A DNA stretch of 64,000 bases from Natrarchaeobaculum aegyptiacum (lineage in GTDB: Archaea > Halobacteriota > Halobacteria > Halobacteriales > Natrialbaceae): contig NZ_CP019893.1 in assembly GCF_002156705.1 (NCBI RefSeq), positions 3,410,001 to 3,474,000 on the forward strand, in the 5' to 3' direction. The notes under the pieces were generated by a model. That model saw nothing but the letters and a program-made list of their open reading frames with translations. It did not search any database and had not been told where the DNA came from. Of the stretch, positions 1 through 64,000 are shown piece by piece. A program made the translations under genes and the position numbers. Each line of letters opens with the position of its first letter. Position 1 is the stretch's first letter.

Positions 1-403
1 CGACGAGCCGTCGGACCCCTCGAGTGCTGGGCTGTCGCCTGCCGACGCGATGGGTGGCGACGGCGAGGTACCGTCGGTCGAGGAGCCTGTCGCTGCCGAG
101 TCCGAGACCACCGACCCAGAGCCACCCGCGGAGCGCTCGTCCGGGACGGATCGAACCCGGGCCGATGGCTCGGCCGGGAGTGACCGACCGTCGGAAGCGG
201 GTGAGGAAACCGAGGGCCCAGCTACCGACGCCGCAACGACCACCGACGTCGATCGCGTGACCGTCAAAATTACCCGGGATCTCGGCTCGATCCTCGGCGT
301 CGACGCCCGCGAGTACACGCTCGAGACCGACGACGTGGTTACGCTCCCAGAAGAGAACGCGACCCCGCTCGTCGAGCGCGAAGCCGCCGAACGCCTCGAG
401 TGA
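1..403 (+). CDS. GINS family DNA replication protein, C-terminal part (5' truncated by window)
   Basis: The reading frame is open from base 2 with no start codon, so the gene begins upstream of the window. About 80 residues are acidic, low-complexity linker. They are followed by a compact C-terminal domain of about 50 residues (VKITRDLGSILGVD, then VVTLPEENATPLVEREAAERLE-like end). That ending is typical of haloarchaeal GINS (Gins51/Gins23-like) proteins, in which the small B domain closes the protein after a long linker. GINS joins MCM and the RecJ-like GAN/Cdc45 factor in the archaeal replicative helicase. The call rests on the C-terminal domain only; the alpha-helical A domain is not visible. 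Confidence 0.75.
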   Translation, partial: DEPSDPSSAGLSPADAMGGDGEVPSVEEPVAAESETTDPEPPAERSSGTDRTRADGSAGSDRPSEAGEETEGPATDAATTTDVDRVTVKITRDLGSILGVDAREYTLETDDVVTLPEENATPLVEREAAERLE

Positions 404-503
404 CCGTCCCAGCCTTCGGGTCGGCCCGGCGATGCCCGTCGCGATCAGTTTTTGACTGGGCTGAAACCACAATACATACAACGACCCTCGCTAACTCCGC
501 TCC

Positions 504-995
504 ATGCTCGAGGTAGGCGACGATGCACCCGAATTCGAACTGCCGAACCAGAACGGCGACCTCGTCCGTCGCTCGGACGCCGACGGTCGACTGGTCGTGT
601 ACTTCTATCCCAGAGCCAACACCGAGGGCTGTACGATCGAGGCCCGCCAGTTCGACGACGCACTCGAGTCCTTCGCCGCCGCGAACGTCGACGTCATCGG
701 CATCAGCGACGACCCCGTTTCGGATCTCGAATCGTTCGCTGGCGAGTACGACCTCTCGTTCGATCTCCTCTCGGACGAACTGGGTGAGGTGGCGACCCTC
801 TACGAGTCCTACGGCGAGAAACAGATGTTCGGAAACACCTTCGATGGCGTGTTCCGGAACACCTACGTGGTCGACCCGGATGGCCGCATCGAAGCGGTCT
901 TCGAGAACGTTTCACCGGACGGCCACGCCGAGGAGGTGCTGGCGACGATCGCCGAACTCGAGGCGGAGGCGGAGTCGCCTTCTCCCACGCAGTAA
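504..995 (+). CDS. Peroxiredoxin, Bcp/PrxQ family, single-cysteine
   Basis: This 163-residue thioredoxin-fold peroxidase should reduce hydrogen and alkyl peroxides in the cytosol. It has the usual N-terminal GDDAPEFELPNQNG stretch and the peroxidatic motif NTEGCTIEA with Cys43. Many PrxQ proteins have a resolving cysteine five residues later, but here that position is Arg48 and no other cysteine exists in the protein. It must therefore work as a 1-Cys enzyme resolved by an external thiol. An AT-rich element (about 470-482) lies 25-30 bases before the ATG, consistent with a leaderless transcript. It follows the GINS gene on the same strand but seems to have its own promoter. Confidence 0.93.
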   Translation: MLEVGDDAPEFELPNQNGDLVRRSDADGRLVVYFYPRANTEGCTIEARQFDDALESFAAANVDVIGISDDPVSDLESFAGEYDLSFDLLSDELGEVATLYESYGEKQMFGNTFDGVFRNTYVVDPDGRIEAVFENVSPDGHAEEVLATIAELEAEAESPSPTQ

Positions 996-1093
996 GTGGG
1001 GGAGCCGAGGGTCTGTCGACCGTTTTGTGAGGCGAGAGTAGTCGCGAGCGAGCGGATGGTGATCTCCTGCGTTTCTCTCGATCAGGTAAGCCA

Positions 1094-1501
1094 CTACTCC
1101 GCGGTGAGCCACGCGTCGAGAACGGCGGTGTGGACGGTCCGGAGATCGGCTTCCTGAATGATCGTCGCGGCTTCGAATCGGTCTCGAGCGGCCGCGATCG
1201 TCTCCGGCTCCGCGGCGAGAGACGTCAACGCGAACGCGTCGTGGTCGAGCGAGCGTGCGGCCACGAAGTTGGCCTCGTCGTACAGGGTCGCGAAGTCGGC
1301 GACGACCGAGGCGAGGAGGGCGTGGGTTGCATCGGCACCAGGGTCGCCGGACGGAATCGTCGAGACGGACGGATCGAAGTACTCCTCGAGGTCGACGACG
1401 CCAGCTTCGTCGTAGAGATGCTCCTCGAGCTGTTCACGAACGGATTGTGACAGGTACAGCCCGTAGGTTCGGTATCGGTCCCGGTTTCCCCCCGTGTCCA
1501 T
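1094..1501 (-). CDS. Conserved haloarchaeal protein of unknown function
   Basis: The 135-residue acidic protein has no signal peptide or membrane segment. It reads as mostly alpha-helical (helical stretches around residues 18-40, 58-85 and 90-130) and I recognise no catalytic motif. Codon usage and acidity match the neighbouring genes. A TATA-like element (tatctttga, about 1525-1535 read on the minus strand) sits about 28 bases before the ATG, which supports a real leaderless gene. I cannot assign a function. It stands alone between the peroxiredoxin and a decayed regulator. Confidence 0.7.
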   Translation of the reverse strand: MDTGGNRDRYRTYGLYLSQSVREQLEEHLYDEAGVVDLEEYFDPSVSTIPSGDPGADATHALLASVVADFATLYDEANFVAARSLDHDAFALTSLAAEPETIAAARDRFEAATIIQEADLRTVHTAVLDAWLTAE

Positions 1502-1644
1502 ACAGCCCTATTCGTCGACCGTCCCTTCAAAGATACGGGTCGACAGCCAACCGAGCTTCGCCTGCTACGTACCCCGAGATGGGCGTTCCAGTAAGTCATC
1601 GGGTGGCCAGCCGTCTAACTCGTCAGCGGCATCGAACAGCTGAT

Positions 1645-1999
1645 CTATAGTAGCCACTGCACGTCAGTGCACACCTGATCGCCAGACGGATCGGCGATCA
1701 GTGTGTGAATCGTTGCAGTGGCTACTATTTCCGACGTATCGGTGAGCGAGACGCCACCCGCTTCCCAGTCGACGTCGACGACTCCCTTCTCCTCGAGCTG
1801 TGGAAGCGGACCGTGGACCAGTCGAACGTGGGCTCGCTCGACTCGCTCCTCGGTAATCCGCTCGGGTGAGATGTCTCCGCGCTGCCACCTGTCTCGAGAG
1901 GTCGGTCATACGGATCGATCCGTCGCGTTGTACGAGTTCGTGGAGGACGAGCTGTCGATCAGCGCTTGCGAGGATACGAAACGCCTCCAGCTGATCCAT
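1645..1999 (-). pseudogene. Frameshifted HTH regulator (DUF7344-like) ending inside a MITE
   Basis: From the ATG at 1999 the first 40 or so residues (MDQLEAFRILASADRQLVL) look like the N-terminus of a short haloarchaeal winged-helix regulator. Around position 1885 the matching frame changes. The second frame continues with GDISPERITEERVERAHVRL and PQLEEKGVVDVDWE, the recognition-helix and wing part of the same fold. The two parts are in different frames (1997 mod 3 differs from 1645 mod 3), so the gene is broken unless the sequence carries an error. The last 27 or so codons and the TAG stop (1645-1647) are supplied by the palindromic element at 1647-1728, giving the unusual tail ATATIHTLIADPSGD. 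Confidence 0.6.
1647..1728. repeat. 82-bp palindromic MITE-like element
   Basis: The outer arms are a perfect 15-bp inverted repeat: atagtagccactgca at 1647-1661 and tgcagtggctactat at 1714-1728. A second inner pair, ctgatcgcc at 1675-1683 and ggcgatcag at 1693-1701, makes most of the element one long foldback. Its left half recurs in inverted orientation at 15743-15783 with 38 of 41 bases identical. That shows it is a mobile or repeated element rather than a terminator. It has no coding capacity of its own. I see no transposase with these ends in the window. Confidence 0.8.
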
Positions 2000-2115
2000 T
2001 ACGACTGGGTACACTCTCTGGAGGTGAAAACGGCTCTGTCGAACTGTGTAGGTATGCTTGCACAGACAGCCCCGGGTCGGATGCGGTCAGTTCCGAGCCC
2101 CCGAATCGACGCCGA

Positions 2116-3252
2116 TCAGACGCCGAAGGTCGCTCGCAGCATGTCGCGGGTTCCGGGTCCGAGGCCGACAGCGACGACTGTGATCAGGAGGAGGTAGGTG
2201 TACTGGGGGCTCTCCTCGAAGACCTCTTCGTTGAAGATCCAGAGGACGATCACGGGTGCGATCAGCTTCACGATGAGGAACGGCCACGCCTCGCCGGTGA
2301 CGGCGACGACGTCTGCCGGGAGGACCGAGCCGGTCGTCTCGACGATCCACTCGTTGACCGGGTGCTTCGGGACGAGATTCTGATCGTGGCCGAACGCCAC
2401 CGCCCAGTCGAGGCCGATTACGTTCGCGACGCCGTCGACGGCGTGCGCCCAGATGACGATAATCCCCATGTACGCCGTTCCCCGGTTGACGCTCGGGAAG
2501 AACCGGTCGACGACGACCCACGTGATCGCGGTCGCAATCGTCGCGCCGACGAGCGTCGTGAGCAACAGCCACGGGTAGAAGGTCGCGTACTCGTGGACAG
2601 CCGCGACGTAGCCGAGGTAGCCAACCGTCACCGCCAGCAGCCCCGTCCCGATCGCAGCGAGGGGATACTCGTAGCCCGAGACGGTTCCCCGCCGATCGAG
2701 CCAGACCGAGATCACGACGGCGACGAGTGTGATGAGGAAGACCAGAAAGTAGATCAGCGGACTGATCAGGAAGCCGGACCACGGGAGTTCGATCGCGAGT
2801 TCGCCAGTGTCACGGAAGGCTGCAACGTTCGCGTCCTCGACGACGCGCAGCGCTCCGCCGAAGAGCATGAACGGGAAGAGCGCGTAGAAGCCCGCCCGGT
2901 AGCGTTCGATCTCGAGGCGCTGGATGACGAAGACGATCCCAACGAGGAAGAGGACCAGCGTCGGGATGTAGCCGGCGTAAGAGACGAAGGTGTAGCCGGG
3001 TGCCGCTGTCGGACCGGTGGCCACGCCCTCCTGTGCGGCCTCGGTACAGTGGAGTTCTTGCCCGCCGGCCCAGTCGATACAGCCCCAGCCGTGAGCGTCG
3101 GCGACGACTGGTCCCCAGTAGTACTGCCAGATGAGATCCCGGTATACTTGCTGTGGGAAGGCCATCGCCGCCGCCGCGATCCCAACGGCGAGGACGAGGA
3201 CGGTCGCGGCCCAGACTTTGACCGGGCCGTACCGCTCGACGTAGTCGTACAT
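2116..3252 (-). CDS. DUF63 family integral membrane protein
   Basis: This 378-residue membrane protein has about eight hydrophobic segments: near residues 14-33, 93-110, 120-135, 157-183, 195-215, 225-250, 262-285 and 330-370. A large extracytoplasmic loop follows the first helix (residues 40-90), and it holds two cysteines (WGCIDW and LHCTEA) that could form a disulphide. A conserved-looking [14 protein letters not shown] helix lies about two thirds along. Overall size and pattern match the archaeal DUF63 family, whose function is unknown. Family membership is from my recognition of the pattern; no enzymatic role is supported. Confidence 0.85.
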
Positions 3253-3340
3253 ATGCGAAACGCATCGCGGGCGAGTCCTTACCGCTTCCGATTTCTCACG
3301 TTACGTGACACGCGGTCGAAAGCCGATCGACCCCACCGAG

Positions 3341-4144
3341 TCAGGCCTCGTCGGCCGTCCGTGCTGCCTCGAGCAGTTCGTCGTGGAGGTGGCCGTTGGA
3401 GGCGACGAGACCCACGCTGTCGTGGCGCCAGCGGTTGCCCTCGAGGTCCGTGACGACGCCGCCGGCTGCCCGGACGAGCGCGACGCCGGCGACGGTGTCC
3501 CACGGATTCGTCTGCACGTTCGTCACGATGCCCTCGAGTGCACCCGTCGCGACCATCGCGAGCTCGAGCTGAGCACAGCCGAGGCGGCGCATGTCGGCGA
3601 AACGAGTGACGACCTCGCGGGCCATCGCCGCGAACTGGTCGCGTTCGTCGTACTCCCACCAGAACGTCGGGCAGACGGTCGCTGCCGCTGGATCCGTACA
3701 ATCACTGACCGTGATCTCGTCGCCGTTCCGGATGGCCCCGTCGCCCACGAGTCGGTAGCGGTCCTCGAGTGCCGGAACGGTGATGGTGCTGGCGACAGGC
3801 TCGCCGTCGTCGACGGCGGCGACGGCGGTCCCGAAGGTTCGAGCGCCCCCGACGAAGTTCGCCGTACCGTCGATGGGGTCGACGATCCACGCCGGTCCGC
3901 TGTCGGGAACTCTCTTCAGGGCGTCTGACTCCTCGCCGACGATCGGCTCGTCGTACTCGGACTCTATCACGTCGATCACGGCGTTCTGGGCCTCGCGGTC
4001 GGCGCGGGTGACGACGTCGGCCTTGCCATCTTTGCGTTCGACCGCGAGGTCGGTACGGAACGCATCGGCCGCAACAGCGGCACCAGCGTCGGCTGCGTCG
4101 GCGGCGACGGTCGCCCGCCGGTCGGCATCTGGAGATCCGGTCAT
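3341..4144 (-). CDS. Inositol monophosphatase / fructose-1,6-bisphosphatase family phosphatase
   Basis: The 267-residue Mg2+-dependent, Li+-sensitive type phosphatase carries all family motifs. These are the metal-binding GEES, then DPIDGTANFVGG (the DPxDGTxN signature), and near the C-terminus NPWDTVAGVALVRAAGG (the WD motif). In archaea these enzymes often hydrolyse both inositol-1-phosphate and fructose-1,6-bisphosphate, so a gluconeogenic role alongside pck, gap and pgk in this window is plausible but not shown. I start it at the ATG at 4144 (MTGSPDADRR), which gives the family's usual length. The frame is open further upstream, but that part is arginine/proline-rich nonsense overlapping the next gene. 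Confidence 0.9.
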   Translation of the reverse strand: MTGSPDADRRATVAADAADAGAAVAADAFRTDLAVERKDGKADVVTRADREAQNAVIDVIESEYDEPIVGEESDALKRVPDSGPAWIVDPIDGTANFVGGARTFGTAVAAVDDGEPVASTITVPALEDRYRLVGDGAIRNGDEITVSDCTDPAAATVCPTFWWEYDERDQFAAMAREVVTRFADMRRLGCAQLELAMVATGALEGIVTNVQTNPWDTVAGVALVRAAGGVVTDLEGNRWRHDSVGLVASNGHLHDELLEAARTADEA

Positions 4145-4267
4145 CGGTTGTCTCGAGTCTGTCGCGGCCGGAAAAAGGGCTGGCGGTTGCACACGACGTA
4201 GCACCATCCTCTCCGACAATGTCAGTAGATGGCAACCCTTTTCCGCGGCGGTAAAGAAGCCGGGTGT

Positions 4268-4636
4268 ATGTCGGACGAACACGAATCCACCGACGAGGGT
4301 GGCGACGGCGAGGAGAAGTCCTTCCGCGAGCGCGTCGAGGAGATCCGCGAAAAGCGCGCCGAGGAGGCCGAAGAGGGAGAGGGTGGCGCACCCGAGAGTC
4401 CGTTCGGCGGCGGCCCGGGCGGCATGGGCGGGGGCGGGAACCCGTTCGCGCAGATGATGGGCGGCATGATGGGCGGCGGTCCCGGTGGCATGGGCGGTGG
4501 CCCGGGCGGCCCGGGTGGTCGCGGCGAAGAAGTCGGCAACGAGGAACTCGTCCGTGAGGTTCGACAGCTTCGGGACGAGATGCGCGACCAGACTCGCGCG
4601 CTCAAGCGCATCGCCGACGCGCTCGAGGACGACTGA
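4268..4636 (+). CDS. Small glycine/methionine-rich conserved haloarchaeal protein
   Basis: The protein has 122 residues in three parts. First is a very acidic N-terminus with an EERK-rich helix (about residues 17-40). Next is a low-complexity centre made of GGGPGGMGGG and MMGGMMGG repeats (about 48-90). Last is a C-terminal predicted coiled coil (EELVREVRQLRDEMRDQ, about 95-120). The ATG at 4268 gives a clean acidic start; an upstream in-frame ATG at 4229 would add 13 poorly matching residues. The Gly/Met-rich centre followed by a coiled coil suggests an oligomeric or chaperone-adaptor-like protein, but no function is known to me. Confidence 0.75.
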   Translation: MSDEHESTDEGGDGEEKSFRERVEEIREKRAEEAEEGEGGAPESPFGGGPGGMGGGGNPFAQMMGGMMGGGPGGMGGGPGGPGGRGEEVGNEELVREVRQLRDEMRDQTRALKRIADALEDD

Positions 4637-4760
4637 CTCGCCGTCACGACCGACCGTTCTCTCGACCACTGCAGGACGTGAGCGACAGCCCACGCAGTCG
4701 ACCGTCGCTCACCTCCTCCAATCGAACTGTTTTTAGAACGCCGACGGGTAGCACGGACCG

Positions 4761-5552
4761 ATGGACGTACTGATCGTCGGCGCGGGAGCGATGGGGACGT
4801 GGTTCGGCCGCGCCGTCGACGCGACGGTCGCGTTCGCCGACGTCGACCCCGAACGAGCGGAGCAGGCAGCCGACGCGGTCGGTGGATCGGTCGCCGACCT
4901 CGAGGGCGACGATCGTTACGACGTGGTCTGTCTCGCAGTCCCGATGACCCACGTCGCCGACGCGATCGCCGACCACGCGGGACGGGCCGACCGGGCCGTC
5001 GTCGACGTCTCGGGAGTCATGGTCGAACCGCTCGAGGCGATGGCGACCCACGCCCCCGAGTGTGAACGGGTGAGCCTCCACCCACTGTTCGGACCCGAAC
5101 GAACGCCCGGGACGATCGCCGTCGTCGCCGAGGAGCCGGGTCCGATCAGCGAGGACCTGCTCGAGCGACTCGAGCAGCGGGGGAACGACCTGCTCGAGAC
5201 GACCGCGGCGGAACACGACGAGGCGATGGAGACGATCCAGGCGGCGACCCACGCGGCAGTCCTTTCGTTCGCCGTCGCGATGGATCCGGCTCCCGATGGG
5301 TTCGAAACGCCGATCTACGAGGGGCTCCAGACGCTCGTCGAGCAACTCACGGAAGGAACGCCCCGGGTCTACTCCGATATCCAGTCGGCGTTCGAGGGGG
5401 CCGACGAGGTCGCCGACGCCGCGAGTGCGATCGCCGACGCCGGGCCTGCCGAATTCGAGGCGCTATATCGTGAGGCGGCGAACAGGTGGCAGCCGGCCGA
5501 TACTGGCACCGGGGCCTCCGCAACTGAGGACACCGGGGACCGAGACCAATGA
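4761..5552 (+). CDS. tyrA: Prephenate dehydrogenase
   Basis: This enzyme oxidatively decarboxylates prephenate to 4-hydroxyphenylpyruvate in tyrosine synthesis. The 263-residue protein starts with a Rossmann NAD(P)-binding motif (VLIVGAGAMGTWFG). It has DVVCLAVPMTHV in the dinucleotide domain and the HPLFGPE motif of the prephenate site, followed by an alpha-helical dimerisation domain. A TATA-like gtttttagaac at 4729-4739 lies 26 bases before the ATG. Its stop overlaps the start of the next gene (ATGA), so the two are translationally coupled. There is no fused chorismate mutase domain. Confidence 0.92.
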   Translation: MDVLIVGAGAMGTWFGRAVDATVAFADVDPERAEQAADAVGGSVADLEGDDRYDVVCLAVPMTHVADAIADHAGRADRAVVDVSGVMVEPLEAMATHAPECERVSLHPLFGPERTPGTIAVVAEEPGPISEDLLERLEQRGNDLLETTAAEHDEAMETIQAATHAAVLSFAVAMDPAPDGFETPIYEGLQTLVEQLTEGTPRVYSDIQSAFEGADEVADAASAIADAGPAEFEALYREAANRWQPADTGTGASATEDTGDRDQ

Positions 5553-7048
5553 CCGACCAGCGTGAGGCCGTTCGCTCGAACGCGAAGTACCTCCGGAACG
5601 TGCGGCCGATCGACCCCGAAGAGATCTGTGAGTACGTCGAGGGCTCCCCTCACCCGGCCGTCGTGCGACAGCTTCTCCGGGAGGAAGCCCCCGACCTCGG
5701 GTTGCTCGAGCGCGAGGATGGGACGTTCGTCCCGGTCGAGGACGACCGCGTCTCGCCACTCGAGGGGCCGGTAAAGCGGTTTCCGGCGGTCTACGAACGC
5801 CGGCTCGAGGACCTGCTGGTCGAGCGATACGGCGTCGACTGGCCCGGCGGGGCCAGTGGCGACCTGCTCCGGTCGACGATCCGCCGGTTCAAGGCCCAGT
5901 ACCTCGGCGGGCAACCGGTCGAGTACGACGAGGACGTCGCGGCGGGATACGCGATCTATCACCTGCCGGCGTACTACGCGGCCGTCCAGTACGCCCTCGA
6001 CGACCTCGCTGAGCGGGGATTGCTCGGTCGAAGCCTCCGGGTGCTCGACGTCGGCGCCGGCGTCGGTGGCCCCGCACTCGGCCTCTGTGAGTACCTGCCC
6101 GAGGACGCGCTGGTCGAATACCACGCGATCGAACCCAGCGCGGCCGCCGACGTCCTCGAGGAACTGCTCTCGGAAACGGGTCCCAACGTGCACACGACGA
6201 TTCACCGGACGACCGCGGAAGCGTTCGACGCCGACGTGGCGTTCGACGAAGGCGGTAGCTTCGATCCGACCGATCCCGACGACGGCTTCGACCTCGTGTT
6301 GGCCTGTAACGTCCTGAGCGAACTCGAGGACCCCGTGGCGGTCGCCCGCTCGACACTCGAGTTGCTCGCGCCCGACGGCACCGTCCTCGGAATCGCGCCG
6401 GCGGATCGGAACACGAGTATCGGTCTGCGCGAGGTCGAACGCGAACTCGAGGACCAGCAGCTGTCGGGTAGCGCAGACGGGAGCGAGGGCAGTTCGGATC
6501 GGCAGGTCACAGTCTACGGCCCGACCGTCCGCCTCTGGCCCGGCGAACGACCGAGTGACCGTGGCTGGTCGTTCGACGTCAGACCCGACCTCGCCGTCCC
6601 ATCGTTCCAGGAGCGCCTCGAGGCAGAAGCTGGCGGTGAGGAGCACGACCCCGGCGAGTTCGTCAACGTCGACGTCCAGTTTTCCTACTCGCTGTTACGG
6701 CTGGACGGCACCAGACGGGTCGACCTCAACCTCGAGACGAGCGACTGGGCGACGATGGCCGCGATGGATCGCCACGTCACCAACCGGATCGACCTCGTCG
6801 CGGCCAAACTCAGCCGGTCGCTCTCGGAGGGGTCGGACGCCAATCCACTGTTCAAGATCAGCGACGGGAGCGAACGAGTCGACCACTACGCCGTCTGTAC
6901 CAGCGAGACGGAACTGAACCGGCCGCTGCTCGAGGCCGACTACGGCGACGTCCTCGCGTTCGAACAGGTGCTCGCGCTCTGGAACGACGACGAAGCGGCC
7001 TACAATCTCGTCGTCGACGAGGAGACGATCGTCGATCGGCTCGTCTGA
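5549..7048 (+). CDS. Rsm22-like SAM-dependent methyltransferase
   Basis: The 499-residue protein has a helical N-terminal domain of about 160 residues. A class I methyltransferase domain follows, with motif I VLDVGAGVGGPALGL (near 165-180) and an acidic post-II region; LACNVLSELED is motif IV-like. The layout resembles the mitochondrial and archaeal Rsm22 family, linked to small-subunit ribosome assembly. No zinc or Fe-S cysteine cluster typical of eukaryotic Rsm22 is obvious here. It overlaps tyrA by 4 bases (ATGA). The pairing with an aromatic amino acid gene is probably only co-expression. Confidence 0.8.
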   Translation: MTDQREAVRSNAKYLRNVRPIDPEEICEYVEGSPHPAVVRQLLREEAPDLGLLEREDGTFVPVEDDRVSPLEGPVKRFPAVYERRLEDLLVERYGVDWPGGASGDLLRSTIRRFKAQYLGGQPVEYDEDVAAGYAIYHLPAYYAAVQYALDDLAERGLLGRSLRVLDVGAGVGGPALGLCEYLPEDALVEYHAIEPSAAADVLEELLSETGPNVHTTIHRTTAEAFDADVAFDEGGSFDPTDPDDGFDLVLACNVLSELEDPVAVARSTLELLAPDGTVLGIAPADRNTSIGLREVERELEDQQLSGSADGSEGSSDRQVTVYGPTVRLWPGERPSDRGWSFDVRPDLAVPSFQERLEAEAGGEEHDPGEFVNVDVQFSYSLLRLDGTRRVDLNLETSDWATMAAMDRHVTNRIDLVAAKLSRSLSEGSDANPLFKISDGSERVDHYAVCTSETELNRPLLEADYGDVLAFEQVLALWNDDEAAYNLVVDEETIVDRLV

Positions 7049-7140
7049 GGCATCCGGATCGGAACAGGACGGGGCAGAACGCGGCCAAACGATCGACCGT
7101 AAACGGTGCGCTTTTCGGCCCTGCACTCGAGGAATGTCCC

Positions 7141-7947
7141 ATGAGCGACGCCCTCGAGATCCTGCTGACCAACGACGACGGGATCGACGCCGCGGGTATC
7201 CGGGCACTGTACGATGCCCTCTCAGCGCACGCGAACGTCACCGTCGTCGCACCCGTCGACGACCAGAGCGCCACCGGTCGGTCGATCTCCCACGAAGTGG
7301 ACGTAATCGATCACGAACTGGGCTACGCCGTCGACGGGACGCCCGCCGACTGCGTCGTCGCCGGCCTCGCCGAACTCGGGCCGTTTCCGGACCTCGTCGT
7401 CTCGGGCTGTAACGAGGGTGCGAACCTCGGCGAGTACGTCCTCGGTCGGTCCGGAACCGTCAGCGCCGCCGTCGAGGCCGCCTTCTTCGACGTGCCCGCC
7501 ATCGCGACCTCGATGTTCGTTCCGATCGAGGACGGCCCCGTCTCGGCGGTCGAATTCGAGTCCGAAGACTTCGAGGAAGCAACCCGCGTGACGTCCTTCC
7601 TCGCCGAACACGCGCTCGAGGCCGGCGTCTTCGAGCACGCGGCGTACCTGAACGTAAACGTCCCGCTGGCCGGTGACGAACCCGCATCGATCGAACTCAC
7701 TCGCCCCTCGAAGCGCTACGAGATGGACGCCGAGCGCGACGGCGACATCGTCCGCCTCAAAGACCGGGTCTGGGAGTCGATGGATCCCGAGATCATCCCC
7801 GATCCGGAGGGGACCGATCGCCGGGCCGTCGCCGAGGGGCGGATCAGCGTCTCGCCGCTCGCTGCACCGCACTCGACGAACCACCACGAGATCCTCGAGT
7901 CGCTAGTCGCAGAGTACGAAGCGTCGGTCGGCGTCTCGAGTCGGTAG
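7141..7947 (+). CDS. surE: 5'/3'-nucleotidase SurE
   Basis: SurE is a divalent-metal-dependent nucleoside monophosphate phosphatase. The 268-residue protein has the defining N-terminal metal site LLTNDDGIDAAGI. It also has the SGxNxGxN...SGTVxAA signature, here SGCNEGANLGEYVLGRSGTV. The mid-chain AYLNVNVP motif is present too. Length is typical. It stands alone, with the ATG preceded by a weak purine-rich stretch. Confidence 0.95.
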   Translation: MSDALEILLTNDDGIDAAGIRALYDALSAHANVTVVAPVDDQSATGRSISHEVDVIDHELGYAVDGTPADCVVAGLAELGPFPDLVVSGCNEGANLGEYVLGRSGTVSAAVEAAFFDVPAIATSMFVPIEDGPVSAVEFESEDFEEATRVTSFLAEHALEAGVFEHAAYLNVNVPLAGDEPASIELTRPSKRYEMDAERDGDIVRLKDRVWESMDPEIIPDPEGTDRRAVAEGRISVSPLAAPHSTNHHEILESLVAEYEASVGVSSR

Positions 7948-8152
7948 GAGACACGGCGGTCGTGATCGTCGGAGGACTCGTCTGTGTCCCTGTATCCTTG
8001 CACCGTGCAAGGTGGAAGCCCTTCCACGATGGGGGCGTCGTCGAAGTGAACGTCGCAGGCGAGTCGACTGCCGGCGGCACAAATATAACTCAGTGGATTG
8101 AACCTCACCACAACCACCACCCCAGCGACCCGTATGGAGGATTCCCGACAAG

Positions 8153-8548
8153 ATGGTATTCAACACACTGTGGGCTCGCCTCTCGTCTCTCTGGCCGCGC
8201 GCATCGACCGGAGACGAGGAAGATAGCGAGGCCCAGACGACGACGGAAACGGACGACGAGAACAGTGAAGACGAAACGCTGAGCTACGCCGAACAGTTCG
8301 AGTACGGCGTCGACGAGCGCGATCTCCCGGACGAAGACAAGATTCTGCGCCTGCTCGTCGAACGCGGCGGGCGCGTCAACGCCGACACCGCCCTCGAGGA
8401 GACGGGCTGGGAGGAAAGCCGCCTCGAGGCCGTCATCGAGGAGATGGAAGCCGACGACCAGGTCAGCGCGATCACCGTCGGCCGCAAACGAGTTATCTGT
8501 CGACGCGGGTTCGAGCCCAAGGGCTATCGTTCACACCTGAACGAGTAA
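8153..8548 (+). CDS. Winged-helix-domain conserved haloarchaeal protein
   Basis: The protein has 131 residues. The first 40 or so are acidic and disordered (EDSEAQTTTETDDEN). The C-terminal 85 form a likely winged helix: DEDKILRLLVERGGRVNA, TALEETGWEESRLEAVIEEM, then a beta wing (QVSAITVGRKRVICRRGFEP). The order helix, turn, recognition helix, wing is clear, so DNA or protein binding is probable. Regulation targets are unknown. It lies between surE and two convergent crotonase genes and has its own AT-rich upstream (about 8078-8090). Confidence 0.75.
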   Translation: MVFNTLWARLSSLWPRASTGDEEDSEAQTTTETDDENSEDETLSYAEQFEYGVDERDLPDEDKILRLLVERGGRVNADTALEETGWEESRLEAVIEEMEADDQVSAITVGRKRVICRRGFEPKGYRSHLNE

Positions 8549-8592
8549 GTTCGCGTCGCGATCCGGACACTTGCTGGACGATTCTCTCGCAC

Positions 8593-9279
8593 TTAAATCG
8601 ACGAGTCGACTCGTCGCTCCGCAGGTGGGTCAGGTGCGAGCGCGTCGACCAGCGTCGCCACCGTCTCGTCGTCGTAATCGGCGATCGGCTCGAGCAGCGC
8701 CAGCGCCCGCGCTTCGGCCTCGTCTTCGGGGACGACGTCGTTCGCGATTCCCACCGATTGGGCGCGCTCGGCGTCGATCTCCTCGCCAGTTAGCAACAGC
8801 TCCGCGGCGGCGTGTCGACCGACGAGACCGGGGAGCAGTTCCGCAGCGCGCGTCGGCGAGATGCCGTATTTCACCTCGGGGATCACGAACGACGTCTCCT
8901 CACCGAGGACGGTGAACTCACAGGACAGCGAGAGGAGCGCGGCAGCGCCGACGACGGCACCCTTACCCGCGAGGCCAACGGGCCCGGGATGGGTTTCGAC
9001 CAGGCGGTAGACCTCCTGGAGCGTCTCGTTGAGGTCGGGATACTCGCCGAGGTAGTCCCCCGAGACGATCTCCGTGTCCATGCCAGCGCAGGTCACCCGA
9101 CCCGTCCCAGTGAGCAGAACGGGAATCCCCTGCTCGTCTGCGAGTCGTGAAAACGCCTCGTGGAGTCCCTCGACCATCTCGGGCGTCAGCGCGTTCAGTT
9201 TGTCCGGGCGGTTCAGCCGTACCGTCGCGATCCCATCTGACCGCTCGAGGTCGACGAGATCCGTCTCGAGTGCGTCCAT
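8593..9279 (-). CDS. Enoyl-CoA hydratase/isomerase (crotonase) family protein, first catalytic Glu absent
   Basis: The 228-residue crotonase-fold protein has the N-terminal ATVRLNRPDKLNAL motif and a CoA-pocket CAGMDTEI loop. In hydratases the first catalytic glutamate sits in a GGGCE/GGGLE helix; here that helix reads VGAAALLSLSCEF without it. The second glutamate is kept (IPEVKYGISP). It may therefore be an isomerase, thioesterase-like or dehalogenase-like member rather than a true hydratase. It is 228 residues, shorter than the usual 255-265. It is followed on the same strand by a canonical crotonase, so the pair probably arose by duplication and divergence. Confidence 0.85.
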   Translation of the reverse strand: MDALETDLVDLERSDGIATVRLNRPDKLNALTPEMVEGLHEAFSRLADEQGIPVLLTGTGRVTCAGMDTEIVSGDYLGEYPDLNETLQEVYRLVETHPGPVGLAGKGAVVGAAALLSLSCEFTVLGEETSFVIPEVKYGISPTRAAELLPGLVGRHAAAELLLTGEEIDAERAQSVGIANDVVPEDEAEARALALLEPIADYDDETVATLVDALAPDPPAERRVDSSI

Positions 9280-9424
9280 GGGGCGACCTCGACGTCGCGA
9301 TCAGTAGCTCTTTCGTTCACATCAGTTTGTCAACGTATCTGTCGGTGGTGACTCGAGACGACTCGATGGGATTTCTCTGGAAGTGCCGACCCGGTCGAAA
9401 ATCGAGAACAGTGGTCGGTCGGAC

Positions 9425-10219
9425 CTACCGGCCCTTGAACTCTGGCTCGTAGTCGTCTTCTGCGAACCCGCGTGCGCCTTCGGCGTGGTCTTCGGTCTGG
9501 AGCAACTCGCCGAACTGCTGCTGGTCGTAGGTGATTCCTTCTGTGAGTCCCGCCTGGGTGGCCATCCGGGCGGATTTCTTGATCGCCTGGATCGCGAGCG
9601 GCGGTTTCGAGGCGATCTCCTCGGCGAACTCGGTCACGTCGTCGTCGAAGTCGTCACCGTAGACCCTGTTGACGATGCCGAGGTCCTCGGCCTCGTCGGC
9701 CGGGAGATGATCGCCCGTCATCGCGACTTCCATTGCTGCAGCCGGACCGGCCAGCGAAGAGATCATCTGGACGCCGCCGGCACCGGGAATGATGCCGAGG
9801 TTGACCTCGGGAAGGCCGAGTCGTGCCTCTTCGTGGGCGATCCGGACGTCACAGGACAGAGCCGTCTCGAGCCCGCCACCGAGACAGTAGCCCTCGATTT
9901 TGGCGATCACCGGTGCCGGGAAGTCCCGGATGACCTCGTAGTGACTGCGCTCGGAGGAGCCGCCCGGTGAGGCGTCGCTGAATTCGTTGATGTCGGCCCC
10001 GGCACAGAAATTGCCCTCGGAACCCTCGAGAACGACGGCCCGGAGGACGAGTTCGCCTGCAGCCTCGTTCTGTTCTTCCAGTAGCTCCAGCCCCGCAACG
10101 ATGTCCGCGCGAAGCTGGCTGCTGAGGGCGTTCAGCGCGTCCGGTCGATTCATCGTGATCGTCCCGACGCCGGTTTCCTCGTCAAACTCCACGATCGTGG
10201 TCTCGAGTTCTTCGTGCAT
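9425..10219 (-). CDS. Enoyl-CoA hydratase
   Basis: This 264-residue crotonase is of normal length and should hydrate 2-trans-enoyl-CoA in fatty-acid or branched-chain amino-acid beta-oxidation. It has GTITMNRPDALNAL at the N-terminus and the oxyanion loop GNFCAGADINEF. Both catalytic glutamates are present: GYCLGGGLETALSCD and GLPEVNLGIIPGAGG. A RAxxxGIV-like EAEDLGIVNRVY motif follows. It lies 145 bases upstream of the divergent crotonase on the same strand. It could act with the ETF encoded about 10 kb away, but nothing in the sequence shows that. Confidence 0.92.
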   Translation of the reverse strand: MHEELETTIVEFDEETGVGTITMNRPDALNALSSQLRADIVAGLELLEEQNEAAGELVLRAVVLEGSEGNFCAGADINEFSDASPGGSSERSHYEVIRDFPAPVIAKIEGYCLGGGLETALSCDVRIAHEEARLGLPEVNLGIIPGAGGVQMISSLAGPAAAMEVAMTGDHLPADEAEDLGIVNRVYGDDFDDDVTEFAEEIASKPPLAIQAIKKSARMATQAGLTEGITYDQQQFGELLQTEDHAEGARGFAEDDYEPEFKGR

Positions 10220-10371
10220 CGACCGTGACTATCCGTGCGCGAACCTATAACGTTTCGTGAGGGTGCAGTGGACGCCCGGTTCGACCCGAGCTGGGCCCGG
10301 GAATCGATCGAAATCGGACGGCGATGGCGGCAGGCCGGAAGATTTGATTGTGTGTACCTCGATCGTAAGGT

Positions 10372-11091
10372 ATGCGTCGTCGACAGGTGCTCGTCGCGAC
10401 GACTGGGGTGGTCGGGATGGCGGGCTGTGTGACAGGAGAGCGATCCGGCGAGAGAGACGATACGGGCGAATCGGATCGATCAGATCGACCAGATCGGATC
10501 GCGTCCGCGACCGTCGTGGACGCGAACGTCCTGACTGCACCGTACTTTTCGAACGGAGGCGGCGAAGAGACGCCGTGGGTGCGCGTCGATGTCGAAAACA
10601 CCGAGTCGGTCCCACACGGTGGGCTGACCGTCGAACACCGGCTCCTCGATGCAGAAGGGACCGAACTCACGTCCAGCTCACGGGCTGGGACGTACGTACC
10701 GGCGAACGCGACCTGGCGCTACTTCGTCCGCGAAGACGCCGACCTCGAGTCGGTCGAGGACGTCGAGGCCGAGATCGTCGACGAACGAGCGACCGTCGAC
10801 GCCACACTGATCGAAGACGTCCCCGTCCGAGAGCCCAGCCTGTCGTTCGGGGGTGACCTGGTTACGGTCGACGGCGACCTCGAGGTCGGTGCTGTCGACG
10901 AATCGACCCTGTTCGTGGTTGCCCCCGTCCACGACGACGAGGATACATTTCGCGGCAGCTGTACGCACGGAATCCGAGACGTAGACGGTGACCGTGTCGA
11001 GTTCAACGCCGACGCGGCCGGGTTTCGGACGCCCGACGGGTATCCAGCGCCGACTGACACGGACGTTCTCGTCTTCGACGACCGGCCCTGA
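10372..11091 (+). CDS. Tat-exported lipoprotein-like protein of unknown function
   Basis: The 239-residue protein begins with a twin-arginine signal (RRRQVLVATTGVVG) followed by a lipobox (MAGC, Cys at about 19), the usual haloarchaeal arrangement for a membrane-anchored lipoprotein. After a Ser/Asp/Arg-rich linker comes a beta-rich domain with a VDVENTESVPHGGLTVEHRL stretch. That resembles a FxLYD/CARDB-like immunoglobulin fold. No enzymatic motif is visible. An AT-rich agatttgattg lies upstream of the ATG, consistent with its own promoter. Confidence 0.8.
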   Translation: MRRRQVLVATTGVVGMAGCVTGERSGERDDTGESDRSDRPDRIASATVVDANVLTAPYFSNGGGEETPWVRVDVENTESVPHGGLTVEHRLLDAEGTELTSSSRAGTYVPANATWRYFVREDADLESVEDVEAEIVDERATVDATLIEDVPVREPSLSFGGDLVTVDGDLEVGAVDESTLFVVAPVHDDEDTFRGSCTHGIRDVDGDRVEFNADAAGFRTPDGYPAPTDTDVLVFDDRP

Positions 11092-11133
11092 CCGGGTGGT
11101 CGCGAGCTCATCGTGCCCCGAGCGTGACTGTGG

Positions 11134-11451
11134 CTACGCCAGCCCCGGCGTCAGCCGCGGTCCCGACCGCTCGAGCGTCGATCGTGGAACCGCGCGAATC
11201 AGGCCGGTCGTCGACCGATAGGAGACTCGATCCGTCGGCGACTTCCGCGCGGTGAGCTTCCAGAATCCGGGTGAGCGGACGTCGACTTCACACAGCCCTC
11301 GCGAATCCGTCCGCGTTCGCCTGGATCCAACGTCGACGGTCGCATTCTCGACCGGCCTGTGGGCTCCGTCTCGAACTCGAACGCGCACCGACGTCCCCAC
11401 TGGTACCTCGCGACGATCGACCTCGATGACGAGCTGTCGAGTCACCTTCAT
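11134..11451 (-). CDS. Small basic protein with carboxypeptidase-regulatory-like beta domain
   Basis: Started at the ATG at 11451 (MKVTRQLVIEVDRREVPVG), this gives 105 residues. A TATA-like gattttacg (about 11475-11485, minus strand) lies roughly 28 bases upstream of it. An earlier in-frame start at 11475 would be too close to that element. The sequence reads as a single beta-sandwich: VPVGTSVRVRVRDGA, VENATVDVG and GLCEVDVRSPGFW. It is Arg-rich, which is unusual for a haloarchaeal cytosolic protein. No function is known to me. Confidence 0.6.
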   Translation of the reverse strand: MKVTRQLVIEVDRREVPVGTSVRVRVRDGAHRPVENATVDVGSRRTRTDSRGLCEVDVRSPGFWKLTARKSPTDRVSYRSTTGLIRAVPRSTLERSGPRLTPGLA

Positions 11452-11563
11452 GTGGTCCCGTACCACACCTCGCACGTAAAATCACCGCCTGAACTTGCGA
11501 CGGGCAGGATCGCTACCAGACGAAATCGCGCGATACCGCCAGCAGTCGATCGCGGCCGATCGG

Positions 11564-13072
11564 TCAGTACGTCGCCCCGACGACGTCGTCGTCGAGGTCG
11601 TCGAACGACTCGAGGTACTCCAGACGCTCCTCGCGAAGGGCTGACGCGGCCTCGTCGTAGTCTTCGACGTGATCCGGGACGCGGAACTGCTCGACGTCGA
11701 GTCCCGGAACCGAGGCCGGAACCGTCAGCCCAGTTCGGTCGTCGTCCGTCCACTCGACCGTTCCCCGCGCCAGTTCCGTGAGAATCGTCACAGATTCGCG
11801 CACGCCGACGTCGACTGTCTCGTCGCCGACGTATCCCGTGTTGATGACGAAACAGTCGACCTCGAGGTCGGCGATGAGGTCACGAAACCGGTTGCCCTCC
11901 TCACCCGGTGAGCCGACGATGAAGGGGTTCGTCCCGACCACGCGGATGGATTCGCCGGCGCGCGAGGGATCACCCGCGCTCGTCTCGATCGACTCGCCGA
12001 GCATGAACGCGGCTGCAGCCTCGTCCTCGTCGAGCTTCGCGACCGGCGGCATCAGCGGGTTGCGCGTGATGAAAAAGACCTGGTCGACCCGCTCCAGGTC
12101 GATTTCCGCGGCCGCGCTGTCGAGCTGGTCGCGCCGGACGATCGCTCGCGCGTTGGCGGTGTACTGGTCGTCGTCGAAGTCGACGCTGCCATCGTCGTCG
12201 ACGGCGACGTTCTCGAGGACGGCCGACTCGTGGGTCGCCGCGCGGTAGAGGCCCGGCTGTTCGTCCTCGTCGAGACCGATCGTCTTGATGAACAGGCCCT
12301 CGCCCTCACTACCGGCGACGGAGCCGTCGGGAAGCAACGCACAGACGTCGTCCTGAACCATGACGGCTTCCTCCGGTTCCTCGAGCCAGAGGCCGTGGGA
12401 CGTGAGCGTCGACTTGCCGGTCGCCGAGAGGCCGAGGAAGACCTGTCCGACGTCCCGGAGGTCGCCGTCGTCGTCTTCGACGCGGACGCGCTTGCTCCCG
12501 GCGTGCAGGCCGAGGCCGCCCTGCTGTTTCACTCTGTACATGAACAGCCGGAGGAAGGACTTCTTTGCCTCGCCCGTGTAATCGCTGCCCAGGACTGCCG
12601 TAAAGCCCTCGTCGGGGAGCACCCGGATGGCGGTCTCCTCGTAATCGGGATCCTGAACGGTCACGAAATCCGGCTCGCGACCGTCGCTCGGCTCGAACAG
12701 GTTCGCCCACGAGAGCGCGATGCGAGCGTAGTCGGTCGGGACGTAGAGCCGACAGCAGAACGTCGCCTCCGGGTGGCGACCGACGAGTCGGTCGAGACAG
12801 ACCATCTCGCGACTCGTGGCTGCATCGACGGCGTCCGTGAGCAGCGCCTCGTCAGCGGCGGTGAACTCCTCGTCGACCGCCGTCTTCGTCTCGTCGGCGC
12901 TCCGCGATCGAAATTCGCTGACGTAGGCCGGCGAGCCGAACTCCGTCGTCCGTTCGTCGTCGGACGCGAGTTCGCGTAATTCCTCGAGAGAAGGATCGTA
13001 GCGCACGTTCGACGCGCGTGTTGGATCGGGGATGTCCTCTGCAGTCCGCGGCTCCGCACGGGTTTCGGACAT
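11564..13072 (-). CDS. pckA: Phosphoenolpyruvate carboxykinase (ATP)
   Basis: This enzyme converts oxaloacetate and ATP to PEP, CO2 and ADP, the first committed gluconeogenic step. The 502-residue protein has the kinase-1a P-loop FLGLSATGKSTLTSHG with the metal-binding region VMVQDDVCALLPDG after it, and ITRNPLMPP farther on. These are typical of the ATP-dependent rather than the GTP-dependent class. A TATA-like ggatttaagg (about 13095-13104, minus strand) lies some 27 bases upstream of the ATG, so it seems to have its own promoter. It sits directly downstream of pgk and gap on the same strand. Confidence 0.95.
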   Translation of the reverse strand: MSETRAEPRTAEDIPDPTRASNVRYDPSLEELRELASDDERTTEFGSPAYVSEFRSRSADETKTAVDEEFTAADEALLTDAVDAATSREMVCLDRLVGRHPEATFCCRLYVPTDYARIALSWANLFEPSDGREPDFVTVQDPDYEETAIRVLPDEGFTAVLGSDYTGEAKKSFLRLFMYRVKQQGGLGLHAGSKRVRVEDDDGDLRDVGQVFLGLSATGKSTLTSHGLWLEEPEEAVMVQDDVCALLPDGSVAGSEGEGLFIKTIGLDEDEQPGLYRAATHESAVLENVAVDDDGSVDFDDDQYTANARAIVRRDQLDSAAAEIDLERVDQVFFITRNPLMPPVAKLDEDEAAAAFMLGESIETSAGDPSRAGESIRVVGTNPFIVGSPGEEGNRFRDLIADLEVDCFVINTGYVGDETVDVGVRESVTILTELARGTVEWTDDDRTGLTVPASVPGLDVEQFRVPDHVEDYDEAASALREERLEYLESFDDLDDDVVGATY

Positions 13073-13216
13073 GTGTGAGTTTCCGTTGCGTCAGGCCTTA
13101 AATCCGGCTGGTCTGTCTCATTTACCTAGCTGTTTGTCAACTGGTGTCGGGGGAGGGCGTCTCTCACGAACTGTGCGGTAACACCACACAGATCTCCGAG
13201 GAATGGTCGCGAGATA

Positions 13217-14446
13217 CTATCGAGCGGCCTCCTCGAGCGCCTCGATCCCGGGGAGCGACTCCCCGGTCAGTGCACGGACGTACGCACCCCCGGCGATCGA
13301 GACGCGCGTGAAGTCGTCCGCCGCGAGGTCGTACAGTTCGATGGCGTGTGCCGTGTCGCCCCCGCCGACCACGGAGACACAGTCGGCGTCGGCGATGGCC
13401 GAGAGGATCTCGACGGTTCCGTCGGCGAATCGCTCGTCTTCGAAGACGCCGGGCGCACCCTTGACGTAGACGGCCCCGGACTCGGCGACGAGGTCGGTGT
13501 AGCGTTCGATCGTCTCACTGCCGACGTCGAGATACGAGGTCTCTTTCGTGATCTCGTCGACCGGCGTCTCCACTCGCGGGCCCTCGCCCTCACCCTCGGC
13601 CCCGCCTTCGGAGGCCAGGTCCGTCGGGAGTGCGATCTTCTCGCCATATTCGGAGAGCAGTCGCTCGACGGTCTCGCCGTGGTCCGCCCACTGGTGGTCG
13701 AACAGTTCGGTTCCGTCGACGTCGTAGCCGAGGTCGTGACCCGAAGCGCGAAGGAACAGTTCGCCGACGACGCCGCCGAGACAGAACCGGTCGACCTCCT
13801 CCGCGAGTCGCTCGACGACGGGAATGACGTCCTCGGCTTTCGTGCCGCCGAGAATCATCGTCACCGGCCCGTCGAACGAGCGACCCCGGACGGCGGTGTT
13901 CGCCGTGTACTCCTGTTCCATCACCCGGCCGGCGTAGGCGTCCATCACGACCGGAAAGCCGACGATCGAGGCGTGTGACCGATGAGCCGTCGGATACGCA
14001 TCGTTCACGTACGCGTCGAATTCGTCGGCGAGCGTCCCCACGAGGTCGGTGTCGGCCTTGACGGCCGGCTCTTCTTCTGGCAGTTCTCCGTCGCACATCC
14101 GGACGTTCTCGAGGAGGAGCACGTCACCGGATTCGAGGTCCTCGATCGCCGCACGTGCTTGCTCGCCGACAGTGTCTGGAACGAAATCGACGGGCCGGTC
14201 GAGGTGGTCGGCGAGGATCTCCGCGTGCTGTGCGAGCGAGACGAACGTCTCGCGGCCGGGTCGGCCCTGATGGGCGAGGAGAGTGATCGCGTGGTCATCT
14301 GTGAGCAGTTCGCGGATCGTCTCGGCGTGACGGGCGAACCGGCGGTCGTCCTGTACGACGCCGTCGTCGACGGGCGCGTTGACGTCGATGCGGACGAGCA
14401 ATCGCTGTCCGGGCTCTATGTCGTCGATGGTCTGGAACGTCGTCAT
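13217..14446 (-). CDS. pgk: Phosphoglycerate kinase
   Basis: PGK interconverts 3-phosphoglycerate/ATP and 1,3-bisphosphoglycerate/ADP. The 409-residue protein has the N-terminal substrate-binding LLVRIDVNAPVDDG and LLAHQGRPGRE. It also has the hinge-region FDGPVTMILGGTKAED and the C-terminal nucleotide motif VSVVGGGDTAHA. The gap between gap (ending 14508) and this start is 61 bases and has no clear TATA element, so gap-pgk probably form one transcript. The setting beside pckA favours use in the gluconeogenic direction. Confidence 0.96.
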   Translation of the reverse strand: MTTFQTIDDIEPGQRLLVRIDVNAPVDDGVVQDDRRFARHAETIRELLTDDHAITLLAHQGRPGRETFVSLAQHAEILADHLDRPVDFVPDTVGEQARAAIEDLESGDVLLLENVRMCDGELPEEEPAVKADTDLVGTLADEFDAYVNDAYPTAHRSHASIVGFPVVMDAYAGRVMEQEYTANTAVRGRSFDGPVTMILGGTKAEDVIPVVERLAEEVDRFCLGGVVGELFLRASGHDLGYDVDGTELFDHQWADHGETVERLLSEYGEKIALPTDLASEGGAEGEGEGPRVETPVDEITKETSYLDVGSETIERYTDLVAESGAVYVKGAPGVFEDERFADGTVEILSAIADADCVSVVGGGDTAHAIELYDLAADDFTRVSIAGGAYVRALTGESLPGIEALEEAAR

Positions 14447-14507
14447 AGATCAGTCGGGCTGTGTCGGGACGTCTGTGTATCGGTGTGTCGGAGCGCGATC
14501 GATCACG

Positions 14508-15572
14508 TCAGTGCGGGACGGCACCCGTCGCGTCGATCGTGTCCGATTCGGTGGCGACGTACTGTGCGAGCTCGATCATCTGCGTCGAGAAGCCGTACTC
14601 GTTGTCGTACCAGGCCAGCACTTTGACGATGTCGTTGGCGACGACCATCGCCGACTCGAGGTCGACGTAGGAAGCGAAGGGGAGTCCAACAATATCCCGG
14701 GAGACGATCTCGTCGTCGGTGTAGCCGAGGACGCCAGCGAGCCCGTCGTCCGCTGCCTCCCGGATCGCCTCGAGCAGTTCCTCCCTCGTGATGTCGGCTT
14801 CGACGTTGACCGTGATGTCGGTGATCGAGCCGTTCGGGACCGGAACGCGCATCGCCATCCCGTCGAGTTTGCCCTCGAGACCCGGGAGGACGTCGATCGT
14901 CGAGTTCGCCGCACCGGTCGTCGTCGGGACGATGTTCTCTGCAGCAGCGCGCCCGCGACGTCGTTTGTCCATCGGGCCGTCGACCAGCCCCTGACTCCCC
15001 GTGTAGGCGTGGACAGTCATGAGAACGCCCGAGACGATGCCGAACTCCTCGTCGAGCACCTGCAGGACCGGCGCGACGGAGTTCGTCGTACACGAGGCGT
15101 TCGAGATGACGTCCGCGCCATCGTACTCCTCGTGATTGACGCCGTAGACGAACATCGGAACCGGTTTCTCGCCTTTCGGCGGTGCCGAGATTATTACCTT
15201 GTCTGCGCCAGCCTCGAGGTGGTCTGCGGCCTCCTCACGGGTTCGAAACAGGCCCGTCGCCTCGAAAGCCACGTCTACCTCGAGGTCGTCCCACGGGAGA
15301 TCCGCTGGCGTGGGTTCGGAGAGCAACTGAATCTCCTGCCCGCTGACGTGGAGGATAGACCCCTCGCGGGAGACGCCGGGCATCCGTCCGTGGACCGAGT
15401 CGTACCGAAACAGGTACTCCATGTCGTCGTCGTCCATCACGTCGTTGACAGCCACGATGTCGACGTTGTCGTCGGCCAGCGATGCACGCAGCAGGCTCCG
15501 TCCGACGCGACCGAACCCGTTGAGACCGATTCGAAGCGGTTCGTCCCCGCCGCCGTCTGTGTGTCGACTCAT
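14508..15572 (-). CDS. gap: Glyceraldehyde-3-phosphate dehydrogenase, type I
   Basis: This is a 354-residue bacterial-type phosphorylating GAPDH. It has the Rossmann motif RIGLNGFGRVGRSLLRA, the catalytic cysteine in SNASCTTN, the phosphate-site TTTGAANSTIDVLPGL and a C-terminal AWYDNEYGFS. The ATG at 15572 (MSRHTDGGGD) is preceded 25-30 bases upstream by an AT-rich aactttacc, which fixes the start; the longer open frame upstream is not coding. In Haloferax a pgk-linked GAPDH serves gluconeogenesis while a second GAPDH serves glycolysis. By analogy this pgk- and pck-linked copy is likely the gluconeogenic one. This is known for that genus and inferred here. Confidence 0.95.
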   Translation of the reverse strand: MSRHTDGGGDEPLRIGLNGFGRVGRSLLRASLADDNVDIVAVNDVMDDDDMEYLFRYDSVHGRMPGVSREGSILHVSGQEIQLLSEPTPADLPWDDLEVDVAFEATGLFRTREEAADHLEAGADKVIISAPPKGEKPVPMFVYGVNHEEYDGADVISNASCTTNSVAPVLQVLDEEFGIVSGVLMTVHAYTGSQGLVDGPMDKRRRGRAAAENIVPTTTGAANSTIDVLPGLEGKLDGMAMRVPVPNGSITDITVNVEADITREELLEAIREAADDGLAGVLGYTDDEIVSRDIVGLPFASYVDLESAMVVANDIVKVLAWYDNEYGFSTQMIELAQYVATESDTIDATGAVPH

Positions 15573-15647
15573 GGTCGGGCGGGCCACACCTGGCGGTAAA
15601 GTTGTTTGCCCCGGTACGTGGGCGGTGGTCAGTGTGGACAGAGAGAG

Positions 15648-16332
15648 GTGAGGCGATGGCAGTGTTCGGCGCCAATGCCTGAAACTGTCCGCCTCGGGGG
15701 AACTACGTAACAACTCCAGCGATTTACACACCAATCGCTGGTCCGTCCGGCGATCAGATGTGCACTGACGTGCAGTGGCGACGACAGTCCAAGAAACGAC
15801 GCGGACGTCGTGGAGCGAGAGCGGATGCCACGGAAGGTGACGGTGCTCGGTGTTCCACTTCACCTCGGCGTACGATCACTTTCGTACACTGTTCGAGAAC
15901 TCGAGAGACGTAGCGTCGGTCGGAGTCACAAAGCCGTCCACGACTGGGTGCACACGGCCGATCTCGGGCCGACATCCGGAGCCAGCCCTGACACGGTTGC
16001 GCTCGAGGAGACAGTATTCTGGATCCACGGCCAGCAGCACTGGCCGGACGAGACGGTCGGTCCAGAAACCAACGAAATCCCGTACGTTCGGTGTATTCGG
16101 CCCGAATGGCGCAACTGACCGAACGCTTCCTCGGCGAACTCGAGGAGGAACGCGACGTCGAGACCCCCATTTTCGTCGAGTTCGCCCCGTGGCTCCAGAC
16201 CGCACTCGAGCGACGTGACCTCACGGTTCAGTACGAACGCCACGGCGAGCGAAACGGGATCGAACGTATATTTTTGGAGGTAATACAGCGAACTCGTCCG
16301 ATTTTATATATTTTCGGCCGATCCGAGTCGTC
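15648..16332 (+). pseudogene. IS6-type (ISH14-like) transposase relic, copy A
   Basis: The first 54 bases (15648-15701) match the start of copy B at about 93% (four mismatches), so this is a related insertion sequence in opposite orientation. The transposase is read in pieces: VERERMPRKVTVLG, HKAVHDWVHTADLGP, then in another frame MAQLTERFLGELEEERDVE and LQTALERRDLTVQYERHG. These match the DDE-type IS6 family of haloarchaea, but stops and frame changes make it dead. The 5' part is split by a stretch containing a MITE fragment (15743-15783). The 3' end stops abruptly where copy B's terminal repeat begins at 16333, so copy B interrupted or deleted it. Confidence 0.8.
15743..15783 (-). repeat. 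Half copy of the MITE palindrome, inside IS6 copy A
   Basis: These 41 bases are the inverse complement of positions 1650-1690 with three mismatches. They include the inner ggcgatcag arm and the tgcactgacgtgcagtggc arm. The other half of the foldback is missing. It lies in the middle of the 5' coding part of the IS6 relic, between its conserved N-terminal DNA (to about 15701) and its next recognisable codons (from about 15805). Insertion followed by partial deletion would explain this. Confidence 0.75.
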
Positions 16333-17020
16333 GTGTTTAGTTTGTCTCAGTGTGCCAGCGGGCAAAGGCTTGCAACCACGAATCAGTTGTTGCTGGATCG
16401 ACGTGGCTGAACGAGTTAGAAAACGAAGATTTTCGGCGTTTTACCGTTCTATAAACACGTCCGATGGCGTTTCGATCATCGTGTCGTTCGTACCGAAACT
16501 CGAGACCGCGGCGGTGGAGTGCTGCGTACAGCCGGCTCCTGAATCGACGAGAAAGAGCGCGTCTTCGACGTCGTGTTTCTCCATGAGTTCCGCAAGACAC
16601 ATCTCGGTGAGGGCGGTCGTACGGGCCGAATACGGCCGAACGTGCAGAAATCGGTTCGTTGCTGGATCGACCGCAGCGTACAGCCAGTACTGCTGCCCGT
16701 CGATCCAGATCACTGTCTCGTCGAGCGCGACCGTGGCTGGTTCAGCACCCTCAACCGGGAAAAGATCAGCTTTGTGAACCCAGTCGTGGACGGCTTTTCG
16801 ACTCCGGTCGACACCGACTTTTCTATTTCTCGAGCTGTATACGAAATCGATAGTTTGCCCAGATGGAGTCGAATACCGAGCGCCATCAACTCACGCGGTG
16901 TCCGCTCGCGCTGCACAAACTCCACGTCGATCCATCCACTGGATCCCCTGAGGCGGGCAGTTTCAGGCATAGGCGCCGAACACTGCCACCGCCTCACCTC
17001 ATCATACCCGAACTAAACAC
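16333..17020 (-). mobile_element. IS6-type (ISH14-like) insertion sequence, copy B, transposase frameshifted
   Basis: The element is bounded by 10-bp perfect terminal inverted repeats, gtgtttagtt at 16333-16342 and aactaaacac at 17011-17020, making it 688 bp. The transposase runs on the minus strand in three frames. The N-terminus carries WIDVEFVQRERTPRELMALG. The DDE core carries MIWIDGQQYWLYAAVDPATN and TTALTEMCLAELMEKHDVED. The end carries RYERHDDRNAIGRVYRTVKR and SFSHVDPATTDSWLQAFARW. Frame breaks near 16725 and 16530 and a lesion at the catalytic D/E spacing make it inactive. No target duplication is visible in the 8 flanking bases. It faces copy A tail to tail and abuts the tnpB relic. 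Confidence 0.85.
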
Positions 17021-17028
17021 CGCCATCT

Positions 17029-17777
17029 GCTAAACGACGACGCTGAAGCGGTCGAACTTCGACTTCAGCGACACCGCACGTCGTGGGAGTTACACGTCAC
17101 CGTCGAATACTCGGTCGACGAACCGACCGAATCGGACGATCCTACGTACATCGGTTTCGAAATCGGTGAGAGCGCGTTGATTACGGGCTGTGCCCTCAAA
17201 CGCGATTTGCCACGGAAACCGATGATCGAGAGTGGCAATCGGGTCCGGCACCTCAGAAAAGAGATTCACACGACGCTGAAGCGACTTCAGGAGCGTGACG
17301 CCGCCGAGTGGCGGGTGGACATACGCTTCGATCACTTCCAGAACGCGCTCACGGATATCGTCGAGAAGGCGTCCCGCGAAGCCGTCGAGTACGCTGAGTC
17401 CTTCGAGGACACCGTGATCGTGCTTGAGGACCTGACGTACATCCGTGAGTCGCTGGACTACGGGCAGTTCGTATCCCAGTCGAGTTCGTCAACGCGGCCT
17501 ACACATCGCAGACGTGCCACGAGTGCGGCCACATCGGGAGTCACAACGGTGACGATTTCCGGTGCCAGAACGACGATTGCCACGTATCGGTATTCCACGC
17601 TGACGTGAACGCGGCAGCAAATATCGCTGGCCGCGTTGATCCGTGGGGAGAGAGCGTTCCGTGGAAACCGGAACGGAATGACTCGCCACGGAATGGGAGC
17701 GCCCGTGACAGCGCCACAGTCCACCGCGAGCCGAGCGAGAAACCCTCGCAGATGACGGTCACGGCTTACCAGGACTG
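17029..17777 (+). pseudogene. IS200/IS605 (IS1341-type) TnpB relic, N-terminus lost, frameshifted
   Basis: The C-terminal two thirds of a TnpB RNA-guided nuclease remain. In frame 1 there is the RuvC-I strand (TYIGFEIGES, where the canonical catalytic Asp is Glu) and the second acidic motif VIVLEDLTYIRE. A frameshift near 17483 follows. In the next frame come SQTCHECGHIGSHNG and CQNDDCHVSVFHADVNAAANI, the CxxC...CxxxC zinc ribbon and the RuvC-III Asp. The protein then ends at a TGA at 17775. The N-terminal wedge domain is gone, cut off next to IS6 copy B, which ends at 17020. Truncation, frameshift and the D-to-E change all argue that the nuclease is dead. Confidence 0.85.
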
Positions 17778-17890
17778 AAACCTGCCAGATCGGATTCCCC
17801 TCGTAGGGGAAGCCCCGTCGTCGTCGGGCTACGCCCGACTGCTTGAGGGAGGTTCGCTCCCTCTCCGTTCACGACGGGGAGGATGTCACA
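17778..17890 (+). ncRNA. Right end of the TnpB element with omegaRNA-like fold
   Basis: Immediately after the tnpB stop the sequence folds into a branched structure. The outer stem is ccccgtcgt (17812-17820) with acgacgggg (17870-17878). Inside are two hairpins, tcgggctacgcccga (17823-17837) and gagggaggttcgctccctc (17844-17862). It ends in gaggatgtca (17878-17887), the same ten bases that end a second element at 63676-63685. In IS200/IS605 elements this region encodes the scaffold of the TnpB guide RNA and the bases just beyond the end act as guide. Transcription is not shown. Confidence 0.6.
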
Positions 17891-18411
17891 CCGCCTGGAA
17901 CGCCGTTCGAGGAAGACGTTTCGGACCCTTAATCAGCCGAAACTAAAACAAACAGGTCGTGACGGAGATGATACAAATCTTGTTTCGGACGAGATTCGTA
18001 AACGGCTTTGCAGGCGGGCTACCAGTATCACATGTATGCTGTTTATCAGGCAGATCTCGATACCGATCGTCCTCCTGACCACGAACCAGACACAGTTGAT
18101 CTGACACGCTCTGAATTACGGTCGTACGTTTGTAATTAGAACCACATCGTGTTGCCTGCATGAACGGTTGTGGATCGGGCCGGGCGAGCGAACTTCACGC
18201 CTCGTTTACGCACCGACTGTGCGTGGTCGTCGTGAAGACGACCGAACGCGGCTAACCGGTTGTGACGATTCTGGCCGCGTATCGGCGTTCACTGGAGCGG
18301 CCGGTGAGACCACTGCCTCCATTACTCCGGAACCAACGTCGGGAAAGCCCGAAGGTATCAGGACCGTCCAGACCGGGTGCCTTTTTTGATTCGCACGACC
18401 GATTCGTGTGC
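17891..18411. other. Intergenic stretch, no supported gene
   Basis: About 520 bases of lower GC content lie between the TnpB element and alaX. A short open frame (near 18015-18139) encodes about 45 residues (QAGYQYHMYAVYQADLD) but is closed upstream by TAA and has no start signal. It may be the tail of a lost gene. The alaX promoter lies at the end: ccttttttgatt at about 18380-18391, some 25 bases before the ATG. Confidence 0.5.
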
Positions 18412-19662
18412 ATGACGAAAACACACGCCCCGGGATCACCCGACGTGCGGGAGTTCGAAACGACGGTCGAATCGATCGAGGGTCGTGAAGTTACCCTCGA
18501 GGAGACCTACTTCTACCCCGAAGGCGGCGGACAGCCGGCGGATCGCGGCACGATCGACGGCCTCGAGGTCGCGGACGTGGAAACGCGGGACGGAACGGTA
18601 GTACACACCCTCGAGTCGGAACCGGCGTTTTCGCCCGGTGACGAGGTCGACTGCACGATCGACGACGCGTTCCGGACCTACTGTATGCGCGCTCACACGG
18701 CGAGTCACGTCGTCTACGGTGCCGGCCGCCGGCTGTTCGACGACCTCGGGTACGCCGGCTTCGACATCGGGCCGGAGAAGGTCCGCGTGGACCTGACGAC
18801 GGCCGAGCCGATCGACGATTCGGCGCTCGTGGAACTCGGGAGACTCGCGAATCGCGCGGTCTGGGATGCTCGCCCGGTGACCTGGAAGCGACTGGCGGCC
18901 GACGAGGCCCGCGACCTCGACGGAATCGCGTTCAACGAGAAGACGGAAGCGGAGGCGATGTCGACTGCCGACCGGGAGATCCGGGTGGTAACCGTCGGTT
19001 CGACGACGATCGAGGGGCTCGAAACCGGAGACGGCAACGAACCGTGGGACGTCGCTGCCTGCGGCGGCACCCACGTCGACAACACGCGGCGGATCGGACC
19101 GATCCGGGTACTCGACCGATCGAATCCCGGTGAGGGCGTCACGCGCGTCGAATTTGCGGTCGGCCCGTCGGCGATCGATCGAACCGCACGCGTCCAGGCC
19201 GCCACACGACGGGCGAGTCAGCAGGCCGGCGTTCCACCCACGGAGCTTCCCGACGCCGTTGACCGAATGCAGGACGAACGCGACACCCTCGAGGGCGAAC
19301 TCGAGGACCTCCGGCGGGAGATACTGGACGCCCGGCTCACGGAGCTCCCGACCGTCCAGCGGGACGGCGCGACGTGGGCGGTCGGAACGCTCGAGCGATT
19401 CGATCCAAACGCGGTGAGCGAGGCGGCACAGGAGGCCATCGACGACCCCGGACGGCCGGACGTCGTCGCGACTGTCGGCACGGACGGCGCACCGTCCGTG
19501 GTGATAGCCTCGACCGGCGCGGTCGACGCTGGGGAGGTAATCGACGACGTCACCGACGCCTTCGGCGGGGGCGGTGGCGGCGGCCCGACGGTTGCACAGG
19601 GCGGAGGACTCGACGCCGACCCGGACGAGGTCGTCGAGTGGCTTCGCGAGGACGGGGGCTAA
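18412..19662 (+). CDS. Alanyl-tRNA editing protein, AlaX-L type with DHHA1 domain
   Basis: AlaX deacylates mischarged Ser-tRNA(Ala) (and Gly-tRNA(Ala)) in trans. The 416-residue protein has the N-terminal beta-barrel motif TYFYPEGGGQPADRG. The zinc-site HTASH (residues about 90) and CGGTHV (residues about 221) follow. A helical linker (QDERDTLEGELEDLRRE) comes next, then a C-terminal DHHA1-like domain ending in the GGGGGGGPTVAQGGG loop. The long form mirrors the C-terminal half of AlaRS. The ATG at 18412 is set by the TATA-like element 25 bases before it; the frame extends upstream to 18262 without conserved content. Confidence 0.93.
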   Translation: MTKTHAPGSPDVREFETTVESIEGREVTLEETYFYPEGGGQPADRGTIDGLEVADVETRDGTVVHTLESEPAFSPGDEVDCTIDDAFRTYCMRAHTASHVVYGAGRRLFDDLGYAGFDIGPEKVRVDLTTAEPIDDSALVELGRLANRAVWDARPVTWKRLAADEARDLDGIAFNEKTEAEAMSTADREIRVVTVGSTTIEGLETGDGNEPWDVAACGGTHVDNTRRIGPIRVLDRSNPGEGVTRVEFAVGPSAIDRTARVQAATRRASQQAGVPPTELPDAVDRMQDERDTLEGELEDLRREILDARLTELPTVQRDGATWAVGTLERFDPNAVSEAAQEAIDDPGRPDVVATVGTDGAPSVVIASTGAVDAGEVIDDVTDAFGGGGGGGPTVAQGGGLDADPDEVVEWLREDGG

Positions 19663-19680
19663 ATCGAGGACCGGAACGGA

Positions 19681-20658
19681 TCAGGATCGCTCCTCCAGTT
19701 CCTCGTTGAGCGCCGGCACGACGTCGTGGAGGTCGCCGATGACCGCGTAATCGGCCTTCTGGATGATCGCTGCCTCGGGATCGGTGTTGATCGCGAGGAT
19801 GTTCTCTGCACCCTTACAGCCAACCATGTGCTGGATGGCGCCGCTGATCCCGCAGGCGATGTAGATATCGGGGCTGATCTTCGCGCCGGTCTGGCCGATC
19901 TGGTCGTCGTGGGGACGCCAGCCCTCGTTGACCGCGGCGCGGGAGGCACCGACGGTTCCGTCGAGCAGGTCGGCCAGCGTCTCGAGCTGGTCGTAATCGT
20001 CCGGGTTACCGACTCCACGGCCGCCGCCGACCACGACCCGGGCCTCACCGAGGGCGATTCCCTCCTCGTCGGACGTCTCGACCCGATCGAGCTGGACGGC
20101 GAAGGCTGTGTCGGGAAGCGACGGCGAGAACTCGCTGACCGCCGGCTCGACAGCGGCGTCGGCTTCTTCCACGGGATATTCGTGTTCCGCGGCAGTCACG
20201 AGCGTCGGCTCGCCCTCGAGACGGGCGTGTTCGATCAGGCTCCCACCCCAGCGGTTGCGCTCGAGTTCGTACGCACCGTTGTCGACGTCGACCGCGGTAC
20301 AGTTCGTCGCCATCGGCGCGTCGAGGGTTGCACCGGCGTGGGCGAGCACCTCGTGGCCGCGGTCTGTCGACGGGCCAGTGACGGTCCCAGCGTCGAGGTC
20401 GGCGGCGAGCTGGGCGATGCTCTCGCCCCACGCCTGCGGGGCGTAGCCCTCGCCGTCGAGTCGATCGTGGACGACGTGGTGGACCTCCTCGACACCGTAG
20501 GGTCCGAGCTCGTCCGCCAGCGCGCCGCCTTCAGCGCCGAGGACGGCCGCCTCGAGCGGCTCGCCCGTCCCGGTTGCAATCTCTCGTGCCATGGTCAGGC
20601 TCTCGAGGGAGAGTTCGTCCGGAACGCCGCTCTCGTGTTCGACGAACGAGAGGATCAC
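19681..20658 (-). CDS. etfA: Electron transfer flavoprotein, alpha subunit
   Basis: The alpha subunit binds the redox FAD of ETF and passes electrons from flavoprotein dehydrogenases to the membrane. The 325-residue protein has the C-terminal FAD domain with PDIYIACGISGAIQHMVG, KGAENILAINTDPEA and ADYAVIGDLHDVVPAL, all textbook ETF-alpha signatures. Its GTG start at 20658 overlaps the end of etfB by 4 bases, and a GGAGGTGGA stretch lies just upstream inside etfB. Transcription order is dehydrogenase, etfB, etfA, so this ETF probably serves the dimethylglycine-dehydrogenase-like enzyme encoded first. Confidence 0.96.
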   Translation of the reverse strand: MILSFVEHESGVPDELSLESLTMAREIATGTGEPLEAAVLGAEGGALADELGPYGVEEVHHVVHDRLDGEGYAPQAWGESIAQLAADLDAGTVTGPSTDRGHEVLAHAGATLDAPMATNCTAVDVDNGAYELERNRWGGSLIEHARLEGEPTLVTAAEHEYPVEEADAAVEPAVSEFSPSLPDTAFAVQLDRVETSDEEGIALGEARVVVGGGRGVGNPDDYDQLETLADLLDGTVGASRAAVNEGWRPHDDQIGQTGAKISPDIYIACGISGAIQHMVGCKGAENILAINTDPEAAIIQKADYAVIGDLHDVVPALNEELEERS

Positions 20659-21428
20659 AGGATCTCCACCTCCGACGCGAGGACCTCGACGATGGCTGGC
20701 GCTGCATCGACGCCCTCGCCCAGTATTTCTGCCGGCGAGTCGTCCGTTTCGGGCGCCTCGAGCCTGATCTTCTCGAAGGTTCCGGGTCCGGCTTCGCCGG
20801 TCGGCTCGCGACGGCTAACCTCCTTGCGACGCGCCTGCATCTTGGCGCGCATGGAGGCGTATCTGGGTTCGTTGATCCCCTCTTTGACCGTGACGACGGC
20901 CGGGAGGTCGACCTCGTAGACCTCTTCACCGCCGGAGATCTCTCGTTTCGCGACGGCCACCCCGTCATCGACATCGAGGGACCTGATACCGGTCACGCAG
21001 GGCAGGCCGAGCCGACGCGCGAGGCGGACGCCGACCTGGCAGTTGCCCATGTCGGCCGACTCGTTGCCGAACAACAGGAGATCGAACGCACCGAATTCAT
21101 CCTCGAGATCGTCGATGACGTCGGCGATCGCGTTCGCAGTCGCTCGCGGCCCCCACTCCTCACCGCCGGACTCGAGCAGCGTCGCCTCGTCGGCCTGCAT
21201 GGCGAGTCCGGTCCGAAGCTGTTCGGTTGCCTCCTCGGGGCCGAGCGTGAGGACGTGTGCCGAGCCACCGTGGTCCTCGGCCAGCTGGACAGCCTCTTCG
21301 ATGGCACACTCCTCGTGTGGGCTCATCGTAAATCCGAGGTTACTCGTGTCGATTCGCTGGTTGTCCTCGGTCAGGACGATCTTTGCACCGGTGTTCGGGA
21401 CGCGCTTGACACAGGAGAGTACGTTCAT
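20655..21428 (-). CDS. etfB: Electron transfer flavoprotein, beta subunit
   Basis: This 257-residue ETF-beta has the N-terminal CVKRVPNTGAKI and SPHEECAIEEAVQLAE motifs, the GNESADMGNCQVG loop and a C-terminal TVKEGINEPRYASMRAKMQA region. That last region corresponds to the recognition loop that docks to partner dehydrogenases. It starts two bases after the stop of the upstream FAD-dependent dehydrogenase gene and overlaps etfA by 4 bases, so all three are one operon. No FixA/bifurcating extra features stand out. Confidence 0.96.
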   Translation of the reverse strand: MNVLSCVKRVPNTGAKIVLTEDNQRIDTSNLGFTMSPHEECAIEEAVQLAEDHGGSAHVLTLGPEEATEQLRTGLAMQADEATLLESGGEEWGPRATANAIADVIDDLEDEFGAFDLLLFGNESADMGNCQVGVRLARRLGLPCVTGIRSLDVDDGVAVAKREISGGEEVYEVDLPAVVTVKEGINEPRYASMRAKMQARRKEVSRREPTGEAGPGTFEKIRLEAPETDDSPAEILGEGVDAAPAIVEVLASEVEIL

Positions 21429-21430
21429 GG

Positions 21431-23962
21431 CTAGCTACGGATTCGTTCGTTCTCCGGATCGAACAGCGGTCGGCTGCCGGCGACCTCGACGGTCACCGGG
21501 TACTGTTCACCCATGTACTCGACCTGTAGCTGTTGGCCCTCTTCGGCGTACTCCGGCGGGAGGTAGGCCATCAGCAGGTGTTTGCCCACACTCGGGCCGG
21601 TTCCCGCGCTCGTGACGTAGGATTCGCGCCCCTCCCTGTCGACGATCACGTCGCCCTCGTCGTCGAGGACCGGTTCGTTGCCCAGCATGAACCGGCGCTC
21701 GCCCGACTCGGAGGTGTGATCGTCGACCGAGAGCGTACAGAGCGTGGCGGCGTTGTCCTCCTCGATCGACTCGGCGTAGGCCTCCTTCCCGATGAAGTCG
21801 GCTTCTTTGACGCCGTGGAAGGTGAGCCCGGCTTCGGCAGGGTCGTACTCGAGCTCGAGTTCGTGGCCGAAGAGCCGGTAGCCTTTCTCCATGCGGCCGG
21901 TCGTTCCGTAGACGCCCATGCCGACGGGCCGGATGTCGTACTCCTCGCCGGCCTCGGCGATGGTGTCCCAGAGGCGGCCGCCCGTGGCCGCGGGTGCGTA
22001 AATCTCCCAGCCGAGTTCGCCGACGTAGGAGAGGCGCATCGCCCAGGCGTCGACCTCGCCGACGGTGATCTCCTGGGCGGTATAGGGCGGGAACGCCTCG
22101 TGGGACATATCCTCCTCGGTGACCGAGTCGACGACTGCGCGAGCGTCGGGGCCCCAGACGCCGAGCGTACACAGCGACTCCGACCTGTCGATCAGTTGCA
22201 CGTCGTCGTCGTCCTGAATGTGGCTCGTGAACCACGCGCGGTCGGAGCCCGCCGCAGCACCGCCCGTGATGACGCGATAGTGTTCGGGCCCGAGACGGGC
22301 GATCGTCAGGTCGGAGACGAAGCCGCCGTTTTCCGCGAGGATCGGCGTGTAGACCGTCTTGCCGACGTCGACGTCGGTCCGACCGACGGCCATCTGCTCC
22401 ATGTACTCGACGACGTCCGAGCCGACGAAGTCGAACTTTCCGAAGCCCATGTCGCCGACCATGGCGACGTGGTCGCGCATGTGGAGGTGCTCGCCGAGGA
22501 TGGTCGGCGACCACCACCGCGAGTCCCACTCGTTGCCCCGGAGCAGTCCTGCGAGTTCCTCGTTGTACTTTCGGACGAGGTCCTCGTTGGAGGTGTACCA
22601 CTGCGGCCGTTCCCAGCCGGCGGCTTCGAAGAATCGTGCACCGAGCTCCTCCTGGCGATCGTAGAACGGACTCTGGCGGAGCGGCCGCGAACTCTGCCAC
22701 TGCTCTGCGGGGTGAACGATGCCGTAGATCTTCTGGAAGCCCTCGTGGCCACGGTTCTCGACGAACTCACGGGAGGTGCCGTACTCGTAGAAGCGGTTGA
22801 CGTCCGCCCCGTGGAGGTCGACGTCCGACCAGCCACGCGTCATCCACTGAGCGACCGCCTCGCCGATCGCCGGCGCTTCCTTGATCCAGACCGCGGCACA
22901 CGACCACAGCCCCTCGACGTCCTGCAGCGGGCCCAGCAGCGGCGCGCCGTCCGGCGTCACCGACAGCAGGCCGTCGATCTCGTGACGGACACCGGCCTGC
23001 GGATCGTCGAGCAACTCGGGAACGATCTCGAGGGCGTCTTCCATCGACTGTTCGAAGGCGTCGTCGGTCAGCGGTGGCTGGGTCGGCGACAGCGGTGCCT
23101 CGTCGATCGAGGGCACGTCGTCGACGTCCCAGAGGATCGGCCGGTGCTGGTAGGAGCCGACCTCCAGATCGTTGCCGTGCTGGCGCTCGTACATCTGGGT
23201 GTCCATATCCCGGACGACGGGGAAGGAGATCTCCCCGTCGTAGTCCTCGAAAAAGGAGATCGGCCCGACGCTGACCATCTGGTGGACGGCGGGCGTCAGC
23301 GGGATCTCGACGCCTGCCATCTGTGCAATCTTGGGGCTCCACAGCCCCGCGGCGATGACGACCTCGCCGGCCTCGACGGTTCCGCGGTCGGTTTCGACGG
23401 CCTCGATCTCCCCGCCTTCGACGTGTAGATCGAGCACTTCCGTGTTCGGCGAGAGGGTCAACCCGCCGTCGATCGCATCGTCTGCACGCGCCCGCATGAC
23501 CTCGCCGGCCCGGAGCGGATCACAGGTCCCGGCGCCGGGACTGTAGAACCCACCCTCGACGATGTCGGTGTTGACGTACGGCACCATCTCCTCGATCTCC
23601 TCGACGGAGAGCAGTCGCCCCTCCTCGCCCCATGCCTTGGCCGACTGGACGCGGCGCTCGAGCTCCGCCATCCGCTCGTCGGTCCGGGCGACCTCGATCC
23701 CCCCGCTCTGGGTAAAGGTGTCCATGTCGTCGTACTGCTCGATGGACCGGCTGGTGAGGTGGGTCATCTCCTTCGAGTGTTCGACAGGCATGAGGAAGTT
23801 CGACGCGTGGCCCGTCGAGCCACCGGGGTCCGGGAGCGGCCCCTTGTCCGTCAACAGGATGTCCTCCCGACCCTGCTTTGCGAGGTGGTACGCGAGGCTG
23901 TTCCCGACGATACCCGCGCCGATGATCACTGTCCCCGCACTCGAGGGAATCTCGTCGCTCAT
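21431..23962 (-). CDS. Dimethylglycine/sarcosine dehydrogenase-like FAD enzyme with GcvT domain
   Basis: The 843-residue two-domain protein has an N-terminal DAO-type FAD domain (about 1-370), with GTVIIGAGIVGNSLAYHL and GSTGHASNF. In mammalian DMGDH the histidine of the equivalent GSTWHAAG carries covalent FAD; here it is His52. A short FAO_M-type link follows. The C-terminal half is a GcvT/THF-binding aminomethyltransferase fold (about 430-840), with MVGDMGFGKFDFVG, LSYVGELGWEIYAP and RPVGMGVYGTTGRMEKGYR. Such enzymes oxidatively demethylate dimethylglycine or sarcosine, hand the carbon to THF as 5,10-methylene-THF, and use ETF as acceptor. etfB follows after two bases, matching that chemistry. 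Exact substrate (DMG, sarcosine or another N-methyl amine) is inferred. Confidence 0.88.
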   Translation of the reverse strand: MSDEIPSSAGTVIIGAGIVGNSLAYHLAKQGREDILLTDKGPLPDPGGSTGHASNFLMPVEHSKEMTHLTSRSIEQYDDMDTFTQSGGIEVARTDERMAELERRVQSAKAWGEEGRLLSVEEIEEMVPYVNTDIVEGGFYSPGAGTCDPLRAGEVMRARADDAIDGGLTLSPNTEVLDLHVEGGEIEAVETDRGTVEAGEVVIAAGLWSPKIAQMAGVEIPLTPAVHQMVSVGPISFFEDYDGEISFPVVRDMDTQMYERQHGNDLEVGSYQHRPILWDVDDVPSIDEAPLSPTQPPLTDDAFEQSMEDALEIVPELLDDPQAGVRHEIDGLLSVTPDGAPLLGPLQDVEGLWSCAAVWIKEAPAIGEAVAQWMTRGWSDVDLHGADVNRFYEYGTSREFVENRGHEGFQKIYGIVHPAEQWQSSRPLRQSPFYDRQEELGARFFEAAGWERPQWYTSNEDLVRKYNEELAGLLRGNEWDSRWWSPTILGEHLHMRDHVAMVGDMGFGKFDFVGSDVVEYMEQMAVGRTDVDVGKTVYTPILAENGGFVSDLTIARLGPEHYRVITGGAAAGSDRAWFTSHIQDDDDVQLIDRSESLCTLGVWGPDARAVVDSVTEEDMSHEAFPPYTAQEITVGEVDAWAMRLSYVGELGWEIYAPAATGGRLWDTIAEAGEEYDIRPVGMGVYGTTGRMEKGYRLFGHELELEYDPAEAGLTFHGVKEADFIGKEAYAESIEEDNAATLCTLSVDDHTSESGERRFMLGNEPVLDDEGDVIVDREGRESYVTSAGTGPSVGKHLLMAYLPPEYAEEGQQLQVEYMGEQYPVTVEVAGSRPLFDPENERIRS

Positions 23963-24273
23963 CGTCGATCACCGGTCCGTTCGACTCCCGTCCACGACTG
24001 TGGTACGTTACCGTATAGTATCATCTTCGTTCGATACTGACCGCCGCGCAGGATATTAAATGACGGTATAGATGCCACTCTAGTTATGGGACGAGCGACG
24101 TCGACTCGACTCGAGCGGCGAGCAGTGTGGACAGCGGAAACGACGCCATCGCTCGAGAGAGTGCCTGAAGCGCAGGAATTGGGCGTGGACACATACTGGT
24201 CGACCACTCGTCGGCAGGAACGCGAACCGCTCCACAACCTACCAACGTAGTGAGTAGACGTGGTTTCCCATCG
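23963..24273. promoter_or_regulatory. Intergenic region with candidate promoter for the dehydrogenase-etfBA operon
   Basis: Between the dehydrogenase start and the folCP stop there are 311 bases with no supported gene. On the minus strand two AT-rich elements stand out, gatgatactatacgg (24011-24025) and catttaatatcc (24051-24062). Either could be the TATA box of the dehydrogenase-etfBA operon; the nearer one would leave a leader of about 30 bases. The folCP 3' end contributes the other flank. I see no clear operator repeat. Confidence 0.45.
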
Positions 24274-26706
24274 CTACTCTGTCGTCCGTTCGGCCGTCGC
24301 GATCGCTGCCGCGTTCGGGGCGACGTCGTGGACGCGGACGACGTCGACGCCCCGTTCTGTGGCAAGCGCCGTTGCGGCCACGGTCGGCGCGAGTCGGTCG
24401 TTTCGTGCCACGCCATCGACCATCGACTTCTGGGAGTGGCCGACCACCAGTCCCGTGCCGAGCGCACGGAACTCCTCGAGTCGATCGAGCAACGCGAAGC
24501 TCTCGGTGGCTGTCTTCCCGAAGCCGAGACCGGGATCGACAAGGAGATTCGAGCGATCGATGCCCGCACGTTCGGCCAGCAGAACGCGTTCGGTGAGGTC
24601 CGCGAGGACGTCGTCGACGACGTCGTCGTAGTCGTACCGGCAGTCGGGATCGACCGGCGCGGAGAGGCTGTGCATGAGCACTGCCGGCACGCCGTGGTCG
24701 GCGACGACGCGGCGCATCGCCTCGTCGCTCAGGCCGGTGACGTCGTTTACCATGTCCGCACCCACCTCGAGGGTGGCCTCGGCCACCGATGGTTTCCGGG
24801 TGTCGATCGAGACCGTCGCCTCGAGAGTGTCGAGGTGCTCGACGACCGGCAGGACGCGCTCCCGTTCGACGTCGGCGGGAACCGGCTCGGCACCCGGTCT
24901 GGTGGATTCGCCGCCGACGTCGACGATGTCCGCACCTGCTGCCACCATCTGCTCGGCGCGGACGAGGGCGTCTTCGATCGCCTCGTACTCACCGCCGTCG
25001 TGGAAACTGTCGGGCGTGACGTTCAGAATGCCCATCACGGCCGTCCCGTCGCCCCACTGGTAGTCCGGTGGGTCGTCGGCCCCGATCCCGAGGGCGGTGG
25101 TCACCTGCTGGGCGAGCTGGCGACCACCGATCGACCGGCCGCGCAGTTTCGCGGTTAGCTCCTTGAAATGGGCAAGCGTTCCGCCGAGGACGACCGCCAC
25201 GTGCTGGTCTGACGCCTCGATACCCGAGACCGCACAGGTGCCGCCCAGTGACTCCATCAGTGTCCGGAGTTCGCGACCTTCCTTCTGACGGACGTGAAAC
25301 CGGAACGTCCGGTGTGGAAGTCGATCGACCCGATCCCGACAGGCCGACGACGGGACGTCGGCCCGATCCAGGGCCGCTCGAGCGCGTTCGACCGTGGGCG
25401 TCCGGACCGGCTGGAGCGTCCGCGTCCACCGGTCGCGGGCTTCAGCGACCACGGCGAGCGACCCCGTCACGAGTACGCAATCGGACGGGTCTGCGGCCCG
25501 GAGGGCCCGGTCGAGCGCGACGAGGACGGACTCGTACTCGCCGGCGTCGACACTCTCGATCTCGCGCTCGGCGACCACCCCGAGCACGTCCGTCGCCTGG
25601 CCTCGTTCGACGTCCGGCGTGGCGAGATAGAGCCGGTCGGGATCGGGCAGTGCACGCACCATTCCCCGGTGGTCTTTCTCCCGTAACGCGCCGAAAACGA
25701 GGGAGAGGTCGTCGTATTCGAACCGCTCTACGACCGTCGCGAGCGTCTCACAGGCCTCCGGGTTGTGTGCGCCGTCGATGACGGTCAGTGGCTCGTCGTC
25801 CATCACTTCGAATCGGCCCGGCCAGTGGACGTTCCGGATTCCCGCCGCGATTTCGTCTTCACCGGGATCGGCGATCTGTCTCGCGAGCGTGGCGGCAATA
25901 CCGGCGTTGATCGCCTGATGAGGACCGAGCAACGGCGTCCGACACTCGACGTTCCAGTCCGGACCGACCAGCGAGAGAGCAGACGATGTCGTCGAAACCA
26001 TTCCGTTCTCCGTCGCGTGGACGTCCGGCGGCGGACCGTCGACAGTCTCGTCGTCCTCGTCGCCGACCGTGAGCACGTCGGTTTCCGCCTCGAGCGTCTC
26101 GAGTGCCGTCCCGCTGGCCCCGGTCACCAGCGGCGCGTCGGTCGGTGCAACCTGTGCCTTGTCGCGGGCGATCTCCTCGATCGTCGACCCGAGGATGTCG
26201 GTGTGCTCGAGACTGACACTCGTGACGGCTGCTGCAGCGGGATCGACCACGCTGGTGGCGTCGTAGCGACCGCCGATACCGACCTCGAGGACGGCGACGT
26301 CGACGTCCTCACGGGCGAAGTGCCACAGCGCCATGACGGTACAGACCTCGAAGAACGTCGGAGCCTCCCCGTCGGCGGTTCGGTCGACGACCGACGGCCA
26401 GATCGTCTCGACGAATCGGACGACCTCTCGTTTCGGGATCTTGCGTCCGTCGACTCTCACGCGCTCTCGTCGGTCGTTCAGGTCAGGAGAGGTGTAACAG
26501 CCGACCCTGTAGCCCGTCTCGCGGAGAATGCGCTCGAGTAGTCGGGCTGTGCTCCCTTTCCCGTTCGAGCCGGCGATCTGGACGGCCGGCAGGTCCTCGT
26601 GGGGGTTACCGAGGGACGAAAGCATCGCTCCGGTCGTCTTCGTCTCCATCTCGGGACGGAGTCGCCGAAGCCGTTCCATCTTGTTTATCGCCTCGTGATA
26701 CTCCAT
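24274..26706 (-). CDS. folCP: Fused dihydrofolate synthase / dihydropteroate synthase (FolC-FolP)
   Basis: This 810-residue fusion makes the folate core. The N-terminal part (about 1-420) is FolC/FPGS-like, with the P-loop IAGSNGKGSTARLLE, FEVCTVMALWHF, GIGGRYDATSVVDP and VIDGAHNPEA. The C-terminal part (about 540-810) is FolP: VMGILNVTPDSFHDGG, DIVDVGGESTRPGAEP, VSIDTRKPSVAEA and NLLVDPGLGFGKT. A linker with an Arg-rich segment joins them. Such fusions are known in haloarchaea (Haloferax FolCP), which unlike most archaea use folate. I prefer the ATG at 26706 (MEYHEAINKMERL); another start five codons earlier (26721) is possible. It is divergent from fhs, 209 bases away. Confidence 0.93.
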   Translation of the reverse strand: MEYHEAINKMERLRRLRPEMETKTTGAMLSSLGNPHEDLPAVQIAGSNGKGSTARLLERILRETGYRVGCYTSPDLNDRRERVRVDGRKIPKREVVRFVETIWPSVVDRTADGEAPTFFEVCTVMALWHFAREDVDVAVLEVGIGGRYDATSVVDPAAAAVTSVSLEHTDILGSTIEEIARDKAQVAPTDAPLVTGASGTALETLEAETDVLTVGDEDDETVDGPPPDVHATENGMVSTTSSALSLVGPDWNVECRTPLLGPHQAINAGIAATLARQIADPGEDEIAAGIRNVHWPGRFEVMDDEPLTVIDGAHNPEACETLATVVERFEYDDLSLVFGALREKDHRGMVRALPDPDRLYLATPDVERGQATDVLGVVAEREIESVDAGEYESVLVALDRALRAADPSDCVLVTGSLAVVAEARDRWTRTLQPVRTPTVERARAALDRADVPSSACRDRVDRLPHRTFRFHVRQKEGRELRTLMESLGGTCAVSGIEASDQHVAVVLGGTLAHFKELTAKLRGRSIGGRQLAQQVTTALGIGADDPPDYQWGDGTAVMGILNVTPDSFHDGGEYEAIEDALVRAEQMVAAGADIVDVGGESTRPGAEPVPADVERERVLPVVEHLDTLEATVSIDTRKPSVAEATLEVGADMVNDVTGLSDEAMRRVVADHGVPAVLMHSLSAPVDPDCRYDYDDVVDDVLADLTERVLLAERAGIDRSNLLVDPGLGFGKTATESFALLDRLEEFRALGTGLVVGHSQKSMVDGVARNDRLAPTVAATALATERGVDVVRVHDVAPNAAAIATAERTTE

Positions 26707-26914
26707 GACAGAACGGTTCACACGCCAGCCAATAAAGCTCGTGACAGGTGGTACCGATCCACAAGTCGTAGGGAGCGTTACAGGTCTTGTCGAGAGGTGA
26801 CGAATAGGGTCACGGCCCGGGCAACACGCACCGCGCTACCACGACAAACTCGTCGTATCCGGAAACCTATGGGTGGCTTCAACACTTATGTCGGGACCGA
26901 AGAAAGGCTTCCAC

Positions 26915-28630
26915 ATGAGCTCAGACGAGGGCGAGCAGTCGATACCGTCAGACTACGAGATCGCACAGTCCGTAACCACCAGCCACATCACCGACGTCGT
27001 CGAGCCGTACGGTCTCGAGCAAGAGGACCTCCAGTTGATGGGCGAACGGAAAGCGAAAGTCGAACTCGAGGCGATCGAACGGCTCCGCGAGGAACGTGAT
27101 GCAGACGGGAAAACCATCCTCGTGACCGGGATGACGCCGACGCCGCTGGGCGAGGGGAAGACGGTGACGACGGTCGGCCTCGGACAGGCGCTGAACCAGC
27201 TCGAGAAGGATGCACTGGTCGCGATCCGAGAGCCGTCGCTCGGCCCTGTCTTCGGCGTCAAGGGTGGGGCAGCCGGTGGCGGCCACTCGCAGGTGCTCCC
27301 GATGGAGGACATCAACCTCCACTTCACCGGCGATCTCCACGCACTGACCTCGGCGCACAACCTCATCGCGACGATGCTGGACAACCACATCAAACAGGGC
27401 AACGGCCTCGACATCGCGGTCAACTGGGTCAACTGGCCGCGTGCGATCGACATGAACGATCGCGTTCTCCGCGAGACCGTCGTCGGACTTGGCGGCGACG
27501 TGACCGGCGTTCCCCGCGAGGACGGGTTCATCCTGACGGCGGCCTCCGAACTGATGGCCGTCCTCTGTCTCGCCGATGGGATCGAGGACCTCAAGGAACG
27601 CATCGCACGGATCATCGTCGCCTACGACGAGGACGGCGATCCGATCACCGTCGACGACATCGGCGCGACCGACGCCGCCGCGATCCTCCTGAAAGACGCC
27701 CTGAAACCGAACGTCGTCCAGACGATCGAGGGGACGCCGGCGTTCGTCCACGGCGGCCCGTTCGCGAACATCGCCCACGGCACCAACTCCCTGATCGCTG
27801 ACGAGGTCGCCTCACATCTCTCGGAGTATCTCGTCACCGAGGCTGGCTTCGGCTCGGACCTTGGGGCCGAGAAGTTCATGGACATCGTCTCCCGGTTCGG
27901 TGACGTCGAACCCGATGCCGTCGCCATCGTCGCTTCCGTCCGCGCGCTGAAATACCACGGCAAAGAGATGTGGCCGCCCGACGTCGACGCCCTCGAGGAC
28001 GAAGACGTCGACGCGGTCTACGACGGATTCGAGAACCTCGAAAAACACGTCAGGAACCTCCAGCAGTTCGGCGTTCCGGTCGTCGTCGCCATCAACCGGT
28101 TCCCACAGGACACCGACGCAGAGATCGAGGCCGTCATCGAGCAGTGCGCGGACGAACTCGACGTGCCAGCTGCGGAGTCGACGGTCTTCGCCGACGGCGG
28201 CGAAGGGGGTCTCGAACTCGCCGAACACCTCGTCGAGGCCGCCGAGGCCGAGTCGGCGTTCGAACCGCTGTACGACCTCGACGTCTCGATCGAGGAGAAG
28301 ATCGAGACCGTCGCGACCGAGATCTACGGTGCCGACGGCGTCGAGTTCCACAGCGACGCCAAAGACGACATCGAACGACTCACCAATCTCGGCTTCGACG
28401 ACGTCCCGATCTGTATCTCCAAGACATTCCACTCCCTGAGCGACGAAGCCAGCCGCAAGGGGGTCCCCGAGGACTGGACGCTCGAGGTAAACGAGATTTA
28501 CCCCTCCGCAGGGGCCGGGTTCCTCGTGGTGTTGACCGCAGACGTCCTCACGCTGCCCGGGCTGCCGTCGGAGCCGGCCGCCGCCGACATGGAACTGCAC
28601 GCCGACAGCAGCATCTCCGGACTGTTCTAG
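26915..28630 (+). CDS. fhs: Formate-tetrahydrofolate ligase
   Basis: This ligase reversibly joins formate, THF and ATP to 10-formyl-THF. The 571-residue protein has the extended P-loop TPTPLGEGKTVTTVGLGQAL. It also has the family motifs REPSLGPVFGVKGGAAGGG, DIAVNWVNWPRAIDMNDR and TSAHNLIATMLDNH. The C-terminus reads YPSAGAGFLVVLTADVLTLPGLP. The ATG at 26915 (MSSDEGEQSIPSDYEIA) fits family N-termini; the frame is also open from 26873. Fhs is mainly bacterial, and its presence in haloarchaea reflects folate use and probable transfer. With FolD and formate dehydrogenase nearby it can run backwards, releasing formate and making ATP from methyl-derived C1 units. Confidence 0.96.
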   Translation: MSSDEGEQSIPSDYEIAQSVTTSHITDVVEPYGLEQEDLQLMGERKAKVELEAIERLREERDADGKTILVTGMTPTPLGEGKTVTTVGLGQALNQLEKDALVAIREPSLGPVFGVKGGAAGGGHSQVLPMEDINLHFTGDLHALTSAHNLIATMLDNHIKQGNGLDIAVNWVNWPRAIDMNDRVLRETVVGLGGDVTGVPREDGFILTAASELMAVLCLADGIEDLKERIARIIVAYDEDGDPITVDDIGATDAAAILLKDALKPNVVQTIEGTPAFVHGGPFANIAHGTNSLIADEVASHLSEYLVTEAGFGSDLGAEKFMDIVSRFGDVEPDAVAIVASVRALKYHGKEMWPPDVDALEDEDVDAVYDGFENLEKHVRNLQQFGVPVVVAINRFPQDTDAEIEAVIEQCADELDVPAAESTVFADGGEGGLELAEHLVEAAEAESAFEPLYDLDVSIEEKIETVATEIYGADGVEFHSDAKDDIERLTNLGFDDVPICISKTFHSLSDEASRKGVPEDWTLEVNEIYPSAGAGFLVVLTADVLTLPGLPSEPAAADMELHADSSISGLF

Positions 28631-28659
28631 GTCTACTCGAGCGGCGCCGGAATCGAGGC

Positions 28660-28825
28660 GTCGCCGGTAGTACCACTGGAGCCCACTCGCCATCGCGCCA
28701 GCCCCGTCGCGATTTTCGAGCGTTCTGGGTACGGGCTCGAAGTGTTCGTTTTCGACGGTCACGAACGGGTGGGTACCGGCGTACTCGCCGGCGAGTCGCA
28801 CAACCACGTCTTCTGTGAGGTCCAT
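28660..28825 (-). pseudogene. N-terminal remnant of a conserved protein, truncated against fhs
   Basis: On the minus strand an ATG at 28825 begins MDLTEDVVVRLAGEYAGTHP followed by VTVENEHFEPVPRTL, then LQWYYRRRL. This looks like real haloarchaeal coding sequence for about 55 residues. After that the frame runs without a stop straight into the antisense of fhs, where it makes no sense. I read it as the surviving start of a gene whose 3' part was lost when the fhs end was joined here. I recall similar N-termini in haloarchaeal proteins of unknown function, but I cannot verify that. Confidence 0.4.
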
Positions 28826-28966
28826 GCGTACTGGTACCGAATCAGAACGTGTGGACGGTTCCCTGGTGCGACGTGTCGACCTGCTGAGAGTGCCTGGAGA
28901 AACTTTCATGGCCGTCGAACGAGAGGTTTCAACAGACTATGCCGAACGTTCACATGGGTGATCTCG

Positions 28967-31105
28967 ATGTCGACGGATGAGACCGACGAGCCGGTGAAAA
29001 CGATCTGTCCATACTGTGGCGTCGGCTGTGGCATCCAGATCCAGCAGGGCGAAGAGCCGGGCGACGTCCAGTTCGTGCCGTGGGGCGACGCACCGGTAAA
29101 CGAGGGGCGGATCTGTATCAAAGGTGGCGCAGCGACGGAGGTCGTTGCCCACGAAGATCGGCTCACCGACCCACTCATCAGGGAAGACGGCGAGTTCCGC
29201 GAAGCTACCTGGGAGGAAGCCTCCGACCTGGTCGTGAGCGAACTCGAGCGCATTCGCGAGGAGTACGGTCCCGACGCGGTGGGGTTTTTCGGCTCCTCGA
29301 AGACGATGAACGAGGAAAACTACCTGCTTCAGAAGCTCGCCCGCCGCTACGGGACGAATAACGTCGACAACTGCACGCGAATGTGCCACGCCTCGACGGT
29401 CTGGGCGCTCCGGACGAGCCTCGGCGCGGGGGCGATGACAAACAGCATGGCCGACCTTGAAGCGGAGTGTGACCTGTTCTGGATTCAGGGGGCGAACCCG
29501 GGCGAACAGCACCCGATCGCCAACAGCCAGTACTTCCGGCAGGCTGTCCTCGACGGTGCGACGGTGATCCAGGTCGATCCCCACGCCAACAAGACGACTC
29601 GGTCATTCCAGATCGACGAGACGGACCGCCACCAGCACCTCCAGTTGAACCCCGGGACAGACATTCCGTTGCTGAATATCGTCCTCAAGACGATCCTCGA
29701 GCACCACGAGGAGCACCCGGATGACGGCTGGATCGACGAGGAGTTCGTCGAAGAGCGAACCGAGGGGTTCGAGGACCTCGTCGAGACGCTCGTGGACTTC
29801 GACAAGAAGTCCGCCGCCGAGGAGTGTGGCATCCCGCTCGAGGACATCGAGCGAGCCGCCGAAGCGTACGCGACGGCCGACAACGCCGCCATCTTCACCG
29901 GTATGGGGATGAGCCAGCACGCCTGCGGCGTCGACAACGTGCAAAACGAGATCAACCTCGCGCTGATCACGGGCAACCTCGGCCGACCCGGAACCGGCGT
30001 CAACCCCCTGCGTGGCCAGAACAACGTTCAGGGGACCTGTGACGTCGGTGCGATGCCGAACGTTTTGCCCGGCTACCAGCTGGTCGACGACGACGAGGCC
30101 CGCGAATCGGTCGAGGAAGTCTGGGGGTTCGAGGTACCCGACGAGCCGGGGCTCACCAACGTCGAGTGCTCCCACGAGTTCGGGAAGTCGGTCAGGGGAC
30201 TGTACGTGATGGGCGAAAACCCCGTAATGAGCGAGCCCGACGCCAACCGGGTCGAAGAGCGAATTCAGAACCTCGAGTTCGTCGTCGTTCAGGACATCTT
30301 CCCGACCGAGACGGTCGAGTACGCCGACGTCGTCCTGCCAGCGACGACCTGGGCCGAACGCGGCGGCACCGTCACCAACACCGACCGGCGTGTCCAGCGA
30401 ATGCGCGGCGTCGAAAACGTCCACGAGAACACGAAACACGACCTCGAGATCCTCTCAGAGGTCGGGACGCGGCTGTTCGACGACGGCGACGAGCTGTTCG
30501 ACTTCGACGACCCCGAGGACGTGTTCGAAGAACTCCGGGAGGTCTGTCCGATCTACCACGGGATGACCTACGACGCACTCGACGAGGAGGGACTGCACTG
30601 GCCGTGTTACGAGCCCGGCGACGAGGGCGACCCCTTCCTCTACGAGGAGGCGTTCGACACCGAGAACGGGCTGGGACAGATCGAGGGGGTCACCCACCAG
30701 CCTCCCGAAGAGACGCCAGACGACGAGTACCCGCTGATCCTCACGACAGCCCGTCTCGAGGAACACTACAATACAGGGACGATGAGTCGCCGATCACCGA
30801 CGCTGAACCGACAGACCCCGGAGAACTTCGTCGACGTCCACCCGACCGACGCCGACCGGTACGGCATCGAGGATGGTCAGGACGTCGTCCTCACGTCCCG
30901 GCGTGGCGAGATCACGGTGGAAGCGCAGGTTACCGACGATACCAGGGAAGGCGTGGTCTGGACGACGCCCCACTTCGCGGCCGCCTCCGCAAATCGGCTG
31001 ACGAACGACGTCCTCGACGAGCGAGCGAAGATTCCCGAGTACAAGGCTGCGGCCGCGGAGATCGAAGTCGGGATCGAGCCAGCAGCGTCGTCTGCCGACG
31101 ACTGA
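28967..31105 (+). CDS. Formate dehydrogenase, catalytic alpha subunit (Mo/W-bis-MGD, cysteine type)
   Basis: This 712-residue DMSO-reductase-superfamily enzyme should oxidise formate to CO2. Near the N-terminus is a [4Fe-4S] site, CPYCGVGCGIQ with a fourth cysteine in GRICIKGG. The active-site stretch VDNCTRMCHASTVW places Cys where FdhF of E. coli has selenocysteine (VDCCARVUHGPS), so it is the Cys form. MGENPVMSEPD, VLPATTWAERGGTVTNTDRR and the C-terminal MGD-binding MSRRSPTLN motif follow. A ggtgatc Shine-Dalgarno-like stretch precedes the ATG at 28967. No beta or NADH-linked subunit is adjacent, so the electron acceptor is unclear. Nitrate-reductase-like relatives exist, but the fhs context favours formate. 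Confidence 0.88.
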   Translation: MSTDETDEPVKTICPYCGVGCGIQIQQGEEPGDVQFVPWGDAPVNEGRICIKGGAATEVVAHEDRLTDPLIREDGEFREATWEEASDLVVSELERIREEYGPDAVGFFGSSKTMNEENYLLQKLARRYGTNNVDNCTRMCHASTVWALRTSLGAGAMTNSMADLEAECDLFWIQGANPGEQHPIANSQYFRQAVLDGATVIQVDPHANKTTRSFQIDETDRHQHLQLNPGTDIPLLNIVLKTILEHHEEHPDDGWIDEEFVEERTEGFEDLVETLVDFDKKSAAEECGIPLEDIERAAEAYATADNAAIFTGMGMSQHACGVDNVQNEINLALITGNLGRPGTGVNPLRGQNNVQGTCDVGAMPNVLPGYQLVDDDEARESVEEVWGFEVPDEPGLTNVECSHEFGKSVRGLYVMGENPVMSEPDANRVEERIQNLEFVVVQDIFPTETVEYADVVLPATTWAERGGTVTNTDRRVQRMRGVENVHENTKHDLEILSEVGTRLFDDGDELFDFDDPEDVFEELREVCPIYHGMTYDALDEEGLHWPCYEPGDEGDPFLYEEAFDTENGLGQIEGVTHQPPEETPDDEYPLILTTARLEEHYNTGTMSRRSPTLNRQTPENFVDVHPTDADRYGIEDGQDVVLTSRRGEITVEAQVTDDTREGVVWTTPHFAAASANRLTNDVLDERAKIPEYKAAAAEIEVGIEPAASSADD

Positions 31106-31196
31106 GACGACTGCTGTACCGATTTGCAAGCGCGCGCCGGGTCGCGGTCGCGGCGAAACTGACACACAGCGGCCCGTGTGACGTCCCTCGGCGTTC

Positions 31197-31577
31197 TCAA
31201 TCGAGGGTCGCGACGGTCTCGATCTCGAGTGTACCCCCTTTCGGGACGGCACCGACCTCGATAGCGCTTCTGGCGGGCGGTTCGTCGTCGACGAACTCGG
31301 CGGAGGTCTCGTACATCTCATCGAAGTCGTCGATGTCGTCGAGGTAGATCGTCACCGTCAGCAGGTCCGAGAGCTCGAGAACTTCGGCTGCGAGGATCGC
31401 CTCGAGGTTCTCGATACACTGCCGGGTCTGGGCGGCGACGGACTCGTCTACGAGGAGGTCACCGTCGGTGGAAAGCGGGAGCTGTCCGGCCGTAAACAGG
31501 AGACTATCGTCCGTCGTCGCTTGACTGTACGCGCCAACCGCTTCGGGTGCGTCGTCGGTGCTAATCAGGCGTTTCAT
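31197..31577 (-). CDS. RidA family enamine/imine deaminase
   Basis: RidA hydrolyses reactive 2-aminoacrylate or 2-aminocrotonate released by PLP-dependent serine/threonine dehydratases. The 126-residue protein has the N-terminal PEAVGAYSQATTDDSLLFTAGQ, the QCIENLEAILAAE helix and the substrate-arginine motif ARSAIEVGAVPKGGTLEIE. An AT-rich element (about 31605-31615) lies 30 bases before its ATG. A serine/threonine ammonia-lyase is encoded 8 kb away in the same island, which makes a functional pairing plausible. Confidence 0.94.
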   Translation of the reverse strand: MKRLISTDDAPEAVGAYSQATTDDSLLFTAGQLPLSTDGDLLVDESVAAQTRQCIENLEAILAAEVLELSDLLTVTIYLDDIDDFDEMYETSAEFVDDEPPARSAIEVGAVPKGGTLEIETVATLD

Positions 31578-31676
31578 CCCGCCGGAGCGTCGAGGGGACG
31601 ACGAAATACGTACTGTTGGTAGCGAGTGAACAACGAATCATCTGTTCGGCGACACGTCGTGGCCAGTCGTCACCGG

Positions 31677-33560
31677 TTACGGCTCGTCGTTCCTGCGGTC
31701 CCCGTCGTCACCGGGGTCTCCGGTGTCACCGCCGACGGTCGTTCGAAGAGCGGTGACGACCGGAAAGCGGTCACGGTCGCGTCTAAGAAGCGTTCCGACG
31801 AGGCCGACGAGCGCGAGGCAGACGAGCACCGCGAACGGGCCGCCGGTCAGGACGGCCATCGCCTGCAGGATTTCGGCGCTCCCGGTGACGAGCACCGAGA
31901 CGGCGACGAGCCCCTGGAAGAGTCCCCAGAAGACGATCGCACCGGTCGTCGGGGCGAACTCGCGTTTCGTCGCCAGCACGGCCACGACGAGCGTGGACGT
32001 ATCGGCCGAGGTCGTCATGAAGACGACGATCAAGGCCATGAAGACGAACATGAGGAGGTGGCTTATCGCGACCGTCTCGAACACCGGGAAACCGGCGACG
32101 GCTTCGGAGCCGCCGTGGGCCCCGATCGCTGCGAGGACGTCCACGACGCTGGTCTGCTGGAGGTGAACGGCGGTCGATCCAAGCAGGAGAAACCAGACCA
32201 TCGTCGCCAGCGACGTCGCGACGAACCCCGTCAGGACGACCGTCCTGATCCGCCGCCCGCGAGAGAGTGCCGCCAGGAAGAGGCCGGCGAACGGAGCCCA
32301 CGAAAGCCACCACGCCCAGTTCCAGATCGTCCAGTCGGCAACCCAGCCGTCGGCAACCCAGCCGTCGCCCAGATAGAGACTCATCGGGACCAGATTCGCG
32401 ACGTAGCCACCGACCGCGCTCGAGCTGCTCTCGAGGACGGCGGCTCGTGGGCTGACGGCGAAAAACAGCGCCGCGAACAGGCCGAACAGGACGACGTTGA
32501 CGGCTGCGATTCGTCTGATCCCCCGGTGGACGCCGCTCTGGGCCGAGACGACGAAAATAATCGTCAGGCCGGCGACGAACAGGACCGATCCCGGGGTCGT
32601 GAACGCCACGTCCCACTGGAAGTCGATTCCGGTGAGGAACTGCTCGCTAACGAGTGCGATGGAGGTCGCGATCCCGCCGATCGTCGCGAAGACGGCGAGC
32701 AGATCGACGACCCGACACCACGCCGAGTCGAGGTTATCGACCCCGAGAAACGGTGTCAGGATCGCCGAAACCCGCAACGGGGCACCGCGCTGGTAGACGT
32801 AGTACGCGATCGGGACGCCGAGGGCGATGTAGACGCTCCAGGCGGTAAACCCCCAGTGAAACAGCGCGTAGGTGAGCGCCGCCCCGGCAGCACCCTCCGA
32901 CGCCGGATCGACGTCGAAGTACGGCGGTGGTGTCTCGTAGTGAAACAGTGCCTCTGCGGGTCCCCAGAAGACGATGCCGGCGGCGATACCGGCTGTAAAG
33001 ACCATCGTGAAGTAGACGGGATAGGTGTAGGCTGGTTCGGCGTCCGCGCCACCGAGCTTGATCGATCCCCACGGCCCAAGCAGCAAGAACAGGCAGAACA
33101 GCACGGCAATCGACATCACGCCGGCAAACACCAGGCCGCCGTACGTGGTAACGGCTATCTGGGCGGCATCGATCGTCGAAATCGTCTCCGACGGCGCCAG
33201 CACCTGCCCGAGGAAAAACAGAACGAACGCGGCGACCGGAATCCCAAACGTGATCGGATCCTGGCGAGCGAGAAACGCTCTGGCGGTATCCGTCAGTTCG
33301 ACCCGGCGGACACGTAGCAGGTATTCCGGCTCGACCGTGCCCGCCGTCTCGTCGATGTCTGTCGGCAACACCGCGAGATAGGTCAACCCGGAGGCGAAAA
33401 AGGTGAGCGAAATACCGAGCCACGCCCGACCGGAAACCGCGTCGCCGACGATTTCGGGGAAGAAAAAGCCAGACACGACGACGGTTCCCGAGAGGATACA
33501 GAGCGGAGCCAGCAGCTTCCGAAGGAAGCGTTCGGCGGCACTGACGCCCTGAGTTCCCAT
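31677..33560 (-). CDS. BCCT family transporter with atypical glycine motif
   Basis: The 627-residue protein has about twelve transmembrane helices of the betaine/carnitine/choline transporter family. The TM8 aromatic motif is clear (NWAWWLSWAPFAGLFLAALS). However, the unwound TM3 segment that reads GMGIG in BetP reads GIAAG here (TAGIAAGIVFWGPAEALFHY), and the usual AEP is AEA. That suggests a different substrate or ion coupling from the second BCCT gene in the window. A TATA-like aactaattta lies about 25 bases before the ATG. It sits between ridA and a K+ channel gene on the same strand. Osmolyte or methylated-amine uptake is the likely role. Confidence 0.9.
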   Translation of the reverse strand: MGTQGVSAAERFLRKLLAPLCILSGTVVVSGFFFPEIVGDAVSGRAWLGISLTFFASGLTYLAVLPTDIDETAGTVEPEYLLRVRRVELTDTARAFLARQDPITFGIPVAAFVLFFLGQVLAPSETISTIDAAQIAVTTYGGLVFAGVMSIAVLFCLFLLLGPWGSIKLGGADAEPAYTYPVYFTMVFTAGIAAGIVFWGPAEALFHYETPPPYFDVDPASEGAAGAALTYALFHWGFTAWSVYIALGVPIAYYVYQRGAPLRVSAILTPFLGVDNLDSAWCRVVDLLAVFATIGGIATSIALVSEQFLTGIDFQWDVAFTTPGSVLFVAGLTIIFVVSAQSGVHRGIRRIAAVNVVLFGLFAALFFAVSPRAAVLESSSSAVGGYVANLVPMSLYLGDGWVADGWVADWTIWNWAWWLSWAPFAGLFLAALSRGRRIRTVVLTGFVATSLATMVWFLLLGSTAVHLQQTSVVDVLAAIGAHGGSEAVAGFPVFETVAISHLLMFVFMALIVVFMTTSADTSTLVVAVLATKREFAPTTGAIVFWGLFQGLVAVSVLVTGSAEILQAMAVLTGGPFAVLVCLALVGLVGTLLRRDRDRFPVVTALRTTVGGDTGDPGDDGDRRNDEP

Positions 33561-33827
33561 ACCGGAACGTTCGTTCCCACTCCTAAATTAGTTCCCTCGC
33601 CCGGGTAATCACGGCCGACCAGTATCGACGGCTCGTGACCGTAACGCGTTCGGCCTCGAGCACTCTACCGAATCGGCTACCCACTCCCGGCGAGCGACAC
33701 TCGACAGTCCACGAGCTAAAACAATCCTGACAGGATGTGGTCTGGCCGGTGGATCGTCCCGTGGGTGCTGGGTCGCGGACACCCACCCATGCCGGTCAAC
33801 CGAAGCGCTCGAGTGGCCGAGGTGTCC

Positions 33828-35048
33828 TTACGATCCGTCCTCGTCCGTCGTCTCGAGCGCTGACTGGGTGGACGGCGTCTCGAGGATCGACTGACCGAGG
33901 AGCCGGCCGGCGATCTCGACCGGACTGATGACCTCGTCTGCGCCGACCATCTCGAGTTTGTCGACGTGCTGGTCGTCGGTCGCCGCGGCGACGATGCGGA
34001 CGTCCGGGTTCAACTTCCGTGCTGCGATGACGGCGAGTACGTCGTTGGCGTCGTTGCGCGTCGCGACGACCACGCCAGCAGCGTCCTCGATCCTGGCGTC
34101 GTGGAGCGTCTCCTCGTGGGTCGGATCGTCAGTAAGGACGTTAAAATCCCGGTCGGACAGCGCGTCGGCCGCGTCGGCGTCGGGCGTGACGACAACCACG
34201 TCGACCTCGTCGCCGAGTTCGCCGAGTAGTGGTTCCGTGATGTCGCTGTGCCCGAGCACCAGGACGTGGTCCTCGAGCAACCTGAGGTCTGACGGTGTCA
34301 TGTTTCCGAAGACGGTGGCCATTCGTTTCTCTATCGCCGGCACGATCAACGCTCCGATGGCTACGGTAAATGCGCCGGTTCCGAAGAGGATGATCGACAG
34401 CGAAAACCACTTCGCCCCCGTCGTCAGCGGAGTGATGTCTCCGTATCCGACTGTCGCGATTGTTACGATGACGTAGTAGACCGAATCGCCCCAGCTGTCG
34501 ATGCCAGTGAACTGATCCCGGATGGCGTAGCTGCCGATGGTGCCGTACAGCACGACTCCGACGATCGAAGACAGTGAGGCGATCTGGAGCGACGAGAGTT
34601 CGATCCGCTGGTCGAACGCGTCTCGGTTGAGGAGTAATAGCGGAAAGGCGACGATGGTCGAGAGCAAGAGCGGGACGTCCGACGTCTGGAACGTCGTCAG
34701 GGGCAACAGCGACACCAGCAGAAGCGCGAGCAACGTGAGATACCACGCGAGCCGCTTTCGACGCTGCAGTCCGAACGCGAGTCCACCGAGGACGAACGCC
34801 AGCAGGACGCCGGTAAACGGAACGACGCTCGAGCCGCTCGGAATTACCGTCGCGAGCGGGCCGTCGGCGGCCGTCGGGTGGCTGAGACTCGACAGGCCGG
34901 TGACGAACGAAAGTACGGCGACGAGCCCACACAGGATGACCGCGGACCTGGCGCCAGAGAGCGCGTGCCACTGAACGAGTGGAATCGTCTCCCCGTGGGA
35001 AAACAACCGCTCGAGGGCGGGCGCTGGGGAGTCTGAGGGGTCTGCCAC
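33828..35048 (-). CDS. Potassium channel with C-terminal TrkA-N (RCK) domain
   Basis: The 406-residue protein has several N-terminal hydrophobic helices, then a pore domain with the selectivity filter ATVGYGDITP (near 215-225). An inner helix follows, and then a cytosolic Rossmann TrkA-N/RCK domain (about 265-385, HVLVLGHSDITEPLLGEL...VVVATRNDANDVL). The nucleotide-binding GxGxxG is degenerate. I choose the GTG at 35048 because the longer frame starting at 35261 would overlap the divergent uspA gene and its promoter. The product probably releases or admits K+ in response to cytosolic signals. K+ is the main haloarchaeal osmolyte, and the gene lies between BCCT and UspA genes. Confidence 0.9.
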   Translation of the reverse strand: MADPSDSPAPALERLFSHGETIPLVQWHALSGARSAVILCGLVAVLSFVTGLSSLSHPTAADGPLATVIPSGSSVVPFTGVLLAFVLGGLAFGLQRRKRLAWYLTLLALLLVSLLPLTTFQTSDVPLLLSTIVAFPLLLLNRDAFDQRIELSSLQIASLSSIVGVVLYGTIGSYAIRDQFTGIDSWGDSVYYVIVTIATVGYGDITPLTTGAKWFSLSIILFGTGAFTVAIGALIVPAIEKRMATVFGNMTPSDLRLLEDHVLVLGHSDITEPLLGELGDEVDVVVVTPDADAADALSDRDFNVLTDDPTHEETLHDARIEDAAGVVVATRNDANDVLAVIAARKLNPDVRIVAAATDDQHVDKLEMVGADEVISPVEIAGRLLGQSILETPSTQSALETTDEDGS

Positions 35049-35205
35049 CAGTCTGAATACTCGACTCGAGACGGCAAAATAGTACCGGCGTGCGGGCTGT
35101 GGTCGGCCCGGTTCGATGGGGTCATCGGAGAATGTTATTTGGTAACGAGAGCAAGGACTATATGCTGGCACGTCGATATTATCGCGAAGACGAGGACGAG
35201 AACAA

Positions 35206-35631
35206 ATGTACGACAACGTTTTGATCGCGACTGACGGGAGCGACGAGGTCGACCCGTGCATCGAGTACGGTCTCGATATCGCCGACGCGGTGGATGCAAA
35301 GATACACGCACTCTACGTGGTCGAGACCAAGGCCACCTACATCCTGACCGTTGGTCTCTCCGACGACGAACTGGAGGAATACAGAGAGTACGGCAGGGAG
35401 AACGTCACCGACATCGTCGAACGCGCCGGAGACCGGGGTATCGAGGCCGCGGGTATAGTGAGGACTGGTCGTCCGGCAGAAGAGATCGTCGAGTATGCCC
35501 GGGAGAACGACGTCGACATCATCGTGCTGGGAAAGCAGGGACACGGGGCGATCGACAGGCACGTCGGGAGCACCGCGGAGGCCGTTATTCGGATGGCCGA
35601 GAATACTGCGACGGTCGTCGTCGAGGAATGA
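35206..35631 (+). CDS. Universal stress protein UspA family (first of two)
   Basis: The 141-residue Usp fold begins MYDNVLIATDGSDEVDP and ends with the nucleotide-binding loop GKQGHGAIDRHVGSTAE, which fits the G2xG9xGS pattern of ATP-binding Usp proteins. It is divergent from the K+ channel gene across 157 bases. An AT-rich gactatatgctgg (35156-35168) may be its TATA box. It is closely similar to the Usp encoded at 36239-36661 (both share YILT(V/I)GLSDDEL and RTG(R/K)xAEEIV). The pair are recent paralogues separated by two tiny membrane-protein genes. Confidence 0.94.
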   Translation: MYDNVLIATDGSDEVDPCIEYGLDIADAVDAKIHALYVVETKATYILTVGLSDDELEEYREYGRENVTDIVERAGDRGIEAAGIVRTGRPAEEIVEYARENDVDIIVLGKQGHGAIDRHVGSTAEAVIRMAENTATVVVEE

Positions 35632-35731
35632 CCGGTCAGTTTTCGACTCGAGGACGGCTGCACGGTGGTTCCGTCAGGCACCCGTCTGTGATCGTGGAGA
35701 CTATCTCGTCCGACACCGGACGGTACTGATC

Positions 35732-35902
35732 GTGCACTGGAACGTTCGGACGTTCGTTCGACTCTTCTTGCTCGTTGGTGGGCTCGCCCTCATCGGGACC
35801 GGGGCAGCTGGGGGCGAGACGCTGACCGTGGGCCTTGGTGCCGTCGCGGTCGTCCTCGGCATCGTCGGGCTGGCCGCCGAGTGGAACGAATCGTCGACCT
35901 GA
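35732..35902 (+). CDS. Small two-helix membrane protein
   Basis: From a GTG at 35732 this gives 56 residues: a short basic N-terminus (MHWNVRTFVR), then two transmembrane helices (LFLLVGGLALIGTGA and VGLGAVAVVLGIVGLAA) joined by a GGETLT turn, and a charged end (EWNESST). The composition differs sharply from random frames in this GC-rich DNA, which supports coding. It lies 100 bases after uspA on the same strand. I recognise no family. It may be a subunit or modulator associated with the adjacent channel/Usp module. Confidence 0.6.
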   Translation: MHWNVRTFVRLFLLVGGLALIGTGAAGGETLTVGLGAVAVVLGIVGLAAEWNESST

Positions 35903-35949
35903 AGACACGCACAATACCTATAAGTCGGATCGTCGACGTGGTGTGTGAC

Positions 35950-36105
35950 ATGTCCGAACTCGTCGCGACCGTCGCCACGATCCTCGCGGTGACGCTGGCT
36001 GGCGCGAGCCTCGTGGCCCTCGCCGGTGGAAATTACTTTCTGGCTGGAACGCTGCTGACGTTCGTCGCGTTCGCGATCTACGCCCGAGAGAGCAACATCG
36101 ACTGA
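35950..36105 (+). CDS. Small membrane protein, 51 residues
   Basis: The ATG at 35950 follows a clear TATA-like cctataag (35918-35925) by 25-30 bases, which marks a leaderless gene. The product begins MSELVATVATILAVTLAG and has two hydrophobic helices and a short charged tail (ARESNID). It is too short for most gene finders, and I recognise no family. It sits between the other tiny membrane protein and the second uspA. Confidence 0.6.
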   Translation: MSELVATVATILAVTLAGASLVALAGGNYFLAGTLLTFVAFAIYARESNID

Positions 36106-36238
36106 TGGGGACTGATGGACGCCTATCGAGATCGTCTGCGCGCCCCGGTGATCGATACCGACTGTCCGCACCAGTGCGTGCTACTCTGTCCCAAGATATA
36201 TGATACCGTCTTTCGAATGGTCTGCTAGGGCAACGGTC

Positions 36239-36661
36239 ATGCAAGAGAACATACTGATCGCAACGGACGGGAGTGACGAGGCGGCCGCGGCGGTCGAGCA
36301 CGGGCTCGACCTCGCGGAGGTGTTCGATGCAACGGTACACGTGGTTTACGTCGTCGAGACGGAGGCCTCGTACATCCTGACGATCGGGTTGAGCGACGAC
36401 GAGTTAGCGGAGTACCGGGAGTTCGGCGAGGAGGTCGTCACCGAGGTCGTCGAGAAGGCCGAGGCGCGAGGCCTCGAGGGCGTCGGTGTGTTGCGGACCG
36501 GAAAGATCGCCGAGGAGATCGTCGACTACGCTCGCGACCACGACGTCGACAGCGTGGTCGTCGCCGAGCGCGGTCGCGGCTCGATCGAGAAGTACCTCGG
36601 CTCTACCGCCGAGAAAGTCGTGCGGATGTGTGAAAGACCCGTGACGGTCGTTCGCTCGTAG
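36239..36661 (+). CDS. Universal stress protein UspA family (second of two)
   Basis: This 140-residue Usp starts at the ATG at 36239 (MQENILIATDGSDEAA). That start is favoured by a strong TATA-like gatatatgat (about 36194-36204) 35 bases upstream; the in-frame ATG at 36200 would overlap that element. The C-terminal loop reads ERGRGSIEKYLGSTAEKVV, a slightly changed G2xG9xGS motif, so nucleotide binding is less certain than in its paralogue. It precedes a convergent betaine-type BCCT gene. Usp proteins often modulate transporters or kinases; a role in osmotic control is inferred. Confidence 0.93.
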   Translation: MQENILIATDGSDEAAAAVEHGLDLAEVFDATVHVVYVVETEASYILTIGLSDDELAEYREFGEEVVTEVVEKAEARGLEGVGVLRTGKIAEEIVDYARDHDVDSVVVAERGRGSIEKYLGSTAEKVVRMCERPVTVVRS

Positions 36662-36854
36662 TATCGCGTCGTGAGCCGCCGACAGGTGGCCGGAACAGGC
36701 TCGAGGCCTGATTCGGGCTGTCTGGCGCTCGTTCGTTCGACCATGGGAGCCGCCAGTGACAGCCACGGCCGGCGGGCGGCAGCGAGGATGTGCGCCCCGA
36801 CCGCCGAACACGTCGTCCCGAACAGGCAGTGAACAGAAAGAGACAGTGCAGTTG

Positions 36855-38654
36855 TCAGTCGCTCACGTCGACGTCGGTAACCCTGTCGTCTGTCGATCGC
36901 ACCTCCGTCACGAGTTCGCGGCTCTCCGTCGTGACGACGACCTCGTCGCTTCCCTCCAGATCTTCGATCAGTTCGTTGAACTCGTCGGACTCGAGGATCT
37001 CGTACTCTCGCTGAAGCCCCTGCATCACGGCGTAGATCATGAACAGCAAGATCACCGCGAACGGGAGGCCGCTGGCGATTGCGGCGGCCTGCAGTGCCTC
37101 GACGGCCGCGTCACCCCCGGCAACTAGCAGTGCGGCGGCGACGAGTCCCTCGGAGGCCGCCCAGAAGACCCGACCGCTCACCGGCGTCTCGTGTTTTCCG
37201 CCGGTGCTCAGGTGCTCGAGGACGAGCGAGCCCGAGTCAGAGGAGGTCACGAAGAACGTCGTGACGAGGACGATCGCGATCGCCGACAGGATCACTGTTC
37301 CCGGCATGAGGTCGAACATCGCGAACATCGCGAGTTCTTCGCCGACCTCGAACATCGGACCGCTGATCGCGCCCTCCGTCGCCCCGTTCAGTTCGAAGTT
37401 CAGGGCGGTGGCGCCCATCGCAGCGAACCAGGCGAACGAGAACAGGACGGGGATCAGGAGCACGCCGCCGACGAACTCCCGGATCGTCCGCCCCTTGGAG
37501 ATACGGGCGATGAACATCCCGACGAACGGCGACCAGGAGATCCACCAGGCCCAGTAGAACACCGTCCAGTCGACGAGGAACGCGCCTTCCCCTTCACCAC
37601 CGGGCCCGTAGAACTCCGAACCCTGGAAGTAGTGGGAGTCGAACGTGTTTCCGAAGAACGAGAGTTCGAAGAAGTTGCCGACGTAGGCGCCGATTCCCTG
37701 TGGGAGCGCACCGAGGATGAACAGCGTCGGGCCGAGTATGAACACCGACGCCAGAAGCAGCATCATCAGCGTGAGGTTCAGGTTGCTGAGCCGTCGGATG
37801 CCCTTGTCGAGGCCGAGGTAAACCGAGATGATCGCCAGGCCCGTGACGACCGCGATGATCCCGACGGCCACCCAGGTCGAGTCCGGTACGGCGGGGAAAG
37901 CACCGACCTCGTCGCCGACGAACGTCAGGCCAGCGTTGATCTGTAACGCCCCGAGGCCGAGTGACGTCACGAGGCCGAACAGCGTCGCGAAAACGGTGAA
38001 GATGTCGATGACGTGTCCCGGCCAGCCGTAGATTCTGTCGCCCAGCACCGGGTAGAAGACCGAGCGGAACGTCAGTGGCAGCCCGCGGTTGTACGAGAAG
38101 AACGCGAGCCCGAGCGCGACCAGCGCGTAGATCGCCCACGGGTGAAAGCCCCAGTGGAACAGCGACACCGCCAACGCAACCTCTCCGGCACCTTCGGTCC
38201 CCGCTTCGGCCCCCAGGTGCGGGTCGAAGAGGTGGTAGACCGGTTCGGCGACGCCGAAGAACATGAGACCGATTCCCATCCCGGCACTGAACAACATCGC
38301 GATCCAGGAGATATCGCTGAACTCTTTCTCCCCGTCGACGCCACCGATCCGGATCGCACCGTACTTGCTGATGGCGAGATAGATCATGAAAATGATGAAG
38401 ATATTCGCCGCCAGGATGAACAACCAGTCGAAGTAGTCCGATACTCCGACTCGGACGTCCTGATAGAGCTCACCCGCCTGATCCGGAAACGCGAGCGAGA
38501 GGATAATAAACAGGACGATCAGCCCCCCTGCGATGAGGAATACGGGTGGATTGATGTCGAACCCGAATCCCTGCCAGTTGTTGTCGCCCGGTTCTCGATC
38601 GGTCTCCGCGTGAAACAGTTCTTCCTGTATTCCGCGCTTGTCTTTATCTGTCAT
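36855..38654 (-). CDS. BCCT family betaine-type transporter
   Basis: This 599-residue, twelve-helix transporter has the canonical BetP-like TM3 glycine stretch (SAGMGIGLMFFGVAEP) and the TM8 tryptophan motif FYWAWWISWSPFVGMFIARI. Both are associated with Na+-coupled glycine-betaine transport. The C-terminal tail after the last helix (about 60 residues, ESDEFNELIEDLEGSDE) is acidic rather than basic as in BetP, so its osmosensing mode may differ. The nearest convincing TATA element is about 200 bases upstream of the ATG, which implies a long leader. It is convergent with the second uspA. Confidence 0.94.
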   Translation of the reverse strand: MTDKDKRGIQEELFHAETDREPGDNNWQGFGFDINPPVFLIAGGLIVLFIILSLAFPDQAGELYQDVRVGVSDYFDWLFILAANIFIIFMIYLAISKYGAIRIGGVDGEKEFSDISWIAMLFSAGMGIGLMFFGVAEPVYHLFDPHLGAEAGTEGAGEVALAVSLFHWGFHPWAIYALVALGLAFFSYNRGLPLTFRSVFYPVLGDRIYGWPGHVIDIFTVFATLFGLVTSLGLGALQINAGLTFVGDEVGAFPAVPDSTWVAVGIIAVVTGLAIISVYLGLDKGIRRLSNLNLTLMMLLLASVFILGPTLFILGALPQGIGAYVGNFFELSFFGNTFDSHYFQGSEFYGPGGEGEGAFLVDWTVFYWAWWISWSPFVGMFIARISKGRTIREFVGGVLLIPVLFSFAWFAAMGATALNFELNGATEGAISGPMFEVGEELAMFAMFDLMPGTVILSAIAIVLVTTFFVTSSDSGSLVLEHLSTGGKHETPVSGRVFWAASEGLVAAALLVAGGDAAVEALQAAAIASGLPFAVILLFMIYAVMQGLQREYEILESDEFNELIEDLEGSDEVVVTTESRELVTEVRSTDDRVTDVDVSD

Positions 38655-38967
38655 GGTTTTGCTCCGTTGTCGTGTCTGTTGCCCGGTCGAAGTCGTCCGC
38701 CGATTGCGTCACGCCGGTCGGTCGCGACGACGTCCACCCTGCCCGACCCGCGACCCACTATCGATCGCTCGGTCCGTTGGCTACTGCCTCTCACCGTGCG
38801 AACACGCCACGCGTGACATGCACTACCAACCTCATTACTCCGATTACCTGCAATTCCGTATATAGTTTTGGTAAACGTACTGATTGGTATTCCCGAATAG
38901 ACCGTCACCAGCGCGTGTGTGTCGCTTTCGACGAGCCAACCGCTGGTGGCTCGACTACCGATCCACC
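38655..38967 (-). promoter_or_regulatory. Long upstream region of the betaine-type BCCT gene
   Basis: The 313 bases contain no supported gene. On the minus strand a strong AT-rich box, ccaaaactatatacgg (38857-38872), is the best TATA candidate and would give a leader of roughly 180 bases. That is long for a haloarchaeon, where most transcripts are leaderless. A short palindrome, cacgcgtg, lies inside that leader near 38810. No known riboswitch fold is recognisable to me. Confidence 0.4.
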
Positions 38968-39273
38968 TCAAAACCGGGCGAAGACGGTGCCAAACCGGGA
39001 GGGGGTGACGAGAAACGAGACGACGAACGTGACGACGGCGAGCCCGAACGAGACGGCCGCCAGTCCGAGCAATAGCAGTGCCGGTCCAGCCCAGAACGGT
39101 CCCGTGAGGACAATCGCTGACATCGACAGGACGAAGACCAGCAACAGCGCCATCGAGACGCGCAGTCCCATCTGGCGCGGGCTAAACCCACAGTGCGGGC
39201 ACACCTCTTCGTCCCCCGTGAGGTCGGAGTGACACCGCTTACAGCGTGGCGTCGAGCCACCGAACAGGCGCAT
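38968..39273 (-). CDS. Zinc-ribbon membrane protein
   Basis: The 101-residue protein has an N-terminal double-CxxC zinc ribbon (RCKRCHSDL...VCPHCGFSP, residues 10-31). Two or three hydrophobic helices follow (LLLVFVLSMSAIVL, LLLLGLAAVSFGLAVVTFVVSFLV). Its start is well supported: a TATA-like cttatttattc (about 39295-39305) lies 25-30 bases upstream, and a ggaggt Shine-Dalgarno sits just before the ATG. The function is unknown; the ribbon probably faces the cytosol. Confidence 0.75.
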   Translation of the reverse strand: MRLFGGSTPRCKRCHSDLTGDEEVCPHCGFSPRQMGLRVSMALLLVFVLSMSAIVLTGPFWAGPALLLLGLAAVSFGLAVVTFVVSFLVTPSRFGTVFARF

Positions 39274-39526
39274 ACCTCCTGTCTGCTGTGGAAGAATAAA
39301 TAAGCACGCCCGTCTGCTGGCTCGAGATCAGTTGCTGGAACCGAGCAGTGCGGCGACGGGTCGTCCCCTGGTTCGTCGGAACCGCGTCACATCGCGGGAA
39401 AGTAGTCTCGAATTCATCTATCGGTTCGTCGTCAGGTTGTGTTTCGAGGGGTGTTCGTCTGGTGATCTGGATCTCCGCAGAGGGAGAATTTCGAACCGAC
39501 CGACGGTGGCGGCGGTCCACGGACGC

Positions 39527-40759
39527 TCAGTTCACGACAGTGGCGTCGTAGCCCCCGCTCTCGATCGCGTCGACGATCTGGGCCGCGTGTTCCGCCCCAC
39601 TCGTTTCGACCTGAAAGATGAGATATGCATCGCCGACGTCGAGTTCTTCCAGGGCACGGTCGTGGCGGACGGTCTGGATATTGGCACCGTATTCGGCGAT
39701 GATCCCGGAGATGTCCGCCATCTTTCCGGGCCGGTCGTCGATACGGACGCGCACTCGCAGGATCTGCTTGCGCTGGGCCAGTGCGTGGACGAGTATCGTC
39801 CGGAGCATCGTCATGTCGAGATTGCCACCACACAGAAGCGCCACGACGCGTTCACCGTCGACCTCGAGTGCGTCGCTTCGCATCGCTGCGACCGCGGCTG
39901 CACCGGCTCCTTCGACGAGCTGTTTCGACCGTTCGAGCAACACGAGAACGGCCCGGGCGATCTCGTCGTTGGTTACCGTCACGATCTCGTCGACGTGATG
40001 ATCCATGATCGAGAGCGTTAGCTCGGAGATGCCGCCGGTCGCGATACCGTCGGCGATGGTGTCGACCGACTCGAGCGTCTGGGGGGCTCCCTTGTCGAGA
40101 CTGTCCAGTACCGTTTCGGCACCCGCTGCCTGGACGCCGACGACCCGGGTCTCCGGGCTCCGATCGGCGAACGCGGTCGCGATTCCCGAAATGAGGCCAC
40201 CGCCCCCGATCGGAACGACGACGGTGTCGACCTCGGGGACGTCCTCGCACATCTCGAGACCCAGGGTACCCTGGCCGGCGACGATCGCCGGGTCGTCGAA
40301 GGCGTGGACGAACTCGACGCCGGGTTCACCGACCAGGTCACGTGCGTATTCGGTGGCTTCCTGAAAGTCGTGCCCGACGAGTTCGACCGTCCCACCGTAG
40401 CCACGCGTGGCGTCGATCTTCGTCTGTGGAGCCGTCTTTGGCATGACGATCGTCGACTCGACGCCGAGGGTCGTCGCCGCGAGGGCGACACCCTGGGCGT
40501 GGTTACCCGCGCTCGCCGCGACGACCCGGTCGAGGTCGCGCGCCTCGAGACAGCGATCGATCTTGTTGTACGCGCCGCGGGTCTTGAACGATCCCGTCCA
40601 CTGGAGGTGCTCGCACTTGAGCACGACGCGGTCCGCACCGGTCATTGCCTCGAGCGACGTACTCCGATCGAACGGCGTCCGTTTGACGACGCCACACTCC
40701 TCGACCCGGTCCCGTGCAGCCTCGATGTCGTCGATCGTCACGGGAGGATCCTGTGTCAT
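39527..40759 (-). CDS. Serine/threonine ammonia-lyase with C-terminal ACT domain
   Basis: The 410-residue PLP enzyme deaminates threonine to 2-oxobutyrate and often serine to pyruvate. It has the PLP-lysine motif TGSFKTRGAYNK, SAGNHAQGVALAA, the glycine loop VPIGGGGLISG and a C-terminal ACT domain (about 330-405, LRVRVRIDDRPGKMADISG). The single ACT domain fits short, allosteric TdcB/IlvA types. The start at the ATG at 40759 is fixed by a perfect GGAGGTGA (40767-40774) seven bases upstream. It is 94 bases downstream of folD on the same strand, which links amino-acid deamination to C1 metabolism. RidA at 31197 would clear its enamine by-product. Confidence 0.92.
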   Translation of the reverse strand: MTQDPPVTIDDIEAARDRVEECGVVKRTPFDRSTSLEAMTGADRVVLKCEHLQWTGSFKTRGAYNKIDRCLEARDLDRVVAASAGNHAQGVALAATTLGVESTIVMPKTAPQTKIDATRGYGGTVELVGHDFQEATEYARDLVGEPGVEFVHAFDDPAIVAGQGTLGLEMCEDVPEVDTVVVPIGGGGLISGIATAFADRSPETRVVGVQAAGAETVLDSLDKGAPQTLESVDTIADGIATGGISELTLSIMDHHVDEIVTVTNDEIARAVLVLLERSKQLVEGAGAAAVAAMRSDALEVDGERVVALLCGGNLDMTMLRTILVHALAQRKQILRVRVRIDDRPGKMADISGIIAEYGANIQTVRHDRALEELDVGDAYLIFQVETSGAEHAAQIVDAIESGGYDATVVN

Positions 40760-40766
40760 CGCAGGG

Positions 40767-40774
40767 TCACCTCC
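40767..40774 (-). promoter_or_regulatory. Strong Shine-Dalgarno site deciding the ammonia-lyase start
   Basis: The minus-strand sequence ggaggtga is a full complement of the 16S rRNA tail and sits seven bases before the ATG at 40759. It rules out the GTG at 40795 as start. Such strong sites are uncommon upstream of first genes in this window and suggest a leadered transcript, possibly read through from folD. Confidence 0.75.
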
Positions 40775-40853
40775 GGCCGATCCCGGAACGCCCACCGTCG
40801 CGTGTGTGTCGAAACAGAACTTATCAGTTGTGTTAAATTAATTGGCAACATTG

Positions 40854-41747
40854 TCAGGGAAGGTCGACCGGAACGCCCGTCTGGATGCTCGCGGCTGCGA
40901 CCGTATTGTACAGCAACATCGCGATGGTCATCGGGCCGACGCCACCGGGAACGGGCGTGATAACGCTCGCCTTCTCGCGTGCGCTGTCGAACTCGACGTC
41001 ACCGACCAGTTCGTACCCCTTCTCAGTCTCTGCATCAATTCGGTTGACGCCGACGTCGATCACGACCGCGCCCGCACCGATCATCGAGCCGTCGACGAGT
41101 TCGGGGACGCCGGCCGCGGCGACGACGATATCGGCCTGTCGGGTCTTCTCGGCGAGCGCATTCGTTCGCGAGTGACAGACCGTCACCGTCGCGTTCCCGC
41201 CGGGCGCTTTCTGTATCAGCAGGTTCGCTATCGGCTTGCCGACGATCTCCGAGCGTCCGACGATCACCACGTCCGAACCATCGGTGTCGACGTCTGCAGC
41301 CTCCAGTAGTTTCTGGATGCCGTGGGGCGTACAGGGTTTGTACCGCGGGTCGCCCGCGACGAGCCGACCGACGTTCTCGGGATGGAACCCGTCGACGTCC
41401 TTGAGCGGGTCGACGTGTCGGAGGGCGTTCGTTCCATCGACGTGGTCCGGCACCGGCATCTGGAGGAGGATGCCGTGGACTGTTGGATCCCCGTCGAGCT
41501 CGATGACGGTCTCGAGCAGGTCGTCAGCGGACGCCTCGGGCTCGAGTTTGCGGTGGATCCCCTCGATGCCGAGTTCGTCACAGGCTCTCTGTTTCATCGA
41601 GACGTAGGTCTCGCTGGCCGGATCGTCGCTCATCAACACCGTGGCCAGCCCCGGTGTCACGCCTTCGTCCTCGAGAGCTGTCACACAGTTCTGGACGTCA
41701 TCTCGTATCCGGTCGGCTACCGCGTTGCCGTCGATGACGTGGGTCAC
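40854..41747 (-). CDS. folD: Methylene-THF dehydrogenase / methenyl-THF cyclohydrolase
   Basis: FolD interconverts 5,10-methylene-THF and 10-formyl-THF. The 297-residue protein has the catalytic lysine motif YVSMKQRACDELGI, the ILLQMPVPDHVD segment, KPCTPHGIQKLLE, the nucleotide-binding GRSEIVGKPIANLL and the closing TPVPGGVGPMTIAMLL. I take the GTG at 41747 (M-THVIDGNAVADRIRDD), which gives the family's length. A GTG four codons earlier is also possible; the frame continues upstream without conserved content. It is divergent from the GcvT-like gene and probably co-transcribed with the ammonia-lyase. Confidence 0.95.
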   Translation of the reverse strand: MTHVIDGNAVADRIRDDVQNCVTALEDEGVTPGLATVLMSDDPASETYVSMKQRACDELGIEGIHRKLEPEASADDLLETVIELDGDPTVHGILLQMPVPDHVDGTNALRHVDPLKDVDGFHPENVGRLVAGDPRYKPCTPHGIQKLLEAADVDTDGSDVVIVGRSEIVGKPIANLLIQKAPGGNATVTVCHSRTNALAEKTRQADIVVAAAGVPELVDGSMIGAGAVVIDVGVNRIDAETEKGYELVGDVEFDSAREKASVITPVPGGVGPMTIAMLLYNTVAAASIQTGVPVDLP

Positions 41748-42095
41748 GGCAATACACACCTGTTGCGTTCGTCGTTTCGGATCATTCTCTATCACTATTT
41801 CGTCGCCCGGTCGCCGTGGCAGTCGTCGCCACTGCCGGGTGACGTCAGAATGAGTCTGTGGAGTGTTATCAACCCACGGTCTCCCGGCCTGTCCCGAGGA
41901 ATTCCGGCCCGGATTCCACAAAATATCTGGTAACTGCCACGTATAGCTCGAGCTCATCTCTCGAGTCGCGCCCCCGAGTACTGTCGCGAGAACGGCTCTC
42001 GAACCCGGCTAGAGGGTCTCTACCCGCAGTTTCCACGAAGGTCGGTTTCCGACCGACTCCCACTTTTATGTAGATCCCCGTTCATCTGAGTGGTA
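41748..42095. promoter_or_regulatory. Divergent intergenic region between folD and the GcvT-like gene
   Basis: These 348 bases hold no supported gene. Toward the plus strand a TATA-like cttttatg (42063-42070) lies about 27 bases before the ATG at 42096, giving a leaderless mRNA. The folD side has no equally clear box. The divergent arrangement would allow one regulator to control both C1 genes, but I see no obvious operator. Confidence 0.5.
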
Positions 42096-43463
42096 ATGTC
42101 TGGTAACGAACCACCACAGACGGAGGAGCATCCAAACTATCCGAGCGTCGACCAGTCTGACCGAACGCTCCCACGGAACCTGCGCCAGTCCGGTGATCCG
42201 GGTATCGAAATGCTCGTTTCGACCCGCATTCGTAAGTCACCGTTTTTCCACAAGTCGTTCGTGGAAAACGGAGCGTGGCGAGCGACGGTCTACAATCGGA
42301 TCTACCACCCTCGCGGGATGCTCGAACCCGAGGAGGGTGGGATGATGGAGGAGTACGACGCGCTGGTCAACCACGTCACGCTGTGGGACGTCGCGGTCGA
42401 ACGCCAGATCCGTGTCAAAGGCCCCGACGCCGAGGCGCTGACGAACTACGTCATCACCCGCGACGCGACCGAGATCGAACCGATGCACGGGAAGTACGTC
42501 ATCCTCTGTAACGAGGATGGTGGTATCCTCAACGATCCCGTCCTGTTGCGACCGGGCGAAGACGAGTTCTGGTTCTCGATCTCGGACTCGACGCTGATGC
42601 AGTGGCTACAGGGCGTCAACGTCGGGAAGAACTTCGACGTCGAGATCGACGAGATCGACGTCGCACCGGTCCAGATCCAGGGCCCGAAGTCGATCGACGT
42701 CATGATCGACCTCGTCGGCGAGGAGGTCGACGAGATCCCCTACTACGGGCTGATGGAAGCCGAGATCGACGGCGTCCCCGTCCTCGTCAGCCAGACCGGG
42801 TTCTCCGGCGAGAAAGGGTTCGAGATCTACGTCCGCGAGGCGAGTAAAAACGCCGAACGCGTCTGGGACCCCGCGATCGAGTCCGTTCGCGACCACGGCG
42901 GGATGCAGGTCGCACCGGCACACCACCGCCGCATCGCCGCTGGCATCCTCTCGTGGGGCCAGGACATGGACCACGAGACCTCGCCGTTCCAGGTCAACCT
43001 CGGCTACCAGGTGCCCGACGACAAGACGTCCGACTACGTCGGCAAGGAGGAACTCGAGCGCCAGAAAGCACAGATCGACGAGGGCGAGTACCCGTTCGTC
43101 CACAAGATGGTCGGGCTCAAATTGGCGGGTGAGCCGATCCGGGATTACGCGCCGGACTTCTGGCTCATCTCCGACCCCGACACCGGCGAGGAGTGTGGTT
43201 ACGTCACCTCACCGTGGTACAACCCCGAACTCGAGACGAATCTCGCACTCGGGTTCGTGCCAGCCGAGAAACTCGACGGCGACCCGATGGACGTCTACGA
43301 CGGCGACATCGAAACGGAGTTCGAGGTCCACCTGCCCGACGAGTACGCCGAAGAGCCGGGCGAACCCGTCTACGCCAAGGTCTCGGAGGTGCCGTTCAAG
43401 CCGTCGGTCAACCCGAGCGCCCGCGAGCAGGCCAAGTTAAACGCCAGAGAGGACGCCGAGTAA
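42096..43463 (+). CDS. GcvT/DmdA-family THF-dependent demethylase
   Basis: The 455-residue protein is a stand-alone GcvT fold with an N-terminal extension. Motifs include VTLWDVAVERQIRVKGPDA, GGILNDPVLLRP, VAPVQIQGPKS, TGFSGEKGFEIYV and AGILSWGQDMDHETSPF. The VWDVxCERQ-like and GGMLNDP-like stretches recall DMSP demethylase DmdA and related THF methyltransferases rather than the glycine-cleavage T protein. No gcvH or gcvP is nearby. The next gene is a methylene-THF reductase homologue, which would be needed to oxidise the 5-methyl-THF that a DmdA-type reaction produces. The methyl donor (DMSP, glycine betaine or another) cannot be read from sequence. GTG at 42090 is a less likely start. Confidence 0.8.
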   Translation: MSGNEPPQTEEHPNYPSVDQSDRTLPRNLRQSGDPGIEMLVSTRIRKSPFFHKSFVENGAWRATVYNRIYHPRGMLEPEEGGMMEEYDALVNHVTLWDVAVERQIRVKGPDAEALTNYVITRDATEIEPMHGKYVILCNEDGGILNDPVLLRPGEDEFWFSISDSTLMQWLQGVNVGKNFDVEIDEIDVAPVQIQGPKSIDVMIDLVGEEVDEIPYYGLMEAEIDGVPVLVSQTGFSGEKGFEIYVREASKNAERVWDPAIESVRDHGGMQVAPAHHRRIAAGILSWGQDMDHETSPFQVNLGYQVPDDKTSDYVGKEELERQKAQIDEGEYPFVHKMVGLKLAGEPIRDYAPDFWLISDPDTGEECGYVTSPWYNPELETNLALGFVPAEKLDGDPMDVYDGDIETEFEVHLPDEYAEEPGEPVYAKVSEVPFKPSVNPSAREQAKLNAREDAE

Positions 43464-43612
43464 CCGTGTTCGGGGACACAGGGAGCGGCCGCACCGGTCG
43501 ACGGGCGGACCGATACACACGTAGGGATCGAGCACGAACTCGAATCAGACCGATGACCGACCGAGATCGGCCTCGATCCTCGATGTGTGCCCCTGCTCTC
43601 GGCCGTTCGTAC

Positions 43613-43619
43613 GGAGGTG
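43613..43619 (+). promoter_or_regulatory. Shine-Dalgarno site of the methylene-THF reductase gene
   Basis: The sequence ggaggtg lies seven bases before the ATG at 43627 and fixes that start against the longer frame beginning at 43585. It implies translation from a leadered message, consistent with read-through from the demethylase gene 163 bases upstream. Confidence 0.7.
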
Positions 43620-43626
43620 CCCGATA

Positions 43627-44493
43627 ATGTCGTCCGAAATCGAGACGACCCCGACCGCAGAGGGACTTCTCGAACTGCTCGAGGAGCCACGCTTCGAGCT
43701 AATGCCGTTCGAGAGCATGGACGAGCAACTCGAACACCTCCCCGAGGGCGCGGAGGTCGCTATCACGACCTCGCCGACGCTCGGACTCGAGTCGACGATC
43801 GAGTGGACCGAACGCGCCACCGATCGCGGGTTCGAGGTCGTTCCTCACGTCGCAGCACGCTACGTCCGTGACGTAGATCACCTGAAAGACGTCGCGGCAC
43901 GGCTCACCGACGCCGGAGTCTCCGACATCTTCGTTCCCGGCGGCGACCGCGAGGAGCCAGCCGGCGAGTTCACGTCGGCCTACGACCTGCTGTCGACGCT
44001 CGAGGACCTCGATTACGAGTTCGAGGACGTCGGCATCACCGGCTATCCGGAGGGTCACGACTTTCTCGACGACGACGTGCTGGCCGAGGCGATGGCGAAG
44101 AAAGAGCCCTACGCCACCTATATCGTGACTCAGCTGTGTTACGACCCCGAGGCGATCATCGACTGGACCGACGAGATCCGCGCTCGTGACGTCGACCTGC
44201 CGGTCGAAGTCGGCATCCCCGGCGTCATGAAGTACCAGCGGTTGCTGCAGATCTCGCGGAAGGTCGGCGTCGGCGACTCGATCCGGTTCCTCCAGAAGAC
44301 CAGTGGCGTCCTCGGGTTCCTTCGAGAACTGGTCGGCTCACGTGGAACCTACGTCCCCGACGAACTGGTCGAGGGACTCGCACCATACGCGACCGATCCA
44401 CACTACAACATTCGCGGAGTGCACGTCTACGCGTTCAACCAGGTTCCGGACCTCGAGTCGTGGCGTTCGGAGACGCTGACCCAACACCGGTAA
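43627..44493 (+). CDS. Methylenetetrahydrofolate reductase family protein
   Basis: The 288-residue TIM-barrel protein is of the MetF family, which interconverts 5-methyl-THF and 5,10-methylene-THF. Recognisable parts are PHVAARYVRD, LTDAGVSDIFVPGGDREEP, DVGITGYPEGHDFL and YIVTQLCYDPEAII, then a C-terminal YNIRGVHVYAFNQV that matches the end of MetF barrels. It lies after the GcvT/DmdA-like gene on the same strand. That pairing suggests methyl groups enter as 5-methyl-THF and are oxidised here. In the opposite direction it would serve methionine synthesis. A ggaggtg Shine-Dalgarno fixes the start. Confidence 0.85.
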   Translation: MSSEIETTPTAEGLLELLEEPRFELMPFESMDEQLEHLPEGAEVAITTSPTLGLESTIEWTERATDRGFEVVPHVAARYVRDVDHLKDVAARLTDAGVSDIFVPGGDREEPAGEFTSAYDLLSTLEDLDYEFEDVGITGYPEGHDFLDDDVLAEAMAKKEPYATYIVTQLCYDPEAIIDWTDEIRARDVDLPVEVGIPGVMKYQRLLQISRKVGVGDSIRFLQKTSGVLGFLRELVGSRGTYVPDELVEGLAPYATDPHYNIRGVHVYAFNQVPDLESWRSETLTQHR

Positions 44494-44502
44494 CGAACCG
44501 AG

Positions 44503-45366
44503 TCAGTCGTTGGATTTCCGTTTTTGTTCGGGGTGATCGGCGACGAACACGCTCGTGTTCGGCGGGACGTCTTCTGTCACCCAAGAGTTCGCGCCGATGC
44601 TGACGTGGTCGCCGACGGTGATCGCCCCCAGTACCTTCGTCCCGGCACCGATCACGACGTGGTCGCCGATGTCGGGATGGCGTTTGTACCCCTTCTTCAG
44701 CATCTGCTCGTCGTCTTCTTCCTCCTCGAAGTGAAGTGCGCCGAGGGTCACGTCCTGATAGAGCCGGACCCAGTCGCCGATCGTCGCGGTCTCGCCGACG
44801 ACGACGCCCGTCCCGTGATCGATGAAAAAGTACTGCCCGATCTCCGCCCCTGGATGGATGTCGATCCCCGTCACCGTCTTCGCGTACTCGGTGAGTTCCC
44901 TCGCGTACTCGGGTTCGCCTGCCTCGTACAGCACGTGAGCAATCCGCTGGATCATGATCGCCTGAAAGCCCGGATACGACCGGATCACCTCGAGGTATGA
45001 CGTCGCGGCGGGGTCGCCCTTGTACGCGGCCTCGACGTCTTTTTTCAGCGCCGCTCGAAGCTCGGGGAGTCGATCGAGGACGTCGTCGACGACACTGGTC
45101 GGATCGTCCTCGGCGTAGGGCTCGATCCCCCGGTAGTAGAGCCCACCGAGCTCCGACAGTCGTTCCTGGATCGCCGATTCGCGCTCGAGCAACTCGGGTG
45201 CGTTCCAGCAGCGAGGAAAGAGGAGCCGTCTGAGCAGGCTCATCTCCGTGCGACGACGTTCGACGGTCGGGAACTCCATCACCCCTCCCGTCGGAAACGG
45301 GTGTGCATCCGACTCGTACGCCTCACACAGTCGGCCGACTCCGTCACCAGTGTAACTGTATCCCAT
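44503..45366 (-). CDS. cysE: Serine O-acetyltransferase
   Basis: CysE acetylates serine to O-acetylserine for cysteine synthesis. The 287-residue protein has a helical N-terminal domain (about 40-150). A left-handed beta-helix of hexapeptide repeats follows, with GIDIHPGAEIGQYFFIDHG, TGVVVGETATIGDW and HPDIGDHVVIGAGTKVLG. The DHG histidine is catalytic in the family. It converges on the methylene-THF reductase gene, only 9 bases apart. As a serine-consuming enzyme beside C1/serine metabolism it fits the locus. Start uncertain: an ATG at 45279 is an alternative to 45366. Confidence 0.93.
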   Translation of the reverse strand: MGYSYTGDGVGRLCEAYESDAHPFPTGGVMEFPTVERRRTEMSLLRRLLFPRCWNAPELLERESAIQERLSELGGLYYRGIEPYAEDDPTSVVDDVLDRLPELRAALKKDVEAAYKGDPAATSYLEVIRSYPGFQAIMIQRIAHVLYEAGEPEYARELTEYAKTVTGIDIHPGAEIGQYFFIDHGTGVVVGETATIGDWVRLYQDVTLGALHFEEEEDDEQMLKKGYKRHPDIGDHVVIGAGTKVLGAITVGDHVSIGANSWVTEDVPPNTSVFVADHPEQKRKSND

Positions 45367-45425
45367 ACCTGTGTCGTTTGGGCCCGGGACAGAAAATCGT
45401 TCGAGATCGTTGCTACGGGGGAGAC

Positions 45426-45605
45426 CTACCGGTTCGTCCGGTCCCGTTTTCGGTCCGCCCGAACCCGTCCGCGTCGGGAAAATAGCGTTTTCAGCAATCG
45501 CTCGAGCAGGTCGCTGGTCGACGACGTCGGGGTTCCCGGGAGGTAAAACGCCGGGCCGTCTCGCCCGGTAGACGCACGTTGGTCGTTCGGTCGATCGTGA
45601 CTCAT
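45426..45605 (-). CDS. Possible small basic protein, 59 residues
   Basis: A complete short frame runs from an ATG at 45605 to a TAG at 45426. It starts MSHDRPNDQRASTGRDG, continues with FYLPGTPTS and a helix DLLERLLKTLFSRRGR, and has an Arg-rich end. A clear TATA-like aaatttttaatc (about 45630-45642, minus strand) lies 25-35 bases before the ATG, as expected for a leaderless gene. That is the main argument for it. It occupies the otherwise empty 336 bases between cysE and the HTH pair. No family is known to me. Confidence 0.45.
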   Translation of the reverse strand: MSHDRPNDQRASTGRDGPAFYLPGTPTSSTSDLLERLLKTLFSRRGRVRADRKRDRTNR

Positions 45606-45702
45606 ATTGTCGACTCGGGACCGGGGGAGATTAAAAATTTCGGGACGGGGGCGCAGTCAATGATGAATGATCGTTATCGACAATGGTAAAAATGATATGT
45701 TC

Positions 45703-46365
45703 CTAGCCTCCATCCACATTGTCGTCGTCGAGCAGAAATTCTTCGATTAGATTGGCGGATCCGCGCCTGAGACGGCCGCTGACTGCTGTCGTAGAGAGGT
45801 CGAACAGCTCGGCGAGTTCTTCTACCGAACTCTCACGCGGCTCGTCAAAGTAGCCGTGGCGGTACGCCGCGGTCAGCGTCTCTGTCTGGGACGGGGTCAA
45901 CCCGAAGTCGAGCTGGTCGTCGAGGGTCCCGTTTTGCGTGAGTTCCAGCACTTCGAGGTGAACCCCGTCCTCGCGGGCTCGTTCGTCGAGTTCGTACAGG
46001 TCCTCGTGACCCTCGAGCTGGAGCTGGAGCATCCACCCGTTGAGGTAACTGGTCGTCTCGAGCGTGAGGCCACCGCGGTCGGTAATCGTCGGCGTGATCA
46101 GCTTCGCGTCTTCACTGTACTCGATTCGGTAGGTTCGCTGGCTGGCCATCTCGAGGACGACCGAGAAGTCGGCGACAGTGTGATCGGCCTCGAGTGCCGC
46201 GTCGACGGTATCGAACTCAGGTGCCTCGATCCGGAAGAAGTAGACGCTACGGTTGGGATCGGTTCCTACCTCGGAAACGACGCTGATCTCGGCATCCGAC
46301 AGCGACCGGATGGTCTCGGTGAGAGCGAGATCGGGATGTTCGACGTAGATGCGAGTCGAGATCAT
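45703..46365 (-). CDS. HTH regulator, bacterio-opsin-activator (HTH_10) type, second of pair
   Basis: The 220-residue protein has an N-terminal sensor-like domain of about 150 residues and a C-terminal HTH_10 domain. The latter reads LTPSQTETLTAAYRHGYF, ESSVEELAELFDLSTTAVSG, RLRRGSANLIEEFLL. Its ATG overlaps the stop of the upstream paralogue (ATGA), so the two are made together and could form heterodimers. Members are haloarchaeal transcription regulators; the target is unknown. Confidence 0.9.
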   Translation of the reverse strand: MISTRIYVEHPDLALTETIRSLSDAEISVVSEVGTDPNRSVYFFRIEAPEFDTVDAALEADHTVADFSVVLEMASQRTYRIEYSEDAKLITPTITDRGGLTLETTSYLNGWMLQLQLEGHEDLYELDERAREDGVHLEVLELTQNGTLDDQLDFGLTPSQTETLTAAYRHGYFDEPRESSVEELAELFDLSTTAVSGRLRRGSANLIEEFLLDDDNVDGG

Positions 46366-47081
46366 CGTCGGATTTGTGCTTCCACGTTTTGCCTCTGGAG
46401 CAGCACTTCGCCGTCGTCGAGGACGAGTGCTGCCTCGATCAATGCCTTCAGCCCCCGTCTGAGGCGACCGTTGACGGCGGACGGCGAAATCTCGAGCGTC
46501 TCGGCCAGTTCCTCGAGCGACGTCTCCCGTGGCTCACCGAAGTACCCCTCCTCGTAGGCCGTCACGAGTGCGACCCGCTGTTGCTCGGTGAGGGGATCAG
46601 TACCGACACCCGCGACGGCCGACCGCAACTGCCGGGAGAGCTCCAGGACTTCGAACTCGAACCCCTCGTCTCGAGCGCGTTTCCAGACCTCGTGAATCCC
46701 GTCCTGGTCGGGGAAGAACCACCGCTCGCGCCATCCAGGTTGAAACTGCGCCGTCGCCGTACTTTGTGCATCCAGAACGAAGCCACCTTCCGCTGTGACG
46801 TACGGGGAGAGCAGTTTCGTCTCGGGCACGAACTCGAGTTTCCACAGGCGGTCGTCGTCGACCACCTCGACAGGCGCGAACTCGGAGACGGTGTGGTCGT
46901 CTTCGAGGGCTGACCGGACTTCCATGGGGGTAGCTGAAACGAACCGGAGGAAGTAGACGTTCTGTTCGGGGGCAGTGCTTCGTTCGCCGACGATACTGGC
47001 ACTCAGGTCGGGCACAGCGGCAAGTGTACCGGCAAGAGCACCGTCCTCGTGAGCGAACCGGACCTCGGTGATGAGTGCCAT
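46362..47081 (-). CDS. HTH regulator, bacterio-opsin-activator (HTH_10) type, first of pair
   Basis: The 239-residue paralogue of the next gene downstream starts MALITEVRFAHEDGALAGTL. Its C-terminal HTH_10 domain reads LTEQQRVALVTAYEEGYFGE, TSLEELAETLEISPSAVNGR. The ligand-sensing N-terminal halves of the pair share length and pattern but little exact sequence, suggesting different signals. TATA-like elements (gtgcttaag and gaaagtatacc) lie within 50 bases upstream. It is next to an IS6 relic, so local rearrangement is possible. Confidence 0.9.
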   Translation of the reverse strand: MALITEVRFAHEDGALAGTLAAVPDLSASIVGERSTAPEQNVYFLRFVSATPMEVRSALEDDHTVSEFAPVEVVDDDRLWKLEFVPETKLLSPYVTAEGGFVLDAQSTATAQFQPGWRERWFFPDQDGIHEVWKRARDEGFEFEVLELSRQLRSAVAGVGTDPLTEQQRVALVTAYEEGYFGEPRETSLEELAETLEISPSAVNGRLRRGLKALIEAALVLDDGEVLLQRQNVEAQIRR

Positions 47082-47174
47082 GGTGTGGTATACTTTCTCC
47101 TACCATGATGTGCTCCAGTCTCTTAAGCACTGGTGTCGGAGTCGACGCGGTGTGCAGGTAGCGCACGAAGCGAC

Positions 47175-47825
47175 GAGGTGGTGGCAGTGTTTCGTACCTC
47201 CGGCGAAATTGCCGCCACAGAGGATCCAGTTGATTACCTTCCAGCGTGTCCAGCGAGGCCGGAGACCGCGCGAGCTGGTAGTGCCGGGTATTCGCTCTTC
47301 TCTGCCGAATTGGCTATTTCAAATACAAGTCGATAATTCTACACATTCGGTGATAGACGGGGTCGGAACGCCGTCTACGAGTGGGTTGACAGACCGGCGC
47401 TGCTCCTGTTGAGGCGCCGAGCTAGCCAGCGTCGTGCTCGACGAGACGGGGATCTGGTTCGATGGTGAGCAGTGCCGGCTGTACACAGCGGTCATCCAGC
47501 CACCTGTCGATTCCTGCACTGTCGGCTGTTTTCGACACGAACGATCGCTCTCAACCAGCCGTTTCTCGCAACACTCGTGGTGAAACGAGGCATCGACGAC
47601 ACCACCATCTGATCGATTCCAGCACGTGGTTGAACGCTGCACTCTACCACCGTTGCCTCGAGTTTCGGCACGAACGACGTGGTGATCGAACCTCACCAAA
47701 GGATCAGCATATAGGTAAAACGTCGAACCTCTTCGATTTCGAATTGTTCGGACCAGTCGATTCGGCAACGACTGATTCGTGGTGTCACGCCTTCGCTCAC
47801 TGGCACGATAAGACACACCACATAC
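47175..47825 (+). pseudogene. IS6-type (ISH14-like) transposase relic, copy C
   Basis: The start (gaggtggtggcagtgttt...) aligns with the first bases of copies A and B, and the product can be followed in pieces through at least three frames. These are RGRRPRELVVPGIRSSLPNW, NAVYEWVDRPALL, VVLDETGIWFDGEQCRLY, LFSTRTIALNQPFLATL and CLEFRHERRGDR, ending SATTDSWCHAFAHWHDKT. Several stops intervene. The right end resembles the terminal repeat of copy B but is eroded. It is the most decayed of the three copies. It separates the HTH pair from the next gene. Confidence 0.75.
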
Positions 47826-47857
47826 GACCAGCGTCGGCCCCCTCGAGGTGGGACGCG

Positions 47858-48784
47858 TTATCGCGGTTTGGCGGTAGCGGACTCTTTGAGTCGCGTGAGA
47901 ATTTCGTCCCGGTCGACGTTGCGTTCGGCCTCACTGATCCGACCGACGACGAACTCGAGCAAGTCGAGCCGCCTGAGCAAGTCGCAGGTCTCCTCACGAT
48001 TCAGGTCGATCGCTCGCGTTACCTCGTAGATCGTGTTCGACGTCGCGACCGCCTCGACGAGGCTCTCGACGGTGACGTCGTCGGGGAGCCCGAGACCGTC
48101 GGTCAGGACGACCAGCTCTGCATCGTTTTCGCTCGTCGCCGGCGACGTCACCTCGGTCTCTGGGTCGACAGCGTCGTCGGTCGCCGCGGCGTCACCGGTG
48201 TCGTACTGGTCTGGCTCGTGGATCCCGTAATCGATCATGTAACGCCGGACCGTCTCGGCCGTGACGTCCATCTCGATTGCGTCGCTCATCTCCGCAAACG
48301 TCTCACAGGACTCGTACACCTCACCGAGCAGCTCGGGATCCCTGAACGGGGGGACGTCGCGCTTTCCGCCTTCGGCACCGTCAGCGGTCGACGCTGGCGA
48401 GTCATCTTCCGCGGGTTCGCTACTCGCAGTCGCGGACGTCCCGTCCCCCATCGAAGTACGGAACGAAGCCGTCACCGTCCCGTCGTCGACGATATCGGCA
48501 GCCGTCGGTTCGATGTCGACGTCGTGGTCTACCACTGGGACGACCGCTGCCGTCGACTCGAGTGTCACCTCGAGTCGGCCGTCGGCATCGAGGGAAACAC
48601 CGTCCACGACGAGCCCACCCTGCTCCCCGCCGGTGGCCGTCGGGACAGATAGCTCCAGCGTAGCTGCTGGTCCCGATTCCGAGTCCATCCGACCGATGAA
48701 CTCGACGTCGTGTACCGTACCCAGGCCCTCGTTACACTCCTCGAGAAAGAGCCCGAACTTTTGGAGGGTGGTCCCAACGCCCAT
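47858..48784 (-). CDS. Conserved haloarchaeal protein with two HTH-like segments
   Basis: Taking the ATG at 48784 (MGVGTTLQKFGLFLEECNEG) gives 308 residues; a GTG seven codons earlier (48805) is also possible. The N-terminal 100 residues read as beta-rich (TLELSVPTATGGEQGGLVVD). An acidic Ser/Ala linker follows, then two helix-turn-helix-like units: ELLGEVYESCETFAEMSDAI...VTAETVRRYM (about 155-200) and SLVEAVATSNTIYEVTRAI...LNREETCDLLRRL (about 245-290). That suggests a DNA-binding regulator. I do not recognise a named family. Confidence 0.7.
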   Translation of the reverse strand: MGVGTTLQKFGLFLEECNEGLGTVHDVEFIGRMDSESGPAATLELSVPTATGGEQGGLVVDGVSLDADGRLEVTLESTAAVVPVVDHDVDIEPTAADIVDDGTVTASFRTSMGDGTSATASSEPAEDDSPASTADGAEGGKRDVPPFRDPELLGEVYESCETFAEMSDAIEMDVTAETVRRYMIDYGIHEPDQYDTGDAAATDDAVDPETEVTSPATSENDAELVVLTDGLGLPDDVTVESLVEAVATSNTIYEVTRAIDLNREETCDLLRRLDLLEFVVGRISEAERNVDRDEILTRLKESATAKPR

Positions 48785-48948
48785 GATAGACAATGTATGC
48801 CTCACCTCGCAATGATTGCACGTGTTGAATTGTGGACGTCTTTAAGTGGTGCGGCTATCCGGGGCGTGGCTGGTGCTCTGACGCCACCTTCCGGCTGGCA
48901 CTGGCGCTGGCAGGATATTCCAACAGCGTTTCGAACGCGAAGTCCCAG

Positions 48949-50028
48949 CTAGACCATCGGCTCGTCACCGATCGCGGGATTCTCGAGAACGTACGCGACG
49001 AGTCGATCGACGTAGGATTCGAACGGCAACACCTCGACCCCGCTCCCCTCGAGCGCCTGCAGCGTCTTCGGACAGGCGTACCGCGCCGGATGGTCGAGGT
49101 AGTCGAGGGTTGCGGGCTCGAGCGGCAGCGACGACGAGAGCCGGCTCGACACCGCTCGTGCGATCGGTTTCGTCGTCGGCAGCGTGACGGTGCGGTGGCC
49201 AGCCGCCTCGGCGAGGGTGTCGACGAACCGCGGGACGGGCAGCGGCGCGGGATCACAGAGCTGGTAGACCTCGCCGACGGTCTCCTCGCTGGCGCTGAGA
49301 TGAGCGATCGCGTCGACGACGTAGTCCCTGGGGACGACGTTTAGCTCGGCGTCGCTGGAGCCCGCCAGCGTGAACGCCACCGAGAGCCACTCGGGTTGGG
49401 CGAGCAACAGCCGGAGCAGGTAGTAGGGGCCGTCGTACTTGTCGGTCTCGCCGGTTCGACTGTCGCCGACGACGATCGCGGGTCGGTAGATCGTCGCGGG
49501 CAGGCCGGCGTCCATCCGATCCTGGACCGCGACCTCCGCACGGTACTTGGTCTCCTCGTAGTGGTTGTTGAAGCGCTGTCCCTCCCGCAGGTGGTCCTCG
49601 GTGAAGACGCCGTCGTAGCGGCCACTGACGTAGCAGGTGCTGACGTAGTGGAACCGATTCACGTCGCGGTCGTCGGCGAACTCGAGGACGTTCTCGGTCC
49701 CGCGGACGTTGACTGCTTCCGCCAGGTCGCGGTCGACGGCGAGGTCGTAGACGGCCGCGAGGTGGTAGAGTTCGCGCACGCGCTCGAGCGACTCGTCGCC
49801 CAGTCCGAGGTCGGGTTCGGTGACGTCGCCCTCGTAGAGTCGAACCGCGTCGTCGTCGACCCCGTCGATTTCGGCGGTGATCTCCCGCGCTCGCCTGCGT
49901 GCGGTCTCGAGGTACGTGGACTGGACCAGACAGGCGACCGGTCCGTCGCCGCGAGCGAGGACGCGCTCGAGCAGTGCCGAGCCGAGAAAGCCCGGGAAGC
50001 CGGTGAAGAAAACCTCGGCGTCGCTCAC
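48949..50028 (-). CDS. Extended SDR / fatty acyl-CoA reductase-like oxidoreductase
   Basis: The 359-residue protein opens with a Rossmann TGFPGFLGSALLERVLARG, the TGFPGFxG form typical of male-sterility/NAD_binding_4 acyl-CoA reductases. LAAVYDLAVDRDLAEAVNVRGT follows. The catalytic Tyr/Lys is in NNHYEETKYRAE (YxxxK), then the substrate-side YRPAIVVGDSRTGE. I choose the GTG at 50028, which overlaps the aldehyde dehydrogenase stop as GTGA. A GTG three codons upstream is possible. Coupling to an aldehyde dehydrogenase suggests handling of acyl-CoA, aldehyde and acid, perhaps lipid- or isoprenoid-derived. Confidence 0.85.
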   Translation of the reverse strand: MSDAEVFFTGFPGFLGSALLERVLARGDGPVACLVQSTYLETARRRAREITAEIDGVDDDAVRLYEGDVTEPDLGLGDESLERVRELYHLAAVYDLAVDRDLAEAVNVRGTENVLEFADDRDVNRFHYVSTCYVSGRYDGVFTEDHLREGQRFNNHYEETKYRAEVAVQDRMDAGLPATIYRPAIVVGDSRTGETDKYDGPYYLLRLLLAQPEWLSVAFTLAGSSDAELNVVPRDYVVDAIAHLSASEETVGEVYQLCDPAPLPVPRFVDTLAEAAGHRTVTLPTTKPIARAVSSRLSSSLPLEPATLDYLDHPARYACPKTLQALEGSGVEVLPFESYVDRLVAYVLENPAIGDEPMV

Positions 50029-51611
50029 GGCAACCACCTTGTGAGTCGCCGCTGAACGTTCGTCAGCCCGAGCATGAAGCGCGCGAACCAGCGCGGCGAG
50101 ACGCCCGGCGGCGCGTCCAGCGGGCCGATCCGCGAGGTCGCGATCGTCCGGGCGTCGACGTACCGTCGGAGCCCCTCCGGGCCGTGGCGGCGTCCGAGTC
50201 CCGAATCGCCGAAGCCGCCCATCGGCGCGTCAGTCGCCGCCCAGCCGACGGTGTACGGATCGTTGACGCAGACGGTGCCACAGTCGATTTGGCGGGCGAC
50301 CGCACGACCGCGCTCACGGTCGGTCGTCCAGACGCTTGCGTTCAGTCCGTACTCGGAGTCGTTCGCCCGCTCGATCGCCTCGTCGACGCCCGAGACCGGG
50401 TGGACGGAAACGACGGGACCGAACGTCTCCTCGCAGGCGACCCGCGAGTCGGGATCGACGTCCGTCAGGATCGTCGGCTCGTAACAGAACGGGCCGACGT
50501 CGGGACGGGCGCGGCCACCCGAGAGCAGCGATCCGCCGTCCGCAACCGCGCGCTCGACGTGCTCACGGACGCTCTCGAGGTGATCGCCGTCGATCAGCGA
50601 GCCGACCTCGGGACCGTAATCGAACTCGAGACCGAGGTCGAGACGCCGCGTAGCCCCGACGAGAGCGTCGAGGAACTCGTCGTACCGCCGATCGTCGACG
50701 TAGATCCGTTCGGGAGCGAGACAGAGCTGTCCTGCGTTGGTGAACGCACCCTTGACCGCGCCGCGAGCGGCCGTCCCGGGATCGGCGTCGTCGAGGACGA
50801 GCATCGGGTTCTTCCCGCCGAGTTCGAGCGAGCAGCCGATCAGGTTCCGGCCGGCCCGCTCGGCGACCGTTCGACCCGTCTCGGTGCCGCCGGTAAAGGC
50901 GACGTAATCGACCTCGTCGATCAGCGCGGGACCAACTGTCGCCCCGTCGCCGGTAACGATCTGGAAGAGGTCGTCCGGCAGACCGGCCTCCGCCAGCAGA
51001 TTCGCGAGCGCCAGCGCGATAAACGGCGTGCGCTCGTCGGGTTTACAGACGACGGCGTTGCCGGCGAGCAGGGCAGGGATCGCGTCGGTCATCGCGAGCG
51101 TTAGCGGGTAGTTCCACGGCGAAATCACGCCGACGACGCCGACGGGATCGTACGTGACCGTCGCGTCCGAGGCCAGCGGCACCGCAGCCGCCCGGTCGTC
51201 GTCCGCGAGTATCGACGTCCCGTTCGTCGCGTAGTACGAACACGTCAGCGGAACGTCGAGTATCTCCTCGACGGCGTGGTGACGGGCCTTCCCGGTCTCG
51301 AGTTGCACCACGTCGAGCAACTCCTCACGGCGTTTCAGGACGAGGTCTCCGAACCGCTCGAGGACCGCCGCTCGCTGGTCGACCGGCGCCCGTTCCCAGT
51401 CGACCTGGGCCGAACGAGCACGCTCGACAGCATCCACGACGTCGTCGGCCGTACAGGCCGGAATCGCTCCGATCGTCTCGTCGGTGACTGGCGTTCGAAC
51501 CTCGAGCGAGGGCCTGTCGCCGGGCGTCTCGATGCGAGTCGCGAGCCGCTCGAGGTGCCCGCTCTTGAGGGTCGTCTCCTCGACGATCCGTGATCCGCTC
51601 GTCCGTGACAT
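50025..51611 (-). CDS. Aldehyde dehydrogenase (succinate-semialdehyde dehydrogenase-like)
   Basis: The 528-residue NAD(P)-dependent ALDH has the cofactor loop VGVISPWNYPLTLAM, FTGGTETGRTVAERA, the general-base motif LELGGKNPMLVLDDAD and the nucleophile NAGQLCLAPERIYVD. EETFGPVVSVHPV follows. The start at 51611 (MSRTSGSRIVEETTL) gives the usual size plus a 30-residue N-terminal tail. The frame stays open far upstream through the antisense of the kinase gene but is not coding there. It is translationally coupled to the SDR gene downstream (GTGA overlap). Confidence 0.92.
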   Translation of the reverse strand: MSRTSGSRIVEETTLKSGHLERLATRIETPGDRPSLEVRTPVTDETIGAIPACTADDVVDAVERARSAQVDWERAPVDQRAAVLERFGDLVLKRREELLDVVQLETGKARHHAVEEILDVPLTCSYYATNGTSILADDDRAAAVPLASDATVTYDPVGVVGVISPWNYPLTLAMTDAIPALLAGNAVVCKPDERTPFIALALANLLAEAGLPDDLFQIVTGDGATVGPALIDEVDYVAFTGGTETGRTVAERAGRNLIGCSLELGGKNPMLVLDDADPGTAARGAVKGAFTNAGQLCLAPERIYVDDRRYDEFLDALVGATRRLDLGLEFDYGPEVGSLIDGDHLESVREHVERAVADGGSLLSGGRARPDVGPFCYEPTILTDVDPDSRVACEETFGPVVSVHPVSGVDEAIERANDSEYGLNASVWTTDRERGRAVARQIDCGTVCVNDPYTVGWAATDAPMGGFGDSGLGRRHGPEGLRRYVDARTIATSRIGPLDAPPGVSPRWFARFMLGLTNVQRRLTRWLP

Positions 51612-51648
51612 GGCTCGATTCTCGACTCGGGAGAACCTGTAGTTTTGG

Positions 51649-54600
51649 TTAGCTGTCTGCCAGCGGAATTTCCACCACAAACACACTCCCTCTGGGGTCG
51701 TTGTCGTCGGGTTGCGGCCGACTGCCTGCGGGAGTTCGTCCCGCTCTGTCTTCGACCCAGACATCACCCCTGTACCGGTCGATAAGCGTCTGGACCAGAT
51801 ACAGACCGAGGCCGGTCCCCCCGCTGTCCAGCCCTGTCTCCCCTTCTTCGAAAATTCGCTCTTTCTGGTCGTCGGGGATCCCTGGACCATTGTCGGCGAT
51901 TCGAACCTGGGCGACGTCTCCAGACACTGTCGCGCCGACGGTAATCTCCGGTACTTCGGCGTCGTTGTGGACGATAGCATTCGAGAGCAGGTTCCGGAAG
52001 ACTGACTCGAGCATGTCGTCGGCGAGTACCTCGACCTGGGGGAGTGAGTTCTCGACGGCCACGACCGCTTTCTCGTTGGACGAGCGGATCCCGTCGATCT
52101 CGTTCTCGAGGACGCGCCGGAGGCCGACGGGCGACCGCTCGGCGCCTTGCTGGAGCAGGACCTCGGTGACCTCTCGTGCAGTCGTCGTGATGTCGACGGC
52201 TTCGCGGGCGGCCTCGAGAACCTGTCGAATGTATTCTTCGCCATCTTCTTCGACGAACGCTTCGAGTGTCTCCGCGTAGGCGAGTACGAGCTGGAGATCG
52301 TTGCGGATGTCGTGGCGGACGATTTTGTTGAGAAGCTGGAGGTTATCTCGTTGCTGCTCTATCTGTCGTTCATATTGGACACGTTCCGTGATATCGATAT
52401 TCGACTCGGCCATCAGGGTGAGCTCCCCCTCCTCGTCGAAAATCGGTGAGGCGTGTACCTGATACGTTCGCTCGTTGCCTTCCTCGTCGTAATGGACGTG
52501 CTCGACGACAGCGGAGTCGCCTGTTTCGACCACTGTCGAGAGTGGACAGTCGATTGGGTCGTCTCCCTCGTCACAGGGTTGGTCTCGTCGATGGGTAACG
52601 GCGTGGCAGGTCGTCCCTTCACTTACCTCCGCGTTCGAGTTTGCGTATTCGACTGTGTAGTCTTCCACGTCTATCACGTAGAAGGGAAACGGCAAGCTTT
52701 CGATAACCGAATCGAGGAAGTCCCGTTCTCCTTCGAGGCGGGTTTCGTACTCTTTGAGTTCGGTGACATCTCGAGCATATCCCAGTACCGCGTCTTCACC
52801 ACTCCCGGGAACCTCGTAGGGAATCTTCGTCGTCTGAAGGACCTTGGTTTCACCGTCGGCAGTGGTCAGGGTCTCTTCGTGGTCGACTTTCGGGTCGCCC
52901 GATTCAATCACCTCCAGGTCGGCTTCACGGAACTTCTCGGACTCGCTCCCACTGGGAAGAATATCCGCCTCGTGCTGACCTTCGATGTCCGATGATGTCA
53001 ATCCGTATGCATTTGCCGTCGCCTCGTTGGCCATGAGATACTCGCCGTCACGGTTTTTCACGAAAACCAGATCCGGCACGAGGTCGATGATCTGGCGGAG
53101 TTCCTCCCGGGTTTCCTCGAGTTGCTTTTCGTACTGCTTTCGCGACGTGATGTCCTGGGCGACGGCGACGTACTTCACCGGGACGCCGTCGTCGTCGGTA
53201 ATCGGCGCAATCGTCTGATTGAGTACGATCTTGTCCCCATCGGCTTTCCGATCGATCATCTCACTTTCCCACCGTTCGCCGGACTCGAGCGTCTCCCAGA
53301 ACTCCTCGTAAAAGTCGTGATCGTGTTCCCCGGACTTGAGGAGGCGGGCCGAGCGACCGATCGCCTCATCGCTCGAGAAACCAGTAATCGATTCGAAGGC
53401 GGAGTTTACGTATTCGATCGTACCGTCACTGTCGGTGATATAGACCGCATGCGCGGTTGCCTCGACGGCTTCACGAAACTGTCGAAGTTTCTCCTCGCGG
53501 TCTTTCCTGTCGGTGATGTCCTGGAAAATACCGAGAATGCTGACAACCTCCCCGTCGTCGTCATACAGGGGGTCAGCGACCGTTCTGATCCACCGGACTC
53601 GGTCCGCTGCTGTAACGATCCGCAACTCGAGATCGTACGGTTCACCTTCGGTCCGCACCGTTTCGAGTGCCCGTCTGATCGTCGCCCTATCTTCTGGATG
53701 GTAGAACTCGATTCCGTCCTCCAGTTTTACCTCCTGATCGACAGCGAGGTCGTGGATGCGATAGACTTCGTCACTCCAGTGAAGCGTGTCCTCGACGAGG
53801 TCGACCTCCCACCAGCCGATGGACGCGTTTTCCTGAGTTTTCTCGACGAGTTCACGAGCCCGTTCGAGTTCCTGTTCCCGCTCTTTTCGATCGGTAATGT
53901 CCTGAACGATACCGGTCGCCGAAACCGCATTGCCGTCCTCGAAGACGATTTCTGCCCGCTGGCGCATCCACCTGGTTTCGCCATCAGGGGTGACGATTCG
54001 ATGCTCGATATCGTAGGGTTCACCCTCGAATGCAGCGTTCCACGCCTTGTCGACCTGTGCAACGTCGTCGGGATGGATACACTCGAGAAACCGCTCGTGA
54101 TCGAGGAACCCGCGTTCGTCCTCGATACCCCACATGTCGTAGACCCGTTCAGACCAGTAGATCCGGTCGGATGAAATGTCCTTTTGCCACCAGCCAAGGT
54201 TTGCGACCTCCTGGGCCGTCTCGAGGTGTTTCTCCTGTCGCTTCCGGTCGGTAATATCACGACTACTCATGAGGATCCCGTCGACAGCCGAGTCCTCGAG
54301 CAGGTTGACGAATCGGTTTTCGTGCCACCGCCACTCTCCGTTGGCCATTTTCGTCCGTAACTCGTTGGTCACTACTTCTCCGGGTTCCTCGAGGACGGTC
54401 TCGAGCGTCTGCGCTACCTGTTCACGGTCATCTGGGTGGACGAGGTCCGCTGGGTCTTTACCGACGATATCGAGTGCAGCCGGCCCAGGGAGGTGCTCAC
54501 CTCGATGGTTCTGGAACTGTGCGACGCCATCGTCGTCAAACAGGACGACGATTTCGGACGTGTTTTCGAAAAACGTCTGCTGTCGCTCCAGCGATTGCCC

Positions 54601-55554
54601 CTGTTCTTTTCGATCCGTGATATCCCGGGCGTACACCAGCACGGAGAACTGGCTCGTTACTCCGACTCGGTGTGGCATCTGGCTGACTTCGAACGTCCGG
54701 GGTTCTCCGCTGGCCGTCGTGAGTCGCTTTTCGACGTTGTGTTTCGGTTCACCGGACTCGATGACTGCTCGAGTCTCTCGCTCGAGGTCCCACAGTTCGA
54801 CTTCGCCGGCCCCTGCCTCGTCGGGAGTCTTACCGATCAGGTCGTCGGGATCACGGTCGAACAGTTCGGCAGTTGCTTCGTTTGCGAGCAGGAATTCGCC
54901 GTTTCGATTCGTTTCGAAGACCGGATCGGGGATGAGATTGATCGCCTCACGAAGTTCCCGGCGGCGACTTTCGTAGGTGTCGTTGACGACCTGCATATCG
55001 AGGTTGATACACCGGGTTGCCGCCATTGCATCTGCAAACCCTTCTTCGATGGCCGCTTCGACCGCGTCAGGGCTACCACTCTCGGCGGCGTTGCGGGCCC
55101 TCTCGACCGTGTTCGCTTCGATCTCCTCGAGAAAGAGCGTCGCCAAGTTCCCGAACATCCCGCCAAAATGATGCAACGGCATATCCAGTTGATCGTGAAT
55201 CCGTCCGATCCGGCACCGCTGGGTGTAGTACTCTCTATCGTACGTGCCACCGGTAAGGGTCTCGAGATACTCTTCGACGACCCGACGGAGCCCGTCTTTT
55301 CCACGTGGTGATTGCTCGACGATCTCTCGAGTTCGATCGTGAGTATAGATCGACTCGAGAAACGCCTCGACGAGTTGTTCTTCTTGCGCTGAAACGACAG
55401 CGCCCAGTTTCGCCATTCGCTCCTGGTCTTCCGTATCGAAACCGACGAACGCCTTTCGCCAGGCGATTTCCTCCTCGGTAAGTCCGATCTCCGCAGCCAA
55501 CTGCTCGCCAGACTTGTCCAGACTGGTCGGTCCAGTCCCCCCTTCCGAACTCAT
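51649..55554 (-). CDS. Globin-coupled histidine kinase with seven PAS repeats
   Basis: The 1301-residue protein has no membrane segment. An N-terminal sensor globin (about 20-195; EEEIAWRKAFVGFD, RIGRIHDQLDMPLHHF with His120 as candidate proximal haem ligand) is followed by seven PAS/PAC units of about 120 residues each (about 200-1065). Most end in DITDRK-like linkers. The seventh PAS carries a cysteine pattern, TCHAVTHRRDQPC then DCPL. The kinase core (about 1070-1300) has the phospho-acceptor in VRHDIRND and the ATP-lid motifs NAIVHND, IADNGPGIP and GTGLGLYLV. It likely integrates O2/NO or redox with other ligands. No response regulator is adjacent. A TATA-like gcatttaacc lies 25-30 bases upstream. 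Confidence 0.92.
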   Translation of the reverse strand: MSSEGGTGPTSLDKSGEQLAAEIGLTEEEIAWRKAFVGFDTEDQERMAKLGAVVSAQEEQLVEAFLESIYTHDRTREIVEQSPRGKDGLRRVVEEYLETLTGGTYDREYYTQRCRIGRIHDQLDMPLHHFGGMFGNLATLFLEEIEANTVERARNAAESGSPDAVEAAIEEGFADAMAATRCINLDMQVVNDTYESRRRELREAINLIPDPVFETNRNGEFLLANEATAELFDRDPDDLIGKTPDEAGAGEVELWDLERETRAVIESGEPKHNVEKRLTTASGEPRTFEVSQMPHRVGVTSQFSVLVYARDITDRKEQGQSLERQQTFFENTSEIVVLFDDDGVAQFQNHRGEHLPGPAALDIVGKDPADLVHPDDREQVAQTLETVLEEPGEVVTNELRTKMANGEWRWHENRFVNLLEDSAVDGILMSSRDITDRKRQEKHLETAQEVANLGWWQKDISSDRIYWSERVYDMWGIEDERGFLDHERFLECIHPDDVAQVDKAWNAAFEGEPYDIEHRIVTPDGETRWMRQRAEIVFEDGNAVSATGIVQDITDRKEREQELERARELVEKTQENASIGWWEVDLVEDTLHWSDEVYRIHDLAVDQEVKLEDGIEFYHPEDRATIRRALETVRTEGEPYDLELRIVTAADRVRWIRTVADPLYDDDGEVVSILGIFQDITDRKDREEKLRQFREAVEATAHAVYITDSDGTIEYVNSAFESITGFSSDEAIGRSARLLKSGEHDHDFYEEFWETLESGERWESEMIDRKADGDKIVLNQTIAPITDDDGVPVKYVAVAQDITSRKQYEKQLEETREELRQIIDLVPDLVFVKNRDGEYLMANEATANAYGLTSSDIEGQHEADILPSGSESEKFREADLEVIESGDPKVDHEETLTTADGETKVLQTTKIPYEVPGSGEDAVLGYARDVTELKEYETRLEGERDFLDSVIESLPFPFYVIDVEDYTVEYANSNAEVSEGTTCHAVTHRRDQPCDEGDDPIDCPLSTVVETGDSAVVEHVHYDEEGNERTYQVHASPIFDEEGELTLMAESNIDITERVQYERQIEQQRDNLQLLNKIVRHDIRNDLQLVLAYAETLEAFVEEDGEEYIRQVLEAAREAVDITTTAREVTEVLLQQGAERSPVGLRRVLENEIDGIRSSNEKAVVAVENSLPQVEVLADDMLESVFRNLLSNAIVHNDAEVPEITVGATVSGDVAQVRIADNGPGIPDDQKERIFEEGETGLDSGGTGLGLYLVQTLIDRYRGDVWVEDRAGRTPAGSRPQPDDNDPRGSVFVVEIPLADS

Positions 55555-55763
55555 GGAACGTACTTGTTTACAGGACGGTTAAATGCTGGCAAGTGAACTG
55601 CGACCACCGCCGAGCACCACTCACTGCGGTAGATGGTGCGTGGAGAACGTCGATCGAACCCACTTCCTGAACGCCACTCGACTACGTTCTGCCGACTACC
55701 GTCGTCACCCAACCCACCACAAATGTACAGGTATTAGTCCCGATAGACGAGAGACCTACTACC

Positions 55764-57500
55764 GTGACCGACTACCGGGAGTACTTCGGTGAAGGGGGGC
55801 TGAATGACAGGCTCGATTCGGATTCGTATGCAGCTGGAATCGGACTCAGCGAGGAGGAAATCGCCTGGCGAAAGGCGTTCGTCGGCTTCGATGGTAGTCA
55901 TGCCGAACGGCTCGAGGGGTTCGAAGACGACTTCAGAGACGTCGCAGACGAACTGGCTGACCGGTTTTACGAACACCTGGCGGACACTGGTGAAACGGCA
56001 GCCGTTATCGACCGTTCTTCCAAAGACGTCGAGGAGCTAAAGAGAACACAGAAAGCCTATCTGACGACACTGGCCGACGGTGAGTACGATCGTGAGTATT
56101 TCCGAAACCGTGCGCGCATCGGAAAGCTCCACGAGATGCTCGACATGCCGATAAAGCACTATATCGGCCAATATTCGGTCTATCACCAGCTTTTCCTCGA
56201 GATTCTCTCGGATCGGACACACGAGCGGCTGACTGCAGTGGTCGAAACAGCCCTCGAAGAAGTAGACGATATCGATTCGACGGGATCGGCAACAGGACCG
56301 AAGGTCGTTGTCGACCGGGAAGAACTCCTCCAACGCTTGCAGACAGAAGTCGACGCTGGATATCAGGAGCTGGAATCACTCCTCACCATCGTCAACCTCG
56401 ATATGCAGGTCGTCGTCGAAACGTATCTCGAATCACTGCTGACAGACCTCGAAATCGAACGTGATCGGTTTCTCGCGCTGGTCGAGAACATTCCAACGCC
56501 AGTCGTCATTATTCGGCACGCGAGCGATGCGGACCAGCAGATCGAACACGTGAACCCGGCGTTCGAACAGCTATTCGGCTACACCGTCGAGGACCTCTCG
56601 GATAAGCCGCTCGAACAGTATCTGCGGTCTCGAGACGAGTACCAGTTTCTGGAGGACGAGGAGGCCGAGCCGTGGGCTGTCCAGGACGAAACAGGAGACC
56701 GAACAGCACTCTCCGAAGACGAGGTGACACTCGAGACGAAGTTTGGCCAGCGAACGTTCCTTCGAGTATCTGCACTGGTCGACCGACCTGGGCAGGATCC
56801 GGTCGAGTATGCGTACTATCTCGACGTAACCGACCAGAAGAATCGCGAAGAGCGGCTGCAGGTACTCTCGCGGATCTTACGGCACAACATTCGCAACGAG
56901 ATCAACGTCATTTCGGGCGCGCTTTCGATGCTCCGGGAAGACGAGTTGGCACCTGAGAACCTGATCGATCCAGCCGATCGGTCTGCGGCGACGTTACTGG
57001 AAATGAGCGAGAAGATCCGGGAGGTCGAAGAACTCGTTGCGGGCGCTGCCGAGTTGCACCCAGTCGATATCGCTGAGCTGTGTGCCGACCTCCTCACCAC
57101 TCTTGAAGCGGAGTATCCGGAGTGTGAGTTCACGGTAACGGTTCCGCTGTCCGAGACACCACTCGTCAACGGCACGGACTCGCTTCGAGTCGCTCTCGAG
57201 AACGTCCTCGAGAACGGTGCGAAACACTCGAACGCAGAGCCACCATCCGTCGAGGTAACGATCGTCGAGAGTCTCGACGGCGAGCATCTCGACGTCAAAA
57301 TAGCAGACAACGGCCCTGGAATTCCGCCCGAAGAATACGAGGTATTCACCGGAGATCGCGGCTCGTCTCAGGTCACACACGCAAGCGGTCTCGGTCTCTG
57401 GACAGTCCACTGGATCGTTACAAAGATTGGTGGCACTGTTCGGTTTGACTCCAACGCTCCACGAGGGTCGGTCGTGACACTTCGGCTTCCGAAGGCCTGA
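55764..57500 (+). CDS. Globin-coupled histidine kinase with one PAS domain
   Basis: The 578-residue soluble sensor kinase is divergent from, and paralogous to, the seven-PAS kinase. Its sensor globin (about 25-210) shares EEEIAWRKAFVGFD and has RIGKLHEMLDMPIKHY with candidate haem ligand His123. One PAS domain follows (about 235-365, PTPVVIIRHASDADQ...NPAFEQLFGYT). The kinase core has ILRHNIRNEINV as H-box and ENGAKHSN, IADNGPGIPPEE and ASGLGLWTVHWIV in the ATPase domain. The start is a GTG at 55764 with an AT-rich aggtattag about 28 bases before it. The pair probably arose by duplication of the globin module. Confidence 0.92.
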   Translation: MTDYREYFGEGGLNDRLDSDSYAAGIGLSEEEIAWRKAFVGFDGSHAERLEGFEDDFRDVADELADRFYEHLADTGETAAVIDRSSKDVEELKRTQKAYLTTLADGEYDREYFRNRARIGKLHEMLDMPIKHYIGQYSVYHQLFLEILSDRTHERLTAVVETALEEVDDIDSTGSATGPKVVVDREELLQRLQTEVDAGYQELESLLTIVNLDMQVVVETYLESLLTDLEIERDRFLALVENIPTPVVIIRHASDADQQIEHVNPAFEQLFGYTVEDLSDKPLEQYLRSRDEYQFLEDEEAEPWAVQDETGDRTALSEDEVTLETKFGQRTFLRVSALVDRPGQDPVEYAYYLDVTDQKNREERLQVLSRILRHNIRNEINVISGALSMLREDELAPENLIDPADRSAATLLEMSEKIREVEELVAGAAELHPVDIAELCADLLTTLEAEYPECEFTVTVPLSETPLVNGTDSLRVALENVLENGAKHSNAEPPSVEVTIVESLDGEHLDVKIADNGPGIPPEEYEVFTGDRGSSQVTHASGLGLWTVHWIVTKIGGTVRFDSNAPRGSVVTLRLPKA

Positions 57501-57717
57501 CAGCGACGTTGTGCTGTACCCGAGGCGCAGTGTGCCAGGACGACTTCGCCTGGTTCACCTCGAAGGGCTACAGAGGGTCAGAACCGAGTACTGAACAGGA
57601 CAGCTAGTGGCGTCCCAAGCCTGAACTGCAGGATCGAACCGGCCCGCGGGGACGAATTCGACCCTGCAGTCGACGCGTGCCGGAGTAGTACAAATTTGTT
57701 CTTTTCAAATCAATCGC

Positions 57718-59418
57718 CTATCCAGCCGGCTGTCGCTCGAACTCGAGGACGACGACGCTCCCGCGTGAATCATTTTCCTCAAAGTCGAGTGTTCCTTCCG
57801 AGAGCCGAACAGTCCAGTAGACGAACCACAGGCCCATTCCGGAACCGTGGTAGAGCGCATCGATATCGGTGTTGCCTGCCAAGACATTTCGCTCCTGGGC
57901 TGGAATACCAGGACCGTTGTCCGCGATACGGAGAGTGACCGTCTCCGGCCCGGCTTCGACGACGATCGTCACGTGGGGACTGCGGTCACAGTGAACGATC
58001 GCGTTCTCTAGCAGTTCCTCGAGCGCCCGTTCGACGTCGTTTACCGCCATCGCCGTCACCGTATCCGGAGCGTCGACGTCGATCGTCGCCTCCTCGTACC
58101 GGTCCCGGACGTCGGCAGCCCGGTGACCTACCAACGTCGCCATGTCGATTGGCCGGGGCTTGGGACTCTCGGTGATCAGGCGAACGATCTCCCGTTCTTT
58201 GTCGACTTTGGCCACAAGCGACTCGCCTTCCTCCTGAATCACTCTGGCGCTTCGCGCAAGTTCGCCCTCGGTTGCCTCCTCGATGTTACTTGCATGGCCT
58301 AATACGACCGTCATGTCGTTGTGAAGGTTGTGCCGGAGGATCCGATCGAGGACCCGGAGCTGCCGTTCGCGATGCTTGCGCTCGGTGACGTCGATCTGGA
58401 TCGAGACGAACTCACAGATCTCTCCACTTTCGTCAAAAATTGGCGCGATCGTCTGCTCTGCGTGATAGTGTTCACCCGAGTTACGTTTGTTCGTGATCTC
58501 CTCTCGCCACGTCTCACCGGCGAGGATCGTCACCCACAGCCCCTCGTAATACTCCGTGTCGTGTTCTCCCGAGGAGATTATTCTGGGCGTCTCTCCGATA
58601 ACGTCCGCTTCGGTATAGCCCGTGATCTCCTCGAACGCAGGGTTCACGTAGGTTATTCGCTCATCACGATCGGTAATGTAGATCGCAGCCCCCGCAGCGT
58701 CAACGGCCCGACGAAATCGTCGCAACTCCTGTTCGTGTTCTTTCCGTCTGGTCACCTCACGCCTGACGAACAGGACGTGATTCTCCTGAGATTCCTCGAG
58801 CAGGGCAGTCCGTCCCTCGAACCACCGACGCTCGTCGTCGATCTCGAGTTCGTACTCGACCCGGTCGGGATTGCCTGTCCGGTGGGTCTGTTCGATTGCG
58901 TCGTCGATCATCGCCGCAGCCGGTGACGGGCGCACTTCCTCGACGTTTCGGCCGACGAGGTCGGCTGGCCCCTCACTGCCGCTATTCGAGAGGACGTCGA
59001 CGTATCGACTGTCGCCGTCGAACACGAAGATGTCGTCGGGCGAGGCTGCAACGGTCGCCTCGAGATGATTACGGCTTTCCTCGAGCTCTTGGTTTGTCTC
59101 TCTGATTTTCTCCTGAGTCGCGTTCTCCTGGTGGGTGTACTGCAGCAGGTAGTAGACAACCGTGACAGCCAGTATGCTTACCATGAGACCCGGGAGTTCG
59201 GCGAACTCGGGGAAGAGACCAAAAAGCGTGAACACCTGGCGAAGCGCCATCAGTGACAGCATGCCGGTGAGAAATCCAAAGCGATAGTCACGGACGCGAT
59301 AGAGGAGCACGAGCGAGATTGCGACGCCGGAAAGACGAAGCAGAATCGACGCGATCAGCGTCGGTTCGGCGAAACCGGACATACCAGCCATCGGGTATTC
59401 GAGCAAGTTAACTACCAC
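57718..59418 (-). CDS. Membrane-anchored PAS histidine kinase
   Basis: The 566-residue kinase has an N-terminal membrane part with three to four helices (about 18-95; LIASILLRLSGVAISLVLLY, LPGLMVSILAVTVVYYLL). A short coiled coil follows, then two PAS domains (about 118-225, and 230-350 with NPAFEEITGYTEADVIG). The kinase core has ILRHNLHNDMTVVLG, ENAIVHCDR, IADNGPGIPAQE and GSGMGLWFVYWTV. The GTG at 59418 is used; ATGs at 59391 or 59382 are possible alternatives because they still leave the first helix intact. It converges on the one-PAS globin kinase; all three kinases lie together without response regulators. Confidence 0.9.
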   Translation of the reverse strand: MVVNLLEYPMAGMSGFAEPTLIASILLRLSGVAISLVLLYRVRDYRFGFLTGMLSLMALRQVFTLFGLFPEFAELPGLMVSILAVTVVYYLLQYTHQENATQEKIRETNQELEESRNHLEATVAASPDDIFVFDGDSRYVDVLSNSGSEGPADLVGRNVEEVRPSPAAAMIDDAIEQTHRTGNPDRVEYELEIDDERRWFEGRTALLEESQENHVLFVRREVTRRKEHEQELRRFRRAVDAAGAAIYITDRDERITYVNPAFEEITGYTEADVIGETPRIISSGEHDTEYYEGLWVTILAGETWREEITNKRNSGEHYHAEQTIAPIFDESGEICEFVSIQIDVTERKHRERQLRVLDRILRHNLHNDMTVVLGHASNIEEATEGELARSARVIQEEGESLVAKVDKEREIVRLITESPKPRPIDMATLVGHRAADVRDRYEEATIDVDAPDTVTAMAVNDVERALEELLENAIVHCDRSPHVTIVVEAGPETVTLRIADNGPGIPAQERNVLAGNTDIDALYHGSGMGLWFVYWTVRLSEGTLDFEENDSRGSVVVLEFERQPAG

Positions 59419-60102
59419 CTAAACGGTGTCGTGTGGGTCCCTGTATTTTCAACGCGACGACCAGAATTCGTCCGTTCCATCACGGTGGGTGCGGCCTTCC
59501 CAGACGCTGGAAAACCGTCGATCGAATTGCGCACTCCATCAGAACCGCGCTGGGGGTCTGCGGACTTGCTCTGGAGCGATTGGCTTCCTCTACGCCCTGA
59601 ATGACGTGGAATCCGCCAATCGAATGTTCGCCGCGTGTGGCGTTCGAGGTTCCAACTCGTACTCAGAGGGAACCGGTGACAGTTCGAAAGACCCTCTCCT
59701 CCGACGGTCCGTGAGTTCGCCGAAGCGTCCGCACTCGGCCGAGACGTGACGCCCGAAACCGACGACGAACGGAACGTGCAGGGATTTTGGACAGTCTCCC
59801 CGGTGAGTTACTGGTCGAAGAGCAGGCGTTTCTCCCGCTCGAGATCGACGGTGAGCAGGTCCCCTCCCGGAGGTAGTCGACTGGTGCACGTCATAGCGGA
59901 GTTGTTCGGTGATCGCGCCCTGACTGCGTCTATCTTCTTCACGGCCAGCAGTGCTCGAGTCGAGGTCGATCCACCGTCGACCGGCAGACTCGAGACGCTC
60001 GCGGCTACCCACCACTGAGAGCTGTCGCAATTCAGCCCACTCCCACGGCCCAGTATCGCTCCCAGTGCTTATCACTCTCGAGCGCGAGTGTACACAGGCT
60101 TA
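59419..60102. other. 684-base intergenic stretch without a supported gene
   Basis: No frame here shows haloarchaeal coding character over any length. The best fragment is a 28-codon frame on the minus strand (59808-59894) reading LLTVDLEREKRLLFDQ before a TAA. It looks protein-like but is too short and isolated to call. The right end holds the TFB promoter: an AT-containing gtgcttatcac at about 60066-60076, some 30 bases before the ATG. Confidence 0.5.
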
Positions 60103-61065
60103 ATGAAACGCCTGTCCCACCAGCGAGAGCGTGACGAGTCGACAGCGTCCGAAACGAGCACGGAGACGGGGGTTCGCACCTGTCCAGAGTGTGACTCGCA
60201 AGCGCTCGTCCGAAGTTCGGATGGGAGTGAAGTCAGTTGTGAAGACTGTGGATTGATCCTCGAGGAGGAGACGATCGATCGCGGGCCGGAGTGGCGCGCG
60301 TTCACTGCCGCCGAACGGGACAGCAAATCTCGCGTTGGGGCACCGACCACCCAGACGATGCACGACAAGGGGCTGACGACCACGATCGACTGGAAGAACA
60401 AAGACGCCTACGGTCGATCACTGTCCTCGGAGAAGCGCAGCCAGATGAACCGCCTCCGGAAGTGGCAAGAGCGCATCCGAACCAAGGACGCGGGCGAACG
60501 GAACCTCCAGCTCGCACTCTCCGAGACTGACCGGATGGCGTCCGCCCTCGGTGTCCCCCGATCGGTTCGCGAAGTCGCCAGCGTTCTGTACCGGCGCGCA
60601 CTCGAGGACGACCTCATCCGTGGCCGATCGATCGAGGGCGTCGCCACGAGCACGCTGTACGCTGCCTGTCGGATGGAAGGGATCCCGCGCTCGCTCGACG
60701 AGGTTGCGGCGGTCTCACGCGTCGACCGGATGGAAATCGGACGGACCTATCGATACATCTCACAGGAACTCAGTCTCGAGATGCAACCCGTCGATCCGAA
60801 GAAGTACGTCCCGCGGTTCTGTTCGGAACTGGATCTCTCCGAAGAGGTCGAGATCAAGGCGAACGAGATTATCGACACGACGGCCGAGCAGGGGATGCTC
60901 TCGGGGAAGTCACCGACGGGGTACGCCGCGGCCGCGATCTACGCGAGTGCGTTGCTGTGTAACGAGAAGAAGACCCAGCGAGAGGTCGCCGAGGTGTCCC
61001 AGGTCACCGAGGTCACGATTCGGAATCGGTATCAGGAACAGATCAGTGCGATGGGAATTCACTGA
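60103..61065 (+). CDS. tfb: Transcription initiation factor IIB (TFB)
   Basis: TFB bridges TBP and RNA polymerase at archaeal promoters. The 320-residue protein has an N-terminal zinc ribbon (CPECDSQAL...CEDCGLIL), then a B-reader/linker with PEWRAFTAAERDSKSRVG and TTTIDWKNKDAYGR. Two cyclin-fold repeats follow (about 125-215 and 225-315); the second ends TQREVAEVSQVTEVTIRNRY. The N-terminal 25 residues before the ribbon are Ser/Thr/Glu-rich. The ATG at 60103 (MKRLSHQRERDE) is taken; an in-frame GTG at 60088 is closer to the TATA element. Haloarchaea encode many TFBs, so this is one of several and may be specialised. Confidence 0.95.
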   Translation: MKRLSHQRERDESTASETSTETGVRTCPECDSQALVRSSDGSEVSCEDCGLILEEETIDRGPEWRAFTAAERDSKSRVGAPTTQTMHDKGLTTTIDWKNKDAYGRSLSSEKRSQMNRLRKWQERIRTKDAGERNLQLALSETDRMASALGVPRSVREVASVLYRRALEDDLIRGRSIEGVATSTLYAACRMEGIPRSLDEVAAVSRVDRMEIGRTYRYISQELSLEMQPVDPKKYVPRFCSELDLSEEVEIKANEIIDTTAEQGMLSGKSPTGYAAAAIYASALLCNEKKTQREVAEVSQVTEVTIRNRYQEQISAMGIH

Positions 61066-61189
61066 TTCGGGCTGGCGCTACCGTCGACTCGCCACCCAGA
61101 CAGCCTGCAAGGCCGGCGACGGCCGCTCTCCCGGCCCCTTTCAAAAACCGTCGACGATTCGTGCTCCGTCTCCTGTCCACTGGCGTTAG

Positions 61190-61262
61190 CTGAAAGAGAG
61201 GGCGCTAAGCCCCCGTCCTCAAGGAGCGAGGTGGGGCCGAGCGAGTAGGGCGGAGTAGTTCA
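61190..61262 (-). mobile_element. Right-end fragment of another IS200/IS605-type element
   Basis: Read on the minus strand this runs gtgaactactccgccctac, then cctcgctccttgagg, then ggggcttagcgcc, ending ctctttcagctaac. Two small hairpins (cctc...gagg and gggcttagcgcc) fit the right ends of haloarchaeal IS1341-type elements as I remember them. It differs from the two gaggatgtca-type ends elsewhere in the window. Upstream on the same strand about 150 bases (61263-61412) can be read in pieces as protein but show no TnpB zinc ribbon. I regard it as a scar. Confidence 0.5.
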
Positions 61263-61412
61263 CCGTAAGTTTCCCCGCCCTGAACCTGTACTCGAGGAAC
61301 GGCGGCAGTACCGTCTCAGTGCTGACCGCGACGGTCGCCATCGTGTACACGGTACCCGGAAGCACCGCCTGCTCGTGGCGTCTCCGACGCCACCATCCTC
61401 TTCGATAGAGAG

Positions 61413-62027
61413 TCACCCGACGATGTTGTTGATGGTGATCACGACGAAGATGAGGATCACAATTTCGCTCACGATCCACGAATGTGTGTTCATCCACGTG
61501 CGAACCTTCGGAAGGAGCGTCTCCGCACGATCGCCGATCGTAACCAGCGAAAGCGATGGAAGGGCCAGAAACAGCAGGGTCAGCAAGACGAACCCGGTCG
61601 CGTGCCACAGCGGTTCGCCGTGACTCGCGAGGTAGGTCCCGACGGTGATCGACGTGAGAATGTCGGTCGGAAAGAACCCCATCAGCAGGAATCCGAGCTG
61701 AAACGAGAACGTCGGATTCGCGGTCTCGAGTCTCCCCATCCACGTCGGCGGCTCCGACTGTTCACGCTTCAGGTAGACGTTCACCATCGCAGCGATGAGG
61801 ATCACGAGCACGAGCAGTTGCAGCATCCGGTTCGATCCGCCCTGACGAACGCCGCTCCCGAAATAATACGCGAGCGTGACGACGAAGCTGATAGAGAGGG
61901 AAGCACCGAAGACGAACGCGGCCGAATTCCGCCGCCAGTCCTCGCTCGTGGCCAGAAAGATGGCGCTGAGGATTTGCGGCCCGCCGATCATGACGAACAC
62001 CAGCGGGAGAATCACCAGGAAGTTCAT
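61413..62027 (-). CDS. GAP/LysE-like six-helix membrane protein
   Basis: The 204-residue polytopic membrane protein has about six helices, starting MNFLVILPLVFVMIGGPQIL. A cytosolic stretch (LKREQSEPPTWMGRLETANP) sits in the middle, and helices such as LLTLLFLALPSLSLVTIGD and IVSEIVILIFVVITINN follow. The topology of two three-helix halves, and the conserved-looking G-F-F-P-T-D segment (LLMGFFPTDILTSI), match the GAP (Sap, sulfolipid-1-addressing) branch of the LysE superfamily. Members are putative exporters. The substrate is unknown. Confidence 0.75.
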   Translation of the reverse strand: MNFLVILPLVFVMIGGPQILSAIFLATSEDWRRNSAAFVFGASLSISFVVTLAYYFGSGVRQGGSNRMLQLLVLVILIAAMVNVYLKREQSEPPTWMGRLETANPTFSFQLGFLLMGFFPTDILTSITVGTYLASHGEPLWHATGFVLLTLLFLALPSLSLVTIGDRAETLLPKVRTWMNTHSWIVSEIVILIFVVITINNIVG

Positions 62028-62210
62028 CGGTCGAGGATTACACGCGTGATCGCAGCCCGTTCGTCGACGCTCGAGGTGTTCGGCTCACGGCGATGAACGA
62101 CGCCGATCGAAACCGCGCGGTTCGAGCATCGGCGGTTGTTGCTATTGCTATAGCAGGAACACTCTTCATGCCATGGCAACGAGATTTTTCCACGACCGGT
62201 ACTGACCGTC

Positions 62211-63065
62211 TCACGTAGTTTTCTCGTCCTCGGACTCCTTCGCTGCTCCGGGCTCTGTGCCGGGTTCGTCTTCGTTCGGCACCTCTTCGTCGGGCTCGAT
62301 GTCCACTTCGTCTGGAATGGAGTCCTCCGTGAGGAGGATCTCGAACGGTTCGTCGGCGGGTGCAGTATCTGGTTCGAGGTAGCCAATCGCGAACGCGGAG
62401 TAGACGGTTCCGCCGGCGAGGGACACGTCGACTTCGAAGACGCTGGTCTCTCGGTCACCCGCCGGGTAGATGTCGATCGTATACTCACCCTCCGGGACTT
62501 CGATGTAGCCCGATTCACCAAACGCGACGTTCTCGAACAGCGCCTCCCCGGTTTCACCGGCAACGACGTCCACTGCAGGCGCATCGGGTGAGGCGTGGAG
62601 GACGCGAACGCGAGCGGTACCCGGATCGACCGGGCTGTTATCGTCGTCGAGAAACAGCGCCTCGAGGGGCTGGTTTTCGGCGGCCACTTCGCCGATCACC
62701 GCGAGGAGACCGTCGACGGTGGGGTCCACGTCGCCGGCCTCGACGGTCTCCTCGAGCACTGCTTCGGCCGGGTCGACACCGGTGGGAACGACCTGGATTG
62801 TGTACGTGCCAGGCGCGAGGTCGCGGTAGTCGGTGACCGTCCCGTACGAGATGCCCTCGCGGACCCGCTCTCCGTCGACGTAGATGTCGATGGTGGGTGC
62901 GTCGGGTGAGAGGTGTGCAACTCGAGTCTGGAAGTCGGTATCGACTGGCTGGTCGTTCGGTTCGTGGTCACTCGAGGCGGCCGTGGTCTGTCCGACGCCG
63001 CTGACCACCACGATGCCGCCGCCGATCTGGATGATTCGCCGTCGGCTCACACCATTTTCAGTCAT
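62211..63065 (-). CDS. Tat-exported protein with two DUF4397 domains
   Basis: The 284-residue protein has a twin-arginine signal (SRRRIIQIGGGIVVVSGVG). Two tandem beta-rich DUF4397 repeats follow, with the shared motif ARV(A/L)H(L/A)SPDAP: first TRVAHLSPDAPTIDIYVDGE (about 45-145), second ARVRVLHASPDAPAVDVVAG (about 150-250). The tail (about 255-284) is very acidic and probably disordered. DUF4397 proteins are surface or secreted, of unknown ligand. No lipobox is present, so it is probably released or wall-associated. A TATA-like ctattatcg (about 63088-63096) lies 25-30 bases before the ATG. Confidence 0.9.
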   Translation of the reverse strand: MTENGVSRRRIIQIGGGIVVVSGVGQTTAASSDHEPNDQPVDTDFQTRVAHLSPDAPTIDIYVDGERVREGISYGTVTDYRDLAPGTYTIQVVPTGVDPAEAVLEETVEAGDVDPTVDGLLAVIGEVAAENQPLEALFLDDDNSPVDPGTARVRVLHASPDAPAVDVVAGETGEALFENVAFGESGYIEVPEGEYTIDIYPAGDRETSVFEVDVSLAGGTVYSAFAIGYLEPDTAPADEPFEILLTEDSIPDEVDIEPDEEVPNEDEPGTEPGAAKESEDEKTT

Positions 63066-63185
63066 GCGGTTGTCACCAACGGCGATATCGATAATAGTGC
63101 ACCCACTTGCAGGCGTCGGCCGATGCAGTTCCGAAGCTCGATATCGAACGCGTTGGGCCTTCCGAGCGACATCAGGTTATAGGCT

Positions 63186-63690
63186 GAACAGGCGCAATAC
63201 CACGGTCTTCAGGCCGTGGATACGCGCCGTCACATAGTGCCACGGTCCACCATCAAGAGCATGGCTGAGTTTCCGATCCTAACGTTCAAGTTACAGGATT
63301 TCCGATATGTTGGCAAGGTCAGGTCGGAACGGAGCGGATTCCGAACGACCTTCGGAGGCGGCCTGTCCGCCCATATAACAAGGCAGTATCCGAAAGACAG
63401 GTGATGAACACCGCATTCTAGACGAGTGCGGTCGCGTGTCTCTTGTTTCAGCAACCCACGATACCTCTGAGTCTGTTGACGCTGACTCGGTGTTCGCCGG
63501 GCAAAAACAACCACGAACGCCGACGACGCCGAGGATAGGAGTAACGGCGGTTTGGCACCGCCAGTCAGCCACCGACCACGACGACTGGGTTAAACGGGTT
63601 CCCGAGAAGTGGCGGCGTCCTTGGTTGGAAACCTGAAACTCTCACCGCTCGGGATTCCTCCGCGTGAACGCGGAGGAGGATGTCAATGGC
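63186..63690 (+). mobile_element. Probable internally deleted IS200/IS605-type element
   Basis: The left side has a perfect hairpin, ccacggtcttcaggccgtgg (63200-63219), of the kind that marks left ends of these transposons. The right side has cctccgcg-tgaa-cgcggagg (63657-63676) followed by gaggatgtca (63676-63685), identical to the last ten bases of the TnpB element at 17.9 kb. The 440 bases between carry no TnpA or TnpB motif, so the element has lost its genes or the two ends belong to different scars. It fills the 720-base gap between the DUF4397 gene and the acetyltransferase. Confidence 0.5.
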
Positions 63691-63786
63691 GACCGTTTTC
63701 GCGAAAGCAAGTTCCGTGTGGCGTTTCACCACGGCCAAGCAGTTGACTTCCGTCGAGAGGGTGTGGAACCTGAGAGCCAAAGAGCG

Positions 63787-64000
63787 TCACCTTGTCACTG
63801 CACGGGAGAAAATGACTGTCTCGTATGTCGTACCACCCGCTTCGAACTCGCCGGTACTTTCCCGTTCAAAATTGTGCTTTTCGTAGAAGCTCACCCCGAT
63901 GTCGTTTTGCGGCAACACCTCCAGTGAAACGGTTGTTGCGTCACTGGGCAAACGCTTGACGCCTGTTTCGAGGAGTTCGCTTCCGATACCCCGCCCCCAG
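63787..64000 (-). CDS. GNAT family N-acetyltransferase, C-terminal part (5' end outside window)
   Basis: The gene enters from the right edge on the minus strand and stops at the TGA at 63787-63789. The visible 70 residues begin WGRGIGSELLETGVKRLP, the acetyl-CoA pyrophosphate-binding motif A (R/QxxGxG/A). SLEVLPQNDIGVSFYEKHNF follows, the classical NxxAxxFYEKxGF motif B, then a final beta strand TYETVIFSRAVTR. Substrate unknown. The right end of an IS200/IS605-like scar lies 100 bases downstream of its stop. Confidence 0.85.
   Translation of the reverse strand, partial: WGRGIGSELLETGVKRLPSDATTVSLEVLPQNDIGVSFYEKHNFERESTGEFEAGGTTYETVIFSRAVTR

Follow-up and report, generated by a model that had tools for sequence, protein, structure and literature searches.

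A candidate glycine betaine catabolic island with a folate-dependent first step in the haloarchaeon Natrarchaeobaculum aegyptiacum

In brines, glycine betaine ranks among the major compatible solutes. The first steps known for its demethylation are carried out by Rieske monooxygenases, by BHMT or by corrinoid methyltransferases, the Rieske route comprising GbcA, dimethylglycine dehydrogenase (DMGDH), sarcosine oxidase and GlyA. In SAR11, BHMT comes first, and DMGDH, MetF, FolD, Fhs and formate dehydrogenase (FDH) serve THF-linked methyl oxidation, according to excerpts of PMC3160333. Among haloarchaea, excerpts of Anderson et al. 2011 (PMC3102087) place dimethylglycine oxidase-like genes near BCCT transporter genes and suggest betaine use; no first-step enzyme, DmdL, MetF or Rieske partner is named in them, and they cite that betaine gave H. 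walsbyi no growth enhancement. Haloalkaliphilic Mono Lake isolates grow on betaine by sequential demethylation (PMC4325475, in excerpt). How haloarchaea remove the first betaine methyl is not described in the portions of the open-licence literature searched, nor is a GcvT-type betaine demethylase or a haloarchaeal GbcA route (PMC7487153, PMC3160333, PMC3832224, PMC4325475, PMC3102087, PMC2329653 and PMC5395565 included).

The window studied here is a stretch of 64,000 nt from Natrarchaeobaculum aegyptiacum (GCF_002156705.1, contig NZ_CP019893.1, positions 3,410,001 to 3,474,000; complete genome, 3.93 Mb). An initial annotation had proposed that window positions 19,681 to 45,366 hold a linked demethylation and C1-oxidation island (Table 1). 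The genes it named were found again at the same places and on the same strands when ORF positions were re-checked, and their families were recovered with Pfam and NCBIfam, 18 window proteins being scanned. We propose, with a probability of about 0.58, that this island serves as a unit for the catabolism of glycine betaine, beginning with a folate-dependent step.

Table 1. Genes of the island, in window coordinates; starts that differed upon re-checking are in brackets.
Feature	Position	Strand	Family evidence and remarks
ETF alpha subunit	19681..20658	-	PF00766/PF01012; probable DMGDH electron acceptor
ETF beta subunit	20655..21428	-	PF01012; linked to DMGDH as ETF alpha is
DMGDH, dimethylglycine dehydrogenase-like FAD/GcvT	21431..23962	-	DAO+FAO_M+GCV_T+GCV_T_C
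FolC-DHPS fusion (FolCP)	24274..26721	-	Pfam/NCBIfam; folate supply, loosely linked
Fhs, formate-THF ligase	26915..28630 (26873)	+	PF01268 and NF010030, over cut-off
FDH alpha, formate dehydrogenase	28967..31105 (28742)	+	TIGR01591, 732.7 bits, cut-off 666.25
RidA	31197..31577	-	PF01042; loosely linked
BCCT transporter 1	31677..33560	-	PF02028; glycine betaine BCCT is the top NCBIfam model, its cut-off not reached
Ion channel/TrkA_N protein plus two Usp proteins, flanked by the BCCTs	33828..36661
BCCT transporter 2	36855..38654	-	PF02028; glycine betaine BCCT is the top NCBIfam model, its cut-off not reached
Threonine/serine ammonia-lyase, IlvA type	39527..40795	-	TIGR01127, over cut-off
FolD	40854..41957	-	PF00763/PF02882; NF010764, over cut-off
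DmdL, DmdA/GcvT-like	42096..43463 (42090)	+	PF01571
MetFL, divergent MTHFR family	43627..44493 (43585)	+	PF02219
CysE, serine O-acetyltransferase	44503..45366	-	Hexapep/SATase_N

The DMGDH, of which the window holds just one, has the two-part FAD-DAO and GcvT architecture and is matched along its whole length by the described N,N-dimethylglycine oxidase/dehydrogenase enzymes (1pj5, E 1.5e-145; 5l46). The HA-motif His and the folate-domain Asp of 1pj5, to which we ascribe functional roles in enzymes of this type, are kept in the alignment. Unlike the 1pj5 and 5l46 enzymes, the window protein has its own ETF genes downstream, and is thus probably a dehydrogenase; EtfB-EtfA also follow window-type DMGDH at other loci (L048/L084, L149, L150, L107 and L077). 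MetFL belongs to the MTHFR fold family (47.4 bits, cut-off 24) and lies below the NCBIfam MTHFR equivalog cut-off (TIGR00676, 60.5 bits vs 293.7). It matches 7xg9 (E 4e-38), presumably the MetF of Sphingobium SYK-6 that partners the O-demethylase LigM.

Conservation of the island was analyzed in a family sample (n=121) and a class sample (n=155), some genomes being common to both. Orthologues were defined by thresholds of our own choice. DMGDH (at least 84%) showed a clear gap down to 42%, DmdL (at least 79%) a gap to paralogues at 67-69%, and Fhs (at least 73%) no clean gap. DmdL and window-type DMGDH occupied identical sets of 18 of the 121 family genomes, a coincidence with p ~8e-22 under independence of the genomes; as the genomes are in fact related, p-values are not to be taken literally. 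All five DmdL paralogues lay in genomes of these 18, and two Fhs proteins near the threshold, at 77% (G081) and 71% (G045), lay outside them. MetFL and island-type Fhs were present in 18/18, Fhs being at most 25 kb from DMGDH in 16 of them. In the class sample, DMGDH accompanied DmdL in 30/30 genomes, and DmdL was found in none of the 111 genomes without DMGDH. Two genomes (G002 and G030) carry DmdL apart from DMGDH-Fhs-MetFL, yet co-occurrence holds. The conserved co-localisation suggested as a check of the initial annotation is therefore borne out far beyond chance for DmdL, DMGDH, MetFL and Fhs. The island is real and is inherited as a unit.

Such a distribution bears on the idea that the cluster serves folate biosynthesis or C1 housekeeping, with Fhs working in the forward direction, loading formate onto THF, and DmdL being a general aminomethyltransferase-like enzyme. 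In its favour, the folate-supply genes FolCP, DHFR, PabA and PabB are repeatedly found close to DmdL, at a minority of the loci. However, near-universality would then be expected, whereas DmdL occurs in 18/121 and 30/155 genomes, always with DMGDH, and the linkage to BCCT, ETF and DMGDH would be left unexplained. We regard this explanation as decidedly improbable.

The neighbourhood of DmdL was further characterized at 80 named loci, the best 80 of 480 confirmed, a choice that biases the sample to close relatives; many contigs were short. Neighbour genes were called by a simple script of our own that performs poorly on AT-rich genomes, and tblastn counts were preferred for this reason. Within these best 80 of 480 loci, MetFL was found at 62 (the other 18, with no MetFL in reach, count against the betaine reading), IlvA at 34, SHMT at 17, CysE at 8 (gene calls) and FolCP at 7. 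In 14 family islands (L035-L048), for which stretches of about 20 kb at most were fetched, BCCT transporter 2 was present in 13, FolD in 12, IlvA in 7, FDH in 6 and Fhs in 4. The DmdL-DMGDH-MetFL-Fhs core of the proposed island stands, and FolD, IlvA, FDH and Fhs are more loosely held within the stretches. FolCP and RidA had also been counted as parts; their families are confirmed, and their linkage is loose. At two Haloquadratum walsbyi loci (L092, L112), DmdL had no other query within 10 kb; this, like the cited lack of growth enhancement by betaine in H. walsbyi, speaks against the betaine reading.

We then compared DMGDH genomes with and without DmdL. Samples pooled, 35 of the 37 without it had a Rieske oxygenase; PF00848 was found in 26/27 in the family sample (E limit 1e-3) and 13/14 in the class sample (E limit 1e-10). 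The PF00848 gene was at most 10 kb from an other-clade DMGDH in 31/34 genomes. BCCT, IlvA, GlyA and DMGDH flank both first-step genes (IlvA in 8 of 9 Rieske clusters by tblastn), and in the tree three DMGDH clades contain both DmdL-type and Rieske-type clusters. MetFL goes with DmdL and was found in none of the nine Rieske clusters fetched, which argues for a folate transfer, since only transfer to THF yields methyl-THF. Exchange with GbcA-like Rieske oxygenases, together with linkage to glyA and to DMGDH, often tandem in other clusters, points to glycine betaine as the substrate, and to DmdL as the missing first step. The initial annotation had left the choice open between betaine, dimethylglycine, sarcosine and DMSP. 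At slightly better than even odds, DmdL would be a GcvT-fold glycine betaine:tetrahydrofolate N-methyltransferase, O2-independent and cobalamin-free, that is exchanged with Rieske oxygenases in similar clusters and brings all three betaine methyls into one folate-linked energy path. In this it would differ from the GbcA route, where the first step is an O2-dependent oxygenase. Co-presence of DmdL and Rieske genes speaks against the betaine reading: both occur at 3 of the best 80 of 480 loci (L066, L099, L134), and some PF00848 protein is found in 17/44 DmdL genomes. So do two genomes (G062, G160) that have DMGDH and neither first-step gene.

Other first-step routes were sought in the complete host genome. 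The PF00848 search gave no GbcA-like oxygenase, the sole Rieske protein, at 520153, being of aromatic-dioxygenase type (naphthalene/HcaE). BHMT-type PF02574 had no match (control positive in 9/14), a difference from SAR11, and neither had MttB/MtgB-type PF06253 (control positive in 1/14). SHMT was absent among the 18 window proteins scanned, with one glyA elsewhere, at 700268. The reported lack of GbcAB, BHMT and glyA in the window thus holds, and only GlyA turned up outside it.

DmdL itself most resembles DmdA of Pelagibacter ubique (3tfh), a GcvT-fold protein that is its top PDB match (E 5e-51, ahead of GcvT 1woo). Its top NCBIfam model is the DMSP demethylase PRK12486, and the alignment retains the DmdA-like N-terminal motif and the THF-side Asp, Glu and Tyr positions, in line with a proposed methyl transfer to THF in both. 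These matches count against betaine and could mean that DmdL is a DMSP demethylase. The BCCTs would then take up both DMSP and betaine. The DMSP methyl would be handled by DmdL and MetFL, DMGDH would act separately on dimethylglycine, and the genes would be clustered through a common THF pool; CysE, which adjoins MetFL in Natrialbaceae islands, could hint at sulfur. DmdL scores 234.1 bits, however, below the PRK12486 cut-off of 410, and its identity is 27.6% to DmdA vs 32.5% to a GcvT fragment over a shorter length. In all 81 copies, Phe238 takes the place of the Trp that is present in 3tfh and in a Phaeobacter relative, a position equated with W171, key for DMSP in excerpts of PMC7487153, by mapping W171 to W197 of 3tfh through spacing only. 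Some of the homologues treated in PMC7487153 also carry Phe there. The pocket was compared by alignment, because the AlphaFold model, built on the shallow and narrow alignment A1, had a mean pLDDT of 45.2 and was set aside. Neighbours are of betaine rather than DMSP type, with no acyl-CoA ligase or dehydrogenase among the 23 identified of 28 recurrent families, and the strict tie of DmdL to DMGDH would be unexplained. A DMSP demethylase is thus unlikely. That DmdL is a plain GcvT was also set aside; the strongest GCV_T match of the genome is a protein at 2958018.

The unit might instead act on another quaternary amine (proline betaine, carnitine or a choline-derived one), DmdL taking the first methyl and DMGDH a related tertiary amine. 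The Rieske protein replacing DmdL has carnitine monooxygenase as best PDB match (E 1e-41), closely followed by 4qup, an entry of stachydrine-demethylase type, and both BCCTs fall under the betaine model cut-off. Nevertheless, the best NCBIfam model of the two Rieske cluster members scanned is GbcA (NF058607), though far below cut-off, a weak match that leaves room for another amine. The presence of GlyA and IlvA in many clusters is consistent with a glycine product, and the window DMGDH is closest to dimethylglycine oxidase. On balance, another amine appears rather unlikely.

If glycine betaine is the substrate, it would be imported by the BCCT transporters, and DmdL would move one methyl to THF without O2, giving dimethylglycine and 5-methyl-THF, which MetFL would oxidize to methylene-THF. 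DMGDH with its own ETF would convert dimethylglycine, and probably sarcosine, to glycine and methylene-THF. GlyA, whose gene is part of the cluster in other genera, would act with IlvA to take glycine through serine to pyruvate, while C1 units would reach CO2 through FolD, reversed Fhs and FDH, with recovery of ATP. We infer the substrate of DmdL, the reaction directions, Fhs reversal, flux and all activities from protein families and gene linkage. A THF-dependent DmdL would be another solution beside the known first steps, independent of O2, of which brines contain little, and keeping the methyl as methyl-THF rather than formaldehyde, so that Fhs could recover ATP. A conserved haloarchaeal family would also gain a function; one plasmid record annotates it merely as glycine-cleavage T-like protein.

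Finally, the fourth GCV_T protein of the genome (2147291) exceeds the cut-off of a YgfZ/CAF17-like model only, and the ion channel/TrkA_N gene and both Usp genes are kept in many Natrialbaceae islands.

The genes that the initial annotation had named are present in the 26-kb region and belong to the families it gave (Pfam, NCBIfam), in a haloarchaeal genome assembled as a single contig of 3.93 Mb (99.84% complete). Upon PDB comparison, the dimethylglycine dehydrogenase-like FAD/GcvT protein (DMGDH) matched N,N-dimethylglycine oxidase 1pj5 over its full length (E 1.5e-145), and both the HA-motif His and the folate-domain Asp were aligned. The DmdA/GcvT-like protein (DmdL), a GCV_T protein, had DmdA 3tfh as its top match (E 5e-51), followed by GcvT 1woo (E 5e-47), and the divergent MTHFR-family protein (MetFL) was closest to 7xg9 (E 4e-38). 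The proposal of a demethylation and C1-oxidation island was right in its core and had left the substrate open; judging from gene families and their linkage, the island is most likely a glycine betaine catabolic unit, in which DmdL would perform the first, folate-dependent demethylation. This reading is based on the context of DmdL, which is constantly linked to DMGDH and frequently to GlyA, IlvA and BCCT, and on its exchange with an enzyme resembling the glycine betaine monooxygenase GbcA. Transfer of the methyl group from betaine to THF should be energetically feasible, since anaerobes do so through corrinoid enzymes. We infer the directions of the reactions, the reversal of Fhs and the substrates.

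Location and description of features (window coordinates unless a locus or genome is named).
Feature	Location	Remark
DMGDH	21431
DmdL	42096-43463
MetFL	43627
Alanyl-tRNA synthetase-related protein	18262-19662	Adjoins the island; matches alanyl-tRNA synthetase and AlaX-type editing proteins in their C-terminal parts (tRNA_SAD, DHHA1)
TrkA_N/ion-channel protein and two Usp proteins	33828-36661	Between the two BCCT genes; kept in many Natrialbaceae islands
glyA	own genome, 700268	Outside the window
Second Fhs-like copy	own genome, G000:C1:952931-954268	Outside the window; 63% identity over residues 14-452
DmdL and GbcA-like Rieske gene	L066 6535-10001; L099 3110-12934; L134 10001-19805	In one cluster
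DmdL paralogue	L049 8203-11418	In tandem with DmdL
Conserved 390-aa protein	L068 17901-19073 and homologues	No Pfam match; by tblastn in 38/80 DmdL loci (best 80 of 480) and 4/9 Rieske clusters
AspA/AstE-type metallohydrolase (PF24827)	L120 15894-16919 and homologues	Recurs between MetFL and DMGDH
DmdA/DmdL relative	Phaeobacter inhibens plasmid pP51_d, L153 12007-16093	38.7% identity to DmdL; DMSP-type Trp

Co-inheritance was analyzed in a family sample of 121 genomes. DmdL (at least 79% identity) was found in 18 of them, and the window-type DMGDH (at least 84%, the next match dropping to 42%) in exactly the same 18. MetFL (E<=1e-30) was detected in all 18 and also in G035, G043, G064 and G075; island-type Fhs (at least 73%) was likewise in all 18, with G081 (77%) and G045 (71%) outside them. 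Five genera (g3, g6, g8, g14 and g29) were mixed for the DmdL/DMGDH pair, and the two genes were concordant every time. Neither was found in G059, a member of the window's genus whose assembly is just 55% complete. On the same contig and within 25 kb, DMGDH accompanied DmdL in 15, Fhs in 16 and MetFL in 17 of the 18 genomes, and DmdL accompanied MetFL in 15. Two genomes (G002 and G030) carry DmdL at a separate site, with DMGDH, Fhs, FDH, BCCT and MetFL still grouped; as all genes are kept despite this, co-occurrence is independent of neighbourhood. Five extra DmdL-like copies (67-69% identity), spread over five of the 18 genomes, are paralogues that may have a different substrate; in L052-L054 the paralogue had no other query gene nearby.

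The association extended to a class sample of 155 genomes (both proteins called at E<=1e-100), where the 30 genomes with DmdL all fell within the 44 with DMGDH and none of the 111 genomes without DMGDH had DmdL. Beyond the window's family, DMGDH was present in 26/26 DmdL genomes.

Genomes with DMGDH and no DmdL almost always encoded a Rieske oxygenase (PF00848), proposed as the alternative first step: 26/27 in the family sample (exception G062) and 13/14 in the class sample (exception G160). The corresponding figures were 8/76 and 2/111 for genomes without DMGDH, and 8/18 and 12/30 for DmdL genomes. Among DmdL genomes having only the window-type DMGDH it was 1/11, namely the own genome, where the protein is an aromatic dioxygenase. 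With the samples pooled, PF00848 was present in 35/37 DMGDH genomes without DmdL, versus 17/44 that carry it (p 9e-8 by a Fisher test that takes no account of relatedness); the presence of some PF00848 protein in those 17 counts against the betaine reading. The other-clade DMGDH lay within 10 kb of a Rieske gene in 31/34 family genomes. Nine Rieske clusters (L136-L144) contained DMGDH (8/9), IlvA (8/9), BCCT (7/9), GlyA (5/9) and a DAO oxidase (5/9). MetFL was in none of the nine, which fits the chemistry, since methyl-THF arises only by methyl transfer to THF. The one DAO oxidase scanned scored above the NF008425 cut-off (N-methyltryptophan oxidase), soxA_mon being the next-best model, and is therefore probably sarcosine-oxidase-like. 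For the two Rieske cluster members scanned, the top NCBIfam model was NF058607 (GbcA), at 141 and 110 bits, far under the cut-off of 670, and one of the two had carnitine monooxygenase as its top PDB match (E 1e-41). The Rieske proteins could act on other quaternary amines, a further point against the betaine reading.

DMSP was weighed against betaine as the substrate of DmdL. The top models and the top PDB match are of DmdA type, but the score falls under the cut-off of the DMSP-demethylase model, and pairwise identity is 27.6% to DmdA versus 32.5% to a shorter GcvT fragment. Moreover, Phe238 is present in 81/81 DmdL copies; the residue at this position is Trp in DmdA and in a Phaeobacter relative. 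According to an excerpt of PMC7487153, a Trp is key for DMSP, and Phe is reported in another homologue clade; the Trp, W171 as numbered in that excerpt, was placed at W197 of 3tfh through its spacing to a Glu and a Tyr that are conserved. Next to the Phaeobacter relative lie genes for an acyl-CoA synthetase and an enoyl-CoA hydratase, which is what a DMSP route would predict. By contrast, no acyl-CoA ligase or dehydrogenase was among the 23 assigned families of recurrent DmdL neighbours (28 recurrent in total).

A contig scan yielded 480 confirmed DmdL relatives, of which the best 80 (71-93% identity, many Halobacteria genera) were kept. By tblastn, these 80 loci included MetFL (62), DMGDH (37), IlvA (34), FolD (29), BCCT (27), SHMT (17), Fhs (16), FDH (7) and FolCP (7); gene calls added BAT-type regulators (41), PabB (13), PabA (10) and DHFR (7). 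Outside Natrialbaceae, a recurrent order was BAT-(DHFR)-DmdL-(GlyA)-MetFL-unknown 390 aa-AspA/AstE-DMGDH-DMGDH-IlvA. The 390-aa protein is possibly a regulator. glyA had been noted as lacking from the window, which holds true; the own genome has it elsewhere, and the recurrent order places it inside the cluster in other genomes. Several results count against the betaine reading. MetFL was not in reach in 18 of the best 80 loci, and three of these 80 (L066, L099 and L134, tblastn) carry a Rieske gene, so that both first steps may coexist there. In Haloquadratum, the DmdL loci L092 and L112 showed none of the other query genes. Excerpts of PMC3102087 note DMGO-like genes near BCCT and suggest betaine use, yet cite that growth of H. 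walsbyi was not enhanced by betaine.

In a tree of 52 DMGDH sequences (38 beside DmdL, 11 beside Rieske, 3 beside both), the Rieske label needed three changes, and three were forced by the starred branches. The window DMGDH clade had no Rieske locus, and both kinds occurred in three other clades (first tree drawing, with one row wrong). ETF genes were found in 5/37 DMGDH loci among the best 80 of 480 DmdL loci, lying away from DMGDH in L080; the fetched stretch of L101 stops at DMGDH. ETF genes come after the window-type DMGDH in the window itself and in L048/L084 (which are a single contig), L149, L150, L107 and L077; L106 shows this in part.

Follow-up and report, generated by a model that had tools for sequence, protein, structure and literature searches.

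The first step of glycine betaine breakdown is known to be carried out by GbcAB, by BHMT or by cobalamin-dependent Mtg systems. GbcAB and CntA are Rieske monooxygenases, which depend on O2 and release formaldehyde, and MtgB/MtgC/MtgA(D), requiring cobalamin and a PF06253 protein and having a dedicated MetF2, converts betaine and THF to dimethylglycine and 5-methyl-THF (PMC12478193). Redox-neutral methyl transfer to THF, with 5-methyl-THF as the product, is also the reaction of DmdA (3tfh, Pelagibacter ubique), while the THF-dependent demethylases LigM/DesA of Sphingobium SYK-6 use aryl O-methyl donors and are coupled to an oxidative-type MetF. A distinct MTHFR subfamily, for instance that of Sphingobium SYK-6, is described in a 2026 review (PMC13001107, citing Yu et al. 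2025) as favouring CH3-THF oxidation and as coupled to THF-dependent demethylases. For a DmdA-like protein of SAR11, which adjoins metF and has an unknown substrate (SAR11_1265/SAR11_1264), a second DMSP methyl-removal step was speculated (Sun et al. 2011, PMC3160333). In SAR11, the initial step of using betaine is without experimental validation (PMC12478193). Haloarchaeal dimethylglycine-oxidase and BCCT genes have been noticed and the use of betaine raised, with no first demethylase (Anderson et al. 2011, PMC3102087); Haloquadratum walsbyi carries genes for a dimethylglycine oxidase and a BCCT carrier, yet betaine was reported not to enhance its growth (PMC3102087).

The stretch of DNA analysed here (the window, 64,000 nucleotides, NZ_CP019893.1:3410001-3474000) belongs to the 3.93 Mb single-contig genome of the haloarchaeon Natrarchaeobaculum aegyptiacum. 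At position 42096 it carries a gene whose product shares with DmdA the GcvT fold, the N-terminal YN motif region, about 25–35% identity and, as we propose, the type of reaction. Unlike DmdA, it falls into a separate clade, has SGE.G for the SKQGG loop, and is encoded without dmdB/C/D neighbours, being linked to MetF and betaine genes. Coupling of THF-dependent demethylation to a MetF of oxidative type would be common to this locus and LigM/DesA, but those enzymes use other donors and match the model of the 42096 protein with a structural Z of 27, versus 43 for DmdA. The predicted net reaction is the same as that of the Mtg system; a genome search of N. aegyptiacum found no MTTB (PF06253), GbcA/CntA-type Rieske or BHMT-family gene. 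GbcAB and CntA are not homologous to the 42096 protein, although a relative of theirs takes the same place as this protein, both among the neighbouring genes and in the distribution over genomes.

The gene pair and its neighbourhood

Table 1. Features of the DmdA-like/MetF locus and its surroundings in the window
Feature	Position	Strand	Evidence
DmdA-like stand-alone GcvT-fold protein, 455 aa	42096..43463	+	Pfam GCV_T 143 bits; NCBIfam; tree; AF2 model
Putative TATA-like box TTTTAT	42064..42069	+	27–32 nt upstream of ATG 42096; read from sequence
MetF-like reductase, 288 aa	43627..44493	+	Pfam MTHFR 47.4 bits, cut-off 24; best PDB match 7xg9
FolD, methylene-THF dehydrogenase/cyclohydrolase	40854..41747	-	NCBIfam NF010764 533 bits, above cut-off; divergent from 42096 gene
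IlvA-type threonine/serine ammonia-lyase	39527..40795	-	TIGR01127 446 bits, above cut-off
BCCT betaine/carnitine/choline transporter	36855..38654	-	Pfam BCCT 592 bits; TIGR00842 above cut-off
Second BCCT-family transporter	31677..33560	-	NF047988 (betaine BCCT) 353 bits, below cut-off
Formate dehydrogenase alpha subunit	28967..31105	+	TIGR01591 733 bits, cut-off 666
Formate-tetrahydrofolate ligase (Fhs)	26915..28630	+	NF010030 800 bits, cut-off 652
FolC-FolP fusion, folate synthesis	24274..26721	-	TIGR01499 307 and TIGR01496 277 bits, both above cut-off
Dimethylglycine oxidase/dehydrogenase-like FAD + GcvT fusion, 843 aa	21431..23962	-	full-length PDB match
ETF alpha and beta subunits	19681..21428	-	alpha: ETF-family matches, all below cut-off; beta: sequence and position

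A reading of this DNA from its sequence only had described the 42096 product as a stand-alone GcvT fold followed by a MetF-like gene, and both identifications agree with the Pfam matches (Table 1). The motifs VTLWDVAVERQ and GGILNDP are present in the protein, and its GCV_T_C domain scores slightly below the Pfam cut-off. GTG 42090 is a possible alternative to the ATG start at 42096, and the spacing of the TATA-like box would fit a leaderless haloarchaeal transcript. The two genes lie on the same strand with 163 nt between the stop of the one and ATG 43627 of the other, which follows GGAGGTG and is the likely start, favoured over 43585. The same reading had remarked on missing glycine-cleavage partners. 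This holds for the vicinity, where neither gcvH nor gcvP adjoins the 42096 gene, but not for the genome, which has gcvT and gcvH near 2.957 Mb and gcvPA and gcvPB near 3.607 Mb. The MetF-like gene is the sole MTHFR of N. aegyptiacum.

The FolD reading frame extends to 41957 but matches the family only from residue 72 onwards; the roughly 71 residues at its N-terminus are extra, and the true start is probably near 41747. The IlvA-type enzyme, whose gene was found at 22 of 72 homologous loci, may convert serine, formed from glycine and methylene-THF, to pyruvate. Against the betaine BCCT model NF047988 the transporter at 36855 reaches 492 bits, below the cut-off of 650. The 843-aa fusion, named by homology, matches N,N-dimethylglycine oxidase 1pj5 over its full length with 490 bits. 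No NCBIfam match at 1e-30 was obtained for ETF beta, and ETF is the likely electron acceptor of this enzyme.

Family placement of the 42096 protein

DmdA (NF009133) is the best NCBIfam model for the 42096 protein, but the score of 234 bits is 176 below the cut-off of 410; for comparison, the true DmdA of Phaeobacter scores 600 bits. GcvT models gave 131–155 bits (below the TIGR00528 cut-off of 235.85) and LigM/DesA models only 33–42 bits. Maximum-likelihood trees split GcvT, DMGDH, SoxA and Tdm (100/100) from a DmdA-like superclade that holds the 42096 protein. Haloarchaeal proteins of this superclade form two clades, A, including the window protein (99/95), and B (100/100), which are joined with 100/100 and nested with orthologs from Roseovarius, Salipiger, a Rhodospirillaceae MAG and SAR11 (100/99). 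Separate from this branch are the DmdA clade (100/99) and a clade of Lichenihabitans/Phaeobacter type; Halomonas relatives with 47% identity took no firm position. A joint clade of the 42096 protein with GcvT was rejected (AU test, p=1.8e-93), model scores and gene linkage being also against it, and a joint clade with DmdA alone was rejected less strongly (p=0.013), the score and the neighbours again speaking against it. Judged by its sequence, the 42096 protein is a member of the DmdA-like superfamily, on a branch distinct from both GcvT and DmdA. The phylogeny that had been proposed as a check has thus kept the label DmdA-like for the superclade and removed it for DmdA proper; grouping inside true GcvT, named earlier together with glycine-cleavage genes elsewhere as evidence against the proposal, is rejected, while those genes do exist.

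The AlphaFold2 model (pLDDT 82) matched DmdA 3tfh with Z 43.4 and Thermotoga GcvT 1wos with Z 43.2; these values are practically tied, so the fold cannot decide between DmdA and GcvT. The DmdA motif SG[WY]SKQGG is replaced by TGFSGEKG. Phenylalanine occupies the aromatic site (W197 in 3tfh; W171 in the numbering of PMC7487153); since genuine DmdAs of Roseobacter carry Y at this site, it is no clean discriminator. The earlier suggestion to compare a structural model with DmdA substrate residues therefore found an altered loop beside a fold and an aromatic site that do not separate the candidates. The non-DmdA group with AEM59334 in an earlier classification presumably includes haloarchaeal sequences. 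AEM59334 and others were assigned to it in a 2020 study of DmdA.

B-clade paralogs (loci L194–L201) have 65–72% identity to the window protein. Their neighbours are HTH_10 regulators or a thiolase/ChsH2 pair, with betaine or C1 genes at 0 of 8 loci, and they probably act on another substrate. At one locus (L184, genome G129) A- and B-type paralogs stand in tandem.

Bacterial orthologs were found by searching genomes with the window protein; a contig scan seeded from Lichenihabitans gave mainly the Lichenihabitans clade. The Pelagibacteraceae (SAR11) ortholog shares 58% identity with the window protein and probably belongs to the same family as SAR11_1265. Its gene overlaps metF, the two being preceded by OpuAC and permease genes, and on the other side are BHMT-like, dimethylglycine-dehydrogenase-like and Rieske genes. 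Where Sun et al. speculated on DMSP for SAR11_1265, the evidence collected here points to betaine. In Halomonas, the gene of the relative diverges from Fhs and a gene of dimethylglycine-oxidase type. Within 10 kb of the Roseovarius and Salipiger orthologs, neither MetF nor a dimethylglycine gene was seen.

Distribution and co-occurrence with MetF

DmdA-like orthologs were registered in 97 of 391 Halobacteria genomes (one per species, partly related) at E <1e-100 and 65–100% identity, with a clear gap below them, ordinary GcvT-fold proteins having about 30%. MetF was present in 102 genomes and absent from 289, as well as from the H. volcanii control. Both genes were found together in 96 genomes, the DmdA-like gene alone in 1, MetF alone in 6 and neither in 288 (Fisher p=6e-83). 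Since relatedness inflates this value, a within-genus test was added: across 18 polymorphic genera MetF accompanied the DmdA-like gene in 45 of 46 carriers, with 26 expected (p=1.8e-19). MetF lies within about 10 kb at 57 of 72 A-clade loci and within 500 bp at 33. The pairing is not due to chance. A search across the phylum (120 genomes) had six hits, every one from the order to which the window belongs. One ortholog match, on a plasmid of Haloarcula halophila (L042:15001-16389, plus strand), has an in-frame stop and may be a pseudogene.

Of the six genomes with MetF only, one carries MetF in divergent orientation to a LigM/DesA-like gene, and in two PurU adjoins MetF; the other three have no recognised MetF partner within 10 kb. 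Haloarchaeal MetF therefore tends to accompany THF-dependent demethylases or formate release. The LigM/DesA-like gene (L257:7700-9115, minus strand, haloarchaeon G221) has FolD and PurU near it, and its product scores 481 bits on the DesA model (cut-off 800) and 420 on LigM, both below cut-off. G221 has no DmdA-like gene, and the locus is a possible archaeal module for THF-dependent O-demethylation.

Kind and direction of MetF

The best PDB match of the window MetF is 7xg9 with 108 bits, the next reaching 46 bits, so that biosynthetic MetFs come far behind. We take 7xg9 to be the MTHFR of Sphingobium SYK-6. It is the best solved relative of the window, SAR11 and Lichenihabitans MetFs alike, each encoded beside a demethylase-like gene, and is 62–96 bits ahead of the next. 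A Mer-like reductase was found in all 80 haloarchaea tested; because of this and of the absence of MetF from 289 of 391 genomes, MetF is to be regarded as an addition, and a biosynthetic role for it is unlikely. The presence of FolD, Fhs, PurU or FDH nearby makes oxidation the natural direction to assume. We infer that MetF runs from 5-methyl-THF to 5,10-methylene-THF, a prediction that is well supported. Entry of methyl groups as 5-methyl-THF, as the sequence-only reading had it, is the best interpretation of the pair.

The methyl donor

The substrate profile compared 42 DmdA-like carriers with 38 non-carriers (80 haloarchaeal genomes). A dimethylglycine-oxidase-like enzyme is encoded by all 42 carriers and by only 3 of 38 non-carriers, which are exactly the non-carriers that have a GbcA/CntA-like Rieske oxygenase. 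The best NCBIfam model for these Rieske proteins is GbcA (132–142 bits, cut-off 670), and their best solved relative is carnitine monooxygenase. Their locus consists of BCCT, IlvA, dimethylglycine oxidase and Rieske genes, with no MetF in the stretch. From this matching context it follows that the Rieske gene stands in the slot that the DmdA-like gene and MetF otherwise occupy. A gene of betaine type (coding for a dimethylglycine enzyme, a BCCT carrier or a Rieske protein) lies within about 10 kb at 59 of the 72 A-clade loci, and a C1-oxidation gene at 61.

The Rieske gene is also present in 11 of the 42 carriers, and MTTB (PF06253) in 6 of the 80 haloarchaea, each of the six being a carrier (6 of 42); such genomes possibly have two first-step betaine enzymes, or the substrates differ. 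At a Halomicrococcus locus the MTTB-family gene (L037:3865-5319, plus strand) adjoins formate-THF ligase. Encoded between MetF and dimethylglycine enzymes at 21 of 72 loci is a recurring protein of 399 aa that matches no Pfam family (L036:20667-21866, minus strand).

Sulfonium compounds are better methyl donors than glycine betaine, and our literature search found no report of direct methyl transfer from betaine to THF. Glycine betaine is nevertheless the best single guess, with moderate support, DMSP is unlikely and poorly supported, and carnitine or other quaternary amines are less probable alternatives. The donor had earlier been said to be beyond what sequence can tell; the genes further around the pair, together with the phylogenetic profile, now point to glycine betaine and lend no support to DMSP.

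Proposed pathway and alternatives

We consider it fairly probable that the 42096 protein acts as a glycine betaine methyltransferase that depends on THF and supplies an oxidative MetF. The following scheme predicts what the enzymes do and on which substrate, the direction of flux, the gain of ATP and the order of steps. It is built on what was observed: the genes present and the families to which they belong, their co-occurrence and common context, and the Rieske gene of quaternary-amine type that replaces the pair elsewhere. BCCT carriers would bring in betaine, and the corrinoid-independent 42096 enzyme would transfer a methyl group of betaine directly to THF, giving dimethylglycine and 5-methyl-THF. 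MetF would oxidise the latter to 5,10-methylene-THF, which FolD would convert to 10-formyl-THF; formate-THF ligase may then release formate with a gain of ATP, and formate dehydrogenase would oxidise formate to CO2. Together with ETF, the FAD enzyme resembling dimethylglycine oxidase would strip the next methyl group(s) as methylene-THF, leaving glycine. Chances are about even that this is a new class, a direct, cobalamin-free glycine betaine:THF methyltransferase that replaces Rieske oxygenases, allows betaine methyls to be oxidised completely to CO2 via MetF in archaea, and occurs in roughly one in four haloarchaeal genomes as well as in marine Alphaproteobacteria and SAR11.

The same entry into THF from another donor (carnitine, proline betaine, choline or an N-methyl amino acid) is an unlikely reading, though not a negligible one. 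The superfamily is diverse, with distinct DmdA, Lichenihabitans-type and haloarchaeal clades, the replacing Rieske protein is equally close to carnitine monooxygenase and GbcA, carnitine and choline are further substrates of BCCT carriers, and the B-clade paralog has no betaine or C1 neighbours at all; the 42/42 link to the dimethylglycine-oxidase-like enzyme, however, fits betaine best. DmdA proper, that is, a DMSP demethylase, is suggested by the top NCBIfam model and by 3tfh as top fold match, and is made very improbable by the shortfall in score (234 vs 410 bits), the rejected joint clade and the changed loop motif; no dmdB/C/D-type genes, which flank true dmdA, are seen beside the 42096 gene in the window, and an AMP-binding gene is present at just 3 of 72 loci (one query).

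The pair might also be biosynthetic, MetF making 5-methyl-THF and the DmdA-like protein methylating, for example, dimethylglycine to betaine. MetF-fold enzymes are reversible in principle and betaine is a useful solute in halophiles, but linkage to FolD, Fhs, FDH, PurU and dimethylglycine-oxidase-like genes and the proximity of MetF to 7xg9 leave this reading only a slight chance. Least credible is a paralog of the glycine-cleavage T-protein or a folate-binding non-enzyme: the fold is the same and the structural Z is tied with GcvT, while the tree excludes a joint clade with GcvT, the genome has its own gcvT/H/P elsewhere, and the gene is linked to MetF rather than to gcvH/P.

Implications

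Assignment to betaine and the archaeal DmdA-like/MetF system appear to be new, the SAR11 pair having been published in 2011; our search, which was short on subscription journals, found no paper assigning the DmdA-like family to betaine in archaea. How haloarchaea would use glycine betaine, a main osmolyte of brines, is a question standing since Anderson et al. 2011, and if the proposed function is true, one assay would bear on both the haloarchaeal and the SAR11 betaine questions. The locus suggests a cobalamin-free and oxygenase-free betaine route in a salt-loving archaeon. Such a route would need neither O2 nor cobalamin and would give archaea an oxidative methyl pathway based on MetF.
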